DNA of 64,000 nucleotides from a virus. The notes below the pieces were generated by a model. That model did no database searches and was not told the origin of the DNA. It saw nothing but the letters and a program-made list of their open reading frames with translations. How positions within the stretch are numbered: the first letter of the stretch is position 1; every line of letters starts with the position of its first letter. This document shows, one piece after another, positions 1 to 64,000 of the stretch. The stretch is taken from the IMG/VR virus record IMGVR_UViG_3300042987_002978, positions 1-64,000 of that record; one strand, 5' to 3'. The position numbers were made by a program, and so were the translations under genes.

Positions 1-42
1 GGTGGTGTGCGGTGGGGATTCCCCCCCCCCGCCCCGACCCGA

Positions 43-375
43 CTAGGCGAGCGAGGCTTTGAGAGCCTTCGCTTCCGCTTGCTTCGCTTGGATTTCGGCG
101 AGCAACTCGGCTGGCGTAGTCTCACGGACTTCGTGAGAGGGCTTTATGTTCTGGTTCAGGTACTTCCCGAAACTGACTGCCGAGATGAGTTCCATAAACT
201 CGGTCATCATCACGTCGGCGTACTCGTAAGAGCGACCCGACATAAAGGTCACTTCCAGAGTTCCGTCAGTCAGGTCAAGCGTACCGTCTTCGATTTCCAG
301 AGGGTCTACTTGCCCGAGCCAATACTCAACTTTTCGGGCTACGCCCGAGTTGAGGTGTTCTACGGTGATTTTCAT
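43..375 (-). CDS. KTSB-domain protein
   Basis: A 110-residue protein. The middle (about residues 17-70) reads L-E-V-T-F-x-S-G-R-S-Y-E-Y followed by an A-V-S-F-G-K-Y-L-N pattern, the layout of the KTSB domain (named from the C-terminus of lysyl-tRNA synthetases, common in phages, function unknown). The C-terminus is an Ala/Lys/Glu helix. I chose ATG at 375 because AAAGGAGAAC lies just upstream; the longer frame would run into the leader hairpin. A second KTSB protein is at 3239-3499. The leader carries a GTGGGGC/GCCCCAC hairpin. Family assignment is from pattern recall. Confidence 0.7.
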   Translation of the reverse strand: MKITVEHLNSGVARKVEYWLGQVDPLEIEDGTLDLTDGTLEVTFMSGRSYEYADVMMTEFMELISAVSFGKYLNQNIKPSHEVRETTPAELLAEIQAKQAEAKALKASLA

Positions 376-421
376 TTTGTTCTCCTTTTGTGTTCGGTGG
401 GGCGTTTGCCCCACTAATAAC

Positions 422-450
422 AGTATACACTATGGGTGTACGATTTACGC
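422..450 (-). promoter_or_regulatory. Promoter of the KTSB gene
   Basis: Minus-strand -10 TATACT (422-427) with a weak -35 (GCGTAA, 445-450) at 17 bp spacing. The transcript would start with a perfect GTGGGGC/GCCCCAC hairpin before the ribosome site. Confidence 0.5.
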
Positions 451-531
451 CCCATTTGGGCAAGTTTTACAAAAAGTCATACAACTGTAATACACTACGC
501 TATGCGGTCGGCAGTCACTCAGAGTGAGGGC

Positions 532-599
532 TGTGGATAACTTGTTAGGCGAACCTAACAAACTCCCTGCCGTTTGTGAAAGTGCGAACTTTCACAAAC
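532..599. other. DnaA box plus two perfect inverted repeats
   Basis: TGTGGATAA at 532-540 is a perfect DnaA box (reverse complement TTATCCACA). It is followed by TTGTTAGG/CCTAACAA (542-549/554-561) and a 12-bp stem 572-583/588-599 whose plus-strand loop is GCGA, a GNRA tetraloop. The block lies immediately upstream, in plus orientation, of element copy 1. Confidence 0.6.
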
Positions 600-605
600 C
601 TGCTC

Positions 606-676
606 CTGCCCCTGCCACAAAAAATGGTGTTCCAGAATGTTCGGATTTATTTCGCGCTGAGCGTTCCCTTGGACCC
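606..676 (+). repeat. Dispersed 70-bp element, copy 1
   Basis: Conserved blocks in order: CTGCCCCTGCC, CAAAAAATGGTGTTCC, a 9-nt variable AT-rich spacer, GGATTTATT, then GCGTTCCCTTGG. Flanked on the right by a 12-bp GC hairpin. Confidence 0.9.
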
Positions 677-693
677 GCCCGGGGGCGCGAGGT

Positions 694-726
694 GGGCGCG
701 GCCTTACACCCCGCAAGGCCGCGCCC
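694..726 (-). terminator. GC-rich hairpin after 735-1007
   Basis: Perfect 12-bp stem (694-705 with 715-726), 9-nt loop, just after the stop codon. No U-tract follows on the minus strand. Confidence 0.6.
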
Positions 727-734
727 AGACGCTT

Positions 735-1007
735 CTATTGCGCTTGTGGCGCGTCTGTTCCGTATCCGTACTGAAACTCGTAGCACTGCTCTCCAAAGAA
801 CCCTTCTAGGAATCCGTTGGTGAACGCCATGAGTAGTTCATCGGTGAGTTGTGTTCCGTATTTCATTGCGAGCAAGACAAATGCGCCTGAGATGTGTTCC
901 TCAATTTCGCCCTGCTTGCCTTCGCGGGATTCGAGTTGGGCAAACTTACACCCAGCGTCAAACCCCATTTCGCCGACCCACGATGAGTCAGATGTGTATT
1001 CGTTCAT
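735..1007 (-). CDS. Hypothetical acidic protein, 90 aa
   Basis: No family recognised. Acidic, with two Cys and an aromatic, Gly-rich C-terminus (F-Q-Y-G-Y-G). ATG at 1007 is preceded by AAGGAGAAACACA. It is a single-gene unit with its own promoter (1055-1083), a leader hairpin (ATGAGGT/ACCTCAT with loop AATCCC) and a 12-bp hairpin after the stop. Cytosolic by composition; function unknown. Confidence 0.65.
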   Translation of the reverse strand: MNEYTSDSSWVGEMGFDAGCKFAQLESREGKQGEIEEHISGAFVLLAMKYGTQLTDELLMAFTNGFLEGFFGEQCYEFQYGYGTDAPQAQ

Positions 1008-1054
1008 TGTGTTTCTCCTTGCTGTTGTATGAGGTGGGATTACCTCATACCCTA

Positions 1055-1083
1055 ATTATAGGTGTTTGTTAGACAGTCGTCAA
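1055..1083 (-). promoter_or_regulatory. Promoter of 735-1007
   Basis: TTGACG-N17-TATAAT on the minus strand. The spacer contains GTCTAACA, half of the recurring CTGTCTAACAG operator-like palindrome. Confidence 0.75.
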
Positions 1084-1149
1084 GTCAGAACGCTCGATGT
1101 CACACATTTGTAACATTCGCCCGCTGCCTCTGCCGCCCGGGGTCGAATT

Positions 1150-1183
1150 GCCCCGCGGGGGAAGGAGGTAGAACCCGCGGGGC
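1150..1183 (-). terminator. Hairpin after 1204-1341
   Basis: Perfect 10-bp stem GCCCCGCGGG/CCCGCGGGGC with a 14-nt loop holding GGAAGGAGG on the plus strand (CCTCCTTCC on the transcribed strand). Next to it is the short CTGCCTCTGCC motif. Confidence 0.6.
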
Positions 1184-1203
1184 TTCTCGACTTTCGCCCG
1201 CCG

Positions 1204-1341
1204 TCAGTCCCACTCTCGGACTGTCGGCGCGGGCTTGCGCTTGTGGTGGATAGTCACCGCGCGCGTACGCAGTCCGTCGGCGTAAGCCTGTCGGTCTGCC
1301 GTGTTCCACGCTCGGCGTTTGTTGTGTTTGTTCTTGCTCAT
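1204..1341 (-). CDS. Small basic protein, leaderless
   Basis: A 45-residue Lys/Arg-rich protein (starts M-S-K-N-K-H-N-K-R-R). ATG at 1341 lies exactly 6 nt after the -10 hexamer TATACT, so the transcript would start at or next to the ATG and needs no Shine-Dalgarno site. The longer upstream frame would cross the promoter. Possibly nucleic-acid binding from its charge; no family recognised. Confidence 0.55.
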   Translation of the reverse strand: MSKNKHNKRRAWNTADRQAYADGLRTRAVTIHHKRKPAPTVREWD

Positions 1342-1347
1342 AAGTTT

Positions 1348-1376
1348 AGTATAACACCTTTCTAGTGTTTTCGCAA
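1348..1376 (-). promoter_or_regulatory. Promoter of leaderless gene 1204-1341
   Basis: TTGCGA-N17-TATACT, then 6 nt to ATG. Confidence 0.75.
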
Positions 1377-1411
1377 CTTGTCGGGGAAGTTTTGTTCCTG
1401 TCGCCCTGTGG

Positions 1412-1443
1412 CTGGCGGTGGGCGCTTCTCGTCCCACCGCCAG
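1412..1443 (-). terminator. Hairpin after 1452-1649
   Basis: Perfect 11-bp stem CTGGCGGTGGG/CCCACCGCCAG, 10-nt loop, 8 bp after the stop. Confidence 0.6.
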
Positions 1444-1451
1444 CCCAGCCG

Positions 1452-1649
1452 TTAGCGTACGGCTACGGCTTCTTGGGCGAACTTCCGCAGGACTTCCAGC
1501 AACTCATTCGTGTAGAAGTGAATGCTGGTCGTATTGCGGTGCTCGTCGGTAATCTCAACGGTCAGCGATGCGCTGTCGTAGGGACTGCCGTTGACGGTGA
1601 CTATTACGTCGTCCGCTTTTACGCCGTGTGCGTGTATGTAGTGGTTCAT
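1452..1649 (-). CDS. Hypothetical protein, 65 aa
   Basis: No family recognised. Predicted mixed beta/alpha: a V-I-V-T-V strand, an N-G-S turn, then a helix L-L-E-V-L-R-K. ATG at 1649 follows AAGGAGAAATAGA. The leader has the GGCAATACC box. Single-gene unit. Confidence 0.6.
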   Translation of the reverse strand: MNHYIHAHGVKADDVIVTVNGSPYDSASLTVEITDEHRNTTSIHFYTNELLEVLRKFAQEAVAVR

Positions 1650-1690
1650 TTCTATTTCTCCTTGTTGTGTTGGTATTGCCTTATGTTATT

Positions 1691-1719
1691 AGTATAACAC
1701 ACTTTCGGCAGTTTCGCAA
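1691..1719 (-). promoter_or_regulatory. Promoter of 1452-1649
   Basis: TTGCGA-N17-TATACT; leader box GGCAATACC at 1672-1680 (minus). Confidence 0.75.
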
Positions 1720-1779
1720 CTATCCGAAAGAGATTTTTTCGCCCGCTTGCCTCTGCCGCCCTTCGGCGGCTCTCGCCCT

Positions 1780-1807
1780 GGGGCTAGGTGGTTGCCCACC
1801 TAACCCC
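1780..1807 (-). terminator. Hairpin after 1825-2070
   Basis: GGGGcTAGGTGG/CCACCTAaCCCC with one C-A mismatch and a 4-nt loop; CTGCC-type motif beside it. Confidence 0.5.
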
Positions 1808-1824
1808 ATTATGGCGAGGGGGTG

Positions 1825-2070
1825 TTACACGGTTTCGGTGTAACCCTTCAAGGCAACGCCTTTACGAAGTTTGCCCATGCCGTGCTTATCCGACATTGAG
1901 CCCCAGCCGTTGCTAACTTGCTGGAATTCGTTGCCGTTCAGCACCGCCATCAGCGTGGAGTAGTGCCAGATTTCCCGACGGGTGTCGGATACCTGAACCG
2001 CTCGCCACGATGACGCTTTGAGGGTGCGCCCCGTTTTGATTTCGTTTGTGATTAGGTTTGTGATTTTCAT
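1825..2070 (-). CDS. Hypothetical protein, 81 aa
   Basis: No family recognised. A basic N-terminal half (K-T-G-R-T-L-K-A-S-S-W-R) and a Gly-rich C-terminus. ATG at 2070 follows TAGGAGGAATAAACAAA, an excellent ribosome site. Own promoter at 2093-2121. Confidence 0.6.
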   Translation of the reverse strand: MKITNLITNEIKTGRTLKASSWRAVQVSDTRREIWHYSTLMAVLNGNEFQQVSNGWGSMSDKHGMGKLRKGVALKGYTETV

Positions 2071-2092
2071 TTTGTTTATTCCTCCTAGTTTT

Positions 2093-2121
2093 AGTATAGC
2101 ATACTGTTAGACATTTAGCAA
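2093..2121 (-). promoter_or_regulatory. Promoter of 1825-2070
   Basis: TTGCTA-N17-TATACT. The spacer includes TGTCTAACAG, the operator-like motif. Confidence 0.75.
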
Positions 2122-2160
2122 CCTGAGACGCGAATTTCTGCCTCCGGCCGCCCGCCCGTT

Positions 2161-2182
2161 GGGTGGGGCTTGCGCCCCACCC
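2161..2182 (-). terminator. Hairpin after 2192-2434
   Basis: Perfect 9-bp stem GGGTGGGGC/GCCCCACCC with loop TTGC. Confidence 0.65.
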
Positions 2183-2191
2183 GTTCGGCGC

Positions 2192-2434
2192 TTAGTCCAG
2201 TTGGGGCTTTGCGCTGGTGTCGGTGTACCGCTTACCGCCACGCTCACGGGCGGGGAATAGCGGGTACGACTTTCTGCCCGTATCGGGGTCGGTGTAGGTC
2301 ACGGGCAGGAATGCGCGGGTGCGTACTCCGTTGCGGGTGACGATAGTGGCGCCTTTGCGGGCGTACTTGCGAAGCCATGCCGTATCGGGCAGGTTCATTT
2401 CGGGCATCTCACCCGAAGCGGTTAGGGTAATCAT
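2192..2434 (-). CDS. Hypothetical protein, 80 aa
   Basis: No family recognised. Rich in Arg, Thr and Pro, with a run of likely beta strands (A-T-I-V-T-R-N-G-V) and a basic C-terminal third. ATG at 2434 follows TAAGGAGAACAAA. The leader hairpin is TGAGG/CCTCA around AATCCCG. Confidence 0.6.
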   Translation of the reverse strand: MITLTASGEMPEMNLPDTAWLRKYARKGATIVTRNGVRTRAFLPVTYTDPDTGRKSYPLFPARERGGKRYTDTSAKPQLD

Positions 2435-2480
2435 TTTGTTCTCCTTAGGTTCGGTGAGGCGGGATTACCTCACTACTTAT

Positions 2481-2509
2481 ACTGTATCACAAACTAGGCA
2501 GTTTCGCAA
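2481..2509 (-). promoter_or_regulatory. Promoter of 2192-2434
   Basis: TTGCGA-N17-TACAGT with TGA just before the -10 (extended -10 type). Confidence 0.75.
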
Positions 2510-2606
2510 CTCCTGAGGCATTATTTTTGTTTCATTTGTGTTACAAGTTATTCATCACTCTGAGTGGTCGTTTCTCACGCTCCGTGGCCGCCGGCTCCCG
2601 GCAATG

Positions 2607-2680
2607 CTGCCTCCGCCCCCCCGAAAAATGGTGTTCCTTCACAATTGGATTTATTCCGTATGCGGCGTTTCCTTGATGGC
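2607..2680 (+). repeat. Dispersed 70-bp element, copy 2
   Basis: CTGCCTCCGCC, GAAAAATGGTGTTCC, 9-nt spacer, GGATTTATT, GCGTTTCCTTGATGG. First block in the TCC form. Confidence 0.85.
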
Positions 2681-2743
2681 ACCCGCCCGCGCGCGGCACT
2701 CTCCCACTATCTCCATTATGGCGTAGGGGTGTTACACGGTTAT

Positions 2744-2786
2744 CTGTCGGGCGGGCGTTCACCTTAGGCTGTTGCCCACCCGACAG
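2744..2786 (-). terminator. Hairpin after 2800-3081
   Basis: CTGTCGGGcGGGC pairs with GCCcaCCCGACAG around a 17-nt loop. Confidence 0.5.
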
Positions 2787-2799
2787 AACTCCGTTGTGC

Positions 2800-3081
2800 T
2801 TAGGCGTTGGCGTACAAGGCTTTGGATACCTCGTCGCTGGCGTGGCGTCGCGCGTCGTCTTCGGCAGTCTCGCCGTAGAACGCCTGCTTGTAGATACGCT
2901 TGCCAGCGTCGTAGATAGTCACCATCGTTGCCGGGATTACGAACCCGTCAGCGTAAGTCATGTCTGCCTCGTAGTAGCACACGGTGACTTCGTTATTCCA
3001 CCCTTTGGGGTAGGCTTCCGAACTCACTTCGCACCACGCGGTAGTCAGTCGCGCGCCTTTGGGCATTCGTTTGAGTGTCAT
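2800..3081 (-). CDS. Hypothetical protein, 93 aa
   Basis: No family recognised. Looks globular with several aromatic residues (V-C-Y-Y-E-A-D-M) and an amphipathic C-terminal helix. ATG at 3081 follows AAGGAGAACAGA; the longer frame would include the leader hairpin. Single-gene unit with promoter 3128-3156. Confidence 0.6.
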   Translation of the reverse strand: MTLKRMPKGARLTTAWCEVSSEAYPKGWNNEVTVCYYEADMTYADGFVIPATMVTIYDAGKRIYKQAFYGETAEDDARRHASDEVSKALYANA

Positions 3082-3127
3082 TCTGTTCTCCTTGCTGTTC
3101 GTGTGGGCGGGATTGCCCACTACTATT

Positions 3128-3156
3128 ATTGTATCACACTTATTCTGTTCTCGCAA
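3128..3156 (-). promoter_or_regulatory. Promoter of 2800-3081
   Basis: TTGCGA-N17-TACAAT; leader hairpin GTGGGC/GCCCAC around AATCCC(G). Confidence 0.75.
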
Positions 3157-3204
3157 CCTGAGACACAAACTTTTAGTTTCTGCCTCCGCCCGCCCTATCG
3201 GGTT

Positions 3205-3230
3205 GGTCGGGCAGGTTGCCCTGCCCGACC
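3205..3230 (-). terminator. Hairpin after 3239-3499
   Basis: Perfect 11-bp stem GGTCGGGCAGG/CCTGCCCGACC with loop TTGC. Confidence 0.65.
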
Positions 3231-3238
3231 GTATCCCG

Positions 3239-3499
3239 TTAGGCGTTTGCGGGTTCGTTTATGCGGGTGACGTTCTCAGCGGGGAACGCAGGCTTCACCG
3301 TGTGGGCGAAGTAGCGACCGACCGATGCTTGCGTCAGCATTGGCACGACCAGCGTCAGCGGGCAACCCGTGTAGGCGTACTGACTGCCGTTCTGAAAGCC
3401 GACAAACAAAGTGCCGATACCGCTTTCGTCGTCGGAATAGAACGCCCATTTGGCGATTGCCGTGCTGTTCGGCGTTGTCTGGTGGATTGTGATTTTCAT
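3239..3499 (-). CDS. KTSB-domain protein (second)
   Basis: An 86-residue protein. Residues 28-75 (L-F-V-G-F-Q-N-G-S-Q-Y-A-Y and A-S-V-G-R-Y-F-A) match the KTSB pattern more closely than the copy at 43-375, and both begin M-K-I-T. ATG at 3499 gives an 8-nt spacing to GAGG; an ATG 6 nt upstream is too close to it. Two promoters lie upstream (3552-3580, 3625-3653). Confidence 0.7.
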   Translation of the reverse strand: MKITIHQTTPNSTAIAKWAFYSDDESGIGTLFVGFQNGSQYAYTGCPLTLVVPMLTQASVGRYFAHTVKPAFPAENVTRINEPANA

Positions 3500-3551
3500 T
3501 CTCATTACCTCTTTCATTGGGTTGTAGTGGGCGGGATTGCCCACTACTTAG

Positions 3552-3580
3552 ATTGTAGCGACTGTTAGACAGATTTACAA
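3552..3580 (-). promoter_or_regulatory. Proximal promoter of 3239-3499
   Basis: TTGTAA-N17-TACAAT. The palindrome CTGTCTAACAG sits between -35 and -10. Confidence 0.75.
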
Positions 3581-3624
3581 CCTGCCCGACAGTTTTTTAT
3601 TCGGTGGGTTGCCCCACTAATAAT

Positions 3625-3653
3625 AGGATACCATACTGTTAGACACTTGTCTA
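3625..3653 (-). promoter_or_regulatory. Distal promoter of 3239-3499
   Basis: TAGACA-N17-TATCCT with GTCTAACAG in the spacer. A GTGGG/CCCAC hairpin follows in the leader. Confidence 0.5.
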
Positions 3654-3711
3654 GTCCTGAGTGTTACAAGTGTGTTACAAGGTTTGTGCTTGTTCGCACT
3701 TTCACAAACTT

Positions 3712-3780
3712 TGCCCCTGCCACAAAAAATGGTGTTTCCTAATTATTGGATTTATTCTGCGGCGGCGATTTCCTTGGCCT
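3712..3780 (+). repeat. Dispersed 70-bp element, copy 3
   Basis: TTGCCCCTGCC, CAAAAAATGGTGTTTCC, variable spacer, GGATTTATT, GCGATTTCCTTGG. Confidence 0.85.
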
Positions 3781-3796
3781 CCGGCCCGCTGGCGTT

Positions 3797-3830
3797 GCGT
3801 GCCGGCACCAAGGAGACGATGCCGGCACGC
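3797..3830 (-). terminator. Hairpin after 3838-3993
   Basis: Perfect 10-bp stem GCGTGCCGGC/GCCGGCACGC; the 14-nt loop carries AAGGAG on the plus strand. Confidence 0.6.
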
Positions 3831-3837
3831 TTGCCAA

Positions 3838-3993
3838 TCAGAGGAATTCGATTGGGTCGCGGTCCGAGATTTCCGAGACATCGCAATCGCGTAAGCACGC
3901 TTGCGCTTCCCAGAAGTCTTCTTCCGTGAGTGGCGCGAGGCCTTCTTGCACATCTTCTGGCAAGTAGTCCCACCACGTTAGTTTTTTATCCAT
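3838..3993 (-). CDS. Small acidic protein, 51 aa
   Basis: Starts M-D-K-K-L-T-W-W-D-Y-L-P-E and is strongly acidic (D/E-rich) throughout. ATG at 3993 follows GGGAGAACCCA at good spacing. It has its own promoter (4015-4043) and a 10-bp hairpin after the stop, like the longer neighbours, which is the main argument that this short frame is real. No family recognised. Confidence 0.6.
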   Translation of the reverse strand: MDKKLTWWDYLPEDVQEGLAPLTEEDFWEAQACLRDCDVSEISDRDPIEFL

Positions 3994-4014
3994 TGGGTTC
4001 TCCCTTCTATTATC

Positions 4015-4043
4015 AGTGTATCACACTATTTTATGTTTTGCAA
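4015..4043 (-). promoter_or_regulatory. Promoter of 3838-3993
   Basis: TTGCAA-N17-TACACT. Confidence 0.7.
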
Positions 4044-4086
4044 CTATTTATGCCAATTTGGCCTCCGCCGGGCCGCGGGCTCGGCC

Positions 4087-4320
4087 CTACCTTTCGGTAG
4101 AGACGAGGCCAGCGGGCACCAGCGAATTCACCAGCACTAGGCCATAGAACGCGCCTGTAATCGCGTCTTTGACGAAGCAGTGGCCCATAGTGCCATTCTT
4201 TGGCGCGCCTGCACCGCCAGAGCATTTCACGACGAGCGTGCCGCGCTTTGGCTGGTGCTTGCGGGCATCAAAGATGTCCATGCCTACGGGTTCGTATCGG
4301 TACTGTCTTACTTTTGCCAT
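4087..4320 (-). CDS. Hypothetical protein, 77 aa
   Basis: No family recognised. Basic N-terminal half, then a Gly-rich segment (K-C-S-G-G-A-G-A-P-K-N-G-T) and a hydrophobic C-terminus (F-Y-G-L-V-L-V-N). ATG at 4320 follows TAGGAGAACCCA. The leader hairpin TAGGGC/GCTCTA around AATCCC contains base changes on both arms relative to other leaders. Confidence 0.6.
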   Translation of the reverse strand: MAKVRQYRYEPVGMDIFDARKHQPKRGTLVVKCSGGAGAPKNGTMGHCFVKDAITGAFYGLVLVNSLVPAGLVSTER

Positions 4321-4368
4321 TGGGTTCTCCTATTCCGTTGAGTAGAGCGGGATTGCCCTACTAATTAC

Positions 4369-4397
4369 AGTGTATCACACTATTTTAGTTTTGCCAA
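4369..4397 (-). promoter_or_regulatory. Promoter of 4087-4320
   Basis: TTGGCA-N17-TACACT. It overlaps the last codons of 4375-4695. Confidence 0.7.
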
Positions 4398-4695
4398 CCT
4401 CTACGGCCTTGTCAAAGTCACATTCCTCAAACCCCGTCAAACGGCGCTCTGCGAGGATACGGTCACGCACAGCCTCACGGTCGGCGCTGTCACCGTCAAA
4501 CGGGAACAGCGGATTTGGGTCGGTGAGATGGGCGTTCACCGCACTCACTATTTCCATTTCGTAGGCGAATGGATACAGTGCGTCTGGGTGCTCCAGCGAA
4601 TAGAACTCACGGCAGTAGTCCGTGAATTCCTCTACTGATGTCCATTCTGGTATTTCGCGTCCAGCGTGCGGGCTGGTTCCTAGTGTGTGTGTCAT
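4375..4695 (-). CDS. Hypothetical acidic protein, leaderless
   Basis: 106 residues, acidic, with repeated aromatic patches (Y-C-R-E-F-Y-S-L, Y-P-F-A-Y-E). ATG at 4695 lies exactly 6 nt after a perfect TATAAT -10, so translation is probably leaderless. Its stop lies inside the promoter of the next gene. No family recognised. Confidence 0.6.
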   Translation of the reverse strand: MTHTLGTSPHAGREIPEWTSVEEFTDYCREFYSLEHPDALYPFAYEMEIVSAVNAHLTDPNPLFPFDGDSADREAVRDRILAERRLTGFEECDFDKAVEVGKTKIV

Positions 4696-4701
4696 ACTCT
4701 C

Positions 4702-4730
4702 ATTATAGGGACTGTTAGACAGATTAGCAA
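4702..4730 (-). promoter_or_regulatory. Promoter of leaderless gene 4375-4695
   Basis: TTGCTA-N17-TATAAT, 6 nt to ATG; CTGTCTAACAG lies in the spacer. Confidence 0.8.
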
Positions 4731-4803
4731 CAGTATTAGTATTACAATCTGATTACAGCCGGCCGGCCACGCTGCGTGGTGGGCCACCACCGTGAGTGAA
4801 CCC

Positions 4804-4878
4804 TTGCCCCTGCTCCCGCGCAAGAAATGGTGTTCCAAGATAATCGGATTTATTCAGCGCACTGCGTTTCCCTTGGCC
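4804..4878 (+). repeat. Dispersed 70-bp element, copy 4
   Basis: TTGCCCCTGC, CAAGAAATGGTGTTCC, 9-nt spacer, GGATTTATT, GCGTTTCCCTTGG. Confidence 0.85.
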
Positions 4879-4898
4879 TCTGCCCGGCGGCGGGTAGT

Positions 4899-4927
4899 GG
4901 CTGGTGGGGAGGAGAGCCCCACCAGCC
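4899..4927 (-). terminator. Hairpin after 4935-5345
   Basis: Perfect 11-bp stem GGCTGGTGGGG/CCCCACCAGCC, loop AGGAGAG (plus strand). The same stem recurs at 6219-6251 with a different loop. Confidence 0.65.
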
Positions 4928-4934
4928 GAACCGC

Positions 4935-5345
4935 TTAGAGGTAGCGAGCGACTGCCCCATACGAGGAAGTACGGACATACTCCTCGTCGGAGAGTTCCAG
5001 CACGCGAATTGCGTTGCTGAGTTCCTCTACTGCTGCCCTGTTGGAGTGCTCGCAGAAACTATTGTCCTTCTTGGGAAGGGTAATTTTGTGCGAGAAGGTG
5101 ACGGTCACTTCCTCAAACTCGTTCGTGTCGTTACGGTACGAGTAGGGGAAAGACACTTCCTTCGGGGTCAGTTTGCCTGACTTGACGAGTGCCGCCACCG
5201 ACTTCTTGATTTCGGCGGTTGCCTTCGTTCGCGCCTTCTCTGCGTTGGCGTAGTCCTTGGCTTCCTGTTCTTTCTTGGCTAGTGCTGCTTTGAGTGCCGC
5301 GAGCAATTTCGCCTTCGTCACTCTCACATTTACTGTCTTACTCAT
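4935..5345 (-). CDS. Hypothetical helical protein, 136 aa
   Basis: The N-terminal 60 residues are Ala/Lys/Glu-rich and predicted as a long, possibly coiled-coil helix; the middle is beta-like (E-V-T-V-T-F-S-H-K-I), followed by another helix. ATG at 5345 follows AAAGGAATACAACATA. Single-gene unit. No family recognised. Confidence 0.65.
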   Translation of the reverse strand: MSKTVNVRVTKAKLLAALKAALAKKEQEAKDYANAEKARTKATAEIKKSVAALVKSGKLTPKEVSFPYSYRNDTNEFEEVTVTFSHKITLPKKDNSFCEHSNRAAVEELSNAIRVLELSDEEYVRTSSYGAVARYL

Positions 5346-5401
5346 TATGTTGTATTCCTTTCCTGTTTGGTTTCTAGTGGTGCGGTTGCCCCACTAGTAT
5401 T

Positions 5402-5430
5402 ATTGTATCACACGCTTTGGAGTTTCGCAA
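5402..5430 (-). promoter_or_regulatory. Promoter of 4935-5345
   Basis: TTGCGA-N17-TACAAT with TGA before the -10; leader hairpin AGTGGGG/CACCACT (imperfect). Confidence 0.75.
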
Positions 5431-5432
5431 CC

Positions 5433-5621
5433 TTACGGCGTGGGAGTGTTGTGGAGTTCGTACTCCAAATTCAGTTGTGCCGCTGCCCGCCGCGCTTCTT
5501 GCTCGGTGGCAAACACTTGTTCGCAGTTCTGCGGCTCGTTCTCGTCGCAGAACCACAGTTCCCAGCCCTCGCGGGTCGGGAATACTTGGTAGTTGTATGG
5601 GTACGGGTGTTTTGTTCTCAT
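5433..5621 (-). CDS. Hypothetical protein, leaderless, 62 aa
   Basis: Contains F-P-T-R-E-G-W-E-L-W-F then a C-E-Q-V-F-A-T-E-Q-E-A motif, resembling small viral domains of beta hairpin plus helix. ATG at 5621 is exactly 6 nt after the -10 TACACT, so it is probably leaderless. Its promoter lies inside the 3' end of 5626-5760. Confidence 0.55.
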   Translation of the reverse strand: MRTKHPYPYNYQVFPTREGWELWFCDENEPQNCEQVFATEQEARRAAAQLNLEYELHNTPTP

Positions 5622-5625
5622 AGTT

Positions 5626-5760
5626 CTAGTGTATCACACTTTCGGGAGTTTCGCAACCTTCTAGCGTTTCGCGGCACTCTTGGCAGAGGCCCCCGCTGAG
5701 GGCCGACCATTCGTCGCCGCAGTTCGTGCAGGCCTGCTCGTTGCCAAATTCTGGGTTCAT
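5626..5760 (-). CDS. Small two-CxxC zinc-finger-like protein
   Basis: 44 residues with C-T-N-C and C-Q-E-C spaced by about 13 residues, a likely four-Cys zinc site. ATG at 5760 overlaps the TGA of 5757-6104 (ATGA), so translational coupling is likely. Its last 10 codons contain the -35 and -10 of the next promoter, an unusual overlap. No larger family recognised. Confidence 0.5.
   Translation of the reverse strand: MNPEFGNEQACTNCGDEWSALSGGLCQECRETLEGCETPESVIH
5628..5656 (-). promoter_or_regulatory. Promoter of leaderless gene 5433-5621
   Basis: TTGCGA-N17-TACACT with TGA before the -10; 6 nt to ATG. Confidence 0.75.
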
Positions 5761-6104
5761 CGCCAGCAACTCGCGCGGTAGGCGACTTCGGCTAGTTGGT
5801 CGCAGTAGACCTCGCGCTGCTCGAACTCCACCACGCCGCTATTGCGGTCTGCGCCGCGCGTAATGCGACGGACACGGCGCACAATATAGGTGTCGTTCCA
5901 GTCGAGGATTACCTCGACGGCTCGCGAAGTGCCGCAGTGAAGCCACGCGCCGATAATGCGGTTTTGGTCGGTGCTGTCGCGCAACGAAGCCCAAACGCCG
6001 CCGCAGATAGCGAGCGTGTTCATTCTGCCGATTTGCTCGATTATTTCGTGAGCGTTGCAGTCTCGACCTTCGCGGTCAATAATTGCCATTGTGTAAGTAG
6101 TCAT
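5757..6104 (-). CDS. Hypothetical protein, 115 aa
   Basis: A Met/Thr-rich start then a mixed alpha/beta protein with an Arg-rich C-terminal half (I-V-R-R-V-R-R-I-T-R). ATG at 6104 follows GGAAAGGAAACACA. The leader has the GGCAATACC box. First gene of a two-gene unit with 5626-5760. No family recognised. Confidence 0.6.
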   Translation of the reverse strand: MTTYTMAIIDREGRDCNAHEIIEQIGRMNTLAICGGVWASLRDSTDQNRIIGAWLHCGTSRAVEVILDWNDTYIVRRVRRITRGADRNSGVVEFEQREVYCDQLAEVAYRASCWR

Positions 6105-6141
6105 TGTGTTTCCTTTCCTGTTGGTATTGCCTGATAATCTA

Positions 6142-6170
6142 AGTGTATCACACTCACGCGAGTTTTGCAA
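6142..6170 (-). promoter_or_regulatory. Promoter of 5757-6104
   Basis: TTGCAA-N17-TACACT with TGA before the -10. Confidence 0.75.
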
Positions 6171-6218
6171 CTCTCCGCGAGAAATTCTGCCTCCGGCCCG
6201 CCGCTTGCGGCGAGTTTG

Positions 6219-6251
6219 GGCTGGTGGGGGAAGGAGGGAACCCCACCAGCC
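6219..6251 (-). terminator. Hairpin after 6265-6492
   Basis: Perfect 11-bp stem GGCTGGTGGGG/CCCCACCAGCC with loop GAAGGAGGGAA on the plus strand. Confidence 0.65.
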
Positions 6252-6264
6252 GCACTCGTTCTGT

Positions 6265-6492
6265 TTACGCTTTCACGACTGCGCTACGGAGTAGAGCCAC
6301 CCACTCGTCGTAATCGCAGGTGATGCGGTCGGGCTCTGTGCCGCAGGGGTAGCAAGCCGCCTGATGCCAGACCTTAGCGTCGCACTCCATACACACGGGG
6401 CAGTCGTCTCCGAAAGCACCCCATGAGTGAGTAGCGAAGTTCGCATCTCGTTGTTCCTTTGTTCCCTGAAAGGGAACGGGGAAGTTTGCCAT
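6265..6492 (-). CDS. Cys-rich, probably zinc-binding protein
   Basis: 75 residues with C-P-V-C-M-E-C, C-Y-P-C and a further Cys, plus W-H-Q-A; Cys spacing suggests a zinc ribbon. ATG at 6492 follows ACAGGAGACAAGACA. Leader with GGCAATACC box; single-gene unit. Family unknown. Confidence 0.6.
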   Translation of the reverse strand: MANFPVPFQGTKEQRDANFATHSWGAFGDDCPVCMECDAKVWHQAACYPCGTEPDRITCDYDEWVALLRSAVVKA

Positions 6493-6534
6493 TGTCTTGT
6501 CTCCTGTCTTGGGTTGGTATTGCCTTGTACCCTA

Positions 6535-6563
6535 AGTGTATCACACTTTCGGGAGTTTCGCAA
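6535..6563 (-). promoter_or_regulatory. Promoter of 6265-6492
   Basis: TTGCGA-N17-TACACT; the spacer is identical to that of the promoter at 5628-5656. Confidence 0.75.
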
Positions 6564-6572
6564 CTCGGTAGT

Positions 6573-6602
6573 GGTCGGGCAGGTAATCCCACCTGCCCGA
6601 CC
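6573..6602 (-). terminator. Hairpin after 6610-6834
   Basis: Perfect 12-bp stem GGTCGGGCAGGT/ACCTGCCCGACC, 6-nt loop. Confidence 0.65.
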
Positions 6603-6609
6603 GACCGAA

Positions 6610-6834
6610 CTAGACCCGAACCTTTGAGGTCGTGGTCTCGGTGACTTCCACCTCGCTGAATGCCTTAGCAAGGTCGAGCACCTTCTCGCCATTGGCAGGG
6701 CTGAGCAACACGGTGAGTTCGCCAATGCGAACTTCCAAGTTGTTGCCGCTGACCCTGACCTTGATTTGGTCAATGGCAGTGTTCCACGAATAGAGGCTTG
6801 CGCTCTGTCGTGGCTTTGCTTGTACGGTATCCAT
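6610..6834 (-). CDS. Hypothetical protein, 74 aa
   Basis: Mostly beta-strand pattern (I-K-V-R-V-S-G-N-N-L-E-V-R-I-G-E-L-T-V) then a helix and a Thr-rich tail. ATG at 6834 follows GAAAGAGAACAGA. Leader hairpin GTGGGG/CCCCAC. No family recognised. Confidence 0.6.
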   Translation of the reverse strand: MDTVQAKPRQSASLYSWNTAIDQIKVRVSGNNLEVRIGELTVLLSPANGEKVLDLAKAFSEVEVTETTTSKVRV

Positions 6835-6877
6835 TCTGTTCTCTTTCTGTTCGGTGGGGCTTGTTCCCCACAACTCA

Positions 6878-6906
6878 ATAGTACCACATTGTTAGACAGA
6901 TTACAA
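6878..6906 (-). promoter_or_regulatory. Promoter of 6610-6834
   Basis: TTGTAA-N17-TACTAT with TCTGTCTAACA in the spacer. Confidence 0.65.
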
Positions 6907-6940
6907 CCTTTGCGGCGAGAAAGATTTATTTCTTTCTAAG

Positions 6941-6969
6941 TTGCTTTCTGCGTCAGTTTGTGCTACAAT
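6941..6969 (+). promoter_or_regulatory. Plus-strand promoter upstream of element copy 5
   Basis: TTGCTT-N17-TACAAT on the plus strand, facing away from the neighbouring genes. A transcript would start near 6976, form GCAGCCC/GGGCTGC and CTGCC/GGCAG hairpins, run through element copy 5 and meet the 7118-7151 hairpin. No plausible gene lies on it, so a small RNA is possible. Confidence 0.5.
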
Positions 6970-7036
6970 GGTAGTAGCGGGCAAGATACGAGCAGCCCTG
7001 TGCCGGTCGCCCGGGGCTGCCCCTGAGAGGCAGTTC

Positions 7037-7110
7037 CTGCCTCCGCCCTCCGCAAAAAATGGTGTTCCTTGAATATTGGTTTTATTCGGCGCGGCGATTT
7101 CCCTTGGGCC
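7037..7110 (+). repeat. Dispersed 70-bp element, copy 5
   Basis: CTGCCTCCGCC, GCAAAAAATGGTGTTCC, 9-nt spacer, GGTTTTATT, GCGATTTCCCTTGG. Confidence 0.9.
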
Positions 7111-7117
7111 TGATGGC

Positions 7118-7151
7118 CCTGGCGCGCGGAAAGGAGGGAAGGCGCGCCAGG
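7118..7151. terminator. Hairpin after 7159-7335
   Basis: Perfect 10-bp stem CCTGGCGCGC/GCGCGCCAGG, 14-nt loop with GGAAAGGAGGG on the plus strand. Could end transcripts from both sides. Confidence 0.65.
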
Positions 7152-7158
7152 ACCTAGG

Positions 7159-7335
7159 TCAGGCGTTTTGGAACACGGCGTCCGACTCGCAGAACGAATT
7201 AAAGTTTTCGTCATCTGTCGGGTCTAGACGCAACGCACCGCACCAATTGTAGTAGCGGTTTATCTTGTCTTTAAAGCGTTTGAACTCCGCATCGCTTGTG
7301 GCGAAGGAGACAAATCCGCGATATTCGTTTTTCAT
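7159..7335 (-). CDS. Hypothetical protein, 58 aa
   Basis: Begins M-K-N-E-Y-R-G-F-V-S-F-A-T-S and continues with a charged helix and an acidic, Phe-rich C-terminus with two Cys. ATG at 7335 follows AAAGGTAAACACA. Own promoter at 7357-7385. No family recognised; supported by the same unit layout as its neighbours. Confidence 0.6.
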   Translation of the reverse strand: MKNEYRGFVSFATSDAEFKRFKDKINRYYNWCGALRLDPTDDENFNSFCESDAVFQNA

Positions 7336-7352
7336 TGTGTTTACCTTTCTAT

Positions 7353-7784
7353 TTATATTGTATCACTAAATTCGTCGGTTTCCAACTGTCCCGACAGGGT
7401 AAGTTTGGCGAGTTCTATCATCTCGTCAATGTCCCCGCCCACGCAGTCAAGGTGCTCCAAGTCGGGAAAGTTATCCGTCTCTTGGTACAAGTCGAACCAC
7501 GGGTTGTTGTGGAACTCTATTTTCTCGTTCTCGACCGCTTCTGCCATTGCTTCGTCGGAGTTGAGCCACTCTGGGAAGTCGTGGGAGTAGCGGATTACGT
7601 CCGTACCCTTGTCTTCGTTGTTGATGTGCAGGCGCATCTCGCCGTCGCAGTAGACGTGGATAGCCGGCAGGCCTTCCACTTCCACGGACGCGACCCAAGT
7701 GTGCGCGTAGCCGTCACAGTAGAACTCTGACCCCTTGCGGGCGTCGTCGTACTCTGGCGTTTTGCTTATCTTGAATTCGGTCAT
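7353..7784 (-). CDS. Hypothetical acidic protein, 143 aa
   Basis: Strongly acidic, with beta-rich first half (H-T-W-V-A-S-V-E-V, I-H-V-Y-C-D-G-E-M-R-L-H-I) and a D/E-rich C-terminal helix. ATG at 7784 overlaps the TGA of 7781-7948 (ATGA); coupling with that gene explains the lack of a promoter directly before it. Its stop lies inside the promoter of 7159-7335. No family recognised. Confidence 0.65.
   Translation of the reverse strand: MTEFKISKTPEYDDARKGSEFYCDGYAHTWVASVEVEGLPAIHVYCDGEMRLHINNEDKGTDVIRYSHDFPEWLNSDEAMAEAVENEKIEFHNNPWFDLYQETDNFPDLEHLDCVGGDIDEMIELAKLTLSGQLETDEFSDTI
7357..7385 (-). promoter_or_regulatory. Promoter of 7159-7335
   Basis: TTGGAA-N17-TACAAT with TGA before the -10. 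Confidence 0.7.
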
Positions 7785-7948
7785 TGTTCTACGGGTCCTT
7801 TCATGTCGTGATGCCACGCCCACGAGCGCTTGCAGGTTGCGCAGGCGTAATACTCGTAGCCGTTGTGTGGTTCTGACTGTTCGGAATACTCAATTTCTCC
7901 TGAGCAGTCTTTGTGTGACTCTAAGAGTTCTTCTATTGTTTGGTTCAT
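7781..7948 (-). CDS. Small CxxC protein, 55 aa
   Basis: An acidic N-terminal helix with one Cys, then Y-Y-A-C-A-T-C-K-R-S-W-A-W-H-H. The C-x2-C and two His could bind zinc. ATG at 7948 follows GAAAGGCAAAACA; the TGA overlaps the next ATG. First gene of the unit from promoter 7973-8001. Confidence 0.55.
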   Translation of the reverse strand: MNQTIEELLESHKDCSGEIEYSEQSEPHNGYEYYACATCKRSWAWHHDMKGPVEQ

Positions 7949-7972
7949 TGTTTTGCCTTTCCTGTTAGTTTC

Positions 7973-8001
7973 AGTATACCATACTGTTAGACAGATTACA
8001 A
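7973..8001 (-). promoter_or_regulatory. Promoter of 7781-7948/7353-7784
   Basis: TTGTAA-N17-TATACT with the full CTGTCTAACAG palindrome in the spacer. One of the strongest promoters here. Confidence 0.8.
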
Positions 8002-8038
8002 CTCTTTTGACAGAAATTGCCCCTGCCCGCCGTTGGCT

Positions 8039-8058
8039 GGTGGGGCTTTCGCCCCACC
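8039..8058 (-). terminator. Hairpin after 8071-8514
   Basis: Perfect 8-bp stem GGTGGGGC/GCCCCACC, loop TTTC (GAAA on the transcribed strand, a GNRA loop). Confidence 0.65.
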
Positions 8059-8070
8059 GAGCCTGTCGGT

Positions 8071-8514
8071 CTAGCGGAAGATACCTGCCACGGCGTTGGC
8101 AAGCGCACCTGTCGCTTTACCTTCGTCAATGGTGAGTTCTTCGTTGCCTGCCATTTGAAGTGCGCTGGCCATTGAGCCGTCACGGCCAACGACGACGAGC
8201 AACTCCACACGCCTGCGCTCTGGGTGAACGCTGGGTGGGCAGTCGTTGTCGTCTACGGGCGAGGCCCAGCCACCCGTGATGACTGCGTAGTAGTTCACGA
8301 ACGGGTCTGGGTTGATGTTCTCAATGAGTTTGTACACATCGCCGTTCTTCTGCTCGTAGTCAAGCACCAGAATCGGGTGGCCGTCAGCGAACGCCACGGG
8401 GGCGCAACGGGCCTTAGAAAGCCTGTCTGCTGGGGTCTTATTCAGGTGGTCGGCTCCGAGCAATAAGGCGATTTGCGCCATGCTCAGGTCGGTATTCGTT
8501 TCTAGGGTATTCAT
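8071..8514 (-). CDS. Hypothetical protein, 147 aa
   Basis: An N-terminal helix (S-M-A-Q-I-A-L-L-L-G-A-D) resembles a helix-turn-helix entry but I cannot confirm a DNA-binding fold. The middle is beta-rich (P-I-L-V-L-D-Y, Y-A-V-I-T-G-G-W-A), followed by R-R-R-V-E-L-L-V-V-V-G-R-D-G. ATG at 8514 follows AAGGAATACCAACCCA. Single-gene unit. Confidence 0.65.
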   Translation of the reverse strand: MNTLETNTDLSMAQIALLLGADHLNKTPADRLSKARCAPVAFADGHPILVLDYEQKNGDVYKLIENINPDPFVNYYAVITGGWASPVDDNDCPPSVHPERRRVELLVVVGRDGSMASALQMAGNEELTIDEGKATGALANAVAGIFR

Positions 8515-8561
8515 TGGGTTGGTATTCCTTTCCTTGTTGGGTTGGTATTGCTCTTACTCAT

Positions 8562-8590
8562 AGTGTATCACATACGGATACACTAAGCAA
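8562..8590 (-). promoter_or_regulatory. Promoter of 8071-8514
   Basis: TTGCTT-N17-TACACT with TGA before the -10. It begins 2 bp beyond the end of the structured segment 8592-8728. Confidence 0.7.
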
Positions 8591-8591
8591 C

Positions 8592-8811
8592 TACCGACAG
8601 CAACCGTCGTTGCTCACATACTGACGCTCGGCGGATAGCAAGTCCGCTTGCGTCGGATTACAGGGACTGACAGGGAAGGCTCGACGCAGAAGGGACTACG
8701 AGCCGACTGCCTAGGACAGTCGTCGGTAAGTATTGCTGGTGATACAACTTGTGTAAGTGATGTATTCCTATGTGTTGTCAGTAATTGCTTACTGTATTCG
8801 TATTGCCTTAT
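8592..8811 (-). ncRNA. Candidate structured non-coding RNA
   Basis: A gene-free segment behind its own promoter (8818-8846). Complementary arms: P1 8722-8728/8592-8598 (7 bp), P2 8717-8721/8705-8709 (5 bp, 7-nt loop), P3 8699-8704/8678-8683 (6 bp), P4 8650-8654/8623-8627 stacked on 8643-8647/8631-8635 (7-nt loop), P5 8609-8614/8599-8604 (6 bp, loop CGTC/GACG). All are perfect Watson-Crick stems enclosed by P1, so the RNA would fold as a multi-helix junction. No start codon with a usable frame is seen. It is not a tRNA and no family is recognised. Strand is inferred from the promoter. Confidence 0.5.
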
Positions 8812-8817
8812 ACTCTA

Positions 8818-8846
8818 AGTGTATCACATCTTTGTCGCTTTCGCAA
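8818..8846 (-). promoter_or_regulatory. Promoter of the candidate RNA 8592-8811
   Basis: TTGCGA-N17-TACACT with TGA before the -10. The early transcript contains GGCAATAC, the leader box. Confidence 0.7.
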
Positions 8847-8887
8847 CTCTTTGCGATACTTTCTTTCGGGCTTGCGCCCATATCTAT

Positions 8888-8916
8888 ACTGTACCATACT
8901 GTTAGACAGATTACAA
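8888..8916 (-). promoter_or_regulatory. Second promoter upstream of the candidate RNA
   Basis: TTGTAA-N17-TACAGT with CTGTCTAACAG in the spacer. A GGGC/GCCC mini-hairpin follows at 8869-8880. Confidence 0.65.
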
Positions 8917-8971
8917 CTCGTCAATATTACAATTGTGTGACAGGCCAAGACAGCCCGGGGCTTGCCCCGGT

Positions 8972-9040
8972 CTGCCCCTGCCACAAAAAATGGTGTTCCA
9001 AGAGAATTGGTTTTATTCTGCTCACGCCGTTCCCTTGGCC
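8972..9040 (+). repeat. Dispersed 70-bp element, copy 6
   Basis: CTGCCCCTGCC, CAAAAAATGGTGTTCC, 9-nt spacer, GGTTTTATT, CCGTTCCCTTGG. Preceded by a CCGGGG/CCCCGG hairpin (8955-8970). Confidence 0.9.
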
Positions 9041-9085
9041 CCTGCTTCCGCCCGGGGGCGGGTTCGCATCCGCGGGCGAACGCCT

Positions 9086-9114
9086 GTTCGGGTGGGGGTT
9101 CGCCCCACCCGAAC
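9086..9114 (-). terminator. Hairpin after 9122-10168
   Basis: Perfect 12-bp stem GTTCGGGTGGGG/CCCCACCCGAAC, 5-nt loop, 7 bp past the stop. Confidence 0.7.
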
Positions 9115-9121
9115 CTTGCGG

Positions 9122-10168
9122 TCAGACTCCGAGCAGGTCTAGAACCTTGCGGTCAGACTGTTCGGTCTTGCCCATGAGCGCGTTCATCATGTTGCGCTCA
9201 GCGCGGTTGCCATTCGCGCCCACGATGTGGTGGTTGTAGGTGTTGAACGCTTGGAGAACTCCAAGAGCCGAACCTTTCCACGGTGCTACGCGCGTGTCGT
9301 AGTTGTAGAGGTTCGTGAGTTCGTCGCGCTTATTCTCCGCGCGAGTCACTGCCGCCTTGTTTGCGTTGTCATCGTCAAGCGTCGGAATCGGCGCGAGCGC
9401 GGTGAGAACTTTCTCCCATTGTGCGTCACTCACTTTGTGCGATGAGAGCGCGAGAACTTCCGCGACGATGTCATCGGTCATCTTATGAACGATGCCGAGC
9501 GCGTCGCGCGCGGACTGAATCCGCATCGCTGAGTTCTTGCTGTGACGAGCCTTGAACTGACTCGTGTTTTCGCCCATCGCCATCGCGTGCGTGTTATCGC
9601 ACACGACGAAAGTTGAGACGCTCTTGTAGGTGGTCGCGAGTTGCCCGTTGTGCGAGGTAGTCGCGAGCAAGTGAGGACGGACTGAGAATCCGCTCAACAC
9701 TTCCACCGACTCTGGCATTTCAAGCGAGACGAACGCGACCGCGCCGTTCTTCAAGAGTCCTGCCGAGCCAAAGTTGATTTCGTCATCAACGATGTTGGCA
9801 AGGTTCTGAACGAGCCATTCGCCGTATTGGTGCGAACGGTATCCGTCCTTGAAGATTTCCATGAGGTCAAGCGTGTCATCGCGAAGAATCGCCTGACGGT
9901 TGCCTGCTTGGATGAACTTGTACGGATTGCCTGCGTCATCAACGCCCGTCGCGTCATCAAGCGTCGCGGGGACGCGGATGAACACGGGTGCGCTGATTGC
10001 CTTCCACGAGAACAGTCTGCGGAGAATGTCATCCGTAGGGACTGCGCCCGTGTAGTGGTTCGGCTCGTTGCCTTGTAGGTCGGCGCGGTAGTGCCACGCA
10101 TGACCACGCTCGTCGGTGTATCCGACGAGAATGTTGGAGTTGAGCCACTCCATGGTTTCTTTGGACAT
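9122..10168 (-). CDS. DUF932 / TIGR03299 phage-plasmid protein
   Basis: 348 residues, the usual length for the DUF932 (TIGR03299, phage/plasmid-like) family, whose function is not settled. Typical features are the N-terminal W-L-N-S-N-I-L-V-G-Y-T, the central R-P-H-L-L-A-T-T-S-H-N-G segment, V-V-C-D-N-T followed by an A-x-x-x-x-F-K-x-R-H-S-K-N run, and the C-terminal T-Y-N-H-H motif. ATG at 10168 follows GAAAGGCAATACCA. It is the largest gene of the small-gene region and has its own promoter and a 12-bp hairpin. Confidence 0.8.
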   Translation of the reverse strand: MSKETMEWLNSNILVGYTDERGHAWHYRADLQGNEPNHYTGAVPTDDILRRLFSWKAISAPVFIRVPATLDDATGVDDAGNPYKFIQAGNRQAILRDDTLDLMEIFKDGYRSHQYGEWLVQNLANIVDDEINFGSAGLLKNGAVAFVSLEMPESVEVLSGFSVRPHLLATTSHNGQLATTYKSVSTFVVCDNTHAMAMGENTSQFKARHSKNSAMRIQSARDALGIVHKMTDDIVAEVLALSSHKVSDAQWEKVLTALAPIPTLDDDNANKAAVTRAENKRDELTNLYNYDTRVAPWKGSALGVLQAFNTYNHHIVGANGNRAERNMMNALMGKTEQSDRKVLDLLGV

Positions 10169-10224
10169 TGGTATTGCCTTTCTTGTTTGGGTTGATGTGG
10201 TTGGTATTACTGCTTACATTACTA

Positions 10225-10253
10225 AGTGTATCACATAGTTAGCGTTTCCGCAA
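10225..10253 (-). promoter_or_regulatory. Promoter of 9122-10168
   Basis: TTGCGG-N17-TACACT with TGA before the -10. Confidence 0.75.
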
Positions 10254-10339
10254 CTATCTACGAAACTTTCTTTCGTCCGTCTCGCATACTTACAATGTAT
10301 AGGGTAAATACTGAAACCACAACCTGTTTGGAAAATTAT

Positions 10340-10360
10340 TTATCCACAGGCTGTGGATAA
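10340..10360. other. Inverted pair of perfect DnaA boxes
   Basis: TTATCCACA (10340-10348) and TGTGGATAA (10352-10360) form one palindrome 3 bp apart. TTATnCACA is the DnaA box consensus. The flank GGCTGTGGATAACTT also occurs beside copy 1. Confidence 0.65.
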
Positions 10361-10391
10361 CTTTTGCCCGGTGGCCCCTGCCCTTGGGTTT

Positions 10392-10462
10392 TGCCCCTGA
10401 CCCAAAAAATGGTGTTCCAGAAATATCGGATTTATTTGGGTTCAGGCCGTTCCCTTGGGCCT
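10392..10462 (+). repeat. Dispersed 70-bp element, copy 7
   Basis: TTGCCCCTGAC, CAAAAAATGGTGTTCC, 9-nt spacer, GGATTTATT, CCGTTCCCTTGG. Confidence 0.9.
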
Positions 10463-10478
10463 GGCCGGAGGGCAGCGG

Positions 10479-10558
10479 GGCCGCTGGCGACAGAAAGGAA
10501 AGAACGCCAGCGGCCCACGGGCCGACGGTTGGGACACAAGGAAGGAAAGACCCAACCG
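10479..10558 (-). terminator. Two tandem hairpins after 10594-11028
   Basis: An 11-bp stem GGCCGCTGGCG/CGCCAGCGGCC (10479-10515) and an 8-bp stem CGGTTGGG/CCCAACCG (10526-10558). Both loops are purine-rich on the plus strand (AAAGGAAAG; AAGGAAGGAAAG). Confidence 0.65.
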
Positions 10559-10593
10559 CGCGAGTCACTGTACTCGCATGATTTTTTGTTTTG

Positions 10594-11028
10594 TTATAGG
10601 TCGCCGTATGCCCGAGCGATATCCCAGACGATGTCGGCGGTCTGACGGAAAACTTCCGTGTCAAGTTTGTAGAGCGGCGTCGTGTACGAGACGTGCTCCA
10701 CGGGAGTGCCCTCTATGCCCAGGATGTGCTTGGCTTCCCACTTGACGCCGTTCCAAACTTCGTAGCGGATTTCCGACTGTTCGTCGTACGCATTGCGGCG
10801 AATACTTGCCCGCAATTGGACTGGGATGCCGTGATTGACACGAGTCTTGGTTTCCGTGAAATACCACGACTGCTGATGGTTGCGAAGCGTCAGAACAGTG
10901 TCCTGACCTTCCGTCCACGTGGCGCCCTTGTCGGTTGCGTCAGTCAGATAGCGACGTTCGCCAGAGACGGTACCTCGCTCATTGCTGTACGGGACTGATT
11001 TGTTTTTGCCATATGTAGTTGTTGACAT
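10594..11028 (-). CDS. Hypothetical protein, 144 aa
   Basis: A beta-rich protein (T-V-L-T-L-R-N-H-Q-Q-S-W-Y-F, I-R-Y-E-V-W-N-G-V-K-W) with a C-terminal helix. ATG at 11028 follows AAAGAAAAAACA. The leader (about 11045-11118) is unusually long and folds as GTGGGGT/ACCCCAC enclosing AGACACCG/CGGTGTCT, suggesting RNA-level control. No family recognised. Confidence 0.65.
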   Translation of the reverse strand: MSTTTYGKNKSVPYSNERGTVSGERRYLTDATDKGATWTEGQDTVLTLRNHQQSWYFTETKTRVNHGIPVQLRASIRRNAYDEQSEIRYEVWNGVKWEAKHILGIEGTPVEHVSYTTPLYKLDTEVFRQTADIVWDIARAYGDL

Positions 11029-11059
11029 TGTTTTTTCTTTCTGTGTTGAGTTGATTGAG

Positions 11060-11119
11060 TGTGGGGTAGACACCGACCGTCACGGTGTCTTTACGGGCGA
11101 TGGTTGCATCACCCCACAA
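11060..11119 (-). promoter_or_regulatory. Structured leader of 10594-11028
   Basis: Between promoter and gene, GTGGGGT/ACCCCAC encloses an 8-bp hairpin AGACACCG/CGGTGTCT (loop 4 nt). The leader of 11635-12009 (12042-12098) has the same layout, with GCACCG/CGGTGC inside, so the inner stem differs by paired changes. Confidence 0.6.
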
Positions 11120-11123
11120 CTCT

Positions 11124-11152
11124 ATTGTATCACTTAAAGGCTACTATCGCAA
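11124..11152 (-). promoter_or_regulatory. Promoter of 10594-11028
   Basis: TTGCGA-N17-TACAAT with TGA before the -10. Confidence 0.75.
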
Positions 11153-11164
11153 CCTTGAAATACG

Positions 11165-11632
11165 TTATGACCAGATTTTCGTTGCTGACTGCTCGGAGAC
11201 TTTGCCGCCAGAAAAGAACCAGCGCCATTCAGCACCGTCTTCGCCGCGCCACTCAATGAACGAACCGTCTTTGACGAACGGTGCGATTACTGAGAAGAAG
11301 TGACCTTCTGCGCCAGTTTTATTGTCGTAGTGGACAAGGACAAGATTGCCTTCGGCATCAAGGTCTGTCTCAAATCCCATTTCGTTCAGGATTGAAATAA
11401 AGTCCTTGCACACTTCCGGATAGTTTGCGGGCATCCACGAGAACCAGCGGGCCGGGTGATAGGTCATACCTTCCGGTCGCGGGCTGTCTGCGTTGATTCC
11501 GTCTCCACCCCACGAGCCGCCGTGTTTTAGGTCGTCTCGGTCGTTGAGAGCGCACATTGCCTTGTACGCCGCGTCAAAGTTGTCCTTTGACACGAAGAAG
11601 TCCTGGTTCGTGATGTTTACGAAGTAGCCCAT
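11165..11632 (-). CDS. Hypothetical protein, 155 aa
   Basis: Begins M-G-Y-F-V-N-I-T and has a Gly-rich centre (H-G-G-S-W-G-G-D-G) and W-F-S-W-M-P, then an F-F-S-V-I-A-P-F-V-K-D-G-S-F-I-E-W-R-G segment. Phages carry similar ligand-binding-looking small proteins, but I cannot name the family. ATG at 11632 directly follows the TAA of 11635-12009, so the two are co-transcribed. Confidence 0.65.
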   Translation of the reverse strand: MGYFVNITNQDFFVSKDNFDAAYKAMCALNDRDDLKHGGSWGGDGINADSPRPEGMTYHPARWFSWMPANYPEVCKDFISILNEMGFETDLDAEGNLVLVHYDNKTGAEGHFFSVIAPFVKDGSFIEWRGEDGAEWRWFFSGGKVSEQSATKIWS

Positions 11633-11634
11633 GA

Positions 11635-12009
11635 TTAGCACTCAGCCCCATCTGGGTCCTCTTCCTCGCCACCGTCAAACACGATTGTTGCGCTGACGAT
11701 ACGACCGTCGTCGCCGTATTGGACATAGACAGGGTAGGAACCGTCGCCCCAACCGCTCGTGACGACGACACCAGTGCCGTTGCCGAGTTGCCCTGCTTGT
11801 TTGGTTGAGCAAGTTGCCGAGCAAGCACCGTTGTAGGTGTAGTTGTACTCGTTGCGAGTATTCGGCTTCTCGTCAGTGCTGAACGATTCGTCAAACTTAA
11901 AGTCCGAGACATAGCAAGGGTCGGTCAGCATAATCTGACCGCTATCTACGCCGCAGTACCCGACGAGTTCGCCGTGAGTTGTGTATTTGGATTGATACTT
12001 GGTTTTCAT
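11635..12009 (-). CDS. DUF4241-like protein
   Basis: 124 residues. V-D-S-G-Q-I-M-L-T-D-P-C-Y-V followed by a G-W-G-D-G-S-Y-P-V-Y-V-Q-Y motif is the pattern seen in DUF4241-like phage proteins; the acidic tail (G-G-E-E-E-D-P-D-G) is extra. ATG at 12009 follows GAAAGAGAAAACA. First gene of a unit with 11165-11632; leader contains a nested hairpin. Function unknown; the family match is from memory. Confidence 0.6.
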   Translation of the reverse strand: MKTKYQSKYTTHGELVGYCGVDSGQIMLTDPCYVSDFKFDESFSTDEKPNTRNEYNYTYNGACSATCSTKQAGQLGNGTGVVVTSGWGDGSYPVYVQYGDDGRIVSATIVFDGGEEEDPDGAEC

Positions 12010-12102
12010 TGTTTTCTCTTTCTGTTTGGGTTGGTTATTTTGTGTGGGGTGGCACCGACTACGGTGCTCTTACTCGGGTATCATTGCGAACCCCACAACT
12101 CT

Positions 12103-12131
12103 ATTGTATCACGAAGTTGGCGTTTCCGCAA
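12103..12131 (-). promoter_or_regulatory. Promoter of 11635-12009
   Basis: TTGCGG-N17-TACAAT. It overlaps the 3' end of 12109-12264. Confidence 0.7.
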
Positions 12132-12264
12132 CTTCTGATGTCAAAAGATGAAGCCTGATATCCAAAAGCAGGTCTGTCATCTCAGCCGAGGACACGAGGT
12201 CTCTACCGGAGATTCCGGCGAGGGCCTCATCCACGAGTTTCTTTATCGTCTCTTGGTTGTCCAT
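12109..12264 (-). CDS. Small acidic protein, 51 aa
   Basis: Two predicted helices (I-K-K-L-V-D-E-A-L-A, E-M-T-D-L-L-L-D-I-R-L). ATG at 12264 lies 9 bp past the stop of 12274-12495, with no room for a promoter, so it is the last gene of the Xre unit. Its end runs into the next promoter. No family recognised. Confidence 0.5.
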   Translation of the reverse strand: MDNQETIKKLVDEALAGISGRDLVSSAEMTDLLLDIRLHLLTSEVAETPTS

Positions 12265-12273
12265 GCGGTCAGG

Positions 12274-12495
12274 TTAGTACTTTCCAATGTCTAGGAAGCC
12301 CGTACCGTTGAGTTCTGGGTCGGCAGCGACTAGCGCGTATGTCCCGTCCGTGAACTCAATGACAGTGGTCGGATTGCTTGACTCAAACCACATCAGGTCG
12401 TCCATCTCCACTTTCGTGACTGGACGAACGCTAGAAACAGTTTTCCCAACAAGTGATTGGGCGTAGTGCTTCATGGCGATTGTCGGGCGACTCAC
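12274..12495 (-). CDS. Hypothetical protein after the Xre gene
   Basis: 73 residues from GTG at 12495, which overlaps the TGA of the Xre gene (GTGA); an internal ATG at 12474 is the alternative. It reads as a helix then beta strands (T-T-V-I-E-F-T-D-G-T-Y-A-L-V-A-A-D-P-E), a common small domain in phages. It may be a partner of the regulator, from position only. Confidence 0.6.
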   Translation of the reverse strand: MSRPTIAMKHYAQSLVGKTVSSVRPVTKVEMDDLMWFESSNPTTVIEFTDGTYALVAADPELNGTGFLDIGKY

Positions 12496-12719
12496 TTGCC
12501 GATTCCCTTCATGAGGTCTGCTGGGCGCACGTCGAGTGCGATACAGAGACGGAAGAAGGTGTCGAGGTTCGGGGAAAAGTGCCCGTTCTCGATGCGATTC
12601 ACGGTCTTGCGGTCGATGCCTGCTGCTTTGGCGAGGTCATCCTGTGAGATACCTGCGTCAATGCGCAACTGCTTCATTCGGCTGCGAACCGTGTTCTGTT
12701 GGGTATTGGTGGTTGTCAT
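12492..12719 (-). CDS. Xre-family helix-turn-helix regulator
   Basis: 75 residues, close to the minimum for an HTH_3 repressor. Residues 11-66 carry the fold: R-M-K-Q-L-R-I-D-A-G-I-S-Q-D-D-L-A-K-A-A-G-I-split recognition helix D-R-K-T-V-N-R-I-E-N-G. ATG at 12719 follows AAGGCAATAACA. Own promoter at 12760-12788. It is a candidate for the protein that binds the CTGTCTAACAG operators or the 13.3-kb palindromes, by position only. Confidence 0.85.
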   Translation of the reverse strand: MTTTNTQQNTVRSRMKQLRIDAGISQDDLAKAAGIDRKTVNRIENGHFSPNLDTFFRLCIALDVRPADLMKGIGK

Positions 12720-12759
12720 TGTTATTGCCTTTCTTTGGTTGGTTATTGCTTATGTTCTA

Positions 12760-12788
12760 AGGATACCACATAATGGACACGGACACAA
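12760..12788 (-). promoter_or_regulatory. Promoter of the Xre unit
   Basis: TTGTGT-N17-TATCCT; weaker than neighbours. Confidence 0.6.
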
Positions 12789-12833
12789 CCTCTTCTGAGG
12801 AAAATTTTGCCGGTGACCAGGCCGGCAGTGAAA

Positions 12834-12902
12834 CTGCCCCTGGCACAAAAAATGGTGTTCCTTGGAATTTGATTTAATTTCGCTTTTGCCGTTCCCTTAG
12901 GC
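12834..12902 (+). repeat. Dispersed 70-bp element, copy 8
   Basis: CTGCCCCTGGC, CAAAAAATGGTGTTCC, 8-9-nt spacer, GATTTAATT (one extra A), CCGTTCCCTTAGG. Preceded by a TGCCGG/CCGGCA hairpin (12808-12827). Confidence 0.85.
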
Positions 12903-12917
12903 TGGGTGTGTCCAGCC
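12900..12917 (-). terminator. Short hairpin after 12931-13098
   Basis: Stem GGCTGG/CCAGCC, 6-nt loop, overlapping the right end of element copy 8. Confidence 0.5.
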
Positions 12918-12930
12918 CGAGGGACGTGGA

Positions 12931-13098
12931 CTAGCCGCGCTTCTTCAGGTACGCCTCGATGGCGGACTTGATGACGGAGGACTTGCTGACGCCGTCTTCC
13001 TTCGCCGCAACCGCAATCTGCTTCTGCATGTCTGCAGTCAAGCGGAATGCGATGAGCGGGTACTTGGAGGCTGGCGCCTTCGTCTTGGTCTTGGTCAT
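12931..13098 (-). CDS. Ribbon-helix-helix (CopG-like) protein
   Basis: 55 residues. A beta strand (Y-P-L-I-A-F-R-L) is followed by two helices, ending S-K-S-S-V-I-K-S-A-I-E-A-Y-L-K-K-R, the layout of a ribbon-helix-helix DNA-binding dimer; this is full length for the family. ATG at 13098 follows AGAAAGAAGAAAGCA. It lies next to the palindrome cluster at 13302-13433, which could be its target. Confidence 0.75.
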   Translation of the reverse strand: MTKTKTKAPASKYPLIAFRLTADMQKQIAVAAKEDGVSKSSVIKSAIEAYLKKRG

Positions 13099-13136
13099 TG
13101 CTTTCTTCTTTCTATGTTGGTTGGTATTACATCTTC

Positions 13137-13165
13137 ATTATACATGTTTGTCTAACCATTCACAA
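13137..13165 (-). promoter_or_regulatory. Promoter of the ribbon-helix-helix gene
   Basis: TTGTGA-N17-TATAAT; the spacer holds GTTAGACAAAC, the operator motif in the opposite orientation to the others. Confidence 0.75.
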
Positions 13166-13202
13166 CCTCTGCGCGCACTTCTGTGCGCGTTGTGGTTAAC
13201 TG

Positions 13203-13233
13203 ACGGTTATAAATAACGGTTAAGGGACGGTTA
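13203..13233. repeat. Three direct ACGGTTA repeats
   Basis: ACGGTTA at 13203-13209, 13216-13222 and 13227-13233, spaced 13 and 11 bp. They lie between promoter 13137-13165 and the palindrome cluster. Confidence 0.6.
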
Positions 13234-13301
13234 GGAAATTCGGATTCCCGGATTTCCCTTACTGGGCAAGGGTTTGCGGGGTTCTTGTACCACTGCTGGG
13301 G

Positions 13302-13433
13302 AGACAATCTGTCACCCCCCCCTGACAGCAGTGTCAGGGGTAGGGCTGACACAGGTGTCATACCCCCCTGACAGATTGTCATGGGTTGTGCCGGCCGTCA
13401 CATACAATATGTAGTAGGGGTGACAATCTGTCA
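13302..13433. promoter_or_regulatory. Cluster of five TGACA/TGTCA palindromes
   Basis: AGACA-ATC-TGTCA (13302-13314), TGACA-GCAG-TGTCA (13323-13336), TGACA-CAGG-TGTCA (13347-13360), TGACA-GAT-TGTCA (13369-13381) and TGACA-ATC-TGTCA (13421-13433), embedded in C-runs. No gene lies in 13166-13448. Probably a multi-site operator or origin. Confidence 0.65.
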
Positions 13434-13448
13434 CCCCCCACATATTGA

Positions 13449-14126
13449 TTAGTTCATGCTGGACATCAACTCGGCTAGAGCCTTGTCGCAGGCGTTGGAC
13501 ACTTTGTCCTGAACCTCGCACTGCCAGTCACCGAGTTGTTCGAAGAAGGCATCTGGGTCCTTATCGTACAGTTCCTCAAGTTCCGCTGGTCGTACCGGCT
13601 CCTCACTGCCTTCTCCCTCCAAGAATCCGTTACGGAAGATGGAGTAGCAGGCAAATGCGTCGCTCTCTTCTGTGGAGACCACGGTGAAGATGAGTTTCGG
13701 GAACTTGGCTGAGATGTTGCGGATGAGTCCGTCTGCCGGACCCCACGCAGTCTCGTAGTACGCCGAGATGTATGTGTCGGTCGGTCCGACGATGTTGTTG
13801 TCATCGACATCAAACGAAGTCCAGTCGAAGTCACACGCACCCCACTTGGTTCCCCAGTTGTTGGAGTCGCAAGCCCAGTCGTACCAGTCCTTGTAGCCGT
13901 ACTTAGCGATGTTCGCCTGTTCTAAGGCGGTCTGCTCAGCCTGCTTCTCTGCGTCTCCGTACCACGCCGACGGCGTTGCTTGGAGTTCTGCCGGGATTGG
14001 GAAGAGGTGGTTCAGTCCGTGTTGGAAGGTCCCATCCTCTGCGACGGTCTTGGTTGCGTCAACGAACTTCTGGAGTTCGTCACGGTCACCGATGATGTCC
14101 ATGTTGTTGTAGCACCAGTTTGGCAT
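13449..14126 (-). CDS. YubB/DUF1281-like ferredoxin-fold protein
   Basis: 225 residues. The start M-P-N-W-C-Y-N-N-M-D-I-I-G with D-E-L-Q-K-F and the pattern L-N-H-L-F-P-I-P are typical of the DUF1281/YubB ferredoxin-like family found on plasmids and phages (function unknown). W-A-x-x-S-N-N-W-G-T-K-W follows, also usual. ATG at 14126 follows GAAAGAGAACATA. Own promoter; its 3' end abuts the palindrome cluster. Confidence 0.75.
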   Translation of the reverse strand: MPNWCYNNMDIIGDRDELQKFVDATKTVAEDGTFQHGLNHLFPIPAELQATPSAWYGDAEKQAEQTALEQANIAKYGYKDWYDWACDSNNWGTKWGACDFDWTSFDVDDNNIVGPTDTYISAYYETAWGPADGLIRNISAKFPKLIFTVVSTEESDAFACYSIFRNGFLEGEGSEEPVRPAELEELYDKDPDAFFEQLGDWQCEVQDKVSNACDKALAELMSSMN

Positions 14127-14166
14127 TATGTTCTCTTTCTGTTGAGTTGGTATTGCTTACACTTAC

Positions 14167-14195
14167 ATTGTATCACTTATCTGGCTTGTTTACAA
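14167..14195 (-). promoter_or_regulatory. Promoter of 13449-14126
   Basis: TTGTAA-N17-TACAAT. Confidence 0.75.
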
Positions 14196-14262
14196 CCTTC
14201 CTGCCGACAATAACTGCCGTCAGATAGACGATAAACATCACCAGGAGAAGAAGGCCCTTCAT
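14173..14262 (-). CDS. Very small membrane protein, 29 aa
   Basis: Begins M-K-G then a hydrophobic run (L-L-L-L-V-M-F-I-V-Y-L-T-A-V-I-V) and a basic tail: one membrane helix. ATG at 14262 overlaps the TGA of 14259-14492 (ATGA), so coupling can explain its expression. It could be chance, but the one-helix design and the exact overlap favour a gene. Confidence 0.45.
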   Translation of the reverse strand: MKGLLLLVMFIVYLTAVIVGRKVVNKPDK

Positions 14263-14492
14263 ACGTACGGCCATCCCGCAACATCGTTTGTGGGGTCGCA
14301 CCATTCGGACGGACTGACCTGTTTCGTCTGACCATACTGAAGATGGTATTCGCCCCATGCCTGACGGTCTAAGTCAGACATGGTTTCAGTCCAACACTCC
14401 CAGTCTTTTGCCAACCAGTCGTTTGCCCTGATGCGCAGTGGCGGATTCGAGTAGTAGGTACCACTCTCTATGTCAAGCCAGATGGTAGCCAT
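14259..14492 (-). CDS. Hypothetical protein, 77 aa
   Basis: Trp-rich (seven Trp), for example M-A-T-I-W-L-D-I-E-S-G and W-L-A-K-D-W-E-C-W. ATG at 14492 shares a base with the preceding stop (TAATG). Middle gene of the unit 14722 to 14173. No family recognised. Confidence 0.6.
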   Translation of the reverse strand: MATIWLDIESGTYYSNPPLRIRANDWLAKDWECWTETMSDLDRQAWGEYHLQYGQTKQVSPSEWCDPTNDVAGWPYV

Positions 14493-14722
14493 TAGAAGAA
14501 ACGCTCCGAAATGGCTGCCGACATCTCGCAGAAGTCTGCGATGTGCTCGACCAAGTCCCAATCGCTGAGTTCATGGTCGTCCTCGACATCCTTGATTGCC
14601 AAGATGCCGTCGAGCACGAATCCTGCGAAGCCATCCTCCATCTCGTCGGTCGGCTTAGCCGAGCCTTCTGCGACGGAGATAACTGCGCCGAGGTATCTCT
14701 GGTTCCATTCGTCTAGGGTCAT
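14492..14722 (-). CDS. Hypothetical acidic protein, 76 aa
   Basis: An acidic helical protein (E-H-I-A-D-F-C-E-M-S-A-A-I). ATG at 14722 follows GAAAGGCAACACA; the longer frame would start inside the leader. First gene of a three-gene unit. No family recognised. Confidence 0.6.
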   Translation of the reverse strand: MTLDEWNQRYLGAVISVAEGSAKPTDEMEDGFAGFVLDGILAIKDVEDDHELSDWDLVEHIADFCEMSAAISERFF

Positions 14723-14758
14723 TGTGTTGCCTTTCTGTTGAGTTGTGTTCATAACTAG

Positions 14759-14787
14759 ATTGTACCACATATTTCGTCGTATGACAA
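14759..14787 (-). promoter_or_regulatory. Promoter of the 14722-14173 unit
   Basis: TTGTCA-N17-TACAAT. Confidence 0.7.
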
Positions 14788-14792
14788 CCTGC

Positions 14793-14823
14793 GGTGGGGT
14801 TTGGGATGCAATCCCTCCCCACC
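14793..14823 (-). terminator. Nested hairpin after 14901-15365
   Basis: GGTGGGG/CCCCACC enclosing GGGAT/ATCCC (loop GCA). A second, imperfect repeat TAGTGGCTGGG/CCCTAGCCATTA lies at 14832-14896. Confidence 0.6.
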
Positions 14824-14900
14824 ACAGGCCGCTAGTGGCTGGGTCATGTTGCCGTGTAAATAAGAGGGGATACGCGCAGCCAAGCCCTAGCCATTAGCGA

Positions 14901-15365
14901 CTACCACGATGAGTGGTAGTAGAACTCCCACTCGTCAGGCATAGACAGACAGTTGTCAATGACGGCAACCGTGTGCTTGATGTCGTGGAAATAGTATTCG
15001 TCGTACTCGTACGAGCCGAAGAAGAAGCCCTGTTGAGTTGGCAGTTCTTCGTCTGCCACTGCTGGCTGGAGAAGAACCTTCTGGCACAAAGCCTTCAGTT
15101 CTTCCAACTTCTCACGCCCGACATAGGCGTAGCGACAGTCGTCCTCGCCGTTCTGGCAGTTGTCCACGAACCATTGGTGAATGGCGTTCGCCTTTCGCCA
15201 ATAGCCGATGGAGACTTCCAACTGAATACTCGGAAGGTCGGTTTTCACATGCTTTGCGATACCCGACTTCTTCAGGAGTTCGTGGAACTCTTTTTTATTC
15301 TCTTCTGTTCGCCACTCCGCACCTGAGTAATACTTCTTGGCGGAAAGGTACATATCTAATCCCAT
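14901..15365 (-). CDS. Conserved phage protein of unknown function
   Basis: 154 residues. M-G-L-D-M-Y-L at the start, V-S-I-G-Y-W-R-K-A-N-A-I-H-x-W-F-V in the middle, D-D-C-R-Y and the C-terminal G-F-F-F-G-S-Y-E-Y-D motif are shared by a widespread phage family that has no assigned function. ATG at 15365 follows AGAAAGATAAAACACT. Single-gene unit. Confidence 0.7.
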   Translation of the reverse strand: MGLDMYLSAKKYYSGAEWRTEENKKEFHELLKKSGIAKHVKTDLPSIQLEVSIGYWRKANAIHQWFVDNCQNGEDDCRYAYVGREKLEELKALCQKVLLQPAVADEELPTQQGFFFGSYEYDEYYFHDIKHTVAVIDNCLSMPDEWEFYYHSSW

Positions 15366-15410
15366 AGTGTTTTATCTTTCTGTGTTGAGTTGGTTATTGC
15401 TGTTACTTAG

Positions 15411-15439
15411 ATTGTATCACTTATCTTCGGACTTTGCAA
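15411..15439 (-). promoter_or_regulatory. Promoter of 14901-15365
   Basis: TTGCAA-N17-TACAAT with TGA before the -10. Confidence 0.75.
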
Positions 15440-15446
15440 CCTCTGG

Positions 15447-15683
15447 TTAGAGGATGCCCACTTCCTGCCACTTGTGGAGTTCTTTAGCGGAGAGGAAAGA
15501 CGGTGCTTTCCCTTCTACTTCTTCGGCATCCCACGGCTTGTCCCAGTCAAGAGGACAGATGTCCACGACTTTAGAACTATCGAAGTTGCCCCATGCTTTC
15601 TCAAGGGCATCTTCCACGGACTCCGCCTCAATCAACCACTGAAGGTCAAGGTCAACGGTCTGCCTGATAATAAATTGTTTCAT
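15447..15683 (-). CDS. Hypothetical acidic protein, 78 aa
   Basis: Begins M-K-Q-F-I-I-R-Q-T-V-D-L-D-L-Q-W-L-I-E-A then E-D-A-L-E-K-A-W: a beta strand followed by the V-x-D-A-L-x-K-A helix found in many small phage proteins. ATG at 15683 follows GAAAGAAGAAACCA. Its long leader (15700-15784) has nested complementary arms. Confidence 0.6.
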   Translation of the reverse strand: MKQFIIRQTVDLDLQWLIEAESVEDALEKAWGNFDSSKVVDICPLDWDKPWDAEEVEGKAPSFLSAKELHKWQEVGIL

Positions 15684-15784
15684 TGGTTTCTTCTTTCTGT
15701 TGAGTTGATGTTGGTGTGGGGACGGGCTTTTTGGTCTAGAACCTCAACCCTTTACAGCAGACGATGTCATCTGCCCACAACTAC

Positions 15785-15813
15785 ATTGTACCACATTGTA
15801 GCACACTTGGCAA
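15785..15813 (-). promoter_or_regulatory. Promoter of 15447-15683
   Basis: TTGCCA-N17-TACAAT. Confidence 0.7.
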
Positions 15814-15814
15814 C

Positions 15815-16120
15815 CTACGAAACCTCGATTTCGTAGAAAGCCTCGGATTCTGCCGGCTTGTAGGTCACGAAATACCCGATGCGGTTGACGAGGTGGTAGC
15901 CGTTGGTGACTATCGTGCCGTCATCGCCGTCGATGTATGTCCAGACATTGTCAGGCTTGGCCTTGACATACGCAAGAACAAAGTCCAGTTCTTTCCCGTA
16001 TGTCTCAAACATAAGTCCGTAATCGCCGTCATTAAACGACGCATCTTTGTCAAAGACATTGACGATTGGCTCGTATTTCTCGCACCACTTGTCAAAGGGC
16101 ATCTTGATAAGAACGGTCAT
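15815..16120 (-). CDS. Hypothetical protein, 101 aa
   Basis: A mixed alpha/beta protein with F-D-K-W-C-E-K-Y near the start and several Asp-Gly turns (Y-I-D-G-D-D-G-T-I-V). ATG at 16120 overlaps the TGA of the gene before it. No family recognised. Confidence 0.6.
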   Translation of the reverse strand: MTVLIKMPFDKWCEKYEPIVNVFDKDASFNDGDYGLMFETYGKELDFVLAYVKAKPDNVWTYIDGDDGTIVTNGYHLVNRIGYFVTYKPAESEAFYEIEVS

Positions 16121-16287
16121 TCGTCGTCCCCGATTTCTTCGTAGTCTTCCACTTCCCAAGTGATTTCGCTTCGCTTGGCGTTGGTGAACATGTCTGCGAA
16201 CAAATCCATAGCCTCGTCTTCGGTCTCTGCCTCAACGAAGTCGGAGAAGTACGCCGACAAGTGATAACGGTATTTTGTTTTACTCAT
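16117..16287 (-). CDS. Small acidic protein, 56 aa
   Basis: M-S-K-T-K-Y-R-Y-H-L-S-A-Y then E-A-E-T-E-D-E-A-M-D-L-F and a D/E-rich tail; similar in plan to 15447-15683 (strand, then a D-E-A helix). ATG at 16287 follows GAAAGACAACCAA. First of a two-gene unit. Confidence 0.6.
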   Translation of the reverse strand: MSKTKYRYHLSAYFSDFVEAETEDEAMDLFADMFTNAKRSEITWEVEDYEEIGDDE

Positions 16288-16320
16288 TTGGTTGTCTTTC
16301 TGTGATTGGGTTATGATTAC

Positions 16321-16349
16321 ATTGTAGCATACTCTAGCATGCTTTACAA
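16321..16349 (-). promoter_or_regulatory. Promoter of 16117-16287/15815-16120
   Basis: TTGTAA-N17-TACAAT; its -35 overlaps the stop of 16344-16649. Confidence 0.75.
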
Positions 16350-16649
16350 CTTGTGCCACCGGTATTCTTCGTTTTTATTCACTACATCTTGGCTACAAGT
16401 ACCGACTACTTCCAGCGTGTCGCCGTCAATGACTCGGTAGCAGGTCTCGCACAGCCAGTGCTTGCCGTCCCACTCTCCGATAGTCGGCTCGCAGCGTTCG
16501 CCTATTTCGCTACAAGAGGCGAAGCCGTCTCCGTCTGGTTTGTTGCCGCAGCGGCACACCCACCAGTCGCTTGCTTCCTCAATGATGTATTCACGAGTAA
16601 GAGCAGGGTGGGCGAGGAGCATGTCCGTCCAGTGAGGATTATTTTCCAT
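16344..16649 (-). CDS. Cys-rich, probably zinc-binding protein
   Basis: 101 residues with C-R-C-G, two further Cys (A-S-C-S, E-R-C-E) and C-E-T-C-Y, giving at least six Cys suited to one or two zinc sites. ATG at 16649 lies inside the previous gene's end (11-bp overlap). Co-transcribed with 16639-16887. Family unknown. Confidence 0.6.
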   Translation of the reverse strand: MENNPHWTDMLLAHPALTREYIIEEASDWWVCRCGNKPDGDGFASCSEIGERCEPTIGEWDGKHWLCETCYRVIDGDTLEVVGTCSQDVVNKNEEYRWHKL

Positions 16650-16887
16650 TCTTCGCCGCCCAGTACGCTTTTGCTTCTGCTTCTTGGTCGTCAGTACCGT
16701 CCGAGAGAACTATCTCAAACTGGTGAAGGCCATTGATGATGCGGAAGGTCTCCGCATTGGCAGGGCTGTCCCAAGTGAGGGCATGATGGAGGGAACTGGT
16801 GGTTCCGCCTCGGTCTCCCAAGAGTTTTGCCGCGAATCGCCGGTATCCCTTGTCGTTTGTTTTCTGTAATAGGTATTGTGTTGTCAT
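16639..16887 (-). CDS. Hypothetical protein, leaderless, 82 aa
   Basis: Begins M-T-T-Q-Y-L-L-Q-K and contains a W-D-S-P-A-N-A-E-T-F motif, then a C-terminal acidic/Ala helix. ATG at 16887 is exactly 6 nt after the -10 TATACT of a promoter with a perfect TTGACA, so leaderless and strong. First gene of a two-gene unit. No family recognised. Confidence 0.6.
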   Translation of the reverse strand: MTTQYLLQKTNDKGYRRFAAKLLGDRGGTTSSLHHALTWDSPANAETFRIINGLHQFEIVLSDGTDDQEAEAKAYWAAKNGK

Positions 16888-16893
16888 AACCCA

Positions 16894-16922
16894 AGTATAC
16901 CGGATGTCAGACAACTTGTCAA
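16894..16922 (-). promoter_or_regulatory. Promoter of leaderless gene 16639-16887
   Basis: TTGACA-N17-TATACT: five or six of six at both boxes; 6 nt to ATG. Confidence 0.85.
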
Positions 16923-17000
16923 CCTTTTTCCGAGATTGTTCAGAATTTCACAAACACTGTTAGGTATTTTATTTGAGACACTTTTGTCTTTTTGTCTCAT

Positions 17001-17070
17001 CTGCCCCTGTGCCAAAAAATGGTGTTCCAGATATTTCGGATTTATTTTGTGCGGAGCCGTTCCCTTAGGC
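17001..17070 (+). repeat. Dispersed 70-bp element, copy 9
   Basis: CTGCCCCTGTG, CAAAAAATGGTGTTCC, 9-nt spacer, GGATTTATT, CCGTTCCCTTAGG. The TTA is the stop codon (TAA) of 17065-17301, so the element reaches into a gene. Confidence 0.9.
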
Positions 17071-17301
17071 CTGGTCGACGTCCCGCACCACGCACAGTGC
17101 GCCGGTCTCCCGGATGCGCCGGCGCAGCAGGTTGGTTTCCTCCTGCGGTATGCAGATGTGCGCGATGATGGACCAGCCGTTGCCGCGCTTGGCCTCGTGC
17201 AGGTGAACATCGGCGGTATCGTCGTGCTCTCGAATAAGATTTGCCAGCGTCACGCCCTCACGGTACGTGTTCACAGAAATACTCAGAGTGAGTGGCTTCA
17301 T
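17065..17301 (-). CDS. Hypothetical protein, 78 aa
   Basis: Pattern of a small alpha/beta domain: L-T-L-S-I-S-V strand, a helix with a conserved E-G-V, H-D-D-T-A-D-V-H, I-I-A-H-I-C-I strand, then an Arg-rich helix. ATG at 17301 follows AAGGTGCTGGC. No promoter directly upstream, so it belongs to the run 18509 to 17065. No family recognised. Confidence 0.6.
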   Translation of the reverse strand: MKPLTLSISVNTYREGVTLANLIREHDDTADVHLHEAKRGNGWSIIAHICIPQEETNLLRRRIRETGALCVVRDVDQA

Positions 17302-17310
17302 GCCAGCACC

Positions 17311-17553
17311 TTACCCCACCCAGCGCCCAAAGACGGTGTAGCCGTCTTCTTCGCGCCGGACAATCCACTCGGTACCCGGGTAACGTTTTTTATATTGCTG
17401 TGCTTTGGAGTGGCCGGTGCGCGCGATGTTGCCGGTACAGTACACCGCCCACTCGCCTGGTTTCTCCTTGAGTTTGTCCACGAAGTTGGCGACCTGAAAC
17501 GGGCTGCCGTTCTTCGGGCCCGGCGGCTGCCGGAATTCAGTTTTCTTAGCCAT
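17311..17553 (-). CDS. Hypothetical basic protein, 80 aa
   Basis: Starts M-A-K-K-T-E-F-R-Q-P-P-G-P and has A-R-T-G-H-S-K-A-Q-Q-Y-K-K-R-Y-P-G-T-E-W, a basic helix then a W-x-V strand. ATG at 17553 overlaps the end of 17546-18049 by 8 bp. Could bind nucleic acid from its charge; no family recognised. Confidence 0.6.
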   Translation of the reverse strand: MAKKTEFRQPPGPKNGSPFQVANFVDKLKEKPGEWAVYCTGNIARTGHSKAQQYKKRYPGTEWIVRREEDGYTVFGRWVG

Positions 17554-18049
17554 TTAGTTTCTCTCTTGCTCTGTCTTCTTTGGGGTCACGGACTTCCCAC
17601 TGGCCGCGCTGAATCTTGCGGAAGTACGGTGATGTCTTCACGTAGTTCAGTACGGTCTGGTAGGAGAATCCTGATATCTCCACGAGTTGCTCGGTCGTCA
17701 CCTCGTGGTATGTGTTCTTCTTGGCCCACTCTTCGAGGGCCTTCCACTTGTCCGCGCGCTTTACTGGCTTGGCTTCCTCGGCCTCGACCAGTTTTTGTTT
17801 TCCCAGAAACGACGGAATAAGTATTTCTATGACGTTGCGAGAAAGCGAGTACTCGCCCATGAACCGCACAGGATTGCCCTGACTGCCGCGCGCCTGCCAC
17901 GCCTGGATGACGTAGAGGCCCCGGACGAGTTCTGCGATGCGCTGCTGCTCGTCACGGGGGACCTTGAAGGCAGTCCCGTGCCGCTCGACGGCGCTCTTCC
18001 AGAGGTCGGCTTGGTAGTTGTGTACGACTTCGTCACTGATTGTTTTCAT
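17546..18049 (-). CDS. Putative winged-helix DNA-binding protein
   Basis: 167 residues. The C-terminal third (Y-H-E-V-T-T-E-Q-L-V-E-I-S-G-F-S-Y-Q-T-V-L-N-Y-V) looks like a helix-turn-helix followed by a wing; the N-terminal part is helical. ATG at 18049 follows an excellent GGAGGCACTAT site and overlaps the stop of the preceding zinc-ribbon gene (ATGA). Specific role unknown; a regulator is the simplest reading. Confidence 0.6.
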   Translation of the reverse strand: MKTISDEVVHNYQADLWKSAVERHGTAFKVPRDEQQRIAELVRGLYVIQAWQARGSQGNPVRFMGEYSLSRNVIEILIPSFLGKQKLVEAEEAKPVKRADKWKALEEWAKKNTYHEVTTEQLVEISGFSYQTVLNYVKTSPYFRKIQRGQWEVRDPKEDRAREKLNG

Positions 18050-18291
18050 ATAGTGCCTCCCCATGAGTAAACACCGTCGATTAAAGCCATTTTCCAGAAG
18101 GCATCTCCCGACAATCCGCCGAGACACACCTGACAAACCCACGCGCCGCTTTCCTGCTCGATGAGAACAGGCCTGGGCTGCGCGCACGAATCGCACTCAC
18201 TGCCTGGTTCGTGCCCGACAGTCACGGTGTATGTGACGAGCGGGGTCGACTTACGCGAGTGACGACTGGGCCTTTTCTTATGGCGGGCCAT
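18046..18291 (-). CDS. Small zinc-ribbon-like protein
   Basis: 81 residues: a basic N-terminus (M-A-R-H-K-K-R-P-S-R-H-S-R-K) then E-C-D-S-C and C-Q-V-C-L-G-G, a four-Cys zinc site. An ATG 12 bp upstream (18303) is an alternative start with closer spacing to AAAGG. Overlaps the upstream membrane gene by about 70-80 bp. Confidence 0.55.
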   Translation of the reverse strand: MARHKKRPSRHSRKSTPLVTYTVTVGHEPGSECDSCAQPRPVLIEQESGAWVCQVCLGGLSGDAFWKMALIDGVYSWGGTI

Positions 18292-18509
18292 ATACGCATC
18301 CATCCTTTCAAGAGTTGGAACGGGGTTGGGAAATAGTTGAATCGCAGGACTTTCCAAATCGATGCGTGAACCGCAGCAATTGGATAAATGATTGCCCACA
18401 TGTACATGCCAAAGGCCAGTGGCCAAGGCAGGCCCATGGCGGGCGAATTGAATGCGAACGTCGCGATGATTCCGTACTGGAACCATCTATTCGCAAAAAG
18501 TTTTTTCAG
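18222..18509 (-). CDS. Possible membrane protein with CTG start
   Basis: The frame 18509 to 18222 encodes two hydrophobic stretches (roughly G-I-I-A-T-F-A-F and Y-M-W-A-I-I-Y-P-I-A-A-V) and a basic C-terminus, as in a small two-helix membrane protein. No ATG/GTG/TTG starts it, but GGAGG lies 7 nt before a CTG at 18507-18509, ideal spacing. If only ATG starts are accepted, the gene begins at 18437 and loses the first helix. The reading is uncertain. Confidence 0.4.
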   Translation of the reverse strand: MKKLFANRWFQYGIIATFAFNSPAMGLPWPLAFGMYMWAIIYPIAAVHASIWKVLRFNYFPTPFQLLKGWMRIWPAIRKGPVVTRVSRPRSSHTP

Positions 18510-18573
18510 GAAGTTACCTCCATTGAGTTGTTATCACATTCTATCATATGGGTGTTACGGTCGAATTCCAACG

Positions 18574-18783
18574 TCAGACGTAAAGGTCCTTCCCGTTGCA
18601 GGAAAGCCAGTGCTCCAGCCAGTCGGTGGCCTGCCGGTACATGACGCCTTCGTACATCGGGTCAAAGTCGCCGCCGGAAATCTCTGGGAAACTCTCCACG
18701 ACGCTCGCCCAGAAGTGTTCGAGCGCTCTATCGACCGCTGCCTCAAGCCTGGCTTCCATCTCGATTTTGAGTATTGATGTCAT
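18574..18783 (-). CDS. Hypothetical helical protein, 69 aa
   Basis: M-T-S-I-L-K-I-E-M-E-A-R-L-E-A-A-V-D-R-A-L-E then D-W-L-E-H-W; an amphipathic helix with a W-rich end. ATG at 18783 follows GAAAGGCAAGACA. Single-gene unit; the last of the minus-strand small-gene region. No family recognised. Confidence 0.6.
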   Translation of the reverse strand: MTSILKIEMEARLEAAVDRALEHFWASVVESFPEISGGDFDPMYEGVMYRQATDWLEHWLSCNGKDLYV

Positions 18784-18812
18784 TGTCTTGCCTTTCATTA
18801 GGTTATACCTTG

Positions 18813-18841
18813 ATTGTATCATGCTCTACCACACGTCACAA
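18813..18841 (-). promoter_or_regulatory. Promoter of 18574-18783
   Basis: TTGTGA-N17-TACAAT with TGA before the -10. Confidence 0.75.
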
Positions 18842-18885
18842 CCTCCCGTGAAAGATTTCTGAGAAAAATTTCTTCCGGTAAAATG

Positions 18886-18914
18886 TTGGTTTCCGCGCCC
18901 GCTGCCGGTATAAT
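18886..18914 (+). promoter_or_regulatory. Plus-strand promoter before copy 10 and 19035
   Basis: TTGGTT-N17-TATAAT on the plus strand; start near 18921. The leader of 19035-19568 therefore contains element copy 10 in sense orientation. Confidence 0.65.
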
Positions 18915-18957
18915 TGATATCAACATGATGAATAAATACTCTTCGTTATTTCATTTT

Positions 18958-19029
18958 CTGCCCCTGTCCAAAAAAATGGTGTTCCAGCCAGAATGGTTTT
19001 ATTTTGCGCACCGCCGTTTCCTTGAGGCC
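18958..19029 (+). repeat. Dispersed 70-bp element, copy 10
   Basis: CTGCCCCTGTC, CAAAAAAATGGTGTTCC, 9-nt spacer, GGTTTTATT, CCGTTTCCTTGAGG. Ends 5 bp before the ATG of 19035-19568. Here the element is co-oriented with the gene. Confidence 0.85.
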
Positions 19030-19034
19030 CTCTG

Positions 19035-19568
19035 ATGGCCCGGCCGCGCGACAGTCAACGCAGCCGGCTCTACGCGTCCGAGTGGGAGGTGTTCGGATGG
19101 TCAAAGGAGAAGTTCCGAGACATGGGGGAACTGGAGGAGTATCTCTGGAAAGTTTTAGAGCATCATGTGGTCCAGCGAAAATACCAAATGGCGCGGGACA
19201 TCGTATCTGGCACGCAGAGACTGAAGATATCCAACGGAGCCGGACACCGCAGGGCCTTGACCATACGACAGGAAGACAAAATCATCGTCTCATTCCCGCG
19301 CAAGATGCGCAGTGAGTGGGTGGTCGTGCACGAAATCGCCCACGTACTCACTCCTGCTGACGTCGCCGGACACGGAAGAGAGTTCTGCCGCACTTATCTG
19401 GAACTCGTAGGACTATTCTTCGGCGTCGAAACAAGAAACAAACTTAAGGCCGCGATGAAAAAACATAACTGCAAGTACTCAAAGACACACACACGCTGGA
19501 AAGGACCCATTCCTCAGGAGGAAAAAGACGCAATGCTCGCTAGATTGTTGGCCGGACGGAACAAATGA
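19035..19568 (+). CDS. TIGR04338-type metallohydrolase
   Basis: 177 residues. R-P-R-D-S-Q-R-S-R-L-Y-A-S-E-W at the start, then H-E-I-A-H at about residue 98 and a G-H-G-R-E-F segment, giving a zinc-binding H-E-x-x-H plus third His ligand. This matches the actinobacterial putative metallohydrolase family TIGR04338. Substrate unknown. ATG at 19035 has no clear Shine-Dalgarno site; the 3' part of element copy 10 lies where it should be. First gene of a plus-strand pair. Confidence 0.75.
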   Translation: MARPRDSQRSRLYASEWEVFGWSKEKFRDMGELEEYLWKVLEHHVVQRKYQMARDIVSGTQRLKISNGAGHRRALTIRQEDKIIVSFPRKMRSEWVVVHEIAHVLTPADVAGHGREFCRTYLELVGLFFGVETRNKLKAAMKKHNCKYSKTHTRWKGPIPQEEKDAMLARLLAGRNK

Positions 19569-19942
19569 CGAATCACAAGTGGAACATCCTCAACATCATG
19601 CGGTTCTATAACCGAATCGGCAAGCAATTCAACGCCAAGGTGTACCTGGACTTCATCACACCGCACGAAGGTTCGAACGTAAAGAACAAGAAAGCACCGC
19701 CGCTGTCTGAAATCTATACATACATCCGTCGATACATCGCCAACGGATGGTGTGAGAGAGCCGGAGACAACGTCGTGATGACTCAGAAGGGTCTGATGGC
19801 CCTGATGGAGTGGGAAAAGAAGACCGCACTCGCACGCGCAGAGAAGCGCGAGCAGGATTATCTCGCGAAAGGGTTCGCGCGACCGAATACGCGCGGGCCC
19901 GACGGAAGTTATTTACCGGGAACACGCAAACCGCGCAAATAA
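19565..19942 (+). CDS. Putative winged-helix-like protein, 125 aa
   Basis: L-S-E-I-Y-T-Y-I-R-R-Y-I-A-N-G-W-C-E-R followed by G-D-N-V-V-M-T-Q-K-G-L-M-A-L resembles a winged helix (helix, then wing). The C-terminus is basic and Pro/Gly-rich. ATG overlaps the TGA of the metallohydrolase gene. DNA binding is a guess from the pattern. Confidence 0.55.
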   Translation: MTNHKWNILNIMRFYNRIGKQFNAKVYLDFITPHEGSNVKNKKAPPLSEIYTYIRRYIANGWCERAGDNVVMTQKGLMALMEWEKKTALARAEKREQDYLAKGFARPNTRGPDGSYLPGTRKPRK

Positions 19943-19959
19943 TCCGGCGGTCAATCCGT

Positions 19960-20014
19960 CCGTCCGTCAAAAAAATGGTGTTCCAGACGGAATGGATTTA
20001 ATTTCGCCTTTTCT
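19960..20014 (+). repeat. Dispersed 70-bp element, copy 11 (degenerate)
   Basis: CAAAAAAATGGTGTTCC, 9-nt spacer and GGATTTAATTTCGC are present; the CTGCCCC block and CCGTTCCCTTGG block are lost. It lies between the convergent ends of 19942 and 20075. Confidence 0.75.
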
Positions 20015-20074
20015 TCAAAAAATTTCGCGCGCACAGACTCGTCGATTTTTTAGTTCTGAGCCCAAATTTCCGAA

Positions 20075-20629
20075 TCAGCGCTTGCGTGCGCCCTTCTTTG
20101 CCGGCTTATGTGCCCGCTTTTTTACGGGACGCTTACCCTTCTTGCCACCCGTTCCAGTTTTCTTGTTAGACTTGAGCGTGCGAGAGTATGCTAAAGTGTG
20201 CGATAATGTTTTGGATTGCGAACGTACCGGCAGTCTCGGCAGCGTCAGGTGCGGTGCCACCATCTCCGCCAGAGCGTCCGTGACTCTCTCGTTGACGTAG
20301 TTGAGACCCATCTTGCGTTCTTCTGCCGTACGGGGTGACAACTCTTCCAAGTGTTCTTCTGCGAGTTCGTTGATGGGGTTGACGTGACAGTGCATGAGTT
20401 CGTGTGTTATCGTTGAACGCATTACCGAAGGGTTCCACTTTCTCCACTCGTTGGAGAGGGTGAGTGTCGCCGTGTGCTGTGCGGGAGAGATTGATATCTC
20501 CGCCATCGCGACATCGCTGCAGTAAGTTTTTCCGAAGTTGATTGTCCAGTGGGCGAGTTTGAGTTCGCCTTGCAACTTGGCTACGTAGGCCTTGAGCCAC
20601 AGGGGATACCGGGTTTTGGTGAGAGGCAT
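20075..20629 (-). CDS. SprT-like zinc metalloprotease-fold protein
   Basis: 184 residues. T-I-T-H-E-L-M-H-C-H at about residue 71 is an H-E-x-x-H zinc motif, and the fold order (strand N-W-T-I-N-F, catalytic helix, then a helix N-E-R-V-T-D-A-L) resembles SprT-type proteases. The tail is a very basic Lys/Arg extension (K-K-G-K-R-P-V-K-K-R) likely to bind DNA or RNA. ATG at 20629 is chosen; the longer frame overlaps the divergent gene. Second H-E-x-x-H gene of the region. Confidence 0.65.
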   Translation of the reverse strand: MPLTKTRYPLWLKAYVAKLQGELKLAHWTINFGKTYCSDVAMAEISISPAQHTATLTLSNEWRKWNPSVMRSTITHELMHCHVNPINELAEEHLEELSPRTAEERKMGLNYVNERVTDALAEMVAPHLTLPRLPVRSQSKTLSHTLAYSRTLKSNKKTGTGGKKGKRPVKKRAHKPAKKGARKR

Positions 20630-20700
20630 GATTCTTGAGTGTAGGGCTATGGCTGTTGTATGCTGTAGATAGTACCGGCTGTATAGGGAGACTGTAGGAA

Positions 20701-21282
20701 ATGGCAATGGTCAAGGTGGCAGTAGTGGCTGACGGGATATCGGCCCGGACCCAGTTGTTCAGTCCTTCAGAGTGCTTGGCTATCACCGACTGGGCCATCC
20801 GCTACGCAGAAAGCCACGAGGGACTCGTCCACGCGCGTCAGGAGGCCTCCAGAAGCGTTCTAAGGCGCTGTAGGGAGTATTTGGTAGACCCACACGCCAT
20901 AACGTTTCCTGACGGCTCTAGCGTGGCTTCTAGGGTGTACGGGGCGTTTGCCGTAGGGAACGTCTGGGAACTGGAGTATTCCGAGGTTCCGTCCATCCGT
21001 GTGATGGAGTATCAGAGGGGCGACGGATATGGAGCCCATACGGATTGGTCGAATGGGGCGGCTCGGGAGCGCAAGTTGTCGATGACCTGCCAGTTGACCG
21101 CCGAGAAGAATTACGAGGGGGGCGATGTGGTTCTGTACGCAGGTCCGGAGGACTCGCCTATCTCCAGGGTTCAGGGGATGGCGACGGTCTGGCCTTCGTG
21201 GACCCTGCACGAGGTCCTTCCGGTGGATTCCGGGGTCCGGTACTCTCTGACTGCATGGGCACACGGGACTCCCTACCGATGA
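20701..21282 (+). CDS. Prolyl-4-hydroxylase-like 2OG-Fe(II) oxygenase
   Basis: 193 residues. Y-G-A-H-T-D-W supplies H-x-D, W-T-L-H-E-V the distal His, and G-V-R-Y-S-L-T-A-W the Arg for 2-oxoglutarate: the complete Fe(II)/2OG set of the P4H superfamily. The spacing [11 protein letters not shown] just before is also typical. Likely hydroxylates a protein side chain or small molecule; substrate unknown. ATG follows AGGAA. The HNH gene overlaps its stop. Confidence 0.8.
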
Positions 21283-21779
21283 GCGACTTCTACTACAACT
21301 TGAAAACGCAGAAGCGGATATGGAAGTACATCAAGGTAGTGGAGGGTGACGGGTGCTGGGAGTGGCAAGGGCACGTCGACAAGAAGGGGTACGGGAGAAT
21401 CGGGTTCAACACCTTCCATAACCGGACTTGCATCAACGCTCACCGGGCGGTTTACGAGACGACAAACGGGAAAATACTTCCGAAGGGGATTCTGGTCTGC
21501 CACAAGTGCGATAACCGAAAGTGCTGCAGGCCGGACCATCTGTTCGAGGGAACGGCGGCGGACAACATGGCTGATTGCGCCAAGAAGGGCCGTCAGTCAA
21601 ACATGAAAAAGACTCACTGCAAACAGGGACATCCGTTCGACGAAAAGAACACTCGTTCTAGACAGACCAAGCACGCGCAGTGGAGAAGGTGCAGAGCGTG
21701 TGCGCGAAAGTGGAAGAGGGAATCTGAAGCACGGAAACGACAGAGGGAACTGCAGCAGAAACAAAGTGCCCTGTTTTGA
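21279..21779 (+). CDS. HNH endonuclease
   Basis: 166 residues. G-C-W-E-W-Q-G-H, then A-H-R-A-V-Y-E, then [20 protein letters not shown] is the HNH_3 pattern, with paired Cys for a zinc ion. The C-terminus is highly basic and contains a further C-x2-C (C-R-A-C), as in homing-type free-standing endonucleases. ATG at 21279 overlaps the TGA of the oxygenase (ATGA). Possibly a mobile endonuclease; also fits packaging nucleases. Confidence 0.8.
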
Positions 21780-21808
21780 ACACTGGGTCGGGAGAGTAAA
21801 CTTTCGGC

Positions 21809-22273
21809 ATGGTTGACGACAAGAAAATCCACAACCGCATCGTCCTTATGGACTTGAACGTGGCGCTGTCGTCAAACTTCGGCTCGATGTACCAGTACGG
21901 CTTTGAGGATTTCGTGAAGAACCACGAGAAGTATCGCCAGTGGATGGTGGAGTTGTTGCGGCCGGAGTTCGTCATCCTGATTACCGCACGGAACATCAAG
22001 TGGGCGATTCCGACTTTGAAGCGGATTGCCGACGAGACGCAGTGGCAGCCGAACGTGGCGCTGTTCAACGACACTGGCTACGACGGACAGGATGCTCCGA
22101 AAATCAAGGAGCACCAGATGCTGAACCACGTGTTCGAGAGTTACGGCACAGACCCGTCGATTTACCACGCCATCGATTCGAACTCAGGGACGCGGGCGAT
22201 GTACCGGCGTCTGGGTATCACGTCGGTCCACGACGCAGCGCGGCGGGGACGCTGGGCGAAACTTCCGTTCTGA
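21809..22273 (+). CDS. HAD-like protein
   Basis: 154 residues. R-I-V-L-M-D-L-N-V-A-L and F-V-I-L-I-T-A-R fit HAD motifs I and II, and D-T-G-Y-D-G-Q-D-A-P-K lies where the motif III Lys would be. The first motif has D-x-N rather than D-x-D, so catalysis may differ or be lost. ATG at 21809 is the only start before the motif. It sits between the HNH and the second oxygenase genes. Confidence 0.6.
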   Translation: MVDDKKIHNRIVLMDLNVALSSNFGSMYQYGFEDFVKNHEKYRQWMVELLRPEFVILITARNIKWAIPTLKRIADETQWQPNVALFNDTGYDGQDAPKIKEHQMLNHVFESYGTDPSIYHAIDSNSGTRAMYRRLGITSVHDAARRGRWAKLPF

Positions 22274-22283
22274 CAAGGAGAAA

Positions 22284-22811
22284 ATGAAAAAATTCAGTTT
22301 GGAAGTCCCATACGTGATTTCCAAGTTCGCGCGCCACGAGGAAATCAAGGAGAAGTTGCTGGAGTTGATTGGCAAGGCTTCGGCAATCAATATCTATGAC
22401 AGGGAGAACAACGTCTACATTTCTCGGACTGACTGGCTGCTTAAGGGAACTGCACGGCGCGAATATTTTGAGTTCATAAACCCGATGATGACGGAGCACA
22501 TTTCTCCAATAATGAAGGGATTAGACCACGACGGTTTTATCGTAGGTTCTTACTGGTTCCAGCAATATTTGAAAGATGACACGCACAACTGGCACCAACA
22601 TAGAGGGGCAAGTTGGTCAAACGTCTATTACGTCGAACTTGGCGACGGCGCACCACGCACGACTTTCAGGAATCCGGTGAATAGGGAGGAGGTGGTGACT
22701 CCTGAAGTACAGGAAGGCGACGTTCTAACGATGCCGGGATTCATTTGGCATTGTTCGCAGCCGAACCGTTCAGAGGGTCGAAAGACGGTCTACGTGTTCA
22801 ACGTGCGCTAG
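22284..22811 (+). CDS. 2OG-Fe(II) oxygenase, WHxH type
   Basis: 175 residues. N-W-H-Q-H and S-W-S-N-V-Y-Y-V-E, then G-D-V-L-T-M-P-G-F-I-W-H and G-R-K-T-V-Y-V-F-N-V match the layout of the 2OG-FeII_Oxy_5-type family (W-H-x-H start of the metal site, distal His, C-terminal R/K for 2OG). Resembles 56473-57060. Substrate unknown. ATG follows AAGGAGAAA. The TAG stop overlaps the stop of 22808-23014 in CTAG. Confidence 0.7.
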   Translation: MKKFSLEVPYVISKFARHEEIKEKLLELIGKASAINIYDRENNVYISRTDWLLKGTARREYFEFINPMMTEHISPIMKGLDHDGFIVGSYWFQQYLKDDTHNWHQHRGASWSNVYYVELGDGAPRTTFRNPVNREEVVTPEVQEGDVLTMPGFIWHCSQPNRSEGRKTVYVFNVR

Positions 22812-23014
22812 TAATCCTCGGAGTAACCCTTCTTCTTTTCTTGCCACGCTCTCATGCGCGCGAGTTCCGGGTTGTATCTCTCGTAGAGACTCTGCATCGA
22901 GCGGCGGTAGGCGCGAGAGGCGTTGTCGAAGCCCATCAATTTTTTTGCTTTGTTGTATTCGTTCAGGATGTTCATCCTGTTGACCAGAGGCGGGATGTCG
23001 ATGTCGATGTCCAT
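22808..23014 (-). CDS. Hypothetical protein, 68 aa
   Basis: A helical, basic protein (Y-N-K-A-K-K-L-M-G-F-D-N-A-S-R-A-Y-R-R-S-M-Q). ATG at 23014 is taken; TTG at 23017 is possible. Its stop overlaps that of the convergent oxygenase gene. Last gene of the long minus-strand operon. No family recognised. Confidence 0.6.
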   Translation of the reverse strand: MDIDIDIPPLVNRMNILNEYNKAKKLMGFDNASRAYRRSMQSLYERYNPELARMRAWQEKKKGYSEDY

Positions 23015-23032
23015 CAAGTCAGGCTACCGGCG

Positions 23033-23239
23033 TCACTCTTCTTCTTCGCGCCTGCTCTTCTTTGACTTCTTGCCGACCGGGCCGTGCAAGTCGTGCGTGC
23101 GCAGCGGGTCTCCGTACGAGAGGCGCTGGCGTTTCTTTCCTGCCTTGGTGCCGGGAACAATCTCGGTCTTGCCGGTGAGGTAGTTGAACCTTTCGCGCTG
23201 CTGTGCGCCGCGGCTGACCTTCTTGTTCTTCTTGCCCAT
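23033..23239 (-). CDS. Small basic protein, 68 aa
   Basis: Starts M-G-K-K-N-K-K-V and is basic until a final R-R-E-E-E-E. T-G-K-T-E-I-V-P-G-T-K-A-G-K-K-R-Q-R-L-S is a compact middle segment. Possibly RNA or DNA binding by charge; no family recognised. Start follows the end of the SpeD-like gene by 2 bp. Confidence 0.6.
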   Translation of the reverse strand: MGKKNKKVSRGAQQRERFNYLTGKTEIVPGTKAGKKRQRLSYGDPLRTHDLHGPVGKKSKKSRREEEE

Positions 23240-23241
23240 GG

Positions 23242-23631
23242 CTAGATGCGCTGCCCGGTCTTCTCGATGACGAAGCCGTCTTCACGGTTGAGAACTACGT
23301 AGTTGTAATCCACCATGTCGAAGAACTTCTCGCATTCGGCCAAGACTTTGTCGACCGGAAGTGTCGAGCACGTGTACAAGTCAAACTGCACGCGCGCCGG
23401 AACTTCTTCGTCCCAGACATGAAAGGCGATGTGCGAAGTCTCGATGCACACGCACGCGGTGATTCCGCGGTTTCCTTCGCTTTCCACGTAGTAGGCATGA
23501 GGACCGGTCACAATCTTCATGCCGATTTTGTCAACTAGTTGTGTCAGCCAATCCGAGACGGACTCGACGCTGCGCGGTGGCTGATAGGCCTGACCGTTGA
23601 GCAAAAGGTGGTTGTGCAAGATGTTTGTCAT
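23242..23631 (-). CDS. speD: S-adenosylmethionine decarboxylase-like protein
   Basis: 129 residues. H-N-H-L-L-L-N-G near the start, then C-I-E-T-S-H-I-A-F-H-V-W and Y-T-C-S-T-L-P match the SpeD/SpeH proenzyme layout. In that family the chain is cut at a Ser that becomes the pyruvoyl cofactor; here the site reads E-T-S-H rather than the usual E-S-H. Would make decarboxylated SAM for polyamine synthesis. ATG at 23631 follows AAAGGCACTGGCAC and starts 101 bp inside the whiB-like gene. Confidence 0.65.
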   Translation of the reverse strand: MTNILHNHLLLNGQAYQPPRSVESVSDWLTQLVDKIGMKIVTGPHAYYVESEGNRGITACVCIETSHIAFHVWDEEVPARVQFDLYTCSTLPVDKVLAECEKFFDMVDYNYVVLNREDGFVIEKTGQRI

Positions 23632-24094
23632 GTGCCAGTGCCTTTATGAACTTGATGTCTTCCGGATGGACAATATAGTCGACAACCTTCCTATACTTCA
23701 CAAAGGATGACCTGACATTCCACGTTCTCTTGTTGTGGATTTTCCAGAAGGTGCCGAGAAGCGCCCTGGCAGTTTCCGGGAAGCCTCCCCAGATTCCGAG
23801 GGGTTCGTGTTCCAGCGAGTACATCAGGCACTCTCCGCGAATCGGGCAGAGCCGGCAGATTGCCACGGCCTGCTTCTGCTTTTCCAGGTCCTTCTTGGAG
23901 TACGAGCCGTTATTAGAAATCGGGAACCACAGCGAAACGTCCTGGCCTTCGCACGAGCCGCCTTTCGGAGCGCGGGCAGCATCGTCCAGGAGGTACTTGT
24001 TGTTCTGCAAGAACGAGTCCTGCGGAACGTGCGCTCGCTCTTTCGGGCACACTTCGAATGCGCCGTTTTCTCTCATCCTGTTTTGACTGACCAT
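23531..24094 (-). CDS. WhiB-family transcription regulator
   Basis: 187 residues. G-G-S-C-E-G then A-I-C-R-L-C-P-I-R-G-E-C give the four Cys of the 4Fe-4S cluster, and L-G-I-W-G-G-F is the WhiB turn. The domain spans residues about 47-115. The C-terminus is an extra basic region with R-R-V-R-L-G; WhiB proteins bind RNA polymerase sigma. Strong marker of an actinobacterial host. ATG at 24094 follows GGAGAACGAA. Its 3' end overlaps the SpeD-like gene by 101 bp. Confidence 0.85.
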   Translation of the reverse strand: MVSQNRMRENGAFEVCPKERAHVPQDSFLQNNKYLLDDAARAPKGGSCEGQDVSLWFPISNNGSYSKKDLEKQKQAVAICRLCPIRGECLMYSLEHEPLGIWGGFPETARALLGTFWKIHNKRTWNVRSSFVKYRKVVDYIVHPEDIKFIKALAHDKHLAQPPFAQRSGLSATAQRRVRLGLADTTS

Positions 24095-24106
24095 TTCGTT
24101 CTCCGT

Positions 24107-24313
24107 TCAGTTGTTGCGGTTATCGTACGACCACTTGTGGCGTTCTTCCAACATCAAGACCGCGATTTTGAACACCACGTCCTCCTCGAAGGTGAATATT
24201 CCGTTCGATGTGAGGATGTAGTGGATTTCGGACGGCGAGAACGTCTCGCACTCGCTGGGGTCGACCGAGTGGCTTTGTAAGGCTTGTGTGATTACGACCG
24301 CAGAGGCGTACAT
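24107..24313 (-). CDS. Hypothetical protein, 68 aa
   Basis: Helical with S-P-S-E-I-H-Y-I-L-T-S-N-G-I-F-T-F-E-E-D in the centre, an H-T-H-like look, but too little to assign. ATG at 24313 lies 22 bp inside the preceding gene. No family recognised. Confidence 0.55.
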   Translation of the reverse strand: MYASAVVITQALQSHSVDPSECETFSPSEIHYILTSNGIFTFEEDVVFKIAVLMLEERHKWSYDNRNN

Positions 24314-24570
24314 GCGCTGCCAATACTTAGCGCTGCCGCCTTCTGGACTAAAGGGTCGACCACCCTCTTTGAGAACAAATCAACCACGACATCCCAGGTT
24401 TCTTGGGACGGTGCCGGGAATCCCGCTTGTGCTGCGAGTTTGACTCTGTTCTTGATGTCCATGTTCCGGACCGTGAACGGCTTGAGGCCTAGTTCCTCGA
24501 TTCGGTCGACTATTTTCACTGCCTTGAAGAAGCGGTTCTGCCTCTTGTACGGATTGTCTTCAATCTCCAA
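24292..24570 (-). CDS. Hypothetical protein, 92 aa, TTG start
   Basis: Helical, basic first half (Y-K-R-Q-N-R-F-F-K-A-V-K-I-V-D-R-I), with P-A-P-S-Q-E-T-W-D in the middle. The start is TTG at 24570, 7 nt after AGAG, overlapping the preceding membrane gene. No family recognised. Confidence 0.55.
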   Translation of the reverse strand: MEIEDNPYKRQNRFFKAVKIVDRIEELGLKPFTVRNMDIKNRVKLAAQAGFPAPSQETWDVVVDLFSKRVVDPLVQKAAALSIGSACTPLRS

Positions 24571-24766
24571 ATGGAATCTCTTTTTCCTTGTTGGGCGACC
24601 ACATTAAAGTGCGGGTCTTCTTTGTTTGCTCAATCGTATTCTTGATTTGTTCTTTCATCAACTCTTCGTGCGCTCCCATTGCCATGGCAACGATGATGAC
24701 GATGGCCATGCAGATAAATGCAGCAAGCCACCCAAAGATAGCCATCAATAAAAGAAACAGCGTCAT
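24560..24766 (-). CDS. Small one-helix membrane protein
   Basis: 68 residues. Residues 2-31 (L-F-L-L-L-M-A-I-F-G-W-L, then C-M-A-I-V-I-I-V-A-M-A-M) form one or two membrane helices; the rest is a cytosolic Lys/Glu helix. ATG at 24766 overlaps the TGA of 24763-25047. Could be an anchor or accessory; no function assigned. Confidence 0.65.
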   Translation of the reverse strand: MTLFLLLMAIFGWLAAFICMAIVIIVAMAMGAHEELMKEQIKNTIEQTKKTRTLMWSPNKEKEIPFGD

Positions 24767-25047
24767 TCGAGCGGAGCGCGACCGCCGGCGATTATTTTGC
24801 GGGCGAGGGCGACCATCTGCTGGATGAGGGGCTTGGACACTGTTAGTTCTCCTGCCATGGCGGAGTATGAAAGTCCGTCACCGTCGTTGCCACCGAACTC
24901 GCACGACTCCTTGATTGCTAGGGCGCGGAGTTCAATGATGTTGCGGCGAATCTCAGCGACGTTCGGCAGAAGTTCGTAGTGCAGGACGCGCGCACGCTCG
25001 ACTGGGTCAGTTATCTTCTGAACCTCTTTGATTTTGCTCTCAATCAT
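24763..25047 (-). CDS. Helix-turn-helix-like protein, 94 aa
   Basis: G-L-S-Y-S-A-M-A-G-E-L-T-V-S-K-P-L-I-Q-Q-M-V has the spacing of a helix-turn-helix (A-x-x-x-G recognition region at residues 58-80), preceded by two helices with L-R-A-L-A. ATG at 25047, 3 bp past the stop of rusA. A regulator or sigma-region-4-like role is guessed. Confidence 0.55.
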   Translation of the reverse strand: MIESKIKEVQKITDPVERARVLHYELLPNVAEIRRNIIELRALAIKESCEFGGNDGDGLSYSAMAGELTVSKPLIQQMVALARKIIAGGRAPLE

Positions 25048-25050
25048 GTC

Positions 25051-25422
25051 CTACTCCAACTCGGTTATTTCGACTGTTGCCTTGCTTTCGCCGGATACAA
25101 CAGGTGCTTCGAATATCAGTCTACGCACAGTATCCGGTCCATCGCCAATAAGGATGCCGGCATCAACAAGCCCGTCAATCATGGCTTTTACGACCGGGAA
25201 ATGGCCACCCACGTCTGCCAGACCGCGTCTGTTGACGCGATGGGGGGTGAATCGGACCTCGATTGCCTTCATCTTCGGGATGCGGCGGGCCTTGGCAGCC
25301 ACGCACGCTGCGTCTCTCCATTCCTTGACCTTCTTAGCGCGGGTGAAGTGATGCAATGTTCTTTCCTTGTTCAAGGTCCACATTTCTCCCCAAACTTCGA
25401 GTGTGTAAGTCTTTTTGCTCAT
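25051..25422 (-). CDS. rusA: RusA-family Holliday-junction resolvase
   Basis: 123 residues. A-D-V-G-G-H-F-P-V-V-K-A-M-I-D-G-L-V-D-A-G-I-L-I-G-D-split G-P-D-T-V is the actinophage RusA core with its conserved Asp residues. It resolves four-way DNA junctions. ATG at 25422 overlaps the TGA of the methyltransferase (ATGA). Confidence 0.8.
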   Translation of the reverse strand: MSKKTYTLEVWGEMWTLNKERTLHHFTRAKKVKEWRDAACVAAKARRIPKMKAIEVRFTPHRVNRRGLADVGGHFPVVKAMIDGLVDAGILIGDGPDTVRRLIFEAPVVSGESKATVEITELE

Positions 25423-26141
25423 TTTGTGGCCATCCATCCAGCAAAGTTGAGACACTGCCAGAAGCGCTGCACGTTGGAGAATCCGGCGTCCTTGAGCATC
25501 GCTTCGTTCTCTGAAGCCCGGAGGGGTACAAGGACTCCTTGCAACGACTTTCGCTTGGCCTCGATTTGTTCGGCTGTATAACCCTTTTCGCTCTTGTAGT
25601 TGTGATAAATGTCAACCAGCAAACCCTGCGAAGCAGGGGTCTCACCGAGTACTTTCTCAACGACAATAAACACCCCATCGTATGAAAGACCCTTATGAAC
25701 ATTTTGATAGAACTCTTGGCGGACATCGAGCGGAATGAACTGCGCCGTCAAAACCGACGTTATGACCGTATATTTGCCGGGCGTGATTTCAATACTGGTC
25801 ATGTCACCCAAAACAAAGTTGACGTTGTCAAAATCCCGAAAAAGTTCTTCGGCAGCAAGAATCATCTCTTGCGAAGAGTCGACTCCAACGCAACCGACTT
25901 CAACTTTGGCATCAAGGGAGTCAAGTACGTCGTAGATGGTGTCACCACGGGAACAGCCAAGGTCAAGTAAATACTGCCCGCTTTGTTCGGTATTTAGAAA
26001 TCTGTTGGCCACTCTCACGACAGATTCACGCATTGTTCCATATCCGGGGATTGAGCGTGAAATCATGTCTGGGAATACGGATGTAACTGCCTCGTCAAAC
26101 TTCCACTTTCCTGTTGGAACAATGTTGTCTTTTCCGGTCAT
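25419..26141 (-). CDS. CmoA-like SAM methyltransferase-fold protein
   Basis: 240 residues. L-L-D-L-G-C-S-R-G-D is motif I of Rossmann methyltransferases, and K-F-D-E-A-V-T-S-V-F-P-D-M-I-S-R-S-I-P-G-Y is the CmoA-type N-terminus (carboxy-SAM synthase of tRNA wobble modification). V-D-S-S-Q-E-M follows as motif II. It may instead be a different phage methyltransferase. ATG at 26141 overlaps the preceding stop. Confidence 0.65.
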   Translation of the reverse strand: MTGKDNIVPTGKWKFDEAVTSVFPDMISRSIPGYGTMRESVVRVANRFLNTEQSGQYLLDLGCSRGDTIYDVLDSLDAKVEVGCVGVDSSQEMILAAEELFRDFDNVNFVLGDMTSIEITPGKYTVITSVLTAQFIPLDVRQEFYQNVHKGLSYDGVFIVVEKVLGETPASQGLLVDIYHNYKSEKGYTAEQIEAKRKSLQGVLVPLRASENEAMLKDAGFSNVQRFWQCLNFAGWMATK

Positions 26142-27685
26142 AGTTTGATTCCCAATCTTTGCGAGAAGGCAGCCTTGGCTTCTTCTGCCATGCCAAGCCG
26201 GCGCCCTTCTGGATGGGGAACGTCGAACTCGAACTCAAGTGCCGCACGTAGAACGTCAGGCTCAATCTTTCTGGCATTCCACGCCACTGCTTGCACGCAA
26301 CCGCTTTTTGCCGTCATGAAGGTATCCACGCTCTTGAAACCGTAAAGGTGCAGTTCGGCGAACTCCGTTTCCGTGTGGTACTTCTGGACCTTGGGTTTCA
26401 ACGCGATGTCCGATAGAACTGTGCGCGGTTCGTAATCCAATGTGAAACCCCTACTGGAAGTGTCGTGGCTCTTTTTCAAGTCTCCGCGTGTGTGGTTGTA
26501 CCAGCGGTCGGATTCGGAAGACACGGCGACCGAATGGCACTTAGTGTTCTCGGAACTGAGCGCGGCGATTATCGCCATGATGTGCAGACGGTCTTGCAGG
26601 AACGGCACGCTGTTGAAAACGTGGGAGATGAAGATACTGTCCCATTCTGTTCCGTCAGCCACACGCTCCAAGAACTTGGCAGTGAGTTTGCGAGCGCCTT
26701 CGGTGTCGATGTTCTCGTTGTCTTTGCCCAAGAAGAACGGCTCGAATGCGACTGCGTCGACTCCGATACCGCAGAGAATCTCCGTCTTGTCGCACAGCCC
26801 GGCACCGAAATCGATTACGTGCGTCCCGTAGTACTTCTTCCACATCTCGACATGCTGGGGATTCTCCAACTGGAACGCCCTGACTCGATTGCCGGTGTTG
26901 ATGTAGTGGCGGACCATCTCCTCGACGAATACCGTCGACAAGGCCGTCTGGCGCTGGTTCTTGCGCCGGAAAGAGTTGTAGCGCAGCAAGTCCTCGTAAC
27001 GCTCCTGAATGTTGTAGTCCATCGTCAGAAGATTGAGCATCGCTTTTATCTGCTCGGCGTTTTCGTGCCCGACCATGACCACGTTGCAGGTATCCCATTT
27101 TTCCTGGATTGCGAAGGTGAGACGGGCAAGGCCGTTCAGGACCTTGTAGTCCGGAGTGCAGATGAGGGGGAGTTGCGGAAGGCCGTTGGACTTCAGGTAC
27201 GAGGCCATCTGAACGGCGTGGGCTTCTGGCCACCGCTCGTTGAGTTTGGCCAAACGCAGCGTGGCGACTGGCTTCTGGTTGAGAATCGGGTACCACTCCG
27301 GAGAGTCGACTGGAATGTCTGGCAGCGCCTTGATTTTGTTGATGTCTTCAATCCTGTCGAAAAGGTCGTTCTTCAGTTCCTTTGTGGAACGCGTCTTATA
27401 CATGTCGTTTGTTGCGCGGTTGTACAAGACGTTGATGCCCATGCGGCGGTCCACCTTGAACACCGGAACCCTGACGACCGGGACCATCGTCGCACCGATG
27501 CGGCCGGCGACCATGTGGCGCTGGTGGCCGCTCAGGATTTCGCCGTTCACGTCGGCGTAAATCGGCAAGAGCCACCCGAACTTGCGCAGGGACAACTCGA
27601 CCAGGTCGAGTCTTTCTGCGTCTGCTTTGCGCGGGTTGTAGGCGGACGGAGACAGGTCTCCAATCGGCGTCAGGACTGGTTTCAT
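26138..27685 (-). CDS. ParB-domain plus C-terminal methyltransferase-like fusion
   Basis: 515 residues. The N-terminus is a ParB/sulfiredoxin-type domain (about residues 1-75; S-A-Y-N-P-R-K, G-E-I-L-S-G-H-Q-R). A middle helical part follows. Residues about 310-515 have H-V-I-D-F-G-A-G-L-C-D, a methyltransferase motif I-like segment, and S-I-F-I-S-H-V-F-N-S-V-P. ATG at 27685 overlaps the TGA of the tandem-ParB gene. In phages such ParB-methyltransferase proteins often modify DNA; that is inferred, not shown. Confidence 0.6.
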   Translation of the reverse strand: MKPVLTPIGDLSPSAYNPRKADAERLDLVELSLRKFGWLLPIYADVNGEILSGHQRHMVAGRIGATMVPVVRVPVFKVDRRMGINVLYNRATNDMYKTRSTKELKNDLFDRIEDINKIKALPDIPVDSPEWYPILNQKPVATLRLAKLNERWPEAHAVQMASYLKSNGLPQLPLICTPDYKVLNGLARLTFAIQEKWDTCNVVMVGHENAEQIKAMLNLLTMDYNIQERYEDLLRYNSFRRKNQRQTALSTVFVEEMVRHYINTGNRVRAFQLENPQHVEMWKKYYGTHVIDFGAGLCDKTEILCGIGVDAVAFEPFFLGKDNENIDTEGARKLTAKFLERVADGTEWDSIFISHVFNSVPFLQDRLHIMAIIAALSSENTKCHSVAVSSESDRWYNHTRGDLKKSHDTSSRGFTLDYEPRTVLSDIALKPKVQKYHTETEFAELHLYGFKSVDTFMTAKSGCVQAVAWNARKIEPDVLRAALEFEFDVPHPEGRRLGMAEEAKAAFSQRLGIKL

Positions 27686-29001
27686 GAGTCTTGTGCTGTG
27701 CGCCTCGGGCTGCTTCTCTTGGAGTTTCTCTGGCGCGTCGCCACGTACGCATCGCTTGGTAGGCCGAGCATCGCAATCATCCCGGCGCACACTTCTTCCA
27801 GCGAATATCCAAACTCTTGGAACATCTTTTCTTCCCACTCGTCAAAATATTCGGGAGCCATCTTGAACTCCCACTTGCCGATGGTGGCCGTGACATTGCG
27901 CGGCTTGTCAGAGACCTTGGTCTGCTTTTCCTTGATGCCCCAACCTGCGACTTCCTGCATGAGTTCGTCGAGGTCGTCGCCCGTGTATCCGGTTCCTTCG
28001 AATGCTGGCAGAGTCTGTAGGACCTCCGCGAGTTCGACATGGTCGTAGGAACCCAGGTCTGCCGTGCGGTTGTCTGCCAGCACAATCTTGGCAGCGGCTT
28101 CGTCATCGACGTCGATGAACGTGGCGGCGATTTCTTTCCAGCCCAGCATCTTCGCGGCCTTCCACGTGTGGTTGCCGACAAGAATCGAGTTGTCGCGACG
28201 GTTCACGACAATCGGCCTGAACTGACCGTTTTTGGCGAGGGACTCGGAGATGAGCCCGACATCGCCCTGTCTGGCATTCATGGGGTACGGAAACACGCTG
28301 TTGATGTCCACGTTCTCGGTGGAAAGCATGACCGAATGCATCTGCTGACGGTCGATGTTTTTCTTAGGTTTTTTGTTCTTGGGCTTTTCTGGCGGAATGT
28401 AGTCGACATTCGACAGGTGAAGCCGGCGCTTGACCTCTTTCAGCGCTCCGTCATCGTCACCGTGGGCCTCGATGATTTCGTCTGCCCAGTCCCTGTAGAC
28501 ATCGTCGTCGACCATCGCCCTGTAGGTTCCTACGCAAACACGAATCTCGTCACCGACTTTGCCTGTTCTGTCGGAGTTCGGCGCAGTGAAAGCGCCTTCT
28601 CCAGATACCAGTGTCTGAAGTTGCTCCAAATCGACCGGCTTGAAGCCAGTTCCGTCAAGGGTCGGCAAAGACTCCAGGAGTTCCAACAGTTTCGTGTCGT
28701 CATAGGAAGACATGTCGGAGGTGCGGTTGTCGGCCAGCACTATTTTCTGAGCACCGTAGTCATCAACGTCTACGTAACTGACAGCGATGTGGGTCCAGCC
28801 GAGACTGCGTGCCGCTCTCCACGTGTGGTTTCCGGCAAGGATTGTCTGGTCGCGCCTGTTGACGACGATTGGCTTGTATTGCCCGTTCACCTTCAGGGAT
28901 TGGGCTATTTCATCCACGTCTCCACGCCTTGGATTCTTGGGATAAGGCTTGAGGCTGGTGATGTCAACTACTTCTGTTTCAACGCGGATATTGTCTGGCA
29001 T
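27682..29001 (-). CDS. Protein with two tandem ParB domains
   Basis: 439 residues. Two copies of the ParB core: P-R-R-G-D-V-D-E-I-A-Q-S-L at residues about 22-34 with G-N-H-T-W-R-A-A, and A-R-Q-G-D-V-G-L-I-S-E-S-L at about 244-256 with G-N-H-T-W-K-A-A. Both include V-L-A-D-N-R-T, linked by a Lys-rich hinge. The nearly identical blocks show an internal duplication. May bind or hydrolyse nucleotides at DNA sites, like ParB; function unproven. Confidence 0.7.
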   Translation of the reverse strand: MPDNIRVETEVVDITSLKPYPKNPRRGDVDEIAQSLKVNGQYKPIVVNRRDQTILAGNHTWRAARSLGWTHIAVSYVDVDDYGAQKIVLADNRTSDMSSYDDTKLLELLESLPTLDGTGFKPVDLEQLQTLVSGEGAFTAPNSDRTGKVGDEIRVCVGTYRAMVDDDVYRDWADEIIEAHGDDDGALKEVKRRLHLSNVDYIPPEKPKNKKPKKNIDRQQMHSVMLSTENVDINSVFPYPMNARQGDVGLISESLAKNGQFRPIVVNRRDNSILVGNHTWKAAKMLGWKEIAATFIDVDDEAAAKIVLADNRTADLGSYDHVELAEVLQTLPAFEGTGYTGDDLDELMQEVAGWGIKEKQTKVSDKPRNVTATIGKWEFKMAPEYFDEWEEKMFQEFGYSLEEVCAGMIAMLGLPSDAYVATRQRNSKRSSPRRTAQDS

Positions 29002-29024
29002 GTCTGCCAGTATAGACCACGTAT

Positions 29025-29372
29025 CTACGCGCGCTTAGACAGGTTTTCTTTTATGCCCTGGATGATGTCCTGGATTCGCGCCGTTTCTTCCGGTGTTCTG
29101 GCGGGCATCAACTGTCGTTGCTCGCGCTCGCGTCGCTCTTTTTCTATCCACAAGCGCTCCTTGTGCATAGGCATGATGGCTTCTCGGAACTCTGACCACG
29201 ACGGCCAAAACTTCGAGGTGTCTTCAATGTGTTTGACTGCTCTCTTCGCGTCATCGTAGTGGAAAGGTGCCAAGTTGCCTTCCCAGCGCTTGACTTCCTC
29301 AACAAGCAATTGCTTGCCAGGAAAGCAGATGTTCAACTCTGCGATGATTGCGTCTGCCTCATCAATGTTCAT
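29025..29372 (-). CDS. Helicase-loader-like protein
   Basis: 115 residues. E-A-D-A-I-I-A-E-L-N, then W-E-G-N-L-A-P-F-H-Y-D-D-A-K-R-A-V-K-H-I, then F-W-P-S-W-S-E-F-R is the layout of the phage helicase loader/inhibitor (G39P-like) group; the C-terminus is a charged tail. Likely hands a DnaB-type helicase onto DNA. ATG at 29372 overlaps the TGA of 29369-29671. Confidence 0.55.
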   Translation of the reverse strand: MNIDEADAIIAELNICFPGKQLLVEEVKRWEGNLAPFHYDDAKRAVKHIEDTSKFWPSWSEFREAIMPMHKERLWIEKERREREQRQLMPARTPEETARIQDIIQGIKENLSKRA

Positions 29373-29671
29373 GACGTGTAATGATTTCTCCAGTTGGTTG
29401 GGGAATGGGTTTTTTCGACCGATGCTTTCTGCTCGGCATCCTCGTACATTCGAATGACGTGCACGCATGGGTCGTGGCCTTCTTCCCACTGCAACTCTTC
29501 GTCTTCGGAGAATGGGATTCCGTCATGCGTGGAGCAAACAGGAGGACCACACCAGCCTTTTCTCATGCCGAACTCGACCCACTCTTCGAACGATGTTTCT
29601 GACGGCACTTGGTTTCTTCCGGCACCCAGGTAATTCTTTTCCGGGTCGTAAAAGTTTTCAGTTCCCGACAT
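29369..29671 (-). CDS. Conserved actinophage protein with Cys/His motif
   Basis: 100 residues. W-C-G-P-P-V-C-S-T-H-D-G and D-P-C-V-H-V-I-R-M-Y are conserved in many actinobacterial phages and could bind zinc. Function unknown. ATG at 29671 overlaps the next gene by 14 bp. Sits between the loader-like and initiator-like genes. Confidence 0.65.
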   Translation of the reverse strand: MSGTENFYDPEKNYLGAGRNQVPSETSFEEWVEFGMRKGWCGPPVCSTHDGIPFSEDEELQWEEGHDPCVHVIRMYEDAEQKASVEKTHSPTNWRNHYTS

Positions 29672-30338
29672 TCAATTCTCCCTTGCTTGATGATGCTGCT
29701 AACTCTCTCTGTTCGCGTGCGGCCTTGATGGCGTTCCATCCTTGCGGCACGACTCCCTTGAGGCCGTTCATTTCTACGCGCGACGGGTCGCACTCCGACC
29801 ACCTGTTCACCAGTGCGGTCGGCGTCAATGTTGCCTTAGGGAACTTGTATTTGTACGTCTGTGCTCTGGCAAAGATTTCTTCCGGAGTCGCGTCGCTGTT
29901 CTTGAGCACCTTGACCAATTTGCCGTACCGGCTTGCCTCATTTTCATTGACGTTGTCAGGGCTGACGTTGCAGGCGGTCAAGAGCGCGTCCCAAATCGGA
30001 TTACGCTCGCGTTCAGCGCGCTTTTTGGACTTTGGCTTGACCTCTTGTTTTTGCTGAATCGGTTCTTCGTCTGCATTCAGGCCCGGAATGACAATCCTGT
30101 ACAGATTGGAGGTCCCAGGACGTTGAATCACCTCTAACTCGCCCAATGCGACGAGGTCGTTAATCCTGCGCCTCACTGTGCGTTCGGTGACGTTCGCACG
30201 CCGCGCGATGACACTCACGCGAGGGAAGGCATTCTCGCCTTCCACGTTGCAGTGGTCGGCGATTACGAGCAGGATGAGCCGCTCGATGCCTTGCGCTTTT
30301 GAGTTGTCGAATACCCAATCCATTACTTTGATTGCCAT
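29658..30338 (-). CDS. Replication-initiator-like helix-turn-helix protein
   Basis: 226 residues. N-terminal HTH_36-type domain: I-A-R-R-A-N-V-T-E-R-T-V-R-R-R-I-N-D-L followed by a wing (G-T-S-N-L-Y-R-I). A basic linker then F-P-K-A-T-L-T-P-T-A-L-V-N-R-W, a motif typical of actinophage replication proteins. Probably recruits the replication machinery together with 29025-29372. Its ATG shares a base with the preceding stop (TAATG). Confidence 0.6.
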   Translation of the reverse strand: MAIKVMDWVFDNSKAQGIERLILLVIADHCNVEGENAFPRVSVIARRANVTERTVRRRINDLVALGELEVIQRPGTSNLYRIVIPGLNADEEPIQQKQEVKPKSKKRAERERNPIWDALLTACNVSPDNVNENEASRYGKLVKVLKNSDATPEEIFARAQTYKYKFPKATLTPTALVNRWSECDPSRVEMNGLKGVVPQGWNAIKAAREQRELAASSSKGELNVGN

Positions 30339-30520
30339 TATTTCCTCACTGCCCTGTGTGCAATCCTCGAAATCGAGGCCGTAACTTCCGCATGACTGTA
30401 CCGGGTCCTGGAACTGATTGCGTGGACCGTCAGCGGTTTGTCGCTTTGCTTTAGGTACGAGGTAATCGTGGCGTCAATGATGTCCGGATGGGTCCGTGTC
30501 GGGACTCCGGATTCGCTCAT
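30338..30520 (-). CDS. Small winged-helix protein, 60 aa
   Basis: Y-L-K-Q-S-D-K-P-L-T-V-H-A-I-S-S-R-T-R-Y-S-split H-A-E-V-T-A-S-I-S-R-I is a compact winged-helix motif. ATG at 30520 overlaps the TGA of 30517-31059. May cooperate with the adjacent initiator-like gene. No named family. Confidence 0.55.
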   Translation of the reverse strand: MSESGVPTRTHPDIIDATITSYLKQSDKPLTVHAISSRTRYSHAEVTASISRIAHRAVRK

Positions 30521-31059
30521 TGCTTCTTCCTGATTGAAACCCGCTCGGCCTTCTCGACCTCGCAGAAATTGTCCGGGTCCATGCCAGGCAGCATCGCTCG
30601 CAGCGCCGTGACGCGCCAGTCGCCGATTCTCGCGGCCTTGGTGACGTTCTCTACGACTGCGTCGATTATGGGTCGCGCAATCGTCGTAAGGTCGATTACC
30701 TCACCGCTGGCTGGGTCTACAACGACGGTCGATTCTTGGGAAAGCGACTTGTTGATTACCGCTTCCAATAGGGTGCCGTGTTGCCAGTTCTTGCGATTCG
30801 CAGTGAACTTGCGCTCGGCGGTCATGTCGCCAAAATCAAGGACCTTTTCGCCTTGTGCTCGCATCCATGAAGTAAGCAGAACATTGATTCTGTTCTCAAG
30901 GTCTCGCACCACTCCCTTAAGTTCGTTGAGGGAAACAAGGGCATCAAACGCTTCCGATTCACTGAACGCTTCAGCCTCGTTTTCCAAGCGTTCTACCGTT
31001 CTGGCCACGTTTTCTTTTAGTGTTGTTTCTGCTTCTTTAATTGCATCAAACATCAGCAT
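30517..31059 (-). CDS. Conserved phage protein of unknown function, 180 aa
   Basis: The N-terminal 85 residues are acidic helices (R-T-V-E-R-L-E-N-E-A-E-A-F) with a coiled-coil look, then a basic segment and D-P-A-S-G-E-V-I-D-L. I considered a Gam-type nuclease inhibitor but cannot confirm it. ATG at 31059 (31053 also possible). Between the HIRAN and winged-helix genes in the same operon. Confidence 0.55.
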   Translation of the reverse strand: MLMFDAIKEAETTLKENVARTVERLENEAEAFSESEAFDALVSLNELKGVVRDLENRINVLLTSWMRAQGEKVLDFGDMTAERKFTANRKNWQHGTLLEAVINKSLSQESTVVVDPASGEVIDLTTIARPIIDAVVENVTKAARIGDWRVTALRAMLPGMDPDNFCEVEKAERVSIRKKQ

Positions 31060-31408
31060 TTTCTTGTCTCCATACGTTGATTTTCAATCCTGGTTGGTTT
31101 ACGTTCTCATTCGAAACGACGATTGAGTGGACAGATGCCACCCATTTCTCGCCTTTGTCCATCTTGGGCGCGAGTATCAGGGCAATCAATCGCGGGATGT
31201 GGCCGATTGTCGAACCGTTCACATCCACGCGGATTGCGTGCTCGTCATGCTCGTTGTCGGGTTCTCTTACCAACTGGCACGGCGCGGTCATGAGTGCCAC
31301 GTCTTTTGCCAGTGCGTAAATGTTGTTCGGATAATTCTCCGAAAACGAGACTCCGACCACCTTGGTCAGAAACTGTTCAGGCATCATGCCCTCTATGTAG
31401 GTTTTCAC
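31046..31408 (-). CDS. HIRAN-domain protein
   Basis: 120 residues, almost wholly one HIRAN domain: V-V-G-V-S-F near the start, L-V-R-E-P-D-N-E-H-D-E-H-A-I-R-V-D-V, then I-G-H-I-P. HIRAN domains bind DNA 3' ends or stalled forks and are usually fused to SNF2 or nuclease domains; here the domain is free-standing. It may work with the helicase at 48241-50430. ATG at 31408 overlaps the TGA of 31405-32280. Confidence 0.8.
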   Translation of the reverse strand: MKTYIEGMMPEQFLTKVVGVSFSENYPNNIYALAKDVALMTAPCQLVREPDNEHDEHAIRVDVNGSTIGHIPRLIALILAPKMDKGEKWVASVHSIVVSNENVNQPGLKINVWRQENADV

Positions 31409-32280
31409 TCAGCCTCAGACGCAGCCTCAAAAATCTCCACGATGCGGTCGTATTCAGCCTCGCTTACTTCGGCAGGCCAGGTCTCTGGGGCACCAAGTTC
31501 CTTGCGAACGATTTCCTGGATGTGCGGCGAGGAGAACTCGTACATCGACTTGACTGTCATGATGTCGACGTTCCCACCAGTCTTGCGACTGGCACGGATG
31601 CCTTCAAGGGTGATGATGAGAGTGTTCAACTCAGCCTTTGACATCGGCCATTGGCGGTTGTTGAGTTTGTCGTGCGATTCACGAAGCGTCTCCAACTCTT
31701 CTGGAGTGAGGTCAGAGCAGGTCTGTTTGAACAGACGATGCGCCTCGTCGCGCTCGGACTCAGAACGCCAGTCAAACATCGGCTTGACAGGCTGCTCCTT
31801 TGACTCAATCGGCAGGCTCGGCTGAGTCAGTTTCTGACCAGCAACTACCGAAGCGTGAGTCGTCTCGGCGACAGCCTTTGTTTCGGCGACCGGGGCAGCG
31901 GGAGCCGCTTTTGTCTCGACTTTCTTGGCCGTGCCGATTGCCTCGCGGAATCGCATCAGAACCTTCAGGTCGTTCATGTTGTCGGGGCTGCCAGCCTTCT
32001 TCAGCGCGCGTCCCATCGCTTTTGAGCAGAGAACGTTCCATGCATCAGTGTCGCGGCCTTTTGCATCAGACACGGACTTGTAACCGATGAACGGAGTATC
32101 GCCCTTGAAGCGCGTCACCGTAGCAATGCAGACCTTTTCGTCTTTCTTGCTGAACGACGCAGGGATTCCCGCATCAGCGGCAGTACCTTCCGTGAATTCG
32201 ACAGTGGCATCAGGCCAATCTGCCTTAAACATTGACCACCTCAGTGAGGTGGAGATGTAATCGTCAAAGTTTATGGGCAT
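31405..32280 (-). CDS. Possible ssDNA-annealing protein
   Basis: 291 residues. T-D-A-W-N-V-L-C-S-K-A-M-G-R-A-L-K-K-A-G is like the conserved helix of ERF/RAD52-type recombinases, with a beta-rich N-terminus (V-C-I-A-T-V-T-R-F) before it and an Ala/Glu-rich linker and C-terminal helical domain after. It is the first gene of an operon that also codes for RusA and HIRAN proteins, which supports recombination. ATG at 32280 follows TAGGAGGGCGT, the strongest site here. Confidence 0.5.
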   Translation of the reverse strand: MPINFDDYISTSLRWSMFKADWPDATVEFTEGTAADAGIPASFSKKDEKVCIATVTRFKGDTPFIGYKSVSDAKGRDTDAWNVLCSKAMGRALKKAGSPDNMNDLKVLMRFREAIGTAKKVETKAAPAAPVAETKAVAETTHASVVAGQKLTQPSLPIESKEQPVKPMFDWRSESERDEAHRLFKQTCSDLTPEELETLRESHDKLNNRQWPMSKAELNTLIITLEGIRASRKTGGNVDIMTVKSMYEFSSPHIQEIVRKELGAPETWPAEVSEAEYDRIVEIFEAASEAE

Positions 32281-32321
32281 ACGCCCTCCTAACTTATTTG
32301 TGGGTTGGTTTGATTACGACC

Positions 32322-32350
32322 ACTATACAGGGCCGGCGTTACAATTCCAA
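32322..32350 (-). promoter_or_regulatory. Promoter of the replication/recombination operon
   Basis: TTGGAA-N17-TATAGT inside the 3' end of 32339-32509; start near 32315, then a strong ribosome site for 31405-32280. Confidence 0.65.
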
Positions 32351-32509
32351 CTCGCCACCGTCAGCAACGTTTTGCTGCTGTTTTTGGGATTGGGGCTGGA
32401 CTCGCATTGCCTGGATTGTGGCTTTGAGTATGGCATTTTCACGGGTCAAATTGGCGATTTGCAAAGTTAGTTCACCAATTACGACATTGACATCTGGCTG
32501 TTGGTTCAT
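32339..32509 (-). CDS. Small coiled-coil-like protein, 56 aa
   Basis: M-N-Q-Q-P-D-V-N-V-V-I-G-E-L-T-L-Q-I-A-N-L-split heptad pattern (L-T-R-E-N-A-I-L-K-A-T-I) then a Gln-rich tail. It reads as a leucine-zipper dimer. ATG at 32509 overlaps the TGA of the glycosyltransferase (ATGA). Function unknown. Confidence 0.55.
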   Translation of the reverse strand: MNQQPDVNVVIGELTLQIANLTRENAILKATIQAMRVQPQSQKQQQNVADGGELEL

Positions 32510-33483
32510 ACTCTAAGCATACACCTAGCCACGTGTCTTCTGACCGCTCTCCTGTCTTTCATATGATTAAAAATATCGATATATCTGAATTCCACATCAA
32601 CCACGGATTTGATGTCATCCTCAAACGGATACCAATAATCCGGATGTATTGTAATACCAATAAACTTAGTCCCGCGTTTGCAAAACAAGCCGTTGTAAAA
32701 TCCGGTTCCGAGTATTCCGGCGACGTGGGTAGCAGAAGCAAAAAGTCCTATTTGTTCGTCCATTGGCATGCCAGACGGCTGAATTATTGAATAGCCGTTT
32801 TCAATAAAAACACTTTCTATTTCTTCTTCAACCCAGTCCTCGTTGTAACGCAGGCGCCTTTGTTCTTTTAACCAGTCGCTGTTAACGGGATGCTCAAACT
32901 TCCATTCATCTAGTTGTTTGCTAACAACCCGACGAGATATAAAAATCTTTTCTTGCTTTTTCTCCGGGTATTTTGCCTTTTCCAAGAACATGTATCGCAA
33001 TTCATTGTTTAGGCCCGGAGTTTTCGTATAGTCCTTAAACTTGTCTTGATAGTCGGCAAGGATTTGCTGCCCATCAAACACGACGACAAGACGCTCTATT
33101 ATGTAGCAAGACTTGTTGAATGAATATACGTCTATGTTCCCAGCACAGTCTTTTTTTATGAAAGACTCTGTCCATTCGCATACGTCGCACATTTGTTGGT
33201 GTTTCGGGTATACATAAGCATAATTTTCAACCCATAGATATTTTGCCGAGTGGTCATATGTGTGTTTGTAGTGAAGAAAAGACGCAAAGTATTCTTTTAA
33301 GTAGTGAAAATAGTGCGGCGTACACGTGATTATTAAATTGGTTCCGTTGAAGCATTGAATATCATCGCTTTCGACGTTCCCAATCACAACATTTTCATAA
33401 ACCCTTATGTAATTGTTTTCGTCATCAATGATTTTGTATGAATCGTACCCAATAGGCCACTTGAACCTAGCGTGGTCATCCAT
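32506..33483 (-). CDS. GT61-type (DUF563) glycosyltransferase
   Basis: 325 residues. K-I-F-I-S-R-R in the middle, R-R-L-R-Y-N-E-D-W, and G-Y-S-I-I-Q-P then G-L-F-A-S-A-T-H-V-A-G-I-L-G-T-G-F are the DUF563/GT61 landmarks. GT61 enzymes add pentose or hexose to glycans or hydroxyproline/Ser-rich proteins. Directly downstream of a 2OG oxygenase and the PVT-repeat tail gene. AT-richer than neighbours. Confidence 0.7.
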   Translation of the reverse strand: MDDHARFKWPIGYDSYKIIDDENNYIRVYENVVIGNVESDDIQCFNGTNLIITCTPHYFHYLKEYFASFLHYKHTYDHSAKYLWVENYAYVYPKHQQMCDVCEWTESFIKKDCAGNIDVYSFNKSCYIIERLVVVFDGQQILADYQDKFKDYTKTPGLNNELRYMFLEKAKYPEKKQEKIFISRRVVSKQLDEWKFEHPVNSDWLKEQRRLRYNEDWVEEEIESVFIENGYSIIQPSGMPMDEQIGLFASATHVAGILGTGFYNGLFCKRGTKFIGITIHPDYWYPFEDDIKSVVDVEFRYIDIFNHMKDRRAVRRHVARCMLRV

Positions 33484-34810
33484 ATTTATACCATCTGACT
33501 GCTGTTTGCTTGTTTCCTCTCAGTACGGAATTTATGCGATGGAAAAATGCATAAGTAGATGGGAAAACAATTATTTTTCCTGGCTCAGATGGTATTGATA
33601 TGCCGTGTTTTTCAAACACCATTTCGCCTCCTTCAAAATCATCATTTAACATCACGGTTACTGAAGTAATGCGGTTATAGTTTGGCGCATCATCAAAATG
33701 GTCGTGAAATTTACCTCCTTGCTCGTACCGCAAAAGAGTCCATTCGCTTGATATGAGTTCTGGGATATTGTAAGTCTCTCTATAATCACGCATTATGTCA
33801 TCCATGGCTTTATTTAGATTTACATAAAGCCGTTTTGCTGGGTCATGGGGGTGACAATCATTAACTTTTTCATTAAGTATGTATGAAAAAGAACTCCTAG
33901 CGTTAAGGTTTACGACAGGGTCTCCGTTTGGCCCAATAACGCGAGACCTTTCCCACATTTTGAATCCAACGTTTCGCGACAGACCATCAAGCACCATTGC
34001 GGACTCTTTTGAAATTGAATACTGAATTAGCCCAGGAGCAAGTGTTTGCTTGCTTTGAAATCCCATATCCATTATTTCTATATCGTCATCTACATAACGC
34101 CCGAATTGCGCGTTATATATGTTTAAAACGTTTGAATAGTCATGACACTTTCCGCAAATTGGTTGTTCAACCGGAGAATCTGGCAATGGGAAAAAACGGG
34201 CTCTGTTGAAGTATCTTACATCTCCGTCATTTCCATACTTGTGAATGTCTTGGGCATTGGTCTGTATCCAATGGTCAGGTTTGGTAAATTCAAGAAAAAG
34301 CACCGTTGTATATAAAGATGGGTCATCAGTTGGATACGGAGGCCTTGAATGCATGTTTTGCTGACCAGCAAATATGATTGCGCTATTTTCTATCTGTTTG
34401 TAACTCACTCGCTCAACACGTAAATCCCAATCAGCGTTGTTATCAATCGTTATGTCAATGGTTGATTGTGTGCCGTTCTGGTCGCAATGCTCCCAAAGCG
34501 AGGGAATGCAACCTTCGTGAATTTGATATCTGGAAACGAAAAAAAATGACTTTTGCAAAGTTGGGTCGTTGCATAATTCGCGTGCTTTTTGAGTGCAATA
34601 TGATTCAATATCGGCATCGAATGTAATTCCTGCTTCCCACCTTCCCATCATGGTGTGATATTTGTGGGGGCCAGATGGTCCCAGATTCAGTGCGGCAATG
34701 GCTGATTTGACACGCGAAAACATCTCATCGGGGAAAAAATTTGGCGACACATACGGTGAGCCAATAGTCGGCTCAGGAAGCGGAAATTCAATTACTCCGT
34801 TGCGCCGCAT
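33476..34810 (-). CDS. Two-part prolyl-4-hydroxylase-like 2OG oxygenase
   Basis: 444 residues. The C-terminal domain (about 330-444) has F-H-D-H-F-D-D with H-F-D as H-x-D, F-F-H-R-I as distal His and T-A-V-R-W as 2OG Arg, with the P4H-type E-G-G-E-M-V-F strand. The N-terminal half (about 45-210) is a second oxygenase-like unit: E-H-C-D-Q-N-G then Q-Q-N-M-H-S-R-P-P. It is placed next to the tail gene with PVT repeats. ATG at 34810, 6 bp past the preceding stop. Confidence 0.75.
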   Translation of the reverse strand: MRRNGVIEFPLPEPTIGSPYVSPNFFPDEMFSRVKSAIAALNLGPSGPHKYHTMMGRWEAGITFDADIESYCTQKARELCNDPTLQKSFFFVSRYQIHEGCIPSLWEHCDQNGTQSTIDITIDNNADWDLRVERVSYKQIENSAIIFAGQQNMHSRPPYPTDDPSLYTTVLFLEFTKPDHWIQTNAQDIHKYGNDGDVRYFNRARFFPLPDSPVEQPICGKCHDYSNVLNIYNAQFGRYVDDDIEIMDMGFQSKQTLAPGLIQYSISKESAMVLDGLSRNVGFKMWERSRVIGPNGDPVVNLNARSSFSYILNEKVNDCHPHDPAKRLYVNLNKAMDDIMRDYRETYNIPELISSEWTLLRYEQGGKFHDHFDDAPNYNRITSVTVMLNDDFEGGEMVFEKHGISIPSEPGKIIVFPSTYAFFHRINSVLRGNKQTAVRWYKYG

Positions 34811-34816
34811 GGCGGG

Positions 34817-35080
34817 TTACCATTTTTCTATCGGACAAGAAGCGTTAGAAAGACGCGTTTTTAATGGCATTATGCACCCACACTCGCGACACTGCTGAGT
34901 GGCTTTTATGAACCTGTCACATTCCCTACAAATTGCCAAACGCGATTGAATCACATCTTCAGTTACGCGCAATCCTGGATTAAGAATATGCCATGGCCTA
35001 GCCTTACCATTTGCGCTTTGCGACTCTTTATATTTATCCCAATTGCTTTTAGGCTGATTCTGTGAAGGTTCCATTTGCAT
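34817..35080 (-). CDS. Zinc-ribbon protein (DUF6171-like), tail-linked
   Basis: 87 residues. R-L-A-I-C-R-E-C-D-R-F then T-Q-Q-C-R-E-C-G-C-I-M-P-L-K-T-R-L and A-S-C-P-I-E-K-W at the end. The four Cys pairs suggest a zinc ribbon; such proteins are common beside tail genes of cyano- and other phages. A paralogue ends the same way at 60390-60554. ATG at 35080 has AGGA 7 nt upstream. Confidence 0.7.
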   Translation of the reverse strand: MQMEPSQNQPKSNWDKYKESQSANGKARPWHILNPGLRVTEDVIQSRLAICRECDRFIKATQQCRECGCIMPLKTRLSNASCPIEKW

Positions 35081-35453
35081 ATGTCCATCCTGTGACCACT
35101 GCCGGAGTTGCTGAAGTTATTTCTGCCAATGTTGGGTTACTTGTAAGCGCTGCGGCAAGCAGTTCGTTTGATATGTGAAGTGTGTAAAGCGCAGAGCCAT
35201 TTACATGCAGTTCAATCACGGCATGACCTTCCGGAACACTGTGCGCCGAAGTTACGTCGACGATTGTCCCATCTCTAAACGCTTCCCACAAGGGCGGATA
35301 CGTCGGAAAAGTTGCGACAACCCGACCGTCTATAACCACCGCGACGGCGACACCCTTTGACGAGCCTTCTGGAAGGCCGCGACGCACAGAGGGAATCCAC
35401 TCCCATCCACAATCAGACCCCAAATACTCAAAACCAGATGTTTTCGTAATCAT
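35049..35453 (-). CDS. Tail-associated protein, paralogue of 60026-60367
   Basis: 134 residues. The C-terminal half (L-H-I-S-N-E-L-L-A-A-A-L-T-S-N-P-T-L then G-W-T-Y-A-N-G-T-F) repeats the ending of 60026-60367 (H-K-E-L-A-A-E-L-A-A-A-L-A-A-N-P-K-V and N-W-T-Y-D-E-T-T-G), so the two are duplicates of one module. The N-terminal part is specific. Function unknown; genomic position next to the tail tip and the fibre genes suggests a tail role. Confidence 0.6.
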   Translation of the reverse strand: MITKTSGFEYLGSDCGWEWIPSVRRGLPEGSSKGVAVAVVIDGRVVATFPTYPPLWEAFRDGTIVDVTSAHSVPEGHAVIELHVNGSALYTLHISNELLAAALTSNPTLAEITSATPAVVTGWTYANGTFTESA

Positions 35454-35486
35454 ATAATCATCCTACCTTTTCGTTAATGGCTGTTC

Positions 35487-39475
<3,989 letters not shown>

Positions 39476-39476
<1 letters not shown>

Positions 39477-40348
39477 TAGTAATACGCCTTCCTATACGAG
39501 ATTGAAACAGTACCAGTTCCAGAGGTGGCGGAGAACGTTATGTCATTGGCCATCGGAAAAATTTCAAACCAAGACTGACGCGCACCGGCACGATACAACT
39601 TGGAGACGTCGTTGACCGCATTTTTCTCAAGCGTCAAGGCATCAGTATCGATAATTACCGATTGTCCAGTAGGAATCGTACCCGTGTATCCAAGTGACGA
39701 GAGACTGTCCGGATAGGTTTCGTTGGTTATCTTTGGGTTTTGAAGACTCGAAGTAGACGTGAAAGTTATAGTCATATACGTCGTGGGCGCAGTGCCAACG
39801 GCGGTGGCAGGCATCGGTACTGCAATATTCGAGCCAGAGAAGGTGGCAGAAGAAGACACCGACGTCAGCGAGAACCAACGCGGGTCAGGAAACTGGACAT
39901 CGACGCTGAACTCTGTGTAGTTAAGGTCTCGGTGGTCAGAAACCGTTATAGAACTAACGACTTCCCCATATGCGACCCTGGAAGAATACACGCCTGGGTT
40001 TGAAGGGTCAACCCTTACGTGCGTAACCGTAAGAAGTTGCGGCATTTCATTCAATAGATTGAAGACGGTGTCGTAGTTCTCGTTGAACTGTGAGCGGCGC
40101 CCTGCTTCTGTAGTTGCGACAGAACCGCTCACTGGGTCGTTGTCAGTTATCCAAATTGTCCAGGTTTCTGTCCTGGTATCGAGGCGCTTTTCGCGCCACT
40201 GTTGGCCATGAATAATTGCCGAGCCAACGTTTTCTCCTTTTTTCGCCGGTATTCCACGGTCAACCGCCGAAAGCATGTACCCGTGCGTGGCAAGTTCGAC
40301 TCCGTTGACGTCGTACCACTCAAGAACATTTGGAAGAACTGTCGCCAT
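39476..40348 (-). CDS. Distal tail protein (Dit)-like
   Basis: 290 residues, between tape measure and tail-tip protein, the usual place of the siphovirus distal tail protein. The sequence is beta-rich ([18 protein letters not shown]) and I-D-T-D-A-L-T-L-E is a common ending segment. No unequivocal motif, so position carries the call. The start overlaps the end of the tape measure region by 6 bp gap. Confidence 0.6.
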
Positions 40349-40353
40349 TTACA

Positions 40354-43300
40354 TCACCCGAACAATCCGCTGTTTGCCAGGACCTTCATGCGGCGAGTGA
40401 TTGAGTCTTCTGCTGCTTCTGGGACCGGGTTGTTCACTGTTACAACAATATTATTGGGAGCAGATGTCGTGCTGGCACCCTGTGTCACTTCACGGGTACG
40501 GGTATATCTGTCCATGGCTGAATTCGTAACTATAGTGCCGCTTACCTTTGGCACGAATATTTCAGGTCCGCGTTCTCCAACAAGATACGGAGTTTCCTGT
40601 TTTACTGGTCCACCGACAGCCATTCCCTTGATTCGACGTGATGCAAGATATGTTGAGTACTGACTTTGTGCAATTACAGCCATTGCATTCACGTATTCTG
40701 CGCTTTGTTGAACGCCGACAATTGAGCCATACCTAGTTGCTGCAGCACCGTAAAGTGATTTCAAGGTCTCAGTGTTGAGGTTTGATTTGTTCTTTGCAAA
40801 CCACGAATCATAGTCAAGAGTCCCAAGTTGGTAATCACCAAGTCCTGGCACTGTTGCTCCAGGACCCTTGCCTCCACTGCTTGTGACCGTGGCATTGACG
40901 CTTACATTCAGACGCAACGGCGATTTATCAAGCGCATCTTGTGCGGCCGTTTGAATAGCCTTGAAAATTGTCGGTCCTAGCGACTTTAGATTTTGATACA
41001 TCTCGCTTTTTTCATCGAGAAGACCTTTTGACAAATCAGTGAAGTTTGCACCGATTGAGGCGGTCAAGGCGCTGACACTTCCACCTGTTTTGACGATGTT
41101 GGCAAATACTCCATCCGGACCATAAAGATTTTGGTCGAACAGTCCTTTTGTCGTTGTTATGTTATTGCCGAGCGTCGAGACGTATCCACCGACTGTTGAT
41201 GTGTACCCACCAAGGCCTTTAACACTTTCGCCAAGATTGAACAAATCACTGTTGCCGACTTGAAGTTTTCCGCTCGCTATCCCGGTAGCAGCAGCAAGGT
41301 CGTTATAAACCTTTCCAAGTTCCGCGTGATTTATGTAAAGAAGAGCAGCGGCTTCTTGCACGTCTTGATATGCGCTAAGAATGTTCACCGTTGCGCCGGC
41401 AAGATTCAACTGTTTGTTTTCTAGTTCTACAGTTGCGTCTATAAATCCGTTTTGCGCACCGAGAACATCATCGCTCACTTCTGATGCTGCAGCCCTTGCT
41501 TCGTAAAGGGCGATTTCTGCATCGACAAGTTCCGTGTAGGACAGGCGGCCCATTGCATAATCACGCGACGCGCGCTCGAACTCAATTTGTAATTGGTCAA
41601 TTCTGGATTGTTCATATCCAGTGACCTCTGCTCCGCCACCCATCCCGTAGCGGGTCTCTGCATATTGCTGTTCGCGAGCGGCTTTCTTCCGTCGAGACTC
41701 AAGACCGCGTTGCATGTTTATCAATTTGGCAAGGTCTGTTTGTGCTTTGCGAAAATCTAGTTGTGACCTGATGTAATCACCAAGCGAGCCAATGATGTCT
41801 TTCATCCGACCAATGGTTTCTTTAACAAAATCCGCTGCCGGAGTCTCCACATCTCCCTTCTTCTCCAAGAAGTCTTTGTAGAACTTGTTTGCACCCTTTC
41901 GCCCACCTGATTTGTATGCCTTATTAACTGCTTCCGCAAGTGACTTTTCAATCGCCCTGCCTGAACGACCGCCCATTTCGTCTTTGAAACCCTTTGCAAA
42001 ACCTTGCGCAGTGGGAACACCGACTTCCTTTGCCATGACTGCCGACGGGCTCTTGATTCCAAGGCGAATCTTGAGGCGAGCAATGACATCGTTGCCCAAA
42101 GCGTCAATGGCCTTGCTTACTGCTGGTCGACCGTTTTCTATACCGCGTGACATTCCGTCGGTCAGCGCAGTTCCAATCAATTCTGCTTTTGTGCCAGCAA
42201 CATCTTCCGTGTCTTGCGCTCCGAGAAGTGTGTCAAGCATTTGCGGACCAAAATTATGGAGTTCAAAGAATGCCATGATGTCTTCTTCTTTGAGGCCTGC
42301 GGCGATTCCGGTTCCCAATATTTGCGTCATTCCTTGACCAAGTGCAGCCGCAGCACCCTCTTCATCCATTTGGGCTGCATAAGTATTTACAACTTCAAGA
42401 ACGGCGTCCATTGAGTCAAGGAGGGCGGCTTTTGCCTTGTCCGCCGCTTCCGTTCCGGCAAAAAGGTCTCCACCGGCACTCTTTGCATCATCTCCAAGGT
42501 CTCGTATTGAGGAACGGTAATCGATTTGCGCTTCGGTCATGTCCCTTGCAAGACCCATGAGCGCTTCTTGCCCGCGCTGGAATTCTTTTATTGCGTTTGT
42601 CGCGGCATCGTATTCAGTGACGAGGTCGCGAATACTCAGGGCATAACCTTGCGAGAACCTGTCTTCTAGCCCAGATATGACAGTGTCAAGAGTTTGATGC
42701 TGTGTGGTTACGCCTTTTGCGCTTGCCTTGAATTCATCATAAACTTTGCGGAAGCGAGTGAATGCCTCCGTGTTTCCACGGGCATTTGTCTCGACCCCCT
42801 TCATCGCGTCTTGTAACTTCTTATAAACCGCCTGTACCTCAGTGTTGTCTGTTACGCCAAACGTATTCTTGATGAAGTCTTCAGCCGCAGATTTGTTTTT
42901 ATCCGAAAACTGCTCATTGAATATATTGGCGAGGTTTCCAGTTGAGTCTCCGACAAGGTCAAATTTGTCTTTAAGGCCAGTAAGTGCAGAACCGACGATG
43001 TCCGAAATGGCCATAGATTGGTCGTGTGCTTTCACTCCAGCCTTTGTCCATGCGTCCTGGAATTTGCTGATTGTCTCTACCAGGGGGTTAAGTTGTCCTG
43101 TGTCTTGGATGCCTTGCGTAAATGCCTTTCCGTATTCAACTGCCGCATCGTAATATCCAGAGACGTCAGTCCCCTTGGCGAACGCCGCTGCCTGTTCTTC
43201 AAGTGAGCCAAAAGGATTGAAAATGTTTGCAAAGTCAGTGCCACGAGATGCATCTTCTGCCGCGACGCTGGCAACTTGAATCAAGCCGTCTGTCAACGTG

Positions 43301-45288
43301 TCACCGGTACGATTCTTGACTGCTCCGGCAGTTACTTGTTGAGGTGTGAGTTTAAGTGTGTCGGTGAAAAAGTTGACAAAGTTGTCTTTCAGTTCTTGTG
43401 TGTTGCCGCCTAAACTCGTCGCTGCCAATCCGCGCACGTATGCCGCTGCGTATTCTTTGCCTTGCGTGTCCGCAATTTTCTTAATTGTTGCGATTAGGCC
43501 AGGAGAGGATTCTTCAAGTTCTTTTTCTAACTGAGCGTTTATGTCTTCGCGTTTTGACGTTGTAAAGTCGACCTGAATATCGAATATGATTCCAGTACGT
43601 CCAAATTTTGCGGTTTCATTCAATAATTCTTTGACTTTTGTTACTCCATCAGACACGCTTTCAAGCGCATCGGAGCCATCGTTTTTGAACTTATTGAACA
43701 CCCACTTGAAGGCCATGAAGCCAAGGTATAAAGCAGTTATTCCCATCATTATCGGGCCCATAACAGACATCAGCGTGCCCATCGCTGTTGTCAAATAATA
43801 AACTGAGGTTCCGGCAATCCTTACGGTAGAGGCCAAAAATCCAGTAGCGGTTGTCCATGTTCCTGTCGCTGCCGCTGCCGTTCCGGTTGCGCCGGCAGCA
43901 GTTGAAGTTGCGGCTGTATATTTCAACACCTCACCAGTGGCTGCGTTGTACTGGAATTGTTGACCGAACAACATCATGTTTGTCTGCGCGCCAAGACGAA
44001 CGAATGCCGACATTGTTTTCATCACCATCGCAAGAGCAGATGTCATTATCACCAAACCAGTGACGACGTATGTCAACACCTTGCCAACGCCACTGCCAAA
44101 CACCTTTGAGAATCCCTTGGCTATCATTGTCCCTGCTTTGAGAAAAACCTGAACAACTGGCTTTAGCGCGTCGCCAAGTTGAATCAAAGCAGCCTGTTGT
44201 TCCGCAAGCGCTCTGTTGAAATCGGCATCTATCGTTTCTTGATATGTCTTAAAGGCGTAGTCAAGGTCGCCTGTCGATGCGGCCATTCGCTCAAAAATCT
44301 TTTCATTTTCTTCTGCTGCCGGACCGACAAGTGACAAAACTGCGGTGAGCGCTCGGACGTTACCGAAGACTTTCGTAAAGTCTCCTGCTTGTTCAATTCC
44401 TCCGATTGCGTCGCGTAATTCAATGAGTGCAGCAAACAGACCTTTTTCGCGGACATTTTGTCTGATTTCGTCAGCGCTTGTTCCGACGCCCTTTAAGACT
44501 TCTTGTGCCTGTTTTGACGGTTTTAGCAACTGCGACAAAGTTTGACGAACATAAATTGCCGCAGTACCTGCCGACAAACCGCCTCTTGATAGGGCGGCAA
44601 TGGCGGCTGATACGTCTTCAAATGATGCACCATATGCTGCCGCCACTGGCAACACTTTGCCCAGAGCAGGAGCGAATGTATCGGCTTCCGCTTTACCTTC
44701 TCGCACCGTTGCCACAAGCACGTCTGTCGCTCTCGCAGCAGACATATTTGCGACTCCGTAGGCGTTCATGGTCGACGTGACTGCATCGGCAACCGTGTTG
44801 GTAGTACCGAGGCCTGCTGCGGCAGCCTTTGCCGAAGACTCAAGAACTTCTAGGGCGATGTTTGCATCTTTGATACCGGCTGATGTGATGTAGTAAAGAG
44901 CATCAGCAAGTTCAATCGGTGCCCTGGTAGTTTCTCCCGCCAAGGAAAGAACCTTTTTCTTCATCAGGTCCAATGAGTCGCCAGTTACTACCACCAATCC
45001 CTTGATGCGATTGAACGAAAGTTCGAATTGGCGAGACATCTGAATCGCTTGCTTGCCAGCATTCACAAATACGCCGACGACCGTATATTTGATGAGTGAT
45101 GCGGTCATTCGCATTGCGTCGCCGAGAGTTCGTGCGCTTATCGTGCCAACGCCCAACCCTTTTGCCATACCACCAGAAGCAGCAGTAACTGCGCCCATGC
45201 TGCGGGCTGCAGTCGTAGCACCAGTGGTTGTGATGCGAACTTGGATGTTTAGCGGCGGCATTCCGCCTGTTCCTGCTGCTGCTGGCAT
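40354..45288 (-). CDS. Tail tape measure protein
   Basis: 1644 residues. Residues about 75-290 match the TP901-type tape measure domain (S-R-Q-F-E-L-S-F-N-R-I, then A-L-Y-Y-I-T-S-A-G, A-A-I-A-A-L-S-R-G-G-L). Long helices with coiled-coil stretches and a hydrophobic section near residues 405-440 follow; the C-terminus is G-E-R-G-P-E-I-F-V-P. With the usual rule of about 0.15 nm per residue the tail would be near 245 nm. Start at ATG 45288 after the chaperone gene. Confidence 0.9.
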   Translation of the reverse strand: MPAAAGTGGMPPLNIQVRITTTGATTAARSMGAVTAASGGMAKGLGVGTISARTLGDAMRMTASLIKYTVVGVFVNAGKQAIQMSRQFELSFNRIKGLVVVTGDSLDLMKKKVLSLAGETTRAPIELADALYYITSAGIKDANIALEVLESSAKAAAAGLGTTNTVADAVTSTMNAYGVANMSAARATDVLVATVREGKAEADTFAPALGKVLPVAAAYGASFEDVSAAIAALSRGGLSAGTAAIYVRQTLSQLLKPSKQAQEVLKGVGTSADEIRQNVREKGLFAALIELRDAIGGIEQAGDFTKVFGNVRALTAVLSLVGPAAEENEKIFERMAASTGDLDYAFKTYQETIDADFNRALAEQQAALIQLGDALKPVVQVFLKAGTMIAKGFSKVFGSGVGKVLTYVVTGLVIMTSALAMVMKTMSAFVRLGAQTNMMLFGQQFQYNAATGEVLKYTAATSTAAGATGTAAAATGTWTTATGFLASTVRIAGTSVYYLTTAMGTLMSVMGPIMMGITALYLGFMAFKWVFNKFKNDGSDALESVSDGVTKVKELLNETAKFGRTGIIFDIQVDFTTSKREDINAQLEKELEESSPGLIATIKKIADTQGKEYAAAYVRGLAATSLGGNTQELKDNFVNFFTDTLKLTPQQVTAGAVKNRTGDTLTDGLIQVASVAAEDASRGTDFANIFNPFGSLEEQAAAFAKGTDVSGYYDAAVEYGKAFTQGIQDTGQLNPLVETISKFQDAWTKAGVKAHDQSMAISDIVGSALTGLKDKFDLVGDSTGNLANIFNEQFSDKNKSAAEDFIKNTFGVTDNTEVQAVYKKLQDAMKGVETNARGNTEAFTRFRKVYDEFKASAKGVTTQHQTLDTVISGLEDRFSQGYALSIRDLVTEYDAATNAIKEFQRGQEALMGLARDMTEAQIDYRSSIRDLGDDAKSAGGDLFAGTEAADKAKAALLDSMDAVLEVVNTYAAQMDEEGAAAALGQGMTQILGTGIAAGLKEEDIMAFFELHNFGPQMLDTLLGAQDTEDVAGTKAELIGTALTDGMSRGIENGRPAVSKAIDALGNDVIARLKIRLGIKSPSAVMAKEVGVPTAQGFAKGFKDEMGGRSGRAIEKSLAEAVNKAYKSGGRKGANKFYKDFLEKKGDVETPAADFVKETIGRMKDIIGSLGDYIRSQLDFRKAQTDLAKLINMQRGLESRRKKAAREQQYAETRYGMGGGAEVTGYEQSRIDQLQIEFERASRDYAMGRLSYTELVDAEIALYEARAAASEVSDDVLGAQNGFIDATVELENKQLNLAGATVNILSAYQDVQEAAALLYINHAELGKVYNDLAAATGIASGKLQVGNSDLFNLGESVKGLGGYTSTVGGYVSTLGNNITTTKGLFDQNLYGPDGVFANIVKTGGSVSALTASIGANFTDLSKGLLDEKSEMYQNLKSLGPTIFKAIQTAAQDALDKSPLRLNVSVNATVTSSGGKGPGATVPGLGDYQLGTLDYDSWFAKNKSNLNTETLKSLYGAAATRYGSIVGVQQSAEYVNAMAVIAQSQYSTYLASRRIKGMAVGGPVKQETPYLVGERGPEIFVPKVSGTIVTNSAMDRYTRTREVTQGASTTSAPNNIVVTVNNPVPEAAEDSITRRMKVLANSGLFG

Positions 45289-45339
45289 GCAAATATTTTC
45301 TCATAAGCATGTCAAATTCGCAAACGGCTAAAAGCCGGT

Positions 45340-45986
45340 CTATTTGTTTACTGCCATTCCCATCTGGGCAGCAAAAGCCATCAATTGTTCTGCACCAGCC
45401 CGTTTCTTCATCCAGCCACGAGCCTCGAACATTATCGCTGTTTGTGCGGGGCTCAGTTCCCAGAATTCTTGGAGCGGGCGGCCCGTTTGACACCAGAGTC
45501 CGAGCCACTGGTGCCATTGTCCTGTGCTGGAGGCATTATCTGTTCCAGGTTTTCCAGGAGTTTTTCTTTGTTTTCTTCGGCGAGCGCGAGCGCCTGCTTT
45601 AGCATCCGGCTCGCCGCGATAGGGTCCACGCCGTTGGCAATCGACCATGCCGTCCCCACAACGTTCGAATAGGTGATGATTTCTCCGTCAAGCATTGCTT
45701 CGCCGACATCGTGAAGCGGCCTACGCAAAACGAACGCCAATGTCTGGCGCATCGTGTTATAGGGCTTTTTCTCAAGTTGTTCTTGCCATGACTCAAGGCC
45801 ACCAAAATATTCCTCAATGTCAGAAATCGAATTGTTATTGAAACGAATGAAAAGGGTCTCTGTAACGACCTCTTCTTTCTCGTCGAGCACTCGTGCCCAA
45901 TCCGATTCACCCGCACCAGTTTTTTGCGTCTTGGCAAATTGGCACGGAATTCCCTTGTTCTTTAGCACTGTAGGTGTATAGTCCAT
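45340..45986 (-). CDS. Tail assembly chaperone, frameshifted long form
   Basis: The frame after 45453-45986 continues in the -1 frame to 45340, ending L-Q-E-F-W-E-L-S-P-A-Q-T-A-I-M-F-E-A-R-G-W and so on. Phages usually make two chaperone products by a -1 slip. The slip site is not certain; an A-rich GAAAAAC (about 45559-45565) is a candidate, and the two frames overlap to 45453. In-frame translation would otherwise need a second start inside the gene. Confidence 0.55.
45453..45986 (-). CDS. Tail assembly chaperone, short form
   Basis: 177 residues from ATG at 45986 (GTG at 46001 is an alternative). Acidic and helical (E-D-K-E-E-V-V-T-E-T-L-F-I-R) in the style of phage gpG proteins. It ends S-K-N-S-G-N. 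Placed between the major tail and tape measure genes as expected. A matching -1 frame supplies the T extension. Confidence 0.7.
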   Translation of the reverse strand: MDYTPTVLKNKGIPCQFAKTQKTGAGESDWARVLDEKEEVVTETLFIRFNNNSISDIEEYFGGLESWQEQLEKKPYNTMRQTLAFVLRRPLHDVGEAMLDGEIITYSNVVGTAWSIANGVDPIAASRMLKQALALAEENKEKLLENLEQIMPPAQDNGTSGSDSGVKRAARSKNSGN

Positions 45987-46029
45987 GCAGCCAGCATACA
46001 CACGGACCTAGATACGCGCAAACGCCAGC

Positions 46030-46053
46030 CTTGGGGCCACACACAACCCCAAG
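46030..46053 (-). terminator. Hairpin after the major tail gene
   Basis: CTTGGGG/CCCCAAG, 10-nt loop, followed on the minus strand by GGCTGGCG; preceded by a CTGGCG/CGCCAG repeat at 46055-46068. Likely lowers read-through from the major tail gene. Confidence 0.5.
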
Positions 46054-46084
46054 ACTGGCGAGCGCCAGCAGAACTATTTAGTTA

Positions 46085-46642
46085 TTAGGCGGAAAGCCCA
46101 GTCGCCGCTTCGCGCAGCGTGATGGTGCCGAATCCGAGACCGCTCGCGATGGGGAGGATGGCCTCCGCGTCGAACGACGGTGTCGAGAAGTTGTCGGTCG
46201 AACCCGACATCAGCGTGCCACCAGTAATCTGGCACTTGTTGAGGACGAACACCATTTCGGCGAGGTCGCTCTCCAAGTCGTTCACCAGCACTTCAATCTT
46301 GAAGTACGGGAGGCTGTCACCGTCGAACTCGTACGAGGCGGCCTCAGCCGAGCCAGAGCCCGACGTGCCGACCGAACCACCGAACAACGTCGCAAGGACG
46401 CCGAGGCTGAGTTCGCTGTAGGTGGCCGAGAAGTTCAGACGGTCGACTTTGCCTTTCTTGGCAAGAACCTTTCCGTCACCCTTCAACTCGACGCTGATGA
46501 AGTTCGGCTCAACCGAAACTTCCTGAATGCCGGGGACATCGACGGCCGCGCCGTAAGTGATGCCACCAGTTGCATCTGCAGTGACGGGGTAGACCTTGCA
46601 GTCATGAACGTCAAATGAGATTGTGGATGTTGATGCAGCCAT
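46085..46642 (-). CDS. Major tail protein
   Basis: 185 residues, the common size for a siphovirus tail tube. M-A-A-S-T-S-T-I-S-F-D-V-H-D-C-K-V-Y-P-V at the start, then S-V-E-L-K-G-D-G-K and the beta-rich ending I-A-S-G-L-G-F-G-T-I-T-L fit the tail-tube group. Strong AAAAAAAGGAG site. Upstream of the chaperone genes, as usual. Confidence 0.8.
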   Translation of the reverse strand: MAASTSTISFDVHDCKVYPVTADATGGITYGAAVDVPGIQEVSVEPNFISVELKGDGKVLAKKGKVDRLNFSATYSELSLGVLATLFGGSVGTSGSGSAEAASYEFDGDSLPYFKIEVLVNDLESDLAEMVFVLNKCQITGGTLMSGSTDNFSTPSFDAEAILPIASGLGFGTITLREAATGLSA

Positions 46643-46672
46643 TGTTATGACTCCTTTTTTTGCTCTGCTAGT

Positions 46673-46690
46673 CGTGTCGTTTCCGACACG
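46673..46690 (-). promoter_or_regulatory. Leader hairpin with GAAA tetraloop before the major tail gene
   Basis: Perfect 7-bp stem CGTGTCG/CGACACG with loop GAAA on the transcribed strand, a very stable GNRA tetraloop, just upstream of AAAAAAAGGAG. A TATACA -10-like box lies at about 46713-46718. Could stabilise a separate, highly expressed tail mRNA. Confidence 0.6.
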
Positions 46691-46731
46691 GTTGAAGTCT
46701 CACACGTTTGTGTGTATAGACGAAGTATTCT

Positions 46732-47613
46732 CTACGGATTTATCTTCGCCCACGTCTTGTGGTTGACGATTCCCGTTGCTTCGAGTCCAACTTTTGTTTG
46801 GAACTCTTTCACTGCCGCCTGTGTCTTCGGACCGAAATCTCCGTCAGTGGCGCACTTGACTCCTGCTTTATTGAGAAGTTCTTGCAATGTGCGAACTGCA
46901 CCTCCCTTTGAGCCGAGTTGAAGAACCGGATTTGTGGCAGCATTCGCTTTGCCGCGCTTGACGGCGGCATCGGCATTTCCTGCCGGAGCAGCGGGAGCAG
47001 CCGGAGCAGCGGCTTTCGGCGCTTCTGGTGCTGGCGTTGGAGCGGGAGCGGGTGCGGCCGCTTGACCCGGAGCACATGCCTCTGTCGGATTGGCATCCAT
47101 CCAAGCCTTCACGGCTTCCGGAACGTTGTCACCTTCCGTATAACGAATGTGCCATGGTTCCTCTGGGACCACTTCCCAACTCCACCCGAACTTTGCGCAG
47201 TTGGCAATCATCCACTGCAAACGCGCACCACTTGCGGTATGAACATCACAGGCCAAACCGCTGTTGTGCTGCGATGTGCCCGGTGCAGCCAAGGGAGCCA
47301 TCCCTTTCTTGAGCCAGTATTTCTTGCCCTCAAAGGTACGAGTCGACTGACCTGGGATTTCATGGTCAACATAGCGTTGATTGAAAGCCGTCAATTGGGC
47401 ATCGTAGGAGCGGTACAGGTCACCTGCCGAAGTCGGCTTGAGTTCAACACCTTCAGCAGCCGCAGCGGCCTTCATGGCTTTCCAAGCATTTGCCGCGCGC
47501 CAGTGGAGTTTGCCGCCATCGACTTTGGCGAGGATGGCTTCCGGCAAACGACCCGGCTTGTGGCCTGCGACGTCAGCGGGCGGGGTGACTTTCTTGATGT
47601 ACAGTTCCGACAT
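46732..47613 (-). CDS. VanY-type endolysin with peptidoglycan-binding domain
   Basis: 293 residues. S-Q-H-N-S-G-L-A-C-D-V-H and E-P-W-H-I-R-Y are the zinc ligands of the D-Ala-D-Ala carboxypeptidase (VanY) family, which cleaves peptidoglycan crosslinks. A 40-residue Ala/Pro linker follows, then a PG_binding_1 domain (L-Q-L-G-S-K-G-G-A-V-R-T-L-Q, D-G-D-F-G-P-K-T). Start ATG at 47613 follows AGGAGATAGCA. Followed by the holin-like genes. Confidence 0.85.
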   Translation of the reverse strand: MSELYIKKVTPPADVAGHKPGRLPEAILAKVDGGKLHWRAANAWKAMKAAAAAEGVELKPTSAGDLYRSYDAQLTAFNQRYVDHEIPGQSTRTFEGKKYWLKKGMAPLAAPGTSQHNSGLACDVHTASGARLQWMIANCAKFGWSWEVVPEEPWHIRYTEGDNVPEAVKAWMDANPTEACAPGQAAAPAPAPTPAPEAPKAAAPAAPAAPAGNADAAVKRGKANAATNPVLQLGSKGGAVRTLQELLNKAGVKCATDGDFGPKTQAAVKEFQTKVGLEATGIVNHKTWAKINP

Positions 47614-47622
47614 TGCTATCTC

Positions 47623-47871
47623 CTAAGCGTGTGGGGGGTTGTCTTGTTCGACTTTGCTGAATACCTGGTTCACTTCTTCTTCCGACAACTTTCCGTCAGT
47701 GAGGAATGCACGTGCCAATCCTTCAAGCACATTCGCCACGCCGCCGATTCCGGCCATAAACACGGCCTTTTCCATCGACACGCCAGCAATGGTGCCGGCG
47801 CCAATGACGCCAAGACCAGTCACGATGAAGGTCGCGAAGATTCTCAGGATTACGTTTTTGATGAGTTCCAT
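47623..47871 (-). CDS. Holin-like membrane protein
   Basis: 82 residues. Two hydrophobic segments (I-L-R-I-F-A-T-F-I-V-T-G-L-G-V-I-G-A-G-T and M-E-K-A-V-F-M-A-G-I-G-G-V) then a charged C-terminus, the layout of a small holin. Next to the endolysin gene. No sequence family confirmed. Confidence 0.6.
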   Translation of the reverse strand: MELIKNVILRIFATFIVTGLGVIGAGTIAGVSMEKAVFMAGIGGVANVLEGLARAFLTDGKLSEEEVNQVFSKVEQDNPPHA

Positions 47872-47941
47872 GTTCTGTCAGCCAGATTGTGCGCCCGGCG
47901 GAGTGTTTACGCACCGGGCGCACACTCCGAGGTAGCGATAC

Positions 47942-48166
47942 CTACTTCTTGGCCTTCTCCTTTGTAGTTTCAGGTTTCTTCGCGAGGAACGATGCGACGG
48001 AAGGGTCGCCGACCTTCGTGCTTGCCAACGCAAGTGCGTAGGCAGCGAGCGGCATCAAGAGAGCAGTAAGTGTCGGGTCAACGTTGTACTTATCGCACAG
48101 ATAGACGACGACGCCGAGCGCTCCGCCTTTGACGACCTGGTCAAAACTCTGGCTCTTCTTGTCCAT
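47942..48166 (-). CDS. Second holin-like membrane protein
   Basis: 74 residues. G-A-L-G-V-V-V-Y-L-C and a hydrophobic run T-A-L-L-M-P-L-A-A-Y-A-L-A-L-A form one or two membrane helices; ends with K-K-P-E-T-T-K-E-K-A-K-K. ATG at 48166 follows AAAGGAGCAATCC. Paired with 47623-47871, it may be a holin or antiholin. Confidence 0.6.
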   Translation of the reverse strand: MDKKSQSFDQVVKGGALGVVVYLCDKYNVDPTLTALLMPLAAYALALASTKVGDPSVASFLAKKPETTKEKAKK

Positions 48167-48240
48167 GGATTGCTCCTTTGTTGAGGGCCACATCGGCCGC
48201 TTACAGTCTCAACGAAGGATGCGTATAGTCGGACTATGGT

Positions 48241-50430
48241 CTAGTCGCTTTTCTTCTCCATCAATCTCTTCATCAAATCCTTGACAAGTGACTGCTGCTC
48301 GATTTCGTCGCCTTCGGTCACTGCGTCGACGACGGAACGCTTCGCGTCGACCAAATCGTAAATGTCTTCGTCAATTGTTCCGGAGGCAAGCAAGTACCAG
48401 GCCTGCACATTGTTCTTTTGTCCGATTCTGTGGCAACGGTCTTCTGCCTGGTCGTGCTCGCCGGGAGTCCAACCCATCTGGACGAAGACAACGTCGGAGC
48501 CTGCCGTCAATGTGATACCTACTCCACCAGCCTGAAGGTTGAGGACGATGACTCTTGCGGAAGGGTCAGTCTGGAATGCATCGACCGCTGCCTGTCTTTC
48601 TTCGAGTGAGTCGCGCCCGCTGATTCTCAGATTGCCGTACTTCTCGGCAAGATGGTCGACCACGTCGATGTTGTGGGCAAACACAACAAGTTTGCGGTCA
48701 CACGATTCAAGGAACGAATCAATCCATTCCTCGACTGCGTCCATCTTCGCCCATGCGGCGAGGCGCTTAAGTACTTGGGTTCGCGCCAGATGCTCGCCTG
48801 AGTCTTTTGCCTTGTAGCCGTTCTCTCGCAAGAACAGAACGAGGTCATCTTCTGCCGATGAGTAATCTTTGTAACCTTTTCCGGCCACGTCGAGGTGAAC
48901 GATGTTGCGGCTCTTTTCGGGAAGTTCCTTCAGGACTTCGTCTTTGGTCCTGCGGATGTAGCAGTTCTGCCTGAGTTTGGTATTGAGTTCAATCAGGTTG
49001 CTTGCTCCGCTTGTATCCCAGCCGAATCCGTTGTGGTAGGCGCCTGCATAACGCTTGAGGAACGCCCATTTACCGCCGAAGCGGCCCAGCATCCCCATGA
49101 TTTCCAATTGGCTCACAAGTTCAGACGGGCGATTGGTCACCGGCGTTCCGGACAGCAGTAGAACGCTGCCCGAATTTGGGACCATCTCGGCTATGTCCTT
49201 TGCCGCCTTGGTGCGCTTGGACGAGGCGGTCTTGACATAGTGGGACTCGTCCAGCACCAGCCCGTTGATTCCTAAGTGTTCTATTGCCTCCACGAATTTG
49301 TACAAAATGTCGTAGTTCACTACGTTCACATCGCAAGCAACTATATCCGTCTTGCCGGACACGATATTGACCGTTCGGTGCGGCAGCCACTTGTTTATTT
49401 CTCGCCTCCAGTTCTCCTTGAGCGAGGCGGGACAGACTATGACCGCAGGAAACGCATCGCGCATTTCCAGTGTTGCTATCGCTTCTACGGTCTTGCCAAG
49501 GCCCATTTGGTCAGCGACAAGACACCTTCCGACAGAAGACGCATAGGCGACACCAGCCTTCTGGTACGGCATCAGAGTTCCGGAAAGATTCGGGACATGG
49601 ATGTCGGCGTCGGTTGAAGCCGACTTTTCAAGCAGTTCTGCCTCGCGTTTCGCCGAAGTCAACAGAGTCTTGCGCAGACTCTCCGACATTGAGAATCCGT
49701 ACTTGTCCGCTATCTCCACGACCGACAAGACGGGTGGGGTGGACCAAACCTTTTTCTTTGCGTCCCACAGCCGACCTGGGATGTTCTTGATGTCGGCGAC
49801 AATGTCCGGGTGGTAGGCGAACTCAAAGAGCAGGCGCCCGCTCTTGGACGTTGTTATCTTGCGGTCTTCTATTTGTGTTTGTTGCATTGTTGTGTTCATA
49901 TGGTTGAGTTCTTCCGATGGGACGAATCCGTATTGAGAGACCAGTTTAGCGACTTGTTCGGAACTGGACAAGGGTGCCACCCAAACGAGTGCTTTATTGT
50001 TCCACGAGACTCCGGGTATTTTCCTGATTTCCTCAATCAACTGCTCGTCATATTCGCAGCGCACGACGAACAGTTCCCCGTTGCTCGACACGGTATTCCG
50101 CGCTGCCGCATTTGTCGAAGACACCATTTCGTTGAATCCATGAGTGAAATCATCCGGTCGCATCGGTGCAGGAATCTGGTCGTACTCGATTCCCAGCCCG
50201 GAAAGTTGGGTCTGATACTTGGCGAGCATTTTCCACGCTTCGTAGACGACCACAGAATTCCACTTCGATACCGGGATGAGGGCCAGCATCGTGCCGTACC
50301 GTGCGTCGGCCTTGTTGAATCCGATTCCGTCCGTCGACTCTGCGCCGTCACAAATTCCGGCAAGCGTGCGTATTGCTTTTGCAAGCAGTGACGCGTCGTA
50401 GCCGTCTATTTGTCGGTCAGGTTCGCCCAC
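48241..50430 (-). CDS. SMARCAL1-like SNF2 annealing helicase
   Basis: About 729 residues if GTG at 50430 is used. Two HARP-like repeats lie at about 115-165 (I-R-K-I-P-G-V-S-W-N-N-K) and 200-240 (I-K-N-I-P-G-R-L-W-D-A-K). Then the SNF2 motor: D-Q-M-G-L-G-K-T (Walker A), D-E-S-H, L-L-L-S-G-T-P and the C-terminal Q-A-G-G-V-G-I-T and H-R-I-G-Q. HARP plus SNF2 is the SMARCAL1 design that rewinds DNA. No ATG fits the conserved start; see findings. Confidence 0.75.
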   Translation of the reverse strand: MGEPDRQIDGYDASLLAKAIRTLAGICDGAESTDGIGFNKADARYGTMLALIPVSKWNSVVVYEAWKMLAKYQTQLSGLGIEYDQIPAPMRPDDFTHGFNEMVSSTNAAARNTVSSNGELFVVRCEYDEQLIEEIRKIPGVSWNNKALVWVAPLSSSEQVAKLVSQYGFVPSEELNHMNTTMQQTQIEDRKITTSKSGRLLFEFAYHPDIVADIKNIPGRLWDAKKKVWSTPPVLSVVEIADKYGFSMSESLRKTLLTSAKREAELLEKSASTDADIHVPNLSGTLMPYQKAGVAYASSVGRCLVADQMGLGKTVEAIATLEMRDAFPAVIVCPASLKENWRREINKWLPHRTVNIVSGKTDIVACDVNVVNYDILYKFVEAIEHLGINGLVLDESHYVKTASSKRTKAAKDIAEMVPNSGSVLLLSGTPVTNRPSELVSQLEIMGMLGRFGGKWAFLKRYAGAYHNGFGWDTSGASNLIELNTKLRQNCYIRRTKDEVLKELPEKSRNIVHLDVAGKGYKDYSSAEDDLVLFLRENGYKAKDSGEHLARTQVLKRLAAWAKMDAVEEWIDSFLESCDRKLVVFAHNIDVVDHLAEKYGNLRISGRDSLEERQAAVDAFQTDPSARVIVLNLQAGGVGITLTAGSDVVFVQMGWTPGEHDQAEDRCHRIGQKNNVQAWYLLASGTIDEDIYDLVDAKRSVVDAVTEGDEIEQQSLVKDLMKRLMEKKSD

Positions 50431-50876
50431 AGCCTTATGTCGTGCGGTTCGGCGGTGTAATCGCCTTCGAACGATGCCCTTTTGTGCTCGACTATTGCCT
50501 TTACCAAGCGGGCATTTTCCTCCACGACATTGAGCGAATCCATGTTGCTCAAAATCGTCTTGACTTCCGACAGTCGCTTGTTGATGCCGTTGCGATAGCG
50601 CTGAGCCTTGCGCAACCACTCGTCGAACTTGAGTTTCTCTTCCGCGAAATCTTCAGGATTGGTGAGGCCAAGTTCCACGTCTCTGGCGAGCATGTCAATG
50701 CGCGTCTTGTGAAAGACCATCTGTGAATCAGAGTCTGACAAGGCTGTAATTAGCGCATGACACCACGCGAGTCTGTTCTCCTCGTCATGAAGCCAAGCGA
50801 TTTCTTCTGAAGTAGCGTCTCCCTTGCATTCGCGTTTTGCCATGTCAAGGACGTCTTTGTTGGGCAGCATTTTCAC
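50406..50876 (-). CDS. Hypothetical protein before the helicase
   Basis: 156 residues, helical and charged, with W-L-H-D-E-E-N-R-L-A-W-C-H-A-L and F-H-K-T-R-I-D-M-L-A; a coiled-coil middle (R-L-S-E-V-K-T-I-L). The start ATG follows AGGTGAAA. Its end is a -1 shift away from the helicase frame (L-T-D-K against R-Q-I-D). Could be a helicase partner. No family recognised. Confidence 0.6.
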   Translation of the reverse strand: MKMLPNKDVLDMAKRECKGDATSEEIAWLHDEENRLAWCHALITALSDSDSQMVFHKTRIDMLARDVELGLTNPEDFAEEKLKFDEWLRKAQRYRNGINKRLSEVKTILSNMDSLNVVEENARLVKAIVEHKRASFEGDYTAEPHDIRLWANLTDK

Positions 50877-50925
50877 CTCGTTGGGTAGTTGTGTTGTCCG
50901 TCTAGTCTACAGACGAACGGGGTGA

Positions 50926-53900
50926 TTACTCGGTATCCGGCTCTTTCATGTGCAGCCACATCGCCGCGGCAATGGCAAGAACCGTCGATATTCCGGCAAT
51001 TTTCTGAATAGGCCCGGACAAAGTTAAATAAACGACAAGTGAGCCCGCAATCGTGAAGCCCATGTTCATGAGCCCGTACGAGAACTTCTTGAAGAATGCT
51101 TTCCAGTCCATCACTTTCACCCCATTTACGTACTTAAAGATGCTGATGTTCTTTATCCAATCTAAACCATCGCCGGCAATCTCGCCTTGAGGCTCTTCCT
51201 CGTCATCCTCTCGTCTAGCCGCAGTGTCCTGTCGCGTGCTCGGCGCACTTGGGCCAGACGATGAAGGTGAGCCACCCGACATTCCGCCAGTCGCTGTCAT
51301 TGAAACGGCAGCAGCAGACGTGAGCAGTCCCGCTGCGATGACCGTGCGGCGCTCTCCGACGCTGATGTTCTGGTTCAACATCTTGTATCCGTCAAATGCG
51401 CCTTGGAACAAGTCCACGACATCCTCAAAGACTTCACGGACATCAGAGGGTGCTTCCTGGACCGCGTCCACGATTTGCTCGGCAACTTCTTCTGTAAGTT
51501 GCTCTGCCTCGACGCTCTCAAATACCTGTGCGGCCTGTTCCGTACTGACCGACTCAAGAACGGCAGGATTGGAGGCAAGAGTTGCTGCTACTTCTTGACT
51601 GACCCCAGCCTCGATTACAGCGGCCACCACGGCCACGATTTGTTCTTTCTGCTCTTCTGTCAAGGACTTGGGGTCTTCCACTTTGGTGATTGCCTCGATT
51701 ACCTCGGCCACCACCTCAGCAACCCTGTCTTCGGGGACGGAATCAATCAGGTCAGCCACGACTTCTGCCGTCTCTTCGGGGGAGGCGTCCTCCAGTTCGG
51801 AAACTGCCTCTTCTACGGCTTCAGAAACCTCAGACTCTGGCTCTGGTACCGTTGTTTCTGGTGAGACAGGTTCTGGGTCTTCTTGCTCTTGGGGCAACAC
51901 TGTTGTTTCAGTTGGCTGTTCTTCTTGCTCTGGCTCTACGGGGTCCTCTGGAAGAGTCGTATCTGGAGAAACATCAGCAGGGGTAGACGGTGTTGTTGTT
52001 TCGGGCTCTTCGACAGGCTCTGGTGTCGTGGTGGTCGTTGAATCGGTCTCTTCGGGAATGGTCGTCTCAACAGGCTCAGGCTGAGTGGTCGTCGTCGTCT
52101 CAGGCTCAGGCTCAGGCTCGGTCGTTGTTGTCGGAGGAACAGTCGTTATCGGGGGAGGCGCTTCCGTCGTCGTTGGAGCGGGGGCTTGGGTCGTAGTCGT
52201 CTGAGGAGCAGGGGCGACAGTCGTCGTAGTAGTGCTGGTCGTGGTAGTAGTCGTGGTACTGGTCGTCGTGGTCGTGGTGGTCGTCGAAGTAGTGGGGTCA
52301 ACCACCGTCACGTCGACAGTCGAGTACGGCCCGTATGTGCATGAGCCTTGGCCTTCGCCAACACATGCAGCGCTTCCGGCGCGAACCTTGAATCTGACAG
52401 GTCCGTATCCGGTGGTTCCCGGAAATTGATACGAACCGACCACATAGGCGGTATTCGTGGCGTATGTCCACACACCCCAGCCGCCAGACTCGACATTATT
52501 GTTCAAGTCGAACCAACTGACGTCGTACATGTGCGGTGAAAGATTGCCTGAGGCTGGGGCATCCCAATCAAGAGAAACGCTTCCGTCTTGGTTGGCCGAA
52601 CCTGTCAAGTTTTGAACTTGATTAAAATACGGGACAACCGTAGTCGTAGTTGTAGTCGTAGTGGTCGTAGTGGTTGTTGTGGTTGTTGTAAAAGTTGGAT
52701 TCGGGTCGACAACGCTCGCCACCGCAGTTGAATTGCTGTAGCGGAGCATGTCAACAAAGTAAATGTCTCCTTCTGCCGGAAGGGAGAATGACGAAATAAT
52801 CTTGCCGTTTCCGTTGAAGTAAATCTCTTTGTAATAGCCAGGTGCTTGGCAGGTCGAGCATCCTGCTGTCAATACCGAGTTTCCAATGGTAAATGTTGTG
52901 GTTGTTCCGTCTGAATATGTCACAGTTCCAGTTGCATCACCGTTCTTCGCCCCGACACGGAAGTAAAAACTTCTTGGAGTTGCCGATGATGGAAGTGTGA
53001 ACAGCGCTGACTGCGACGGGTTGCCGGCATACACGGCAACACCGGTCGTGCCGTAACCGTTGTTCATGTTTGCGTAATACCAACCTGATTGATTGCTTGA
53101 CGTGAGCGCACTTCCATTCACTGAAACCGTCACTCCAGTTGTCGGTCCTGGACCCTCAAAATCCTCCGTTGTTTCCGTTCCGGTGCCAGGAGAGGGAACA
53201 GTCGTGCTCGTAGTGGTCGTTGTCGTTGGCGCAGGCGCAGTCACGGTGATGTTCATTGATTCGCTTACCACGATGCTTGACGGCATGTTGTATTCAGCGA
53301 CATAACCTCCGACGCTTGACCAGGAATCGGGAAGGTCGTTCCAGCAGTTGCCGCCACTCCATTTGGTGACAGCGGCATCCTCGTTGCCTGAGTTGTTGGG
53401 CTCGCCACCGCACCACTTGGCGTAGTTCCCGCCTTGTGCAGACCCGTTGCTAACGCCGCGCCAGACAAGCGTTCCTTGTTCAGGAGAGCCGTCGTATGGG
53501 TCAAGAACCCAGTCACCTTCGACTGCCCTGTCGGAAAGGGCTATCCAGATGTTGTACGCACCTTGGATTTTGCTGAGGACGAACTCGTGTTCCGCGTCGG
53601 ATGTGATGGTCACCAAATAGCCATTTACTCCGCTGATTGTTCTTGTCCGCGCCGCTGTCCTTGCATTCAAGTAACTGATGTTCCCTTGGACAAATTCATA
53701 CAAATGGCCGTTAAAAAATGCAGTGTTGTTGACTTTCTCAGATACCTCAATAGTCAATGTTGCGGAACCAGCCGTCGCGCCAGAATCCAGAGTCATCGCA
53801 TCAAGCGCCGTATTGATGTTCGTTTGATTGCCAGTGAAATTGATTTGCGAAGTGTTGGTCCAAGACGTGTACCCAGACTCAAGCGTCAATCCAGTCGTCG

Positions 53901-54159
53901 TCGGCAAGTTGACCTTCGCAGCAGTTGAGCCAGAAACAGTGATGCTCACCAAAAGATTGGCGGATTCACTAAAGCCAGAAACTTGAAAATCATCACTGAG
54001 GGCAAGCCCGTTTTGGCCGCTGACAGTTGTTATGTCAGAAGGTGCCGCAACGGACTCTCCCGCAGCGTTCGCTGTTTTCAGAGGTGTGCCAAAACTGAAA
54101 AGCATGCACATGAAACACGTCAACCAAATCAGTGCTTCGAACGGTCTGCGCCTCAACAT
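50926..54159 (-). CDS. Secreted C-type-lectin surface protein, membrane-anchored
   Basis: 1077 residues. Signal peptide at about 1-35. C-type-lectin domain at about 155-295 (I-W-I-A-L-S-D, E-P-N-N, C-W-N-D). A DUF4465-like part (about 335-445, D-F-E-G-P-G) and an Fn3-like part follow, separated by poly-Thr linkers. A Pro/Glu/Thr segment, an acidic helical segment (about 775-930) and a C-terminal membrane helix (G-S-L-V-V-Y-L-T-L-S-G). Probably displayed at the infected-cell or virion surface. Thr-rich linkers may be glycosylated by the adjacent GTs. Confidence 0.7.
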   Translation of the reverse strand: MLRRRPFEALIWLTCFMCMLFSFGTPLKTANAAGESVAAPSDITTVSGQNGLALSDDFQVSGFSESANLLVSITVSGSTAAKVNLPTTTGLTLESGYTSWTNTSQINFTGNQTNINTALDAMTLDSGATAGSATLTIEVSEKVNNTAFFNGHLYEFVQGNISYLNARTAARTRTISGVNGYLVTITSDAEHEFVLSKIQGAYNIWIALSDRAVEGDWVLDPYDGSPEQGTLVWRGVSNGSAQGGNYAKWCGGEPNNSGNEDAAVTKWSGGNCWNDLPDSWSSVGGYVAEYNMPSSIVVSESMNITVTAPAPTTTTTTSTTVPSPGTGTETTEDFEGPGPTTGVTVSVNGSALTSSNQSGWYYANMNNGYGTTGVAVYAGNPSQSALFTLPSSATPRSFYFRVGAKNGDATGTVTYSDGTTTTFTIGNSVLTAGCSTCQAPGYYKEIYFNGNGKIISSFSLPAEGDIYFVDMLRYSNSTAVASVVDPNPTFTTTTTTTTTTTTTTTTTVVPYFNQVQNLTGSANQDGSVSLDWDAPASGNLSPHMYDVSWFDLNNNVESGGWGVWTYATNTAYVVGSYQFPGTTGYGPVRFKVRAGSAACVGEGQGSCTYGPYSTVDVTVVDPTTSTTTTTTTTSTTTTTTTSTTTTTVAPAPQTTTTQAPAPTTTEAPPPITTVPPTTTTEPEPEPETTTTTQPEPVETTIPEETDSTTTTTPEPVEEPETTTPSTPADVSPDTTLPEDPVEPEQEEQPTETTVLPQEQEDPEPVSPETTVPEPESEVSEAVEEAVSELEDASPEETAEVVADLIDSVPEDRVAEVVAEVIEAITKVEDPKSLTEEQKEQIVAVVAAVIEAGVSQEVAATLASNPAVLESVSTEQAAQVFESVEAEQLTEEVAEQIVDAVQEAPSDVREVFEDVVDLFQGAFDGYKMLNQNISVGERRTVIAAGLLTSAAAVSMTATGGMSGGSPSSSGPSAPSTRQDTAARREDDEEEPQGEIAGDGLDWIKNISIFKYVNGVKVMDWKAFFKKFSYGLMNMGFTIAGSLVVYLTLSGPIQKIAGISTVLAIAAAMWLHMKEPDTE

Positions 54160-54207
54160 AGCAGGAAGAATAAATCTTCCGGCTAGATAGTGTTTATAAT
54201 TGCGCGA

Positions 54208-55320
54208 TTATAGTTTCGCTATCTTGTTAAAGACTTCTATCCACTGCGACGCTGTTTGTTTGATGGAAAACTGTTTGGACACTATCGTTCTTGCTCTTCT
54301 TGACTCTTCTTCTCGTTTAGCAAGATTCAGGAACGAATCAAGGTGATTTTCCCATTCTTGTTGTGATGAGGCGACTCGGCCCACCCCAGCATTGGCAAGG
54401 TACTCGTACTCCGGAAGATTTGATGCGACAAAAGGAATTCCTGCCGCCGCATACTCAAGACCTTTTATGAATGACTTGGCTCGATTGAACGGTATGTCGT
54501 TTAGCGGGACGATTCCGATATCAAAATTTGCGTAGACATTGGGCAAGTCGTAGAGCGGCACCATGGGACTGACGGAGCACAAATCGGGGTTTATCTTGAG
54601 CCTCAGATAGGCAGGACCAGCCCAAGGGATGTGTCCTGCATGGTGGAAACGGGCATCGCGACTGGTCAGATATTCGTTGAAGAACGGCGATATCTGCTCA
54701 AGGTCCATGGACCGCCACGGCGTGGCACCGAGCCACCCAATTATCGGCTTGCGCTTCACCGTCCTGAATCGAGTCCATCTTTCTATGTCAATGGCGTTGC
54801 GGACCATGAATATGGGCTTCTTGGGGTATTTCTTTTTGTAGTACTGCTCTATGAATGGCGTAGAGCAGATTAGGGCGTCGGCGTTCTTGATTATCTCCGC
54901 GTAAATCTCCCTGTTGCTTTCTTTGGATTTTGCAGGGTCGGTCGACCTATAGGCGTGGTTTGTTTCGTGCAGTTCTTCGTGAAGGTCGTCGATATCTACC
55001 ACGATTTTTTGACCGATGGCTTTTGCTTTCGGCATCGCCTCAAGGGTCTGTGCCGACATGATTACCTTGAGAACGATTATTCCGTGCCTGTGCGAAAACG
55101 TGTCGTTCAGCCGCTTGATGACGAACTTACCGTTTGGCTTTATGGACAAGAACCCGAAACTTGCGTGGATTCCGGCAAGATTCAACTGCTGTGCCGGAAG
55201 TATGCACCTGTACCACGTGCAGCCGTTCGGTACGTATTGGTCTTCGTCTCTTCCCCAATCGAGCGAAGCAAACCCGACGCTGAACGTAAGTCCTTCGTCT
55301 TTGAAAACGTGGCGATTCAT
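54208..55320 (-). CDS. GT4-like glycosyltransferase A
   Basis: 370 residues from ATG 55320 (overlaps the preceding stop as ATGA). N-terminus has P-N-G-C-T-W-Y-R-C-I-L-P-A, then V-V-D-I-D-D; the GT4-type core P-I-I-G-W-L-G-A-T-P and G-L-E-Y-A-A-A-G-I-P-F-V-A-S. A donor-sugar transferase is likely; the acceptor is unknown. Paralogue of 55317-56423. Confidence 0.7.
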   Translation of the reverse strand: MNRHVFKDEGLTFSVGFASLDWGRDEDQYVPNGCTWYRCILPAQQLNLAGIHASFGFLSIKPNGKFVIKRLNDTFSHRHGIIVLKVIMSAQTLEAMPKAKAIGQKIVVDIDDLHEELHETNHAYRSTDPAKSKESNREIYAEIIKNADALICSTPFIEQYYKKKYPKKPIFMVRNAIDIERWTRFRTVKRKPIIGWLGATPWRSMDLEQISPFFNEYLTSRDARFHHAGHIPWAGPAYLRLKINPDLCSVSPMVPLYDLPNVYANFDIGIVPLNDIPFNRAKSFIKGLEYAAAGIPFVASNLPEYEYLANAGVGRVASSQQEWENHLDSFLNLAKREEESRRARTIVSKQFSIKQTASQWIEVFNKIAKL

Positions 55321-56423
55321 GTTATGTCCATGATGCTGGTGTACACGTGTTCCCATTGCGATGCGAAAGAATCGATTGAGAAGTGCTCGGTTATTATTTC
55401 TTTGTTCAACTCCGACTCGTCGACGCGCATGTTGTAATCCATCAGTTCGTTGAAATGCGCAATCCACTCTTCGTCCGTTTTCGCTATTCTTCCCACTCCG
55501 GCGTCCGCCAGGTATTGATATTCTGGAGTATGGGACGCGACGAACGGGATTCCTGCGGCGGCATATTCAAGGCCTTTCAAATATGACTTTGCGTGGTTGA
55601 ATTCGACGTTGTTCAAAGGGACTATGCCGATATCGATGTTCTTGTAGAGTTCCGGAAGTTGCGTCATAGGAAGCATCGGCGTGGTGCTTACTTGCTTGTC
55701 GTCGATTCCAAGAAGCGAGGCGGCGCTGTCCGCCGCGGCTATGTGGCCGGAGTGGTGAAAAGTCGTGTTCTGCGATATCAGGTATTCCTTGAAGAAGGAC
55801 GACAACTGCTCTAAGTCTCTTGAACGCCACGGAGTCGCGCCAACCCAACCGATTACAGGTACGGAACGTCTGGTGTTGCGCTTGGGCCACCGACCGATGT
55901 CGATGGAGTTTCTCACCATGAACACAGGCTTTGTAGGGTGCTTTTTTGAATAAAAGTCGTACAGGAACGGCGTCGAGCAAATCAGGGCATCGGCCATTTC
56001 AATGACTTGAAAATAGATATCGCGATTGTTGTCCTTGTGAAGTTCCGGGTCGGTCTGCTGACGAGCCCTGTTCGTCTCGGGAAGATTGTCGAACCAGTCG
56101 TCTATATCAACGACCACACGGACCTTGTTCGCTTTTGCTATTTGTACCGCTATGAGGTTTGCGGCGTGCATCGGCAGTTTGAACACCAGCATTTTGTGAC
56201 CCGAATAGATACCTTCCGTCTTGTACAGAGGTGCACGTACGCGAACGCCCACCTTGCCGTCGGCGACCGATATGGTTCCGATTTGGCAGGCATGATTACG
56301 TCGAATCATTGCCATTGCCGGAAGAATGCAGCGATACCAAGTGCAGCCGTTGGGAAAAGACAGATTCTGGACTTGAGACCAGTCCTGAGAGATGAACCCG
56401 ATGCTGAGCGGCGTGGTTGGCAC
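55317..56423 (-). CDS. GT4-like glycosyltransferase B
   Basis: 368 residues, paralogue of 54208-55320: both have P-N-G-C-T-W-Y-R-C-I-L-P-A, V-D-I-D-D, G-W-V-G-A-T-P-W-R-S and G-L-E-Y-A-A-A-G-I-P-F-V-A-S. Tandem duplication is clear. The differences in the N-terminal acceptor half suggest different targets. Overlaps the next gene by ATGA. Confidence 0.7.
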   Translation of the reverse strand: MPTTPLSIGFISQDWSQVQNLSFPNGCTWYRCILPAMAMIRRNHACQIGTISVADGKVGVRVRAPLYKTEGIYSGHKMLVFKLPMHAANLIAVQIAKANKVRVVVDIDDWFDNLPETNRARQQTDPELHKDNNRDIYFQVIEMADALICSTPFLYDFYSKKHPTKPVFMVRNSIDIGRWPKRNTRRSVPVIGWVGATPWRSRDLEQLSSFFKEYLISQNTTFHHSGHIAAADSAASLLGIDDKQVSTTPMLPMTQLPELYKNIDIGIVPLNNVEFNHAKSYLKGLEYAAAGIPFVASHTPEYQYLADAGVGRIAKTDEEWIAHFNELMDYNMRVDESELNKEIITEHFSIDSFASQWEHVYTSIMDIT

Positions 56424-56472
56424 GCCTATACGTTAGCGAAAATACTTGCTCAGCACCCGCAGATTATGTGTT

Positions 56473-57060
56473 TTATAGGGGCACCCAGTGGTCAAGCGAA
56501 TTCAAAGATTTTTGTATGCTGCCGTATGAATGTATGTCAAACGCAATCGTTATTCGTGGTTCATCTTTTAGGGGCTTGGATGTTTTGTGGAAATTATCGT
56601 TTGACTTTGCAAACACCAGCAACCCGTCCTTTGAGTCAACTTTTATGCGTTGACCATCATCGAACTTGTACTGAGTATTTCCTGCACTTGACTTGACACA
56701 AAAAAATCCGTGGTACGAATGCTTGCTGCCATAGTGTCTGTGCCAATCAAGTTTTTGTTTGTCTCTGTAAACATTCACCCAGCCTTGAATGTAGTATTTT
56801 TTGGACACATCAATGTCTGCCGAATAAAAGGTATCTCTTATCGCACAGTAGAGAGAATTAAGTTCTACGGACGGATAGCAAAAAACGTTGTAAAAGTCTG
56901 CCACCCGCGTGCCGAACGGGGTGTCTTCATCAATTTTGTAGTTTTGTGGTTTGTCTGAAAGCGTGCTGGCAACCAACTCTTCTATCTCCAGACATTGTTC
57001 AGAAAGTTCTCGCAGGTCAATTTCTTCCAGCAGAACAGAAACTATTTTTCTTCTTGCCAT
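56473..57060 (-). CDS. 2OG-Fe(II) oxygenase, WHxH type
   Basis: 195 residues. L-D-W-H-R-H then S-Y-H-G-F-F-C-V, G-L-L-V-F-A-K-S-N-D-N-F-H-K and P-R-I-T-I-A-F-D-I match the 2OG-FeII_Oxy_5-type layout. Similar to 22284-22811. ATG at 57060 is chosen; a TTG 36 bp upstream is possible. Just after a second oxygenase, 57071-57592. Confidence 0.7.
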   Translation of the reverse strand: MARRKIVSVLLEEIDLRELSEQCLEIEELVASTLSDKPQNYKIDEDTPFGTRVADFYNVFCYPSVELNSLYCAIRDTFYSADIDVSKKYYIQGWVNVYRDKQKLDWHRHYGSKHSYHGFFCVKSSAGNTQYKFDDGQRIKVDSKDGLLVFAKSNDNFHKTSKPLKDEPRITIAFDIHSYGSIQKSLNSLDHWVPL

Positions 57061-57070
57061 ATGCTCAGTC

Positions 57071-57592
57071 TCAGAAATAGTTAAAGTTGATAACAATTCT
57101 GTATTTCGTGTTCGTGTGCGTTGTCCCAGCGTGGCTCATTGTTGCCGGGAATACAACGACTCTATTGGCAACACTTTCTACTTTTGTGCCATCCTCGAAC
57201 AATGTATATCCGTCATTCGTGTTTAAGTAGTAAATGGCAGTCTTCATTGCTGACATGACCTCAGGTTTTCGCAGCATCGTAGGATAAGCAATGTCCGTGT
57301 GCATGTCTGATACTTCTATGGTCGGTGTTGATGGTCTGAAATTTGCTTTTGCCCTGACAAGTACGTCCGACTTCAAATTGCGCAGAAGTGGGGCCAGCAC
57401 AGAGTAGTAGGGGCTCGTCTGACTGTTGTCCCTGTAGAAAATGTGGGTGAATTGAAAATCGTTCAGCGAGCGACTGGGTTTGTCTTTGTAGACTACGCTG
57501 TTGTTGTAATGCCAATTAAATTTCACGTCGGTCAGCGTCGTAAATATAGCCGAGTGTTCTTCCTTTTTGAGGAATTCGTCAATGATTTCCAC
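57071..57592 (-). CDS. 2OG-Fe(II) oxygenase, HxD type
   Basis: 173 residues. S-D-M-H-T-D provides H-x-D, S-H-A-G-T-T-H the distal His and K-Y-R-I-V-I-N the 2OG Arg. GTG at 57592 is the start that keeps V-E-I-I-D-E-F-L; it lies about 6 nt from a TATACT box, so the mRNA may be leaderless. Divergent from 57628. Confidence 0.7.
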   Translation of the reverse strand: MEIIDEFLKKEEHSAIFTTLTDVKFNWHYNNSVVYKDKPSRSLNDFQFTHIFYRDNSQTSPYYSVLAPLLRNLKSDVLVRAKANFRPSTPTIEVSDMHTDIAYPTMLRKPEVMSAMKTAIYYLNTNDGYTLFEDGTKVESVANRVVVFPATMSHAGTTHTNTKYRIVINFNYF

Positions 57593-57627
57593 GCTGCCAA
57601 GTATAGTAGAATGATACGGAGAAAAAT

Positions 57628-58302
57628 ATGTTGATTCAGCCGTACGCAATCTACGACAATTTCTTGGATGACCCAAGCGCAGTAATCAGGTCTCTTCGCT
57701 CGCAAAGGTATTACGTGCAGGGACTACCGGATACGGGACAAGTGTCGAACAATGACATACCTCTGGAAATCAACTACGGAGACGAAAGCGTCACCGGAGA
57801 CCCGAGGTTTGGTTCGCCCTACTGGAAGGGCTACAGGACCAGGGACCTGCAAGAAATAGACATGGACAGTTACAACATAATCATGAGCAAGTTGCTTGAG
57901 CACATATTCGGCTCGTTCACATTGGCACAGATTGAGTTTGACGCCGAAACACATTTCCACCTCATGACCAAAGACTTTGTTTTTACTGATACGTGGTTCC
58001 ACTCCGACGCCAGCAAATTCATTGCCGGCGTTTTGTACCTGGCAGAAGACCCTGGTCCGAACAGTGGGACGGCGCTGATGATAAACGGTGAAAAAGTCTC
58101 AATAGAAAACAAGTTCAACAGGTTGATTGTCTATAACGCTGGCTTGACGCACAGCGCAGAAGGCTGTTTCGGGGACTCGCTTGAGAACTGCAGGGCTACG
58201 TTTGTATTTTTTATCCGGAATATCTTGCTGTTCAACGACATATTGGAACAGCAGGAACCGACATCAATGGGCAATCAGCACAATTACATAGGCGGATACT
58301 GA
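57628..58302 (+). CDS. 2OG-Fe(II) oxygenase-like (DUF6445-like) protein
   Basis: 224 residues. W-F-H-S-D supplies H-x-D, N-A-G-L-T-H-S the distal His and N-C-R-A-T the Arg; F-I-A-G-V-L-Y-L-A fits DUF6445-like proteins. ATG follows CGGAGAAAAAT. Followed after 7 bp by the carbamoyltransferase gene, so the two work in one unit. Confidence 0.65.
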   Translation: MLIQPYAIYDNFLDDPSAVIRSLRSQRYYVQGLPDTGQVSNNDIPLEINYGDESVTGDPRFGSPYWKGYRTRDLQEIDMDSYNIIMSKLLEHIFGSFTLAQIEFDAETHFHLMTKDFVFTDTWFHSDASKFIAGVLYLAEDPGPNSGTALMINGEKVSIENKFNRLIVYNAGLTHSAEGCFGDSLENCRATFVFFIRNILLFNDILEQQEPTSMGNQHNYIGGY

Positions 58303-58309
58303 CAGGCCA

Positions 58310-60016
58310 ATGAGAATCGTAGGAATAAGTACCGCGCACGATAGTTCTGTTGCCTCATATTGCGACGGCGAAATTGAGTTCTTCATGAAAGAAGAGCGGA
58401 TTACCAAGCGCAAGAGGGACAAGAACCCATTCGCAGCCATGGTGGAAACGGCCAAATTCTTGGGCAACAAGAAAATCGACGCAGTCGCGGTATCTGCACC
58501 GCACAACACTGATGTCGACAGTTACTTGTTCGCGATAATCGATGCCGCGACAAAGATTTTCAAGACAAACAACATATACAAACTCTTCAACAGCCATCAC
58601 TTGTGCCATGCTTCGTTGGCTTTTTACAACAGTGGATTTGACAATGCTGTCGTGGTAATCGTGGACAGAAACGGCTCGAACAATCCGAATTCAAATATGC
58701 TGCTTTTCGAGTCCGAAACGGTTTTCACCGCGGAATACCCAAGTTCATTCAAGGAAATAAAGAAGAACTACTGGCTTGCGCAGCGCGGGCAAAGTTCTGA
58801 TGCGTTCCTGTTGGAACTCGTTCCCAGAGAGAAAACAAAGAGACCAGGATGTGAAATATCGTACGAGAGTTTGTACGGCATCACCAAGGTCTACGAAACT
58901 GCGACCATTCTCATAGGCGAAGGAATTCTGGAAAACGGCAAGACGATGGGACTTGCTGCATACGGGAACGAAAACCAAGATTTTCCCAATCTGTTTCTTG
59001 ACAACGGCTGTCCCAACGACTCCCTGTTCTCCTATGCGATGAGCAGTCGTGACAATACGCTTGCTGCGATATATAAAGAATACGCAGGCAAGATGACCAA
59101 AACGGTCGACAAAAACGACTATCAGTTTTATGCGGACTATGCGTATCAAGTTCAAAAGCAAACACAAGAACAGGTGGCAAAACTCATTGAGACGGCGGTA
59201 CAGCGAACAGGCATAAAGAACGTTTGCGTCTCTGGTGGTTACGGTTTGAACGTTGTTGCCAACGGCTACTACATATCGAAGTTCCCAGACGTCAATTTCT
59301 TCTTTGAGCCGCTCGCCGATGACACCGGGAACAGCATTGGCGCGGCAATGCTTGTTTATAGAGAATTGTCAAAAGACAAAACCATACGACCGTTGAAGTC
59401 GACTTTCTTCAACGGCCACGAGCCGCATATTTCAGCAGAAGAATTTGACAGGCACCCGATTTCATATGGCAAGGCAACCGTCAACGATGTTGCAAGATTG
59501 TTGGCGGACAACGCAAAACTTGCCATGTTTGCCGGCAAGGCGGAGGGCGGTCCGAGAGCGCTCGGGAACAGGTCGATTTTGTTTTACCCAAATCTTGCCG
59601 ACTCAAAAGACATCGTAAATCGAATTAAGAAACGAGAGTGGTACAGGCCGTTTGCGGCATGTGTCTTGAAAGAAGATGCCTGGGAATACTTTGACATGAT
59701 GTCGCTGACCGAAAGCCCGTACATGACCGTTTCTTTCGACTGCCGCGCCATGACAAAAGAATTGTTTCCGGGGATTGTCCATGTTGACAATTCGTGCAGA
59801 GTGCAGACGGTAGGCGAGGAGAACAAGAACCTACATTCCTTGTTGACGGCAATAAAAGAACTGACTGGTCACGGGTTGTTGTTGAATACAAGTTTCAATT
59901 TGGCCGGCAGCCCGCTGGTTGAAACTATTGACGATGCGATAAAGGTCATGATGGAATCAGAACTTGAATACATCTGGATTCCAGAACACCAGACGCTGCT
60001 AGGCAAGCAGCGATAG
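58310..60016 (+). CDS. NodU/CmcH-type carbamoyltransferase
   Basis: 568 residues, the family length. H-H-L-C-H-A near residue 98 and V-S-G-G-Y-G-L-N-V, then E-G-G-P-R-A-L-G-N-R-S-I, K-R-E-W-Y-R-P-F-A and L-L-N-T-S-F-N are the family landmarks. Enzymes of this type transfer carbamoyl groups to hydroxyls of sugars or antibiotics. Likely decorates a glycan made by the nearby glycosyltransferases. Start ATG at 58310. Confidence 0.85.
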   Translation: MRIVGISTAHDSSVASYCDGEIEFFMKEERITKRKRDKNPFAAMVETAKFLGNKKIDAVAVSAPHNTDVDSYLFAIIDAATKIFKTNNIYKLFNSHHLCHASLAFYNSGFDNAVVVIVDRNGSNNPNSNMLLFESETVFTAEYPSSFKEIKKNYWLAQRGQSSDAFLLELVPREKTKRPGCEISYESLYGITKVYETATILIGEGILENGKTMGLAAYGNENQDFPNLFLDNGCPNDSLFSYAMSSRDNTLAAIYKEYAGKMTKTVDKNDYQFYADYAYQVQKQTQEQVAKLIETAVQRTGIKNVCVSGGYGLNVVANGYYISKFPDVNFFFEPLADDTGNSIGAAMLVYRELSKDKTIRPLKSTFFNGHEPHISAEEFDRHPISYGKATVNDVARLLADNAKLAMFAGKAEGGPRALGNRSILFYPNLADSKDIVNRIKKREWYRPFAACVLKEDAWEYFDMMSLTESPYMTVSFDCRAMTKELFPGIVHVDNSCRVQTVGEENKNLHSLLTAIKELTGHGLLLNTSFNLAGSPLVETIDDAIKVMMESELEYIWIPEHQTLLGKQR

Positions 60017-60025
60017 CCGCAAAGG

Positions 60026-60367
60026 CTATTGATTGTTGGCCGTAAAATCTCCGGTCGTTTCGTCGTAAGTCCAATTTGGCTGGACGACGTTTTTCTGGGT
60101 CGCCTGCATGTGAACGACCTTCGGGTTGGCAGCAAGGGCAGCGGCGAGTTCTGCCGCGAGTTCTTTGTGCGCAACATGGACAGCACCGACAACCCCGTCG
60201 ACGACAAGGGCAAAAAATTCATAGTCTTCTGGGTGCTCGGCAGAAGTACGCACGGCAGGAACCTCGGAATCCACGGCATCCTGGTGATAACGAATCAACT
60301 CTTCAAGAGTCAAATTCTCGATTATCGCTCGCAGTTCTTGTTCTGTGCTCGAATCTAATGCTGCCAT
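60026..60367 (-). CDS. Tail-associated protein, paralogue of 35049-35453
   Basis: 113 residues. N-terminal T-L-E-E-L-I-R-Y-H-Q-D-A and the shared C-terminal module H-K-E-L-A-A-E-L-A-A-A-L-A-A-N-P-K-V, N-W-T-Y-D-E-T-T-G. Convergent with the carbamoyltransferase gene. Function unknown; likely tail-linked by neighbourhood. Confidence 0.6.
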   Translation of the reverse strand: MAALDSSTEQELRAIIENLTLEELIRYHQDAVDSEVPAVRTSAEHPEDYEFFALVVDGVVGAVHVAHKELAAELAAALAANPKVVHMQATQKNVVQPNWTYDETTGDFTANNQ

Positions 60368-60389
60368 GTTGACCCCTTAATAAGGTACA

Positions 60390-60554
60390 TCACCATTTGC
60401 CGATTGGACATGAGGCCAATTTCAGGCGCGTTTTTACGCGCATGAAACACTTGCACTCTTTGCATTGGCCGGTCGGCTTGAAAAAGCGAGGACAGGCCTT
60501 GCATATGTCAAGCCGCTCTTCATGAAAAGGTCGAGATTGCGTTGACCCTGTCAT
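60390..60554 (-). CDS. Zinc-ribbon protein, paralogue of 34817-35080
   Basis: 54 residues. R-L-D-I-C-K-A-C-P-R-F, then Q-C-K-E-C-K-C-F-M-R-V-K-T-R-L and A-S-C-P-I-G-K-W at the end. ATG at 60554 overlaps the TGA of 60551-60865 (ATGA). Same module as near the tail tip, showing a duplicated set of small genes at the two tail regions. Confidence 0.65.
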   Translation of the reverse strand: MTGSTQSRPFHEERLDICKACPRFFKPTGQCKECKCFMRVKTRLKLASCPIGKW

Positions 60555-60865
60555 TGTCCCTCTTCGGTGCCTTCAAGTGCATCAAGATATGCAGGCCATC
60601 TGTGGTTTTCAAAAATCCAAAGGCTTTGAGTCGCATTGATGTATGAATAAATTTTTGTCGGAGGGGGATTGATGCCAGAGTCAGCGGCATCTAAAAATGC
60701 CTCGACCGCAGACCTCAATTCGCTTTTTACGTGCTCTTCAAGTGCTTCAATGAGGCTTTCATCCTTCTCGCACAATTCAACAAGTGCGTCATCGTCAGAA
60801 AGAACGATGAACTCGCCATCGTGAATGATTACCGGACCGTTTGTTGTCGAACGAATTTCAAACAT
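60551..60865 (-). CDS. Hypothetical protein, 104 aa
   Basis: Acidic and helical (L-C-E-K-D-E-S-L-I-E-A-L-E-E-H-V), then P-P-P-T-K-I-Y and a W-I-F-E-N-H-R-W motif. ATG at 60865 follows TAAAGGCAGGAAAA. Small proteins of this type accompany tail-fibre genes of cyanophage-like phages. No family recognised. Confidence 0.6.
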   Translation of the reverse strand: MFEIRSTTNGPVIIHDGEFIVLSDDDALVELCEKDESLIEALEEHVKSELRSAVEAFLDAADSGINPPPTKIYSYINATQSLWIFENHRWPAYLDALEGTEEGQ

Positions 60866-60914
60866 TTTTCCTGCCTTTAATAAGTTATTGCATTATACCA
60901 AAATGGATGGGTTT

Positions 60915-61331
60915 TCAGCCGTTTTCTGTCGCGGCGTACGAGGGTGGATAGTTGCAAGAAGTGGATACCCTTGTGACAACGCTCGTGTTTGTTGGGCATG
61001 AATATGTCGTCGTATAGGTTGGGGAAGCCCCATAACCCCATTCTGGTCTGTGCAGGTTGGCGTTGTCACACGGTCCGCACCAGTTGGTGCAGTTACATCC
61101 ACAACCTTGACCTGCTCCGATGCACCATCCACCGCAATTTGCGCCGCCAGATGGGCAGTAACTGCCGCTTTGCCATGTCCACGCTGTTGCAGAATAATTC
61201 GCCGGGTAGTTGCAAGTCGTTCCGCTCAAAGAAACGATTGCCGTGTTGGTATTGCAGGTATAGAACACGCTCCTGCGGGACAGGCCGAATCTCCTTGCCG
61301 AGCCGCCGCCCAACTTGTTTACGAATGGCAT
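60915..61331 (-). CDS. Cys-rich tail-associated protein
   Basis: 138 residues with two similar parts (C-N-T-N-T-A-I-V-S-L-S-G-T-T-C-N-Y-P and C-P-T-N-T-S-V-V-T-R-V-S-T-S-C-N-Y-P) around a Gly/Cys-rich core (C-G-G-W-C-I-G-A-G-Q-G-C-G-C-N-C). Probably a disulphide-rich fibre or tip component; no family recognised. Confidence 0.6.
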   Translation of the reverse strand: MPFVNKLGGGSARRFGLSRRSVFYTCNTNTAIVSLSGTTCNYPANYSATAWTWQSGSYCPSGGANCGGWCIGAGQGCGCNCTNWCGPCDNANLHRPEWGYGASPTYTTTYSCPTNTSVVTRVSTSCNYPPSYAATENG

Positions 61332-61350
61332 AAGTCCCCTTGTTTAAATA

Positions 61351-62214
61351 TTAGGCGAATCGTGTCTGCGCGGCGAACACGGTGAATGTGGCAGCACCAG
61401 TCTTTACTGCGGTCATGGTGTACATATCCACCGAGTTGGCGTTTCCAGATGTCGGTGCGCCAGTAGAACCCTGCCATTCTGTCGTCACACCAGACGTCGT
61501 TCCGTTGATTTGAATCGATGTCGCGTAGTAGGGAGTCGCGCCGTTGGTGACCATGAACGACGTGGTGGCCATTTCGCCAGTGGCGAGTTTGCTGTCCAAC
61601 GTCGTGGAAGAATTCCAGCGCAGGTTGATGACAAAGTTGGCGGCCGCGTTCGACGTGTAGTAGGTGGTTCCGTTTGCGACATCAACCGCAATCGTTCCCG
61701 TTGCCGCAGTCGCAGAAATTGTGATTGGCTCGATGACCGATGTGGTCTTGACGCTGGAGAAGGTAACTTCACTTGTCGTGCCTACGGCCTGACCAATGGC
61801 AATTGACGCAGAAGAGCCTTCGCCAGGAGTATGAGTGACAGTAACGCCCGTGCCGGCAACTACGTCAGCGACATAGTTTCCGGTTGTGTCGGTACCGAGA
61901 GCGACCGAATTGGCGGCAATCGAGGCGACACCGCCGCTTGTGATTGTCAGGTCTCCGCTTACCTTGCCAAACACGTACGTCGGGATTCTGCTTGCGTCCA
62001 TTTTTCTATTGGCAGAAGCGCTAACGTCGTAAATTGGGATGTCGTCAGCGTCAACTATGTCGGCGTTGATGTCTACTGCGTTTGTAATGTCGATTCCGGC
62101 AAGGGCTGGGATGCCACTGAGCAGTCGCCAGGTGGTGCCGTCCCATTTCCAGGTTCGCTCATCGGCCACATACGTGTCATTTACCGATGGAGAGTTTGGG
62201 AAATCGATTGCCAT
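61351..62214 (-). CDS. Tail-fibre-like protein, 287 aa
   Basis: N-terminal D-F-P-N-S-P-S-V-N-D-T-Y and T-W-K-W-D-G-T-T-W-R-L, a motif seen at the start of many fibre proteins, then beta-rich repeats (T-S-G-G-V-A-S-I-A). Starts ATG at 62214 after GGAGGCGAACA. Located before Cys-rich and small genes. Confidence 0.65.
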   Translation of the reverse strand: MAIDFPNSPSVNDTYVADERTWKWDGTTWRLLSGIPALAGIDITNAVDINADIVDADDIPIYDVSASANRKMDASRIPTYVFGKVSGDLTITSGGVASIAANSVALGTDTTGNYVADVVAGTGVTVTHTPGEGSSASIAIGQAVGTTSEVTFSSVKTTSVIEPITISATAATGTIAVDVANGTTYYTSNAAANFVINLRWNSSTTLDSKLATGEMATTSFMVTNGATPYYATSIQINGTTSGVTTEWQGSTGAPTSGNANSVDMYTMTAVKTGAATFTVFAAQTRFA

Positions 62215-62306
62215 TGTTCGCCTCCAAGTGGTCCCTGTAATTATGACATATCGACGGGGGGACTAGTTAGAAGGGAAAATCGCCCCTTGGTAATAAGGCG
62301 CAAAAA

Positions 62307-62657
62307 TCAGCCAGCGGAGACGGCGACCCATGAGGTCGTATCCTCATCCCAGCGGTATGTTTCCCCGTCGGTTGGATACGGCACCGGTGCCTGCCATCGA
62401 CAGGTTGACTCGTCAAGAATCCATGAAGCAAAACGCTTAGGGATTATGAATGCGTCTCTTTCCTGGTCATACACGCCACCGATAATTGCGTAGTTTTTCC
62501 TGAAAGAACCATTTTCGCAAGTTTCTTTCCAGGTTCCGGTCAGACCAAGAGAAGCGATAAACTGAAGGCCAATTTCTTCAGTTGGGGCATCTTCATCTGA
62601 TACAAGAATGACATTGGTTACAAAATTATTTTCGTCAAGCGAAGCGTAGTATTTCAT
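62307..62657 (-). CDS. Conserved tail-linked protein, 116 aa
   Basis: M-K-Y-Y-A-S-L-D-E-N-N-F-V-T-N-V-I, then G-S-F-R-K-N-Y-A-I-I-G-G-V-Y-D, F-I-I-P-K-R-F-A-S-W-I and T-Y-R-W-D-E-D-T-T-S-W-V: this is the small protein found with tail fibres of cyanophages and pelagiphages. Function unknown. A weak CGCC/GGCG hairpin lies after its stop. Confidence 0.7.
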   Translation of the reverse strand: MKYYASLDENNFVTNVILVSDEDAPTEEIGLQFIASLGLTGTWKETCENGSFRKNYAIIGGVYDQERDAFIIPKRFASWILDESTCRWQAPVPYPTDGETYRWDEDTTSWVAVSAG

Positions 62658-62666
62658 GTCGTAATC

Positions 62667-63440
62667 CTACGGACGGAACCTTACGTAGACGATTCCAGAG
62701 CCGCCACTTTCGCCTCCGCTGCGCACTGCGCCGCCACCTGCCGACCAACGAGTTCCACCACCACCGCCACCAGAGTAACTTCCATTGCCAGGACCAGCAC
62801 CGTTAGAACCGCCCGCACCGTTTCCACCGTTTCTTCCAGAGGTGCCGTTACCGCCACCCATGCCGCCTTGCCCCAGCATCGGACCACCACCACCGCCGCC
62901 AGCACCACGATAAGTATGACCAGCCGGCTGACCGATGAAAGCCGAAATGTCGGTTCCGTTACCGCCATTTTGTCCTTGACCTCCACCGTTCGGGGAGCCA
63001 CCACCGTCGTTACCGCCGCCACCGCCGCCGCCAGTTGAGTTGGTTTGTGAACCAAATGTCGTAGTGCCACCATTGCCGCCGTTGCTACTAAGTGCGCCGC
63101 CACCGCCACCACCACCAATTGTGATGCTTTGATTTGATGTAAGAGTCAGAAGCAAACTTTGACGAACCTGTCCGCCACCGCCACCGCCGCCGCCGGCATC
63201 GCTACCTTCGTTGCAGCCACCTCCTCCTCCACCGCCGCCACACCATAAGACATCAAACTGCCCCGAGCGAGTGACGGTCAGGGTACCAGAACTGGTGAAT
63301 GTCAATAAAGTATATGTCTGTCCGTCGACAGTTATGGATGAGGAACTACCACCAGTGGCAGCGCCGTAAGGGTTGGGCACTGAGCGAAGAGAGCCAAACC
63401 CTCTTCCCGAAGAAGAACCGAATGTTCCAATAATAGGCAT
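62667..63440 (-). CDS. Glycine-rich tail/fibre protein
   Basis: 257 residues, with long Gly runs (G-G-G-G-G-G-G) mixed with Asn, Ser and Thr; begins M-P-I-I-G-T-F-G-S-S-S-G-R-G and ends G-I-V-Y-V-R-F-R-P. Such proteins form shafts or adhesive tips of phage fibres. The frame immediately downstream of a similar incomplete gene. Confidence 0.7.
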   Translation of the reverse strand: MPIIGTFGSSSGRGFGSLRSVPNPYGAATGGSSSSITVDGQTYTLLTFTSSGTLTVTRSGQFDVLWCGGGGGGGGCNEGSDAGGGGGGGGQVRQSLLLTLTSNQSITIGGGGGGGALSSNGGNGGTTTFGSQTNSTGGGGGGGNDGGGSPNGGGQGQNGGNGTDISAFIGQPAGHTYRGAGGGGGGPMLGQGGMGGGNGTSGRNGGNGAGGSNGAGPGNGSYSGGGGGGTRWSAGGGAVRSGGESGGSGIVYVRFRP

Positions 63441-63442
63441 AG

Positions 63443-64000
63443 TTACACCACCACCAAAGAGCCGCTGCCAGTAAACGTGTGAATTGTGTACGAGCCAGAA
63501 GTAGTTTTCGAGCCGCCAGTAATTGTGTAGGCACTTGCGCTTGAGGTCAAGTAGCGAACAATTACGATTCCGGAGCCGCCGCTTAAACCGCCGCCGCCGC
63601 CACCTCCACCGCCGCCAGTGTTTGCCGCTCCTACAGTTGCTCCGTTGCCAGCATCGTAATATCCACCGTTTCCACCACCACCCGCACCACCTGCTTGACT
63701 ACTCGGGTCTTGACTGGCTCCACCACCACCACCGGCACGAGTTACAGAAGAGCCTGTTATGGAAGATGCCCTACCAGAGCCACCTCCACTTGTTCCTCCA
63801 CCTGCAGCGGCACCACCTCCACCACCGGCTGCATCCGCACCGTTTCCGTTTCCACCACCATAACCTTGACTTGCAGTGCCGCCAAATCCGCCAGTTGCGC
63901 CTGAAGATGCACCGCCACCGCCGGAACCACCAGTACCACCGCCACCGCCGTTTCTACGACCGCCACCGCCACCCGTAGAAGTTATCGTATGAAAAACGGA
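63443..64000 (-). CDS. Partial glycine-rich fibre protein, start outside window
   Basis: Open frame of 185 residues running off the right end. Gly-rich core (G-G-S-G-G-G-G-A) then G-I-V-I-V-R-Y-L and a C-terminal I-H-T-F-T-G-S-G-S-L-V-V-V. It is the paralogous neighbour of 62667-63440, and ends 2 bp before its ATG. Confidence 0.65.
   Translation of the reverse strand, partial: SVFHTITSTGGGGGRRNGGGGGTGGSGGGGASSGATGGFGGTASQGYGGGNGNGADAAGGGGGAAAGGGTSGGGSGRASSITGSSVTRAGGGGGASQDPSSQAGGAGGGGNGGYYDAGNGATVGAANTGGGGGGGGGGLSGGSGIVIVRYLTSSASAYTITGGSKTTSGSYTIHTFTGSGSLVVV

Follow-up and report, generated by a model that had tools for sequence, protein, structure and literature searches.

A one-way bipartite repeat arrayed between small leftward genes in a freshwater phage of actinobacteria

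A sequence of 65 to 70 bases recurs near the left end of the window (the whole stretch of DNA analyzed here, comprising the first 64 kb of an IMG/VR record of 104,851 bases), and all of its copies point the same way. What does this element do, and is it read as DNA, as RNA, or as protein?

Occurrence and architecture of the repeat

When the window was searched with CAAAAAATGGTGTTCC at up to three mismatches, 11 matches were obtained between positions 606 and 20014, all on the plus strand, against 0.9 expected, and no shuffle reached 11. The initial annotation had described eleven same-orientation copies, and its coordinates agreed with ours to within a few bases. It had also reported no copy from 20 to 64 kb, which is correct, although the array extends over the record end: a 12th copy (copy 0) was found at 104637-104651, again on the plus strand, and none was found on the minus strand of the whole record. 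The copies of this phage (G000) occupy only about 20 kb of its 105 kb. Copies 0 and 1 lie 0.8 kb apart across the record ends (L026, window 1-600) versus 5.9 kb in the relative G009, so the source record may miss about 5 kb at the junction.

A scoring matrix built on the core separated true copies clearly from other sequences. With a cut-off of at least 16, G000 gave 12 matches, all on the plus strand, the next best scoring 4.6, and the gap was similar in G007, G002, and G009. In G018, a few intermediate scores were obtained on the same strand, two of them from known variant copies; these reached 11.2, the ceiling for sequences below the cut-off across the five genomes.

The core consists of CCC-AAAA[A/T]ATGGTGTTCC, exactly 9 bp, and GG[A/T]TTTATT and is followed, after a floating 8 to 15 bp, by CGTTYCCTTGG. 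The consensus over all contigs is TGCCYCTG..CCC-AAAA[A/T]ATGGTGTTCC-N9-GG[A/T]TTTATT[T/C]-N8..15-[G/C]CGTTYCCTTGG. The spacer between blocks 1 and 2 is AT-rich and variable in sequence, as had been observed, but its length, previously given as 8 to 9 nt, is nine bases in every collected copy; the part that varies in length is the gap from block 2 to CGTTCCCTTGG. Constant blocks at fixed spacing, recurring in relatives, bear out the earlier suggestion of a bipartite site. The copies in the window are as follows.

606 to 672, plus strand: copy 1, nine-base spacer AGAATGTTC
2607 to 2675, plus strand: copy 2, spacer TTCACAATT
3711 to 3777, plus strand: copy 3, a GTTTC variant, spacer CTAATTATT
4804 to 4876, plus strand: copy 4, spacer AAGATAATC; G009 has almost the same core and 3' block
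7037 to 7107, plus strand: copy 5, spacer TTGAATATT
8972 to 9038, plus strand: copy 6, spacer AAGAGAATT; lost in G009
10391 to 10458, plus strand: copy 7, spacer AGAAATATC; upstream of the leftward promoters of a DUF932 gene
12834 to 12901, plus strand: copy 8, spacer TTGGAATTT; block 2 degenerate
17001 to 17069, plus strand: copy 9, spacer AGATATTTC
18958 to 19027, plus strand: copy 10, spacer AGCCAGAAT; directly upstream of a rightward SprT-like gene, conserved in seven genomes
19967 to 20014, plus strand: copy 11, spacer AGACGGAAT; end copy just past the rightward operon, conserved in seven genomes

The 3' block of copy 9, CCCTTAGG, contains a stop codon, as first reported; it is that of the minus-strand gene at 17065-17301. 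In copy 11, the CTGCC block is missing and the 3' block is degenerate; every relative shows the same altered form of this copy. In nine copies from G001, G004, G017, and G018, ATGGT is kept, the 3' blocks usually are kept, and GTTCC is replaced. Tandem pairs of elements, 67 to 73 bp apart, occur once each in G004 and G018; the G018 pair (L161:915-1045, 67 bp apart) lies directly 3' of the stop codon of a small gene.

CTGCCYCYGCC, originally listed as a block of the 70-bp element, proved to be a separate motif. The short word CTGCCYCYG has 13 copies on the plus strand and none on the minus strand of window positions 1-21000, and 6 of the 13 stand without the long core.

1124 to 1134, plus strand: short form CTGCCTCTGCC without the core
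Starts at 1747, 2138, 3180, 6187, and 8017, plus strand: other CTGCCYCYGCC-type short words without the core

Gene context and distribution among relatives

The source phage is a freshwater virus of actinobacteria. It is a tailed phage with an HK97-type capsid, portal, terminase, SSB, exonuclease, and class II ribonucleotide reductase, and it carries a WhiB gene; whiB serves as an actinophage marker (PMC6802176). For one of its proteins, the closest cultured matches are actinophages. Relatives were gathered by an exact-pattern scan of IMG/VR plus follow-ups, which yielded ten further contigs, mostly of freshwater type. Altogether, 79 copies were counted in 11 contigs (one matrix hit per place), and in each contig a single strand bears all of the copies, which point against the prevailing direction of the genes.

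Small leftward genes follow one another in the array region, most of them having a promoter of their own (TTGCRAAA-N17-TGTGATACAnT), and the elements lie in the intergenic spaces between these units, on their 3' side. The largest overlap of any of the 79 copies with a called gene is 8 bp. Fifty-seven copies are flanked on both sides by genes that run against the element, 8 sit just upstream of a rightward gene, 7 sit just downstream of one, and the remaining 7 adjoin a contig end. Seven of the 8 copies before a gene and all 7 of those after one flank a single rightward operon.

19035 to 19942, plus strand: rightward two-gene operon (SprT-like protein and 125-aa protein), with copies 10 and 11 at its ends

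In seven genomes, both ends of this operon carry a copy, and a comparison of its leader across these seven showed the element to be the main invariant stretch. The strand of the element is unchanged there, confirming that its orientation is independent of local gene direction, and this argues for recognition as DNA rather than as RNA. Neither random placement or orientation nor conservation confined to coding sequence, either of which the initial annotation would have taken as refutation, was seen in the relatives.

Promoters also are distributed unevenly around the element. Within about 220 bp, 39 of 65 copies have a leftward sigma70-like promoter on their far side, compared with a background of 19% for random stretches, and 4 of 65 have one on their near side; the distance from element to promoter is 58 to 176 bp, often 60 to 175 bp. 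Rightward promoters lie to the left of 8 of the 65 copies, including copies 5 and 10; the promoter at 18886, ahead of copy 10, is present in three genomes.

Several further features of the region were recorded. At window 6941-7037, a strong rightward promoter conserved with copy 5 in several relatives is followed by no rightward gene, making this region a candidate small RNA. The leftward promoters of the array (1083, 2121, 3580, 4730, 6906, 8001, and 8916) are of two types, one with an internal TGTCTAACA word that probably is the operator of a repressor. An inverted DnaA-box pair, TTATCCACAGGCTGTGGATAA (TTATCCACA...TGTGGATAA), lies at 10336-10356, just left of copy 7, and is a candidate replication origin; the pair also is present beside copy 7 in G001, G002, G007, and G009, and copies 0 and 1 also have TGTGGATAA boxes nearby. 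At window 26138-29001, two ParB-like proteins (439 and 566 aa) are encoded next to each other.

In order to examine presence and absence, relatives were picked by their DUF932 protein and not by the element. The element was found at all 6 loci whose DUF932 protein shares at least 68% identity with that of the source phage and at 0 of 74 loci at 55% identity or less; an equivalent of copy 7 is present in all relatives holding the DUF932 locus. GTDB species genomes gave one match only, in a Bdellovibrio MAG, which is roughly what 20 fixed bases would yield by chance, and a host origin was rejected on this basis. The element was not found in cultured phages (INPHARED), and the literature search turned up analogous repeats, none of which is this element. 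More distant relatives (L093, L099, L117, L118, L123, L124, and L141) carry their own repeats of unrelated sequence in the same region: TGTTCCACGTGGAACA in up to 10 copies, CATTACAGAAACT in 6 to 7, and GGGATGCCCGCTAGGGCA in 6. Such repeats would be expected if every lineage has its own regulator and site.

Gene order is collinear between G000 and G009, and the ends of insertions and deletions lie away from the elements. Copy 6 is present in G000, G001, G002, and G007 and absent from G009, which retains a hairpin and a short CCCCTGCTCCCGCC in its place; this was not a clean excision. The proposal that short forms are sites into which a 55-bp module was inserted is therefore reversed in this one clear case, with copy 6 ancestral and at least one short form a remnant of loss. 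It also follows that no single copy need be essential.

Candidate functions of the element

Could the element be a short open reading frame? Reading from its conserved ATG gives MVFxxx[WR][IFV]Y, and the nine-base spacer, the invariant ATG, and the divergent copies of G001 and G017, which still read M-V-hydrophobic, are compatible with this. However, stops in the variable codons occur at chance frequency (5 in-frame stops observed versus 5.9 in shuffles), block 3 is read in different frames, and the G018 variants break the pattern. Coding was rejected and is scarcely credible. A role as RNA, in which the motif sits in the 3' ends of leftward mRNAs or in the body of a rightward small RNA and is bound unfolded by a protein or an RNA, has more in its favor. 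Strong hairpins adjoin most copies while the core itself is unstructured (folding z scores near -0.3, i.e., no excess stability), and rightward promoters precede copy 5 (6941, several genomes) and copy 10 (18886, three genomes). Yet such promoters are limited to 8 of 65 copies, no conserved fold was found on either strand and no match in Rfam, a tRNA/tmRNA search gave none, and the strand does not flip with the transcript at copies 10 and 11. We consider an RNA-level element unlikely, and the earlier idea of a plus-strand small RNA is weakened by the lack of a conserved fold and the small number of copies with a rightward promoter. An enhancer or operator whose bound protein activates or represses the next leftward promoter, 60 to 175 bp away, would account for the excess of promoters on the far side (39 of 65 copies against a 19% background), and several array promoters hold the second operator-like word, TGTCTAACA. 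The spacing between element and promoter is variable, though (58 to 176 bp), copy 11 has no leftward promoter beyond it, and many array promoters have no element, which leaves this explanation unlikely.

Two other explanations appeal to the absolute orientation. A signal of genome polarity that serves replication or packaging, such as an initiator site or a polar fork barrier, would be expected to ignore gene direction, as the element does, and the inverted DnaA-box pair beside copy 7 is conserved in relatives. But the copies are confined to about 20 kb of 105 kb, and their orientation does not change across the DnaA-box pair, as it would if they mirrored a bidirectional fork from that candidate origin; we regard this as quite improbable. 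The other is site-specific recombination, which had been raised at the outset, or a mobile module such as an integron cassette or miniature element. In its favor, direct repeats bracket gene blocks in one orientation, tandem pairs occur in G004 and G018, and copy 6 is missing from one relative. No tyrosine or serine recombinase (PF00589 and PF00239) was found in six genomes, and indel ends miss the elements; on these grounds recombination and cassette shuffling are disfavored. Collinear gene order, the untidy loss of copy 6, and a core far more conserved than expected of a drifting mobile element also tell against it, and this explanation is very improbable.

Since the element is noncoding, lacks a conserved fold as RNA, and keeps its strand whichever way the local transcript runs, an asymmetric, protein-bound DNA site fits best. 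The fixed 9-bp spacing with constant flanks, the single strand per genome, and the intergenic placement all favor this reading. Most likely, a viral protein lands on the element and keeps the transcription of neighboring genes apart, and that protein probably is phage encoded. The putative protein would read two DNA contacts about 19 bp apart and, once bound, may act directionally on RNA polymerase. A directional block of leftward polymerase is suggested by the single orientation against the dominant leftward transcription, which is kept at the rightward operon. Leftward transcription would be blocked or insulated between units, and leftward antisense transcription would be kept from running through the SprT operon.

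The specific proposal of a stoperator-like directional insulator of leftward transcription is a tentative one, and several observations count against it. The strong hairpins beside most copies may make another terminator unnecessary, the element is far larger than the 13-bp stoperator, a single protein would not usually read a third block whose position shifts by several bases, and GTTCC is replaced in copies of G001, G004, G017, and G018. Further, the search for a cognate protein identified none. A phage sigma factor was rejected as the partner (no Sigma70_r4 match above the cut-off in six genomes), and the co-occurrence search was uninformative because element-free relatives share too few genes. 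The most conserved small protein of the array (17311-17553) has a predicted fold of moderate confidence with no significant PDB match. Integrases and resolvases are signs of a conventional lysogeny module, and neither was found in the six genomes. With similar caution, the element may represent a new family of large, polar, bipartite protein-DNA sites that form a one-way barrier to RNA polymerase or replication forks in a phage early region, with orientation set by the genome and a binding protein of their own.

Comparison with known phage repeats

The 13-bp stoperator sequence is of the GATAGAGTGTCAAG type, and the element core, ATGGTGTTCC-N9-GGWTTTATT, is unrelated to it. In cluster A mycobacteriophages (L5 and TipsytheTRex), a monomeric repressor reads these asymmetric sites, reversal of which abolishes repression, and more than 20 of them are spread across the genome in orientations that follow the direction of transcription (PMC9283540). 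Like stoperators, the element is asymmetric, occupies many intergenic places (79 copies here), and has an orientation fixed relative to the main direction of transcription, being always antisense to the dominant gene direction in the 11 contigs. Unlike stoperators, which have a known repressor, it is 65 to 70 bp long with a 9-bp spacer and is confined to about 20 kb.

Cluster EC Microbacterium phages, which are lytic, have an 18-bp asymmetric intergenic repeat in 12 copies, located 21 to 30 bp upstream of start codons in the sense orientation (PMC7302621). These phages are distant relatives of the source phage through DUF932. Both repeats are asymmetric, similarly oriented, and intergenic, with 12 copies in both phages, but the element is located past the 3' ends of leftward genes, and the two sequences are unrelated. 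The SAS repeats of cluster K mycobacteriophages (11 to 19 copies, mostly in one orientation) lie 3 to 7 bp before start codons in the sense direction and have an extended form, ESAS, an inverted repeat, at about half of the sites (PMC3203893). The short and long forms described here recall this extension; unlike SAS/ESAS, 57 of 79 elements lie between two genes that run against them, and there is no inverted repeat. The element also differs from integron attC and tyrosine or serine recombinase sites, having no recombinase in six genomes and indel ends that miss it, and from the structured RNAs of Rfam, having no covariance-model match and no conserved fold.

The element shares an intergenic, one-way, multicopy character with known actinophage repeats and differs from them in sequence, size, spacing, and position; because of these differences, we claim membership in no named family. 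Dispersed one-way repeats recur across actinophage lineages with unrelated sequences and are mostly unexplained. The element described here is large and sharply delimited: it has 79 copies, an exact spacer, and, in the rightward operon flanked by a copy on either side, an internal control. These properties make it possible to test directly if repeats of this kind work at the DNA or RNA level, and which direction of transcription they affect. For metagenome surveys, the element also is a marker of a coherent freshwater actinophage lineage.
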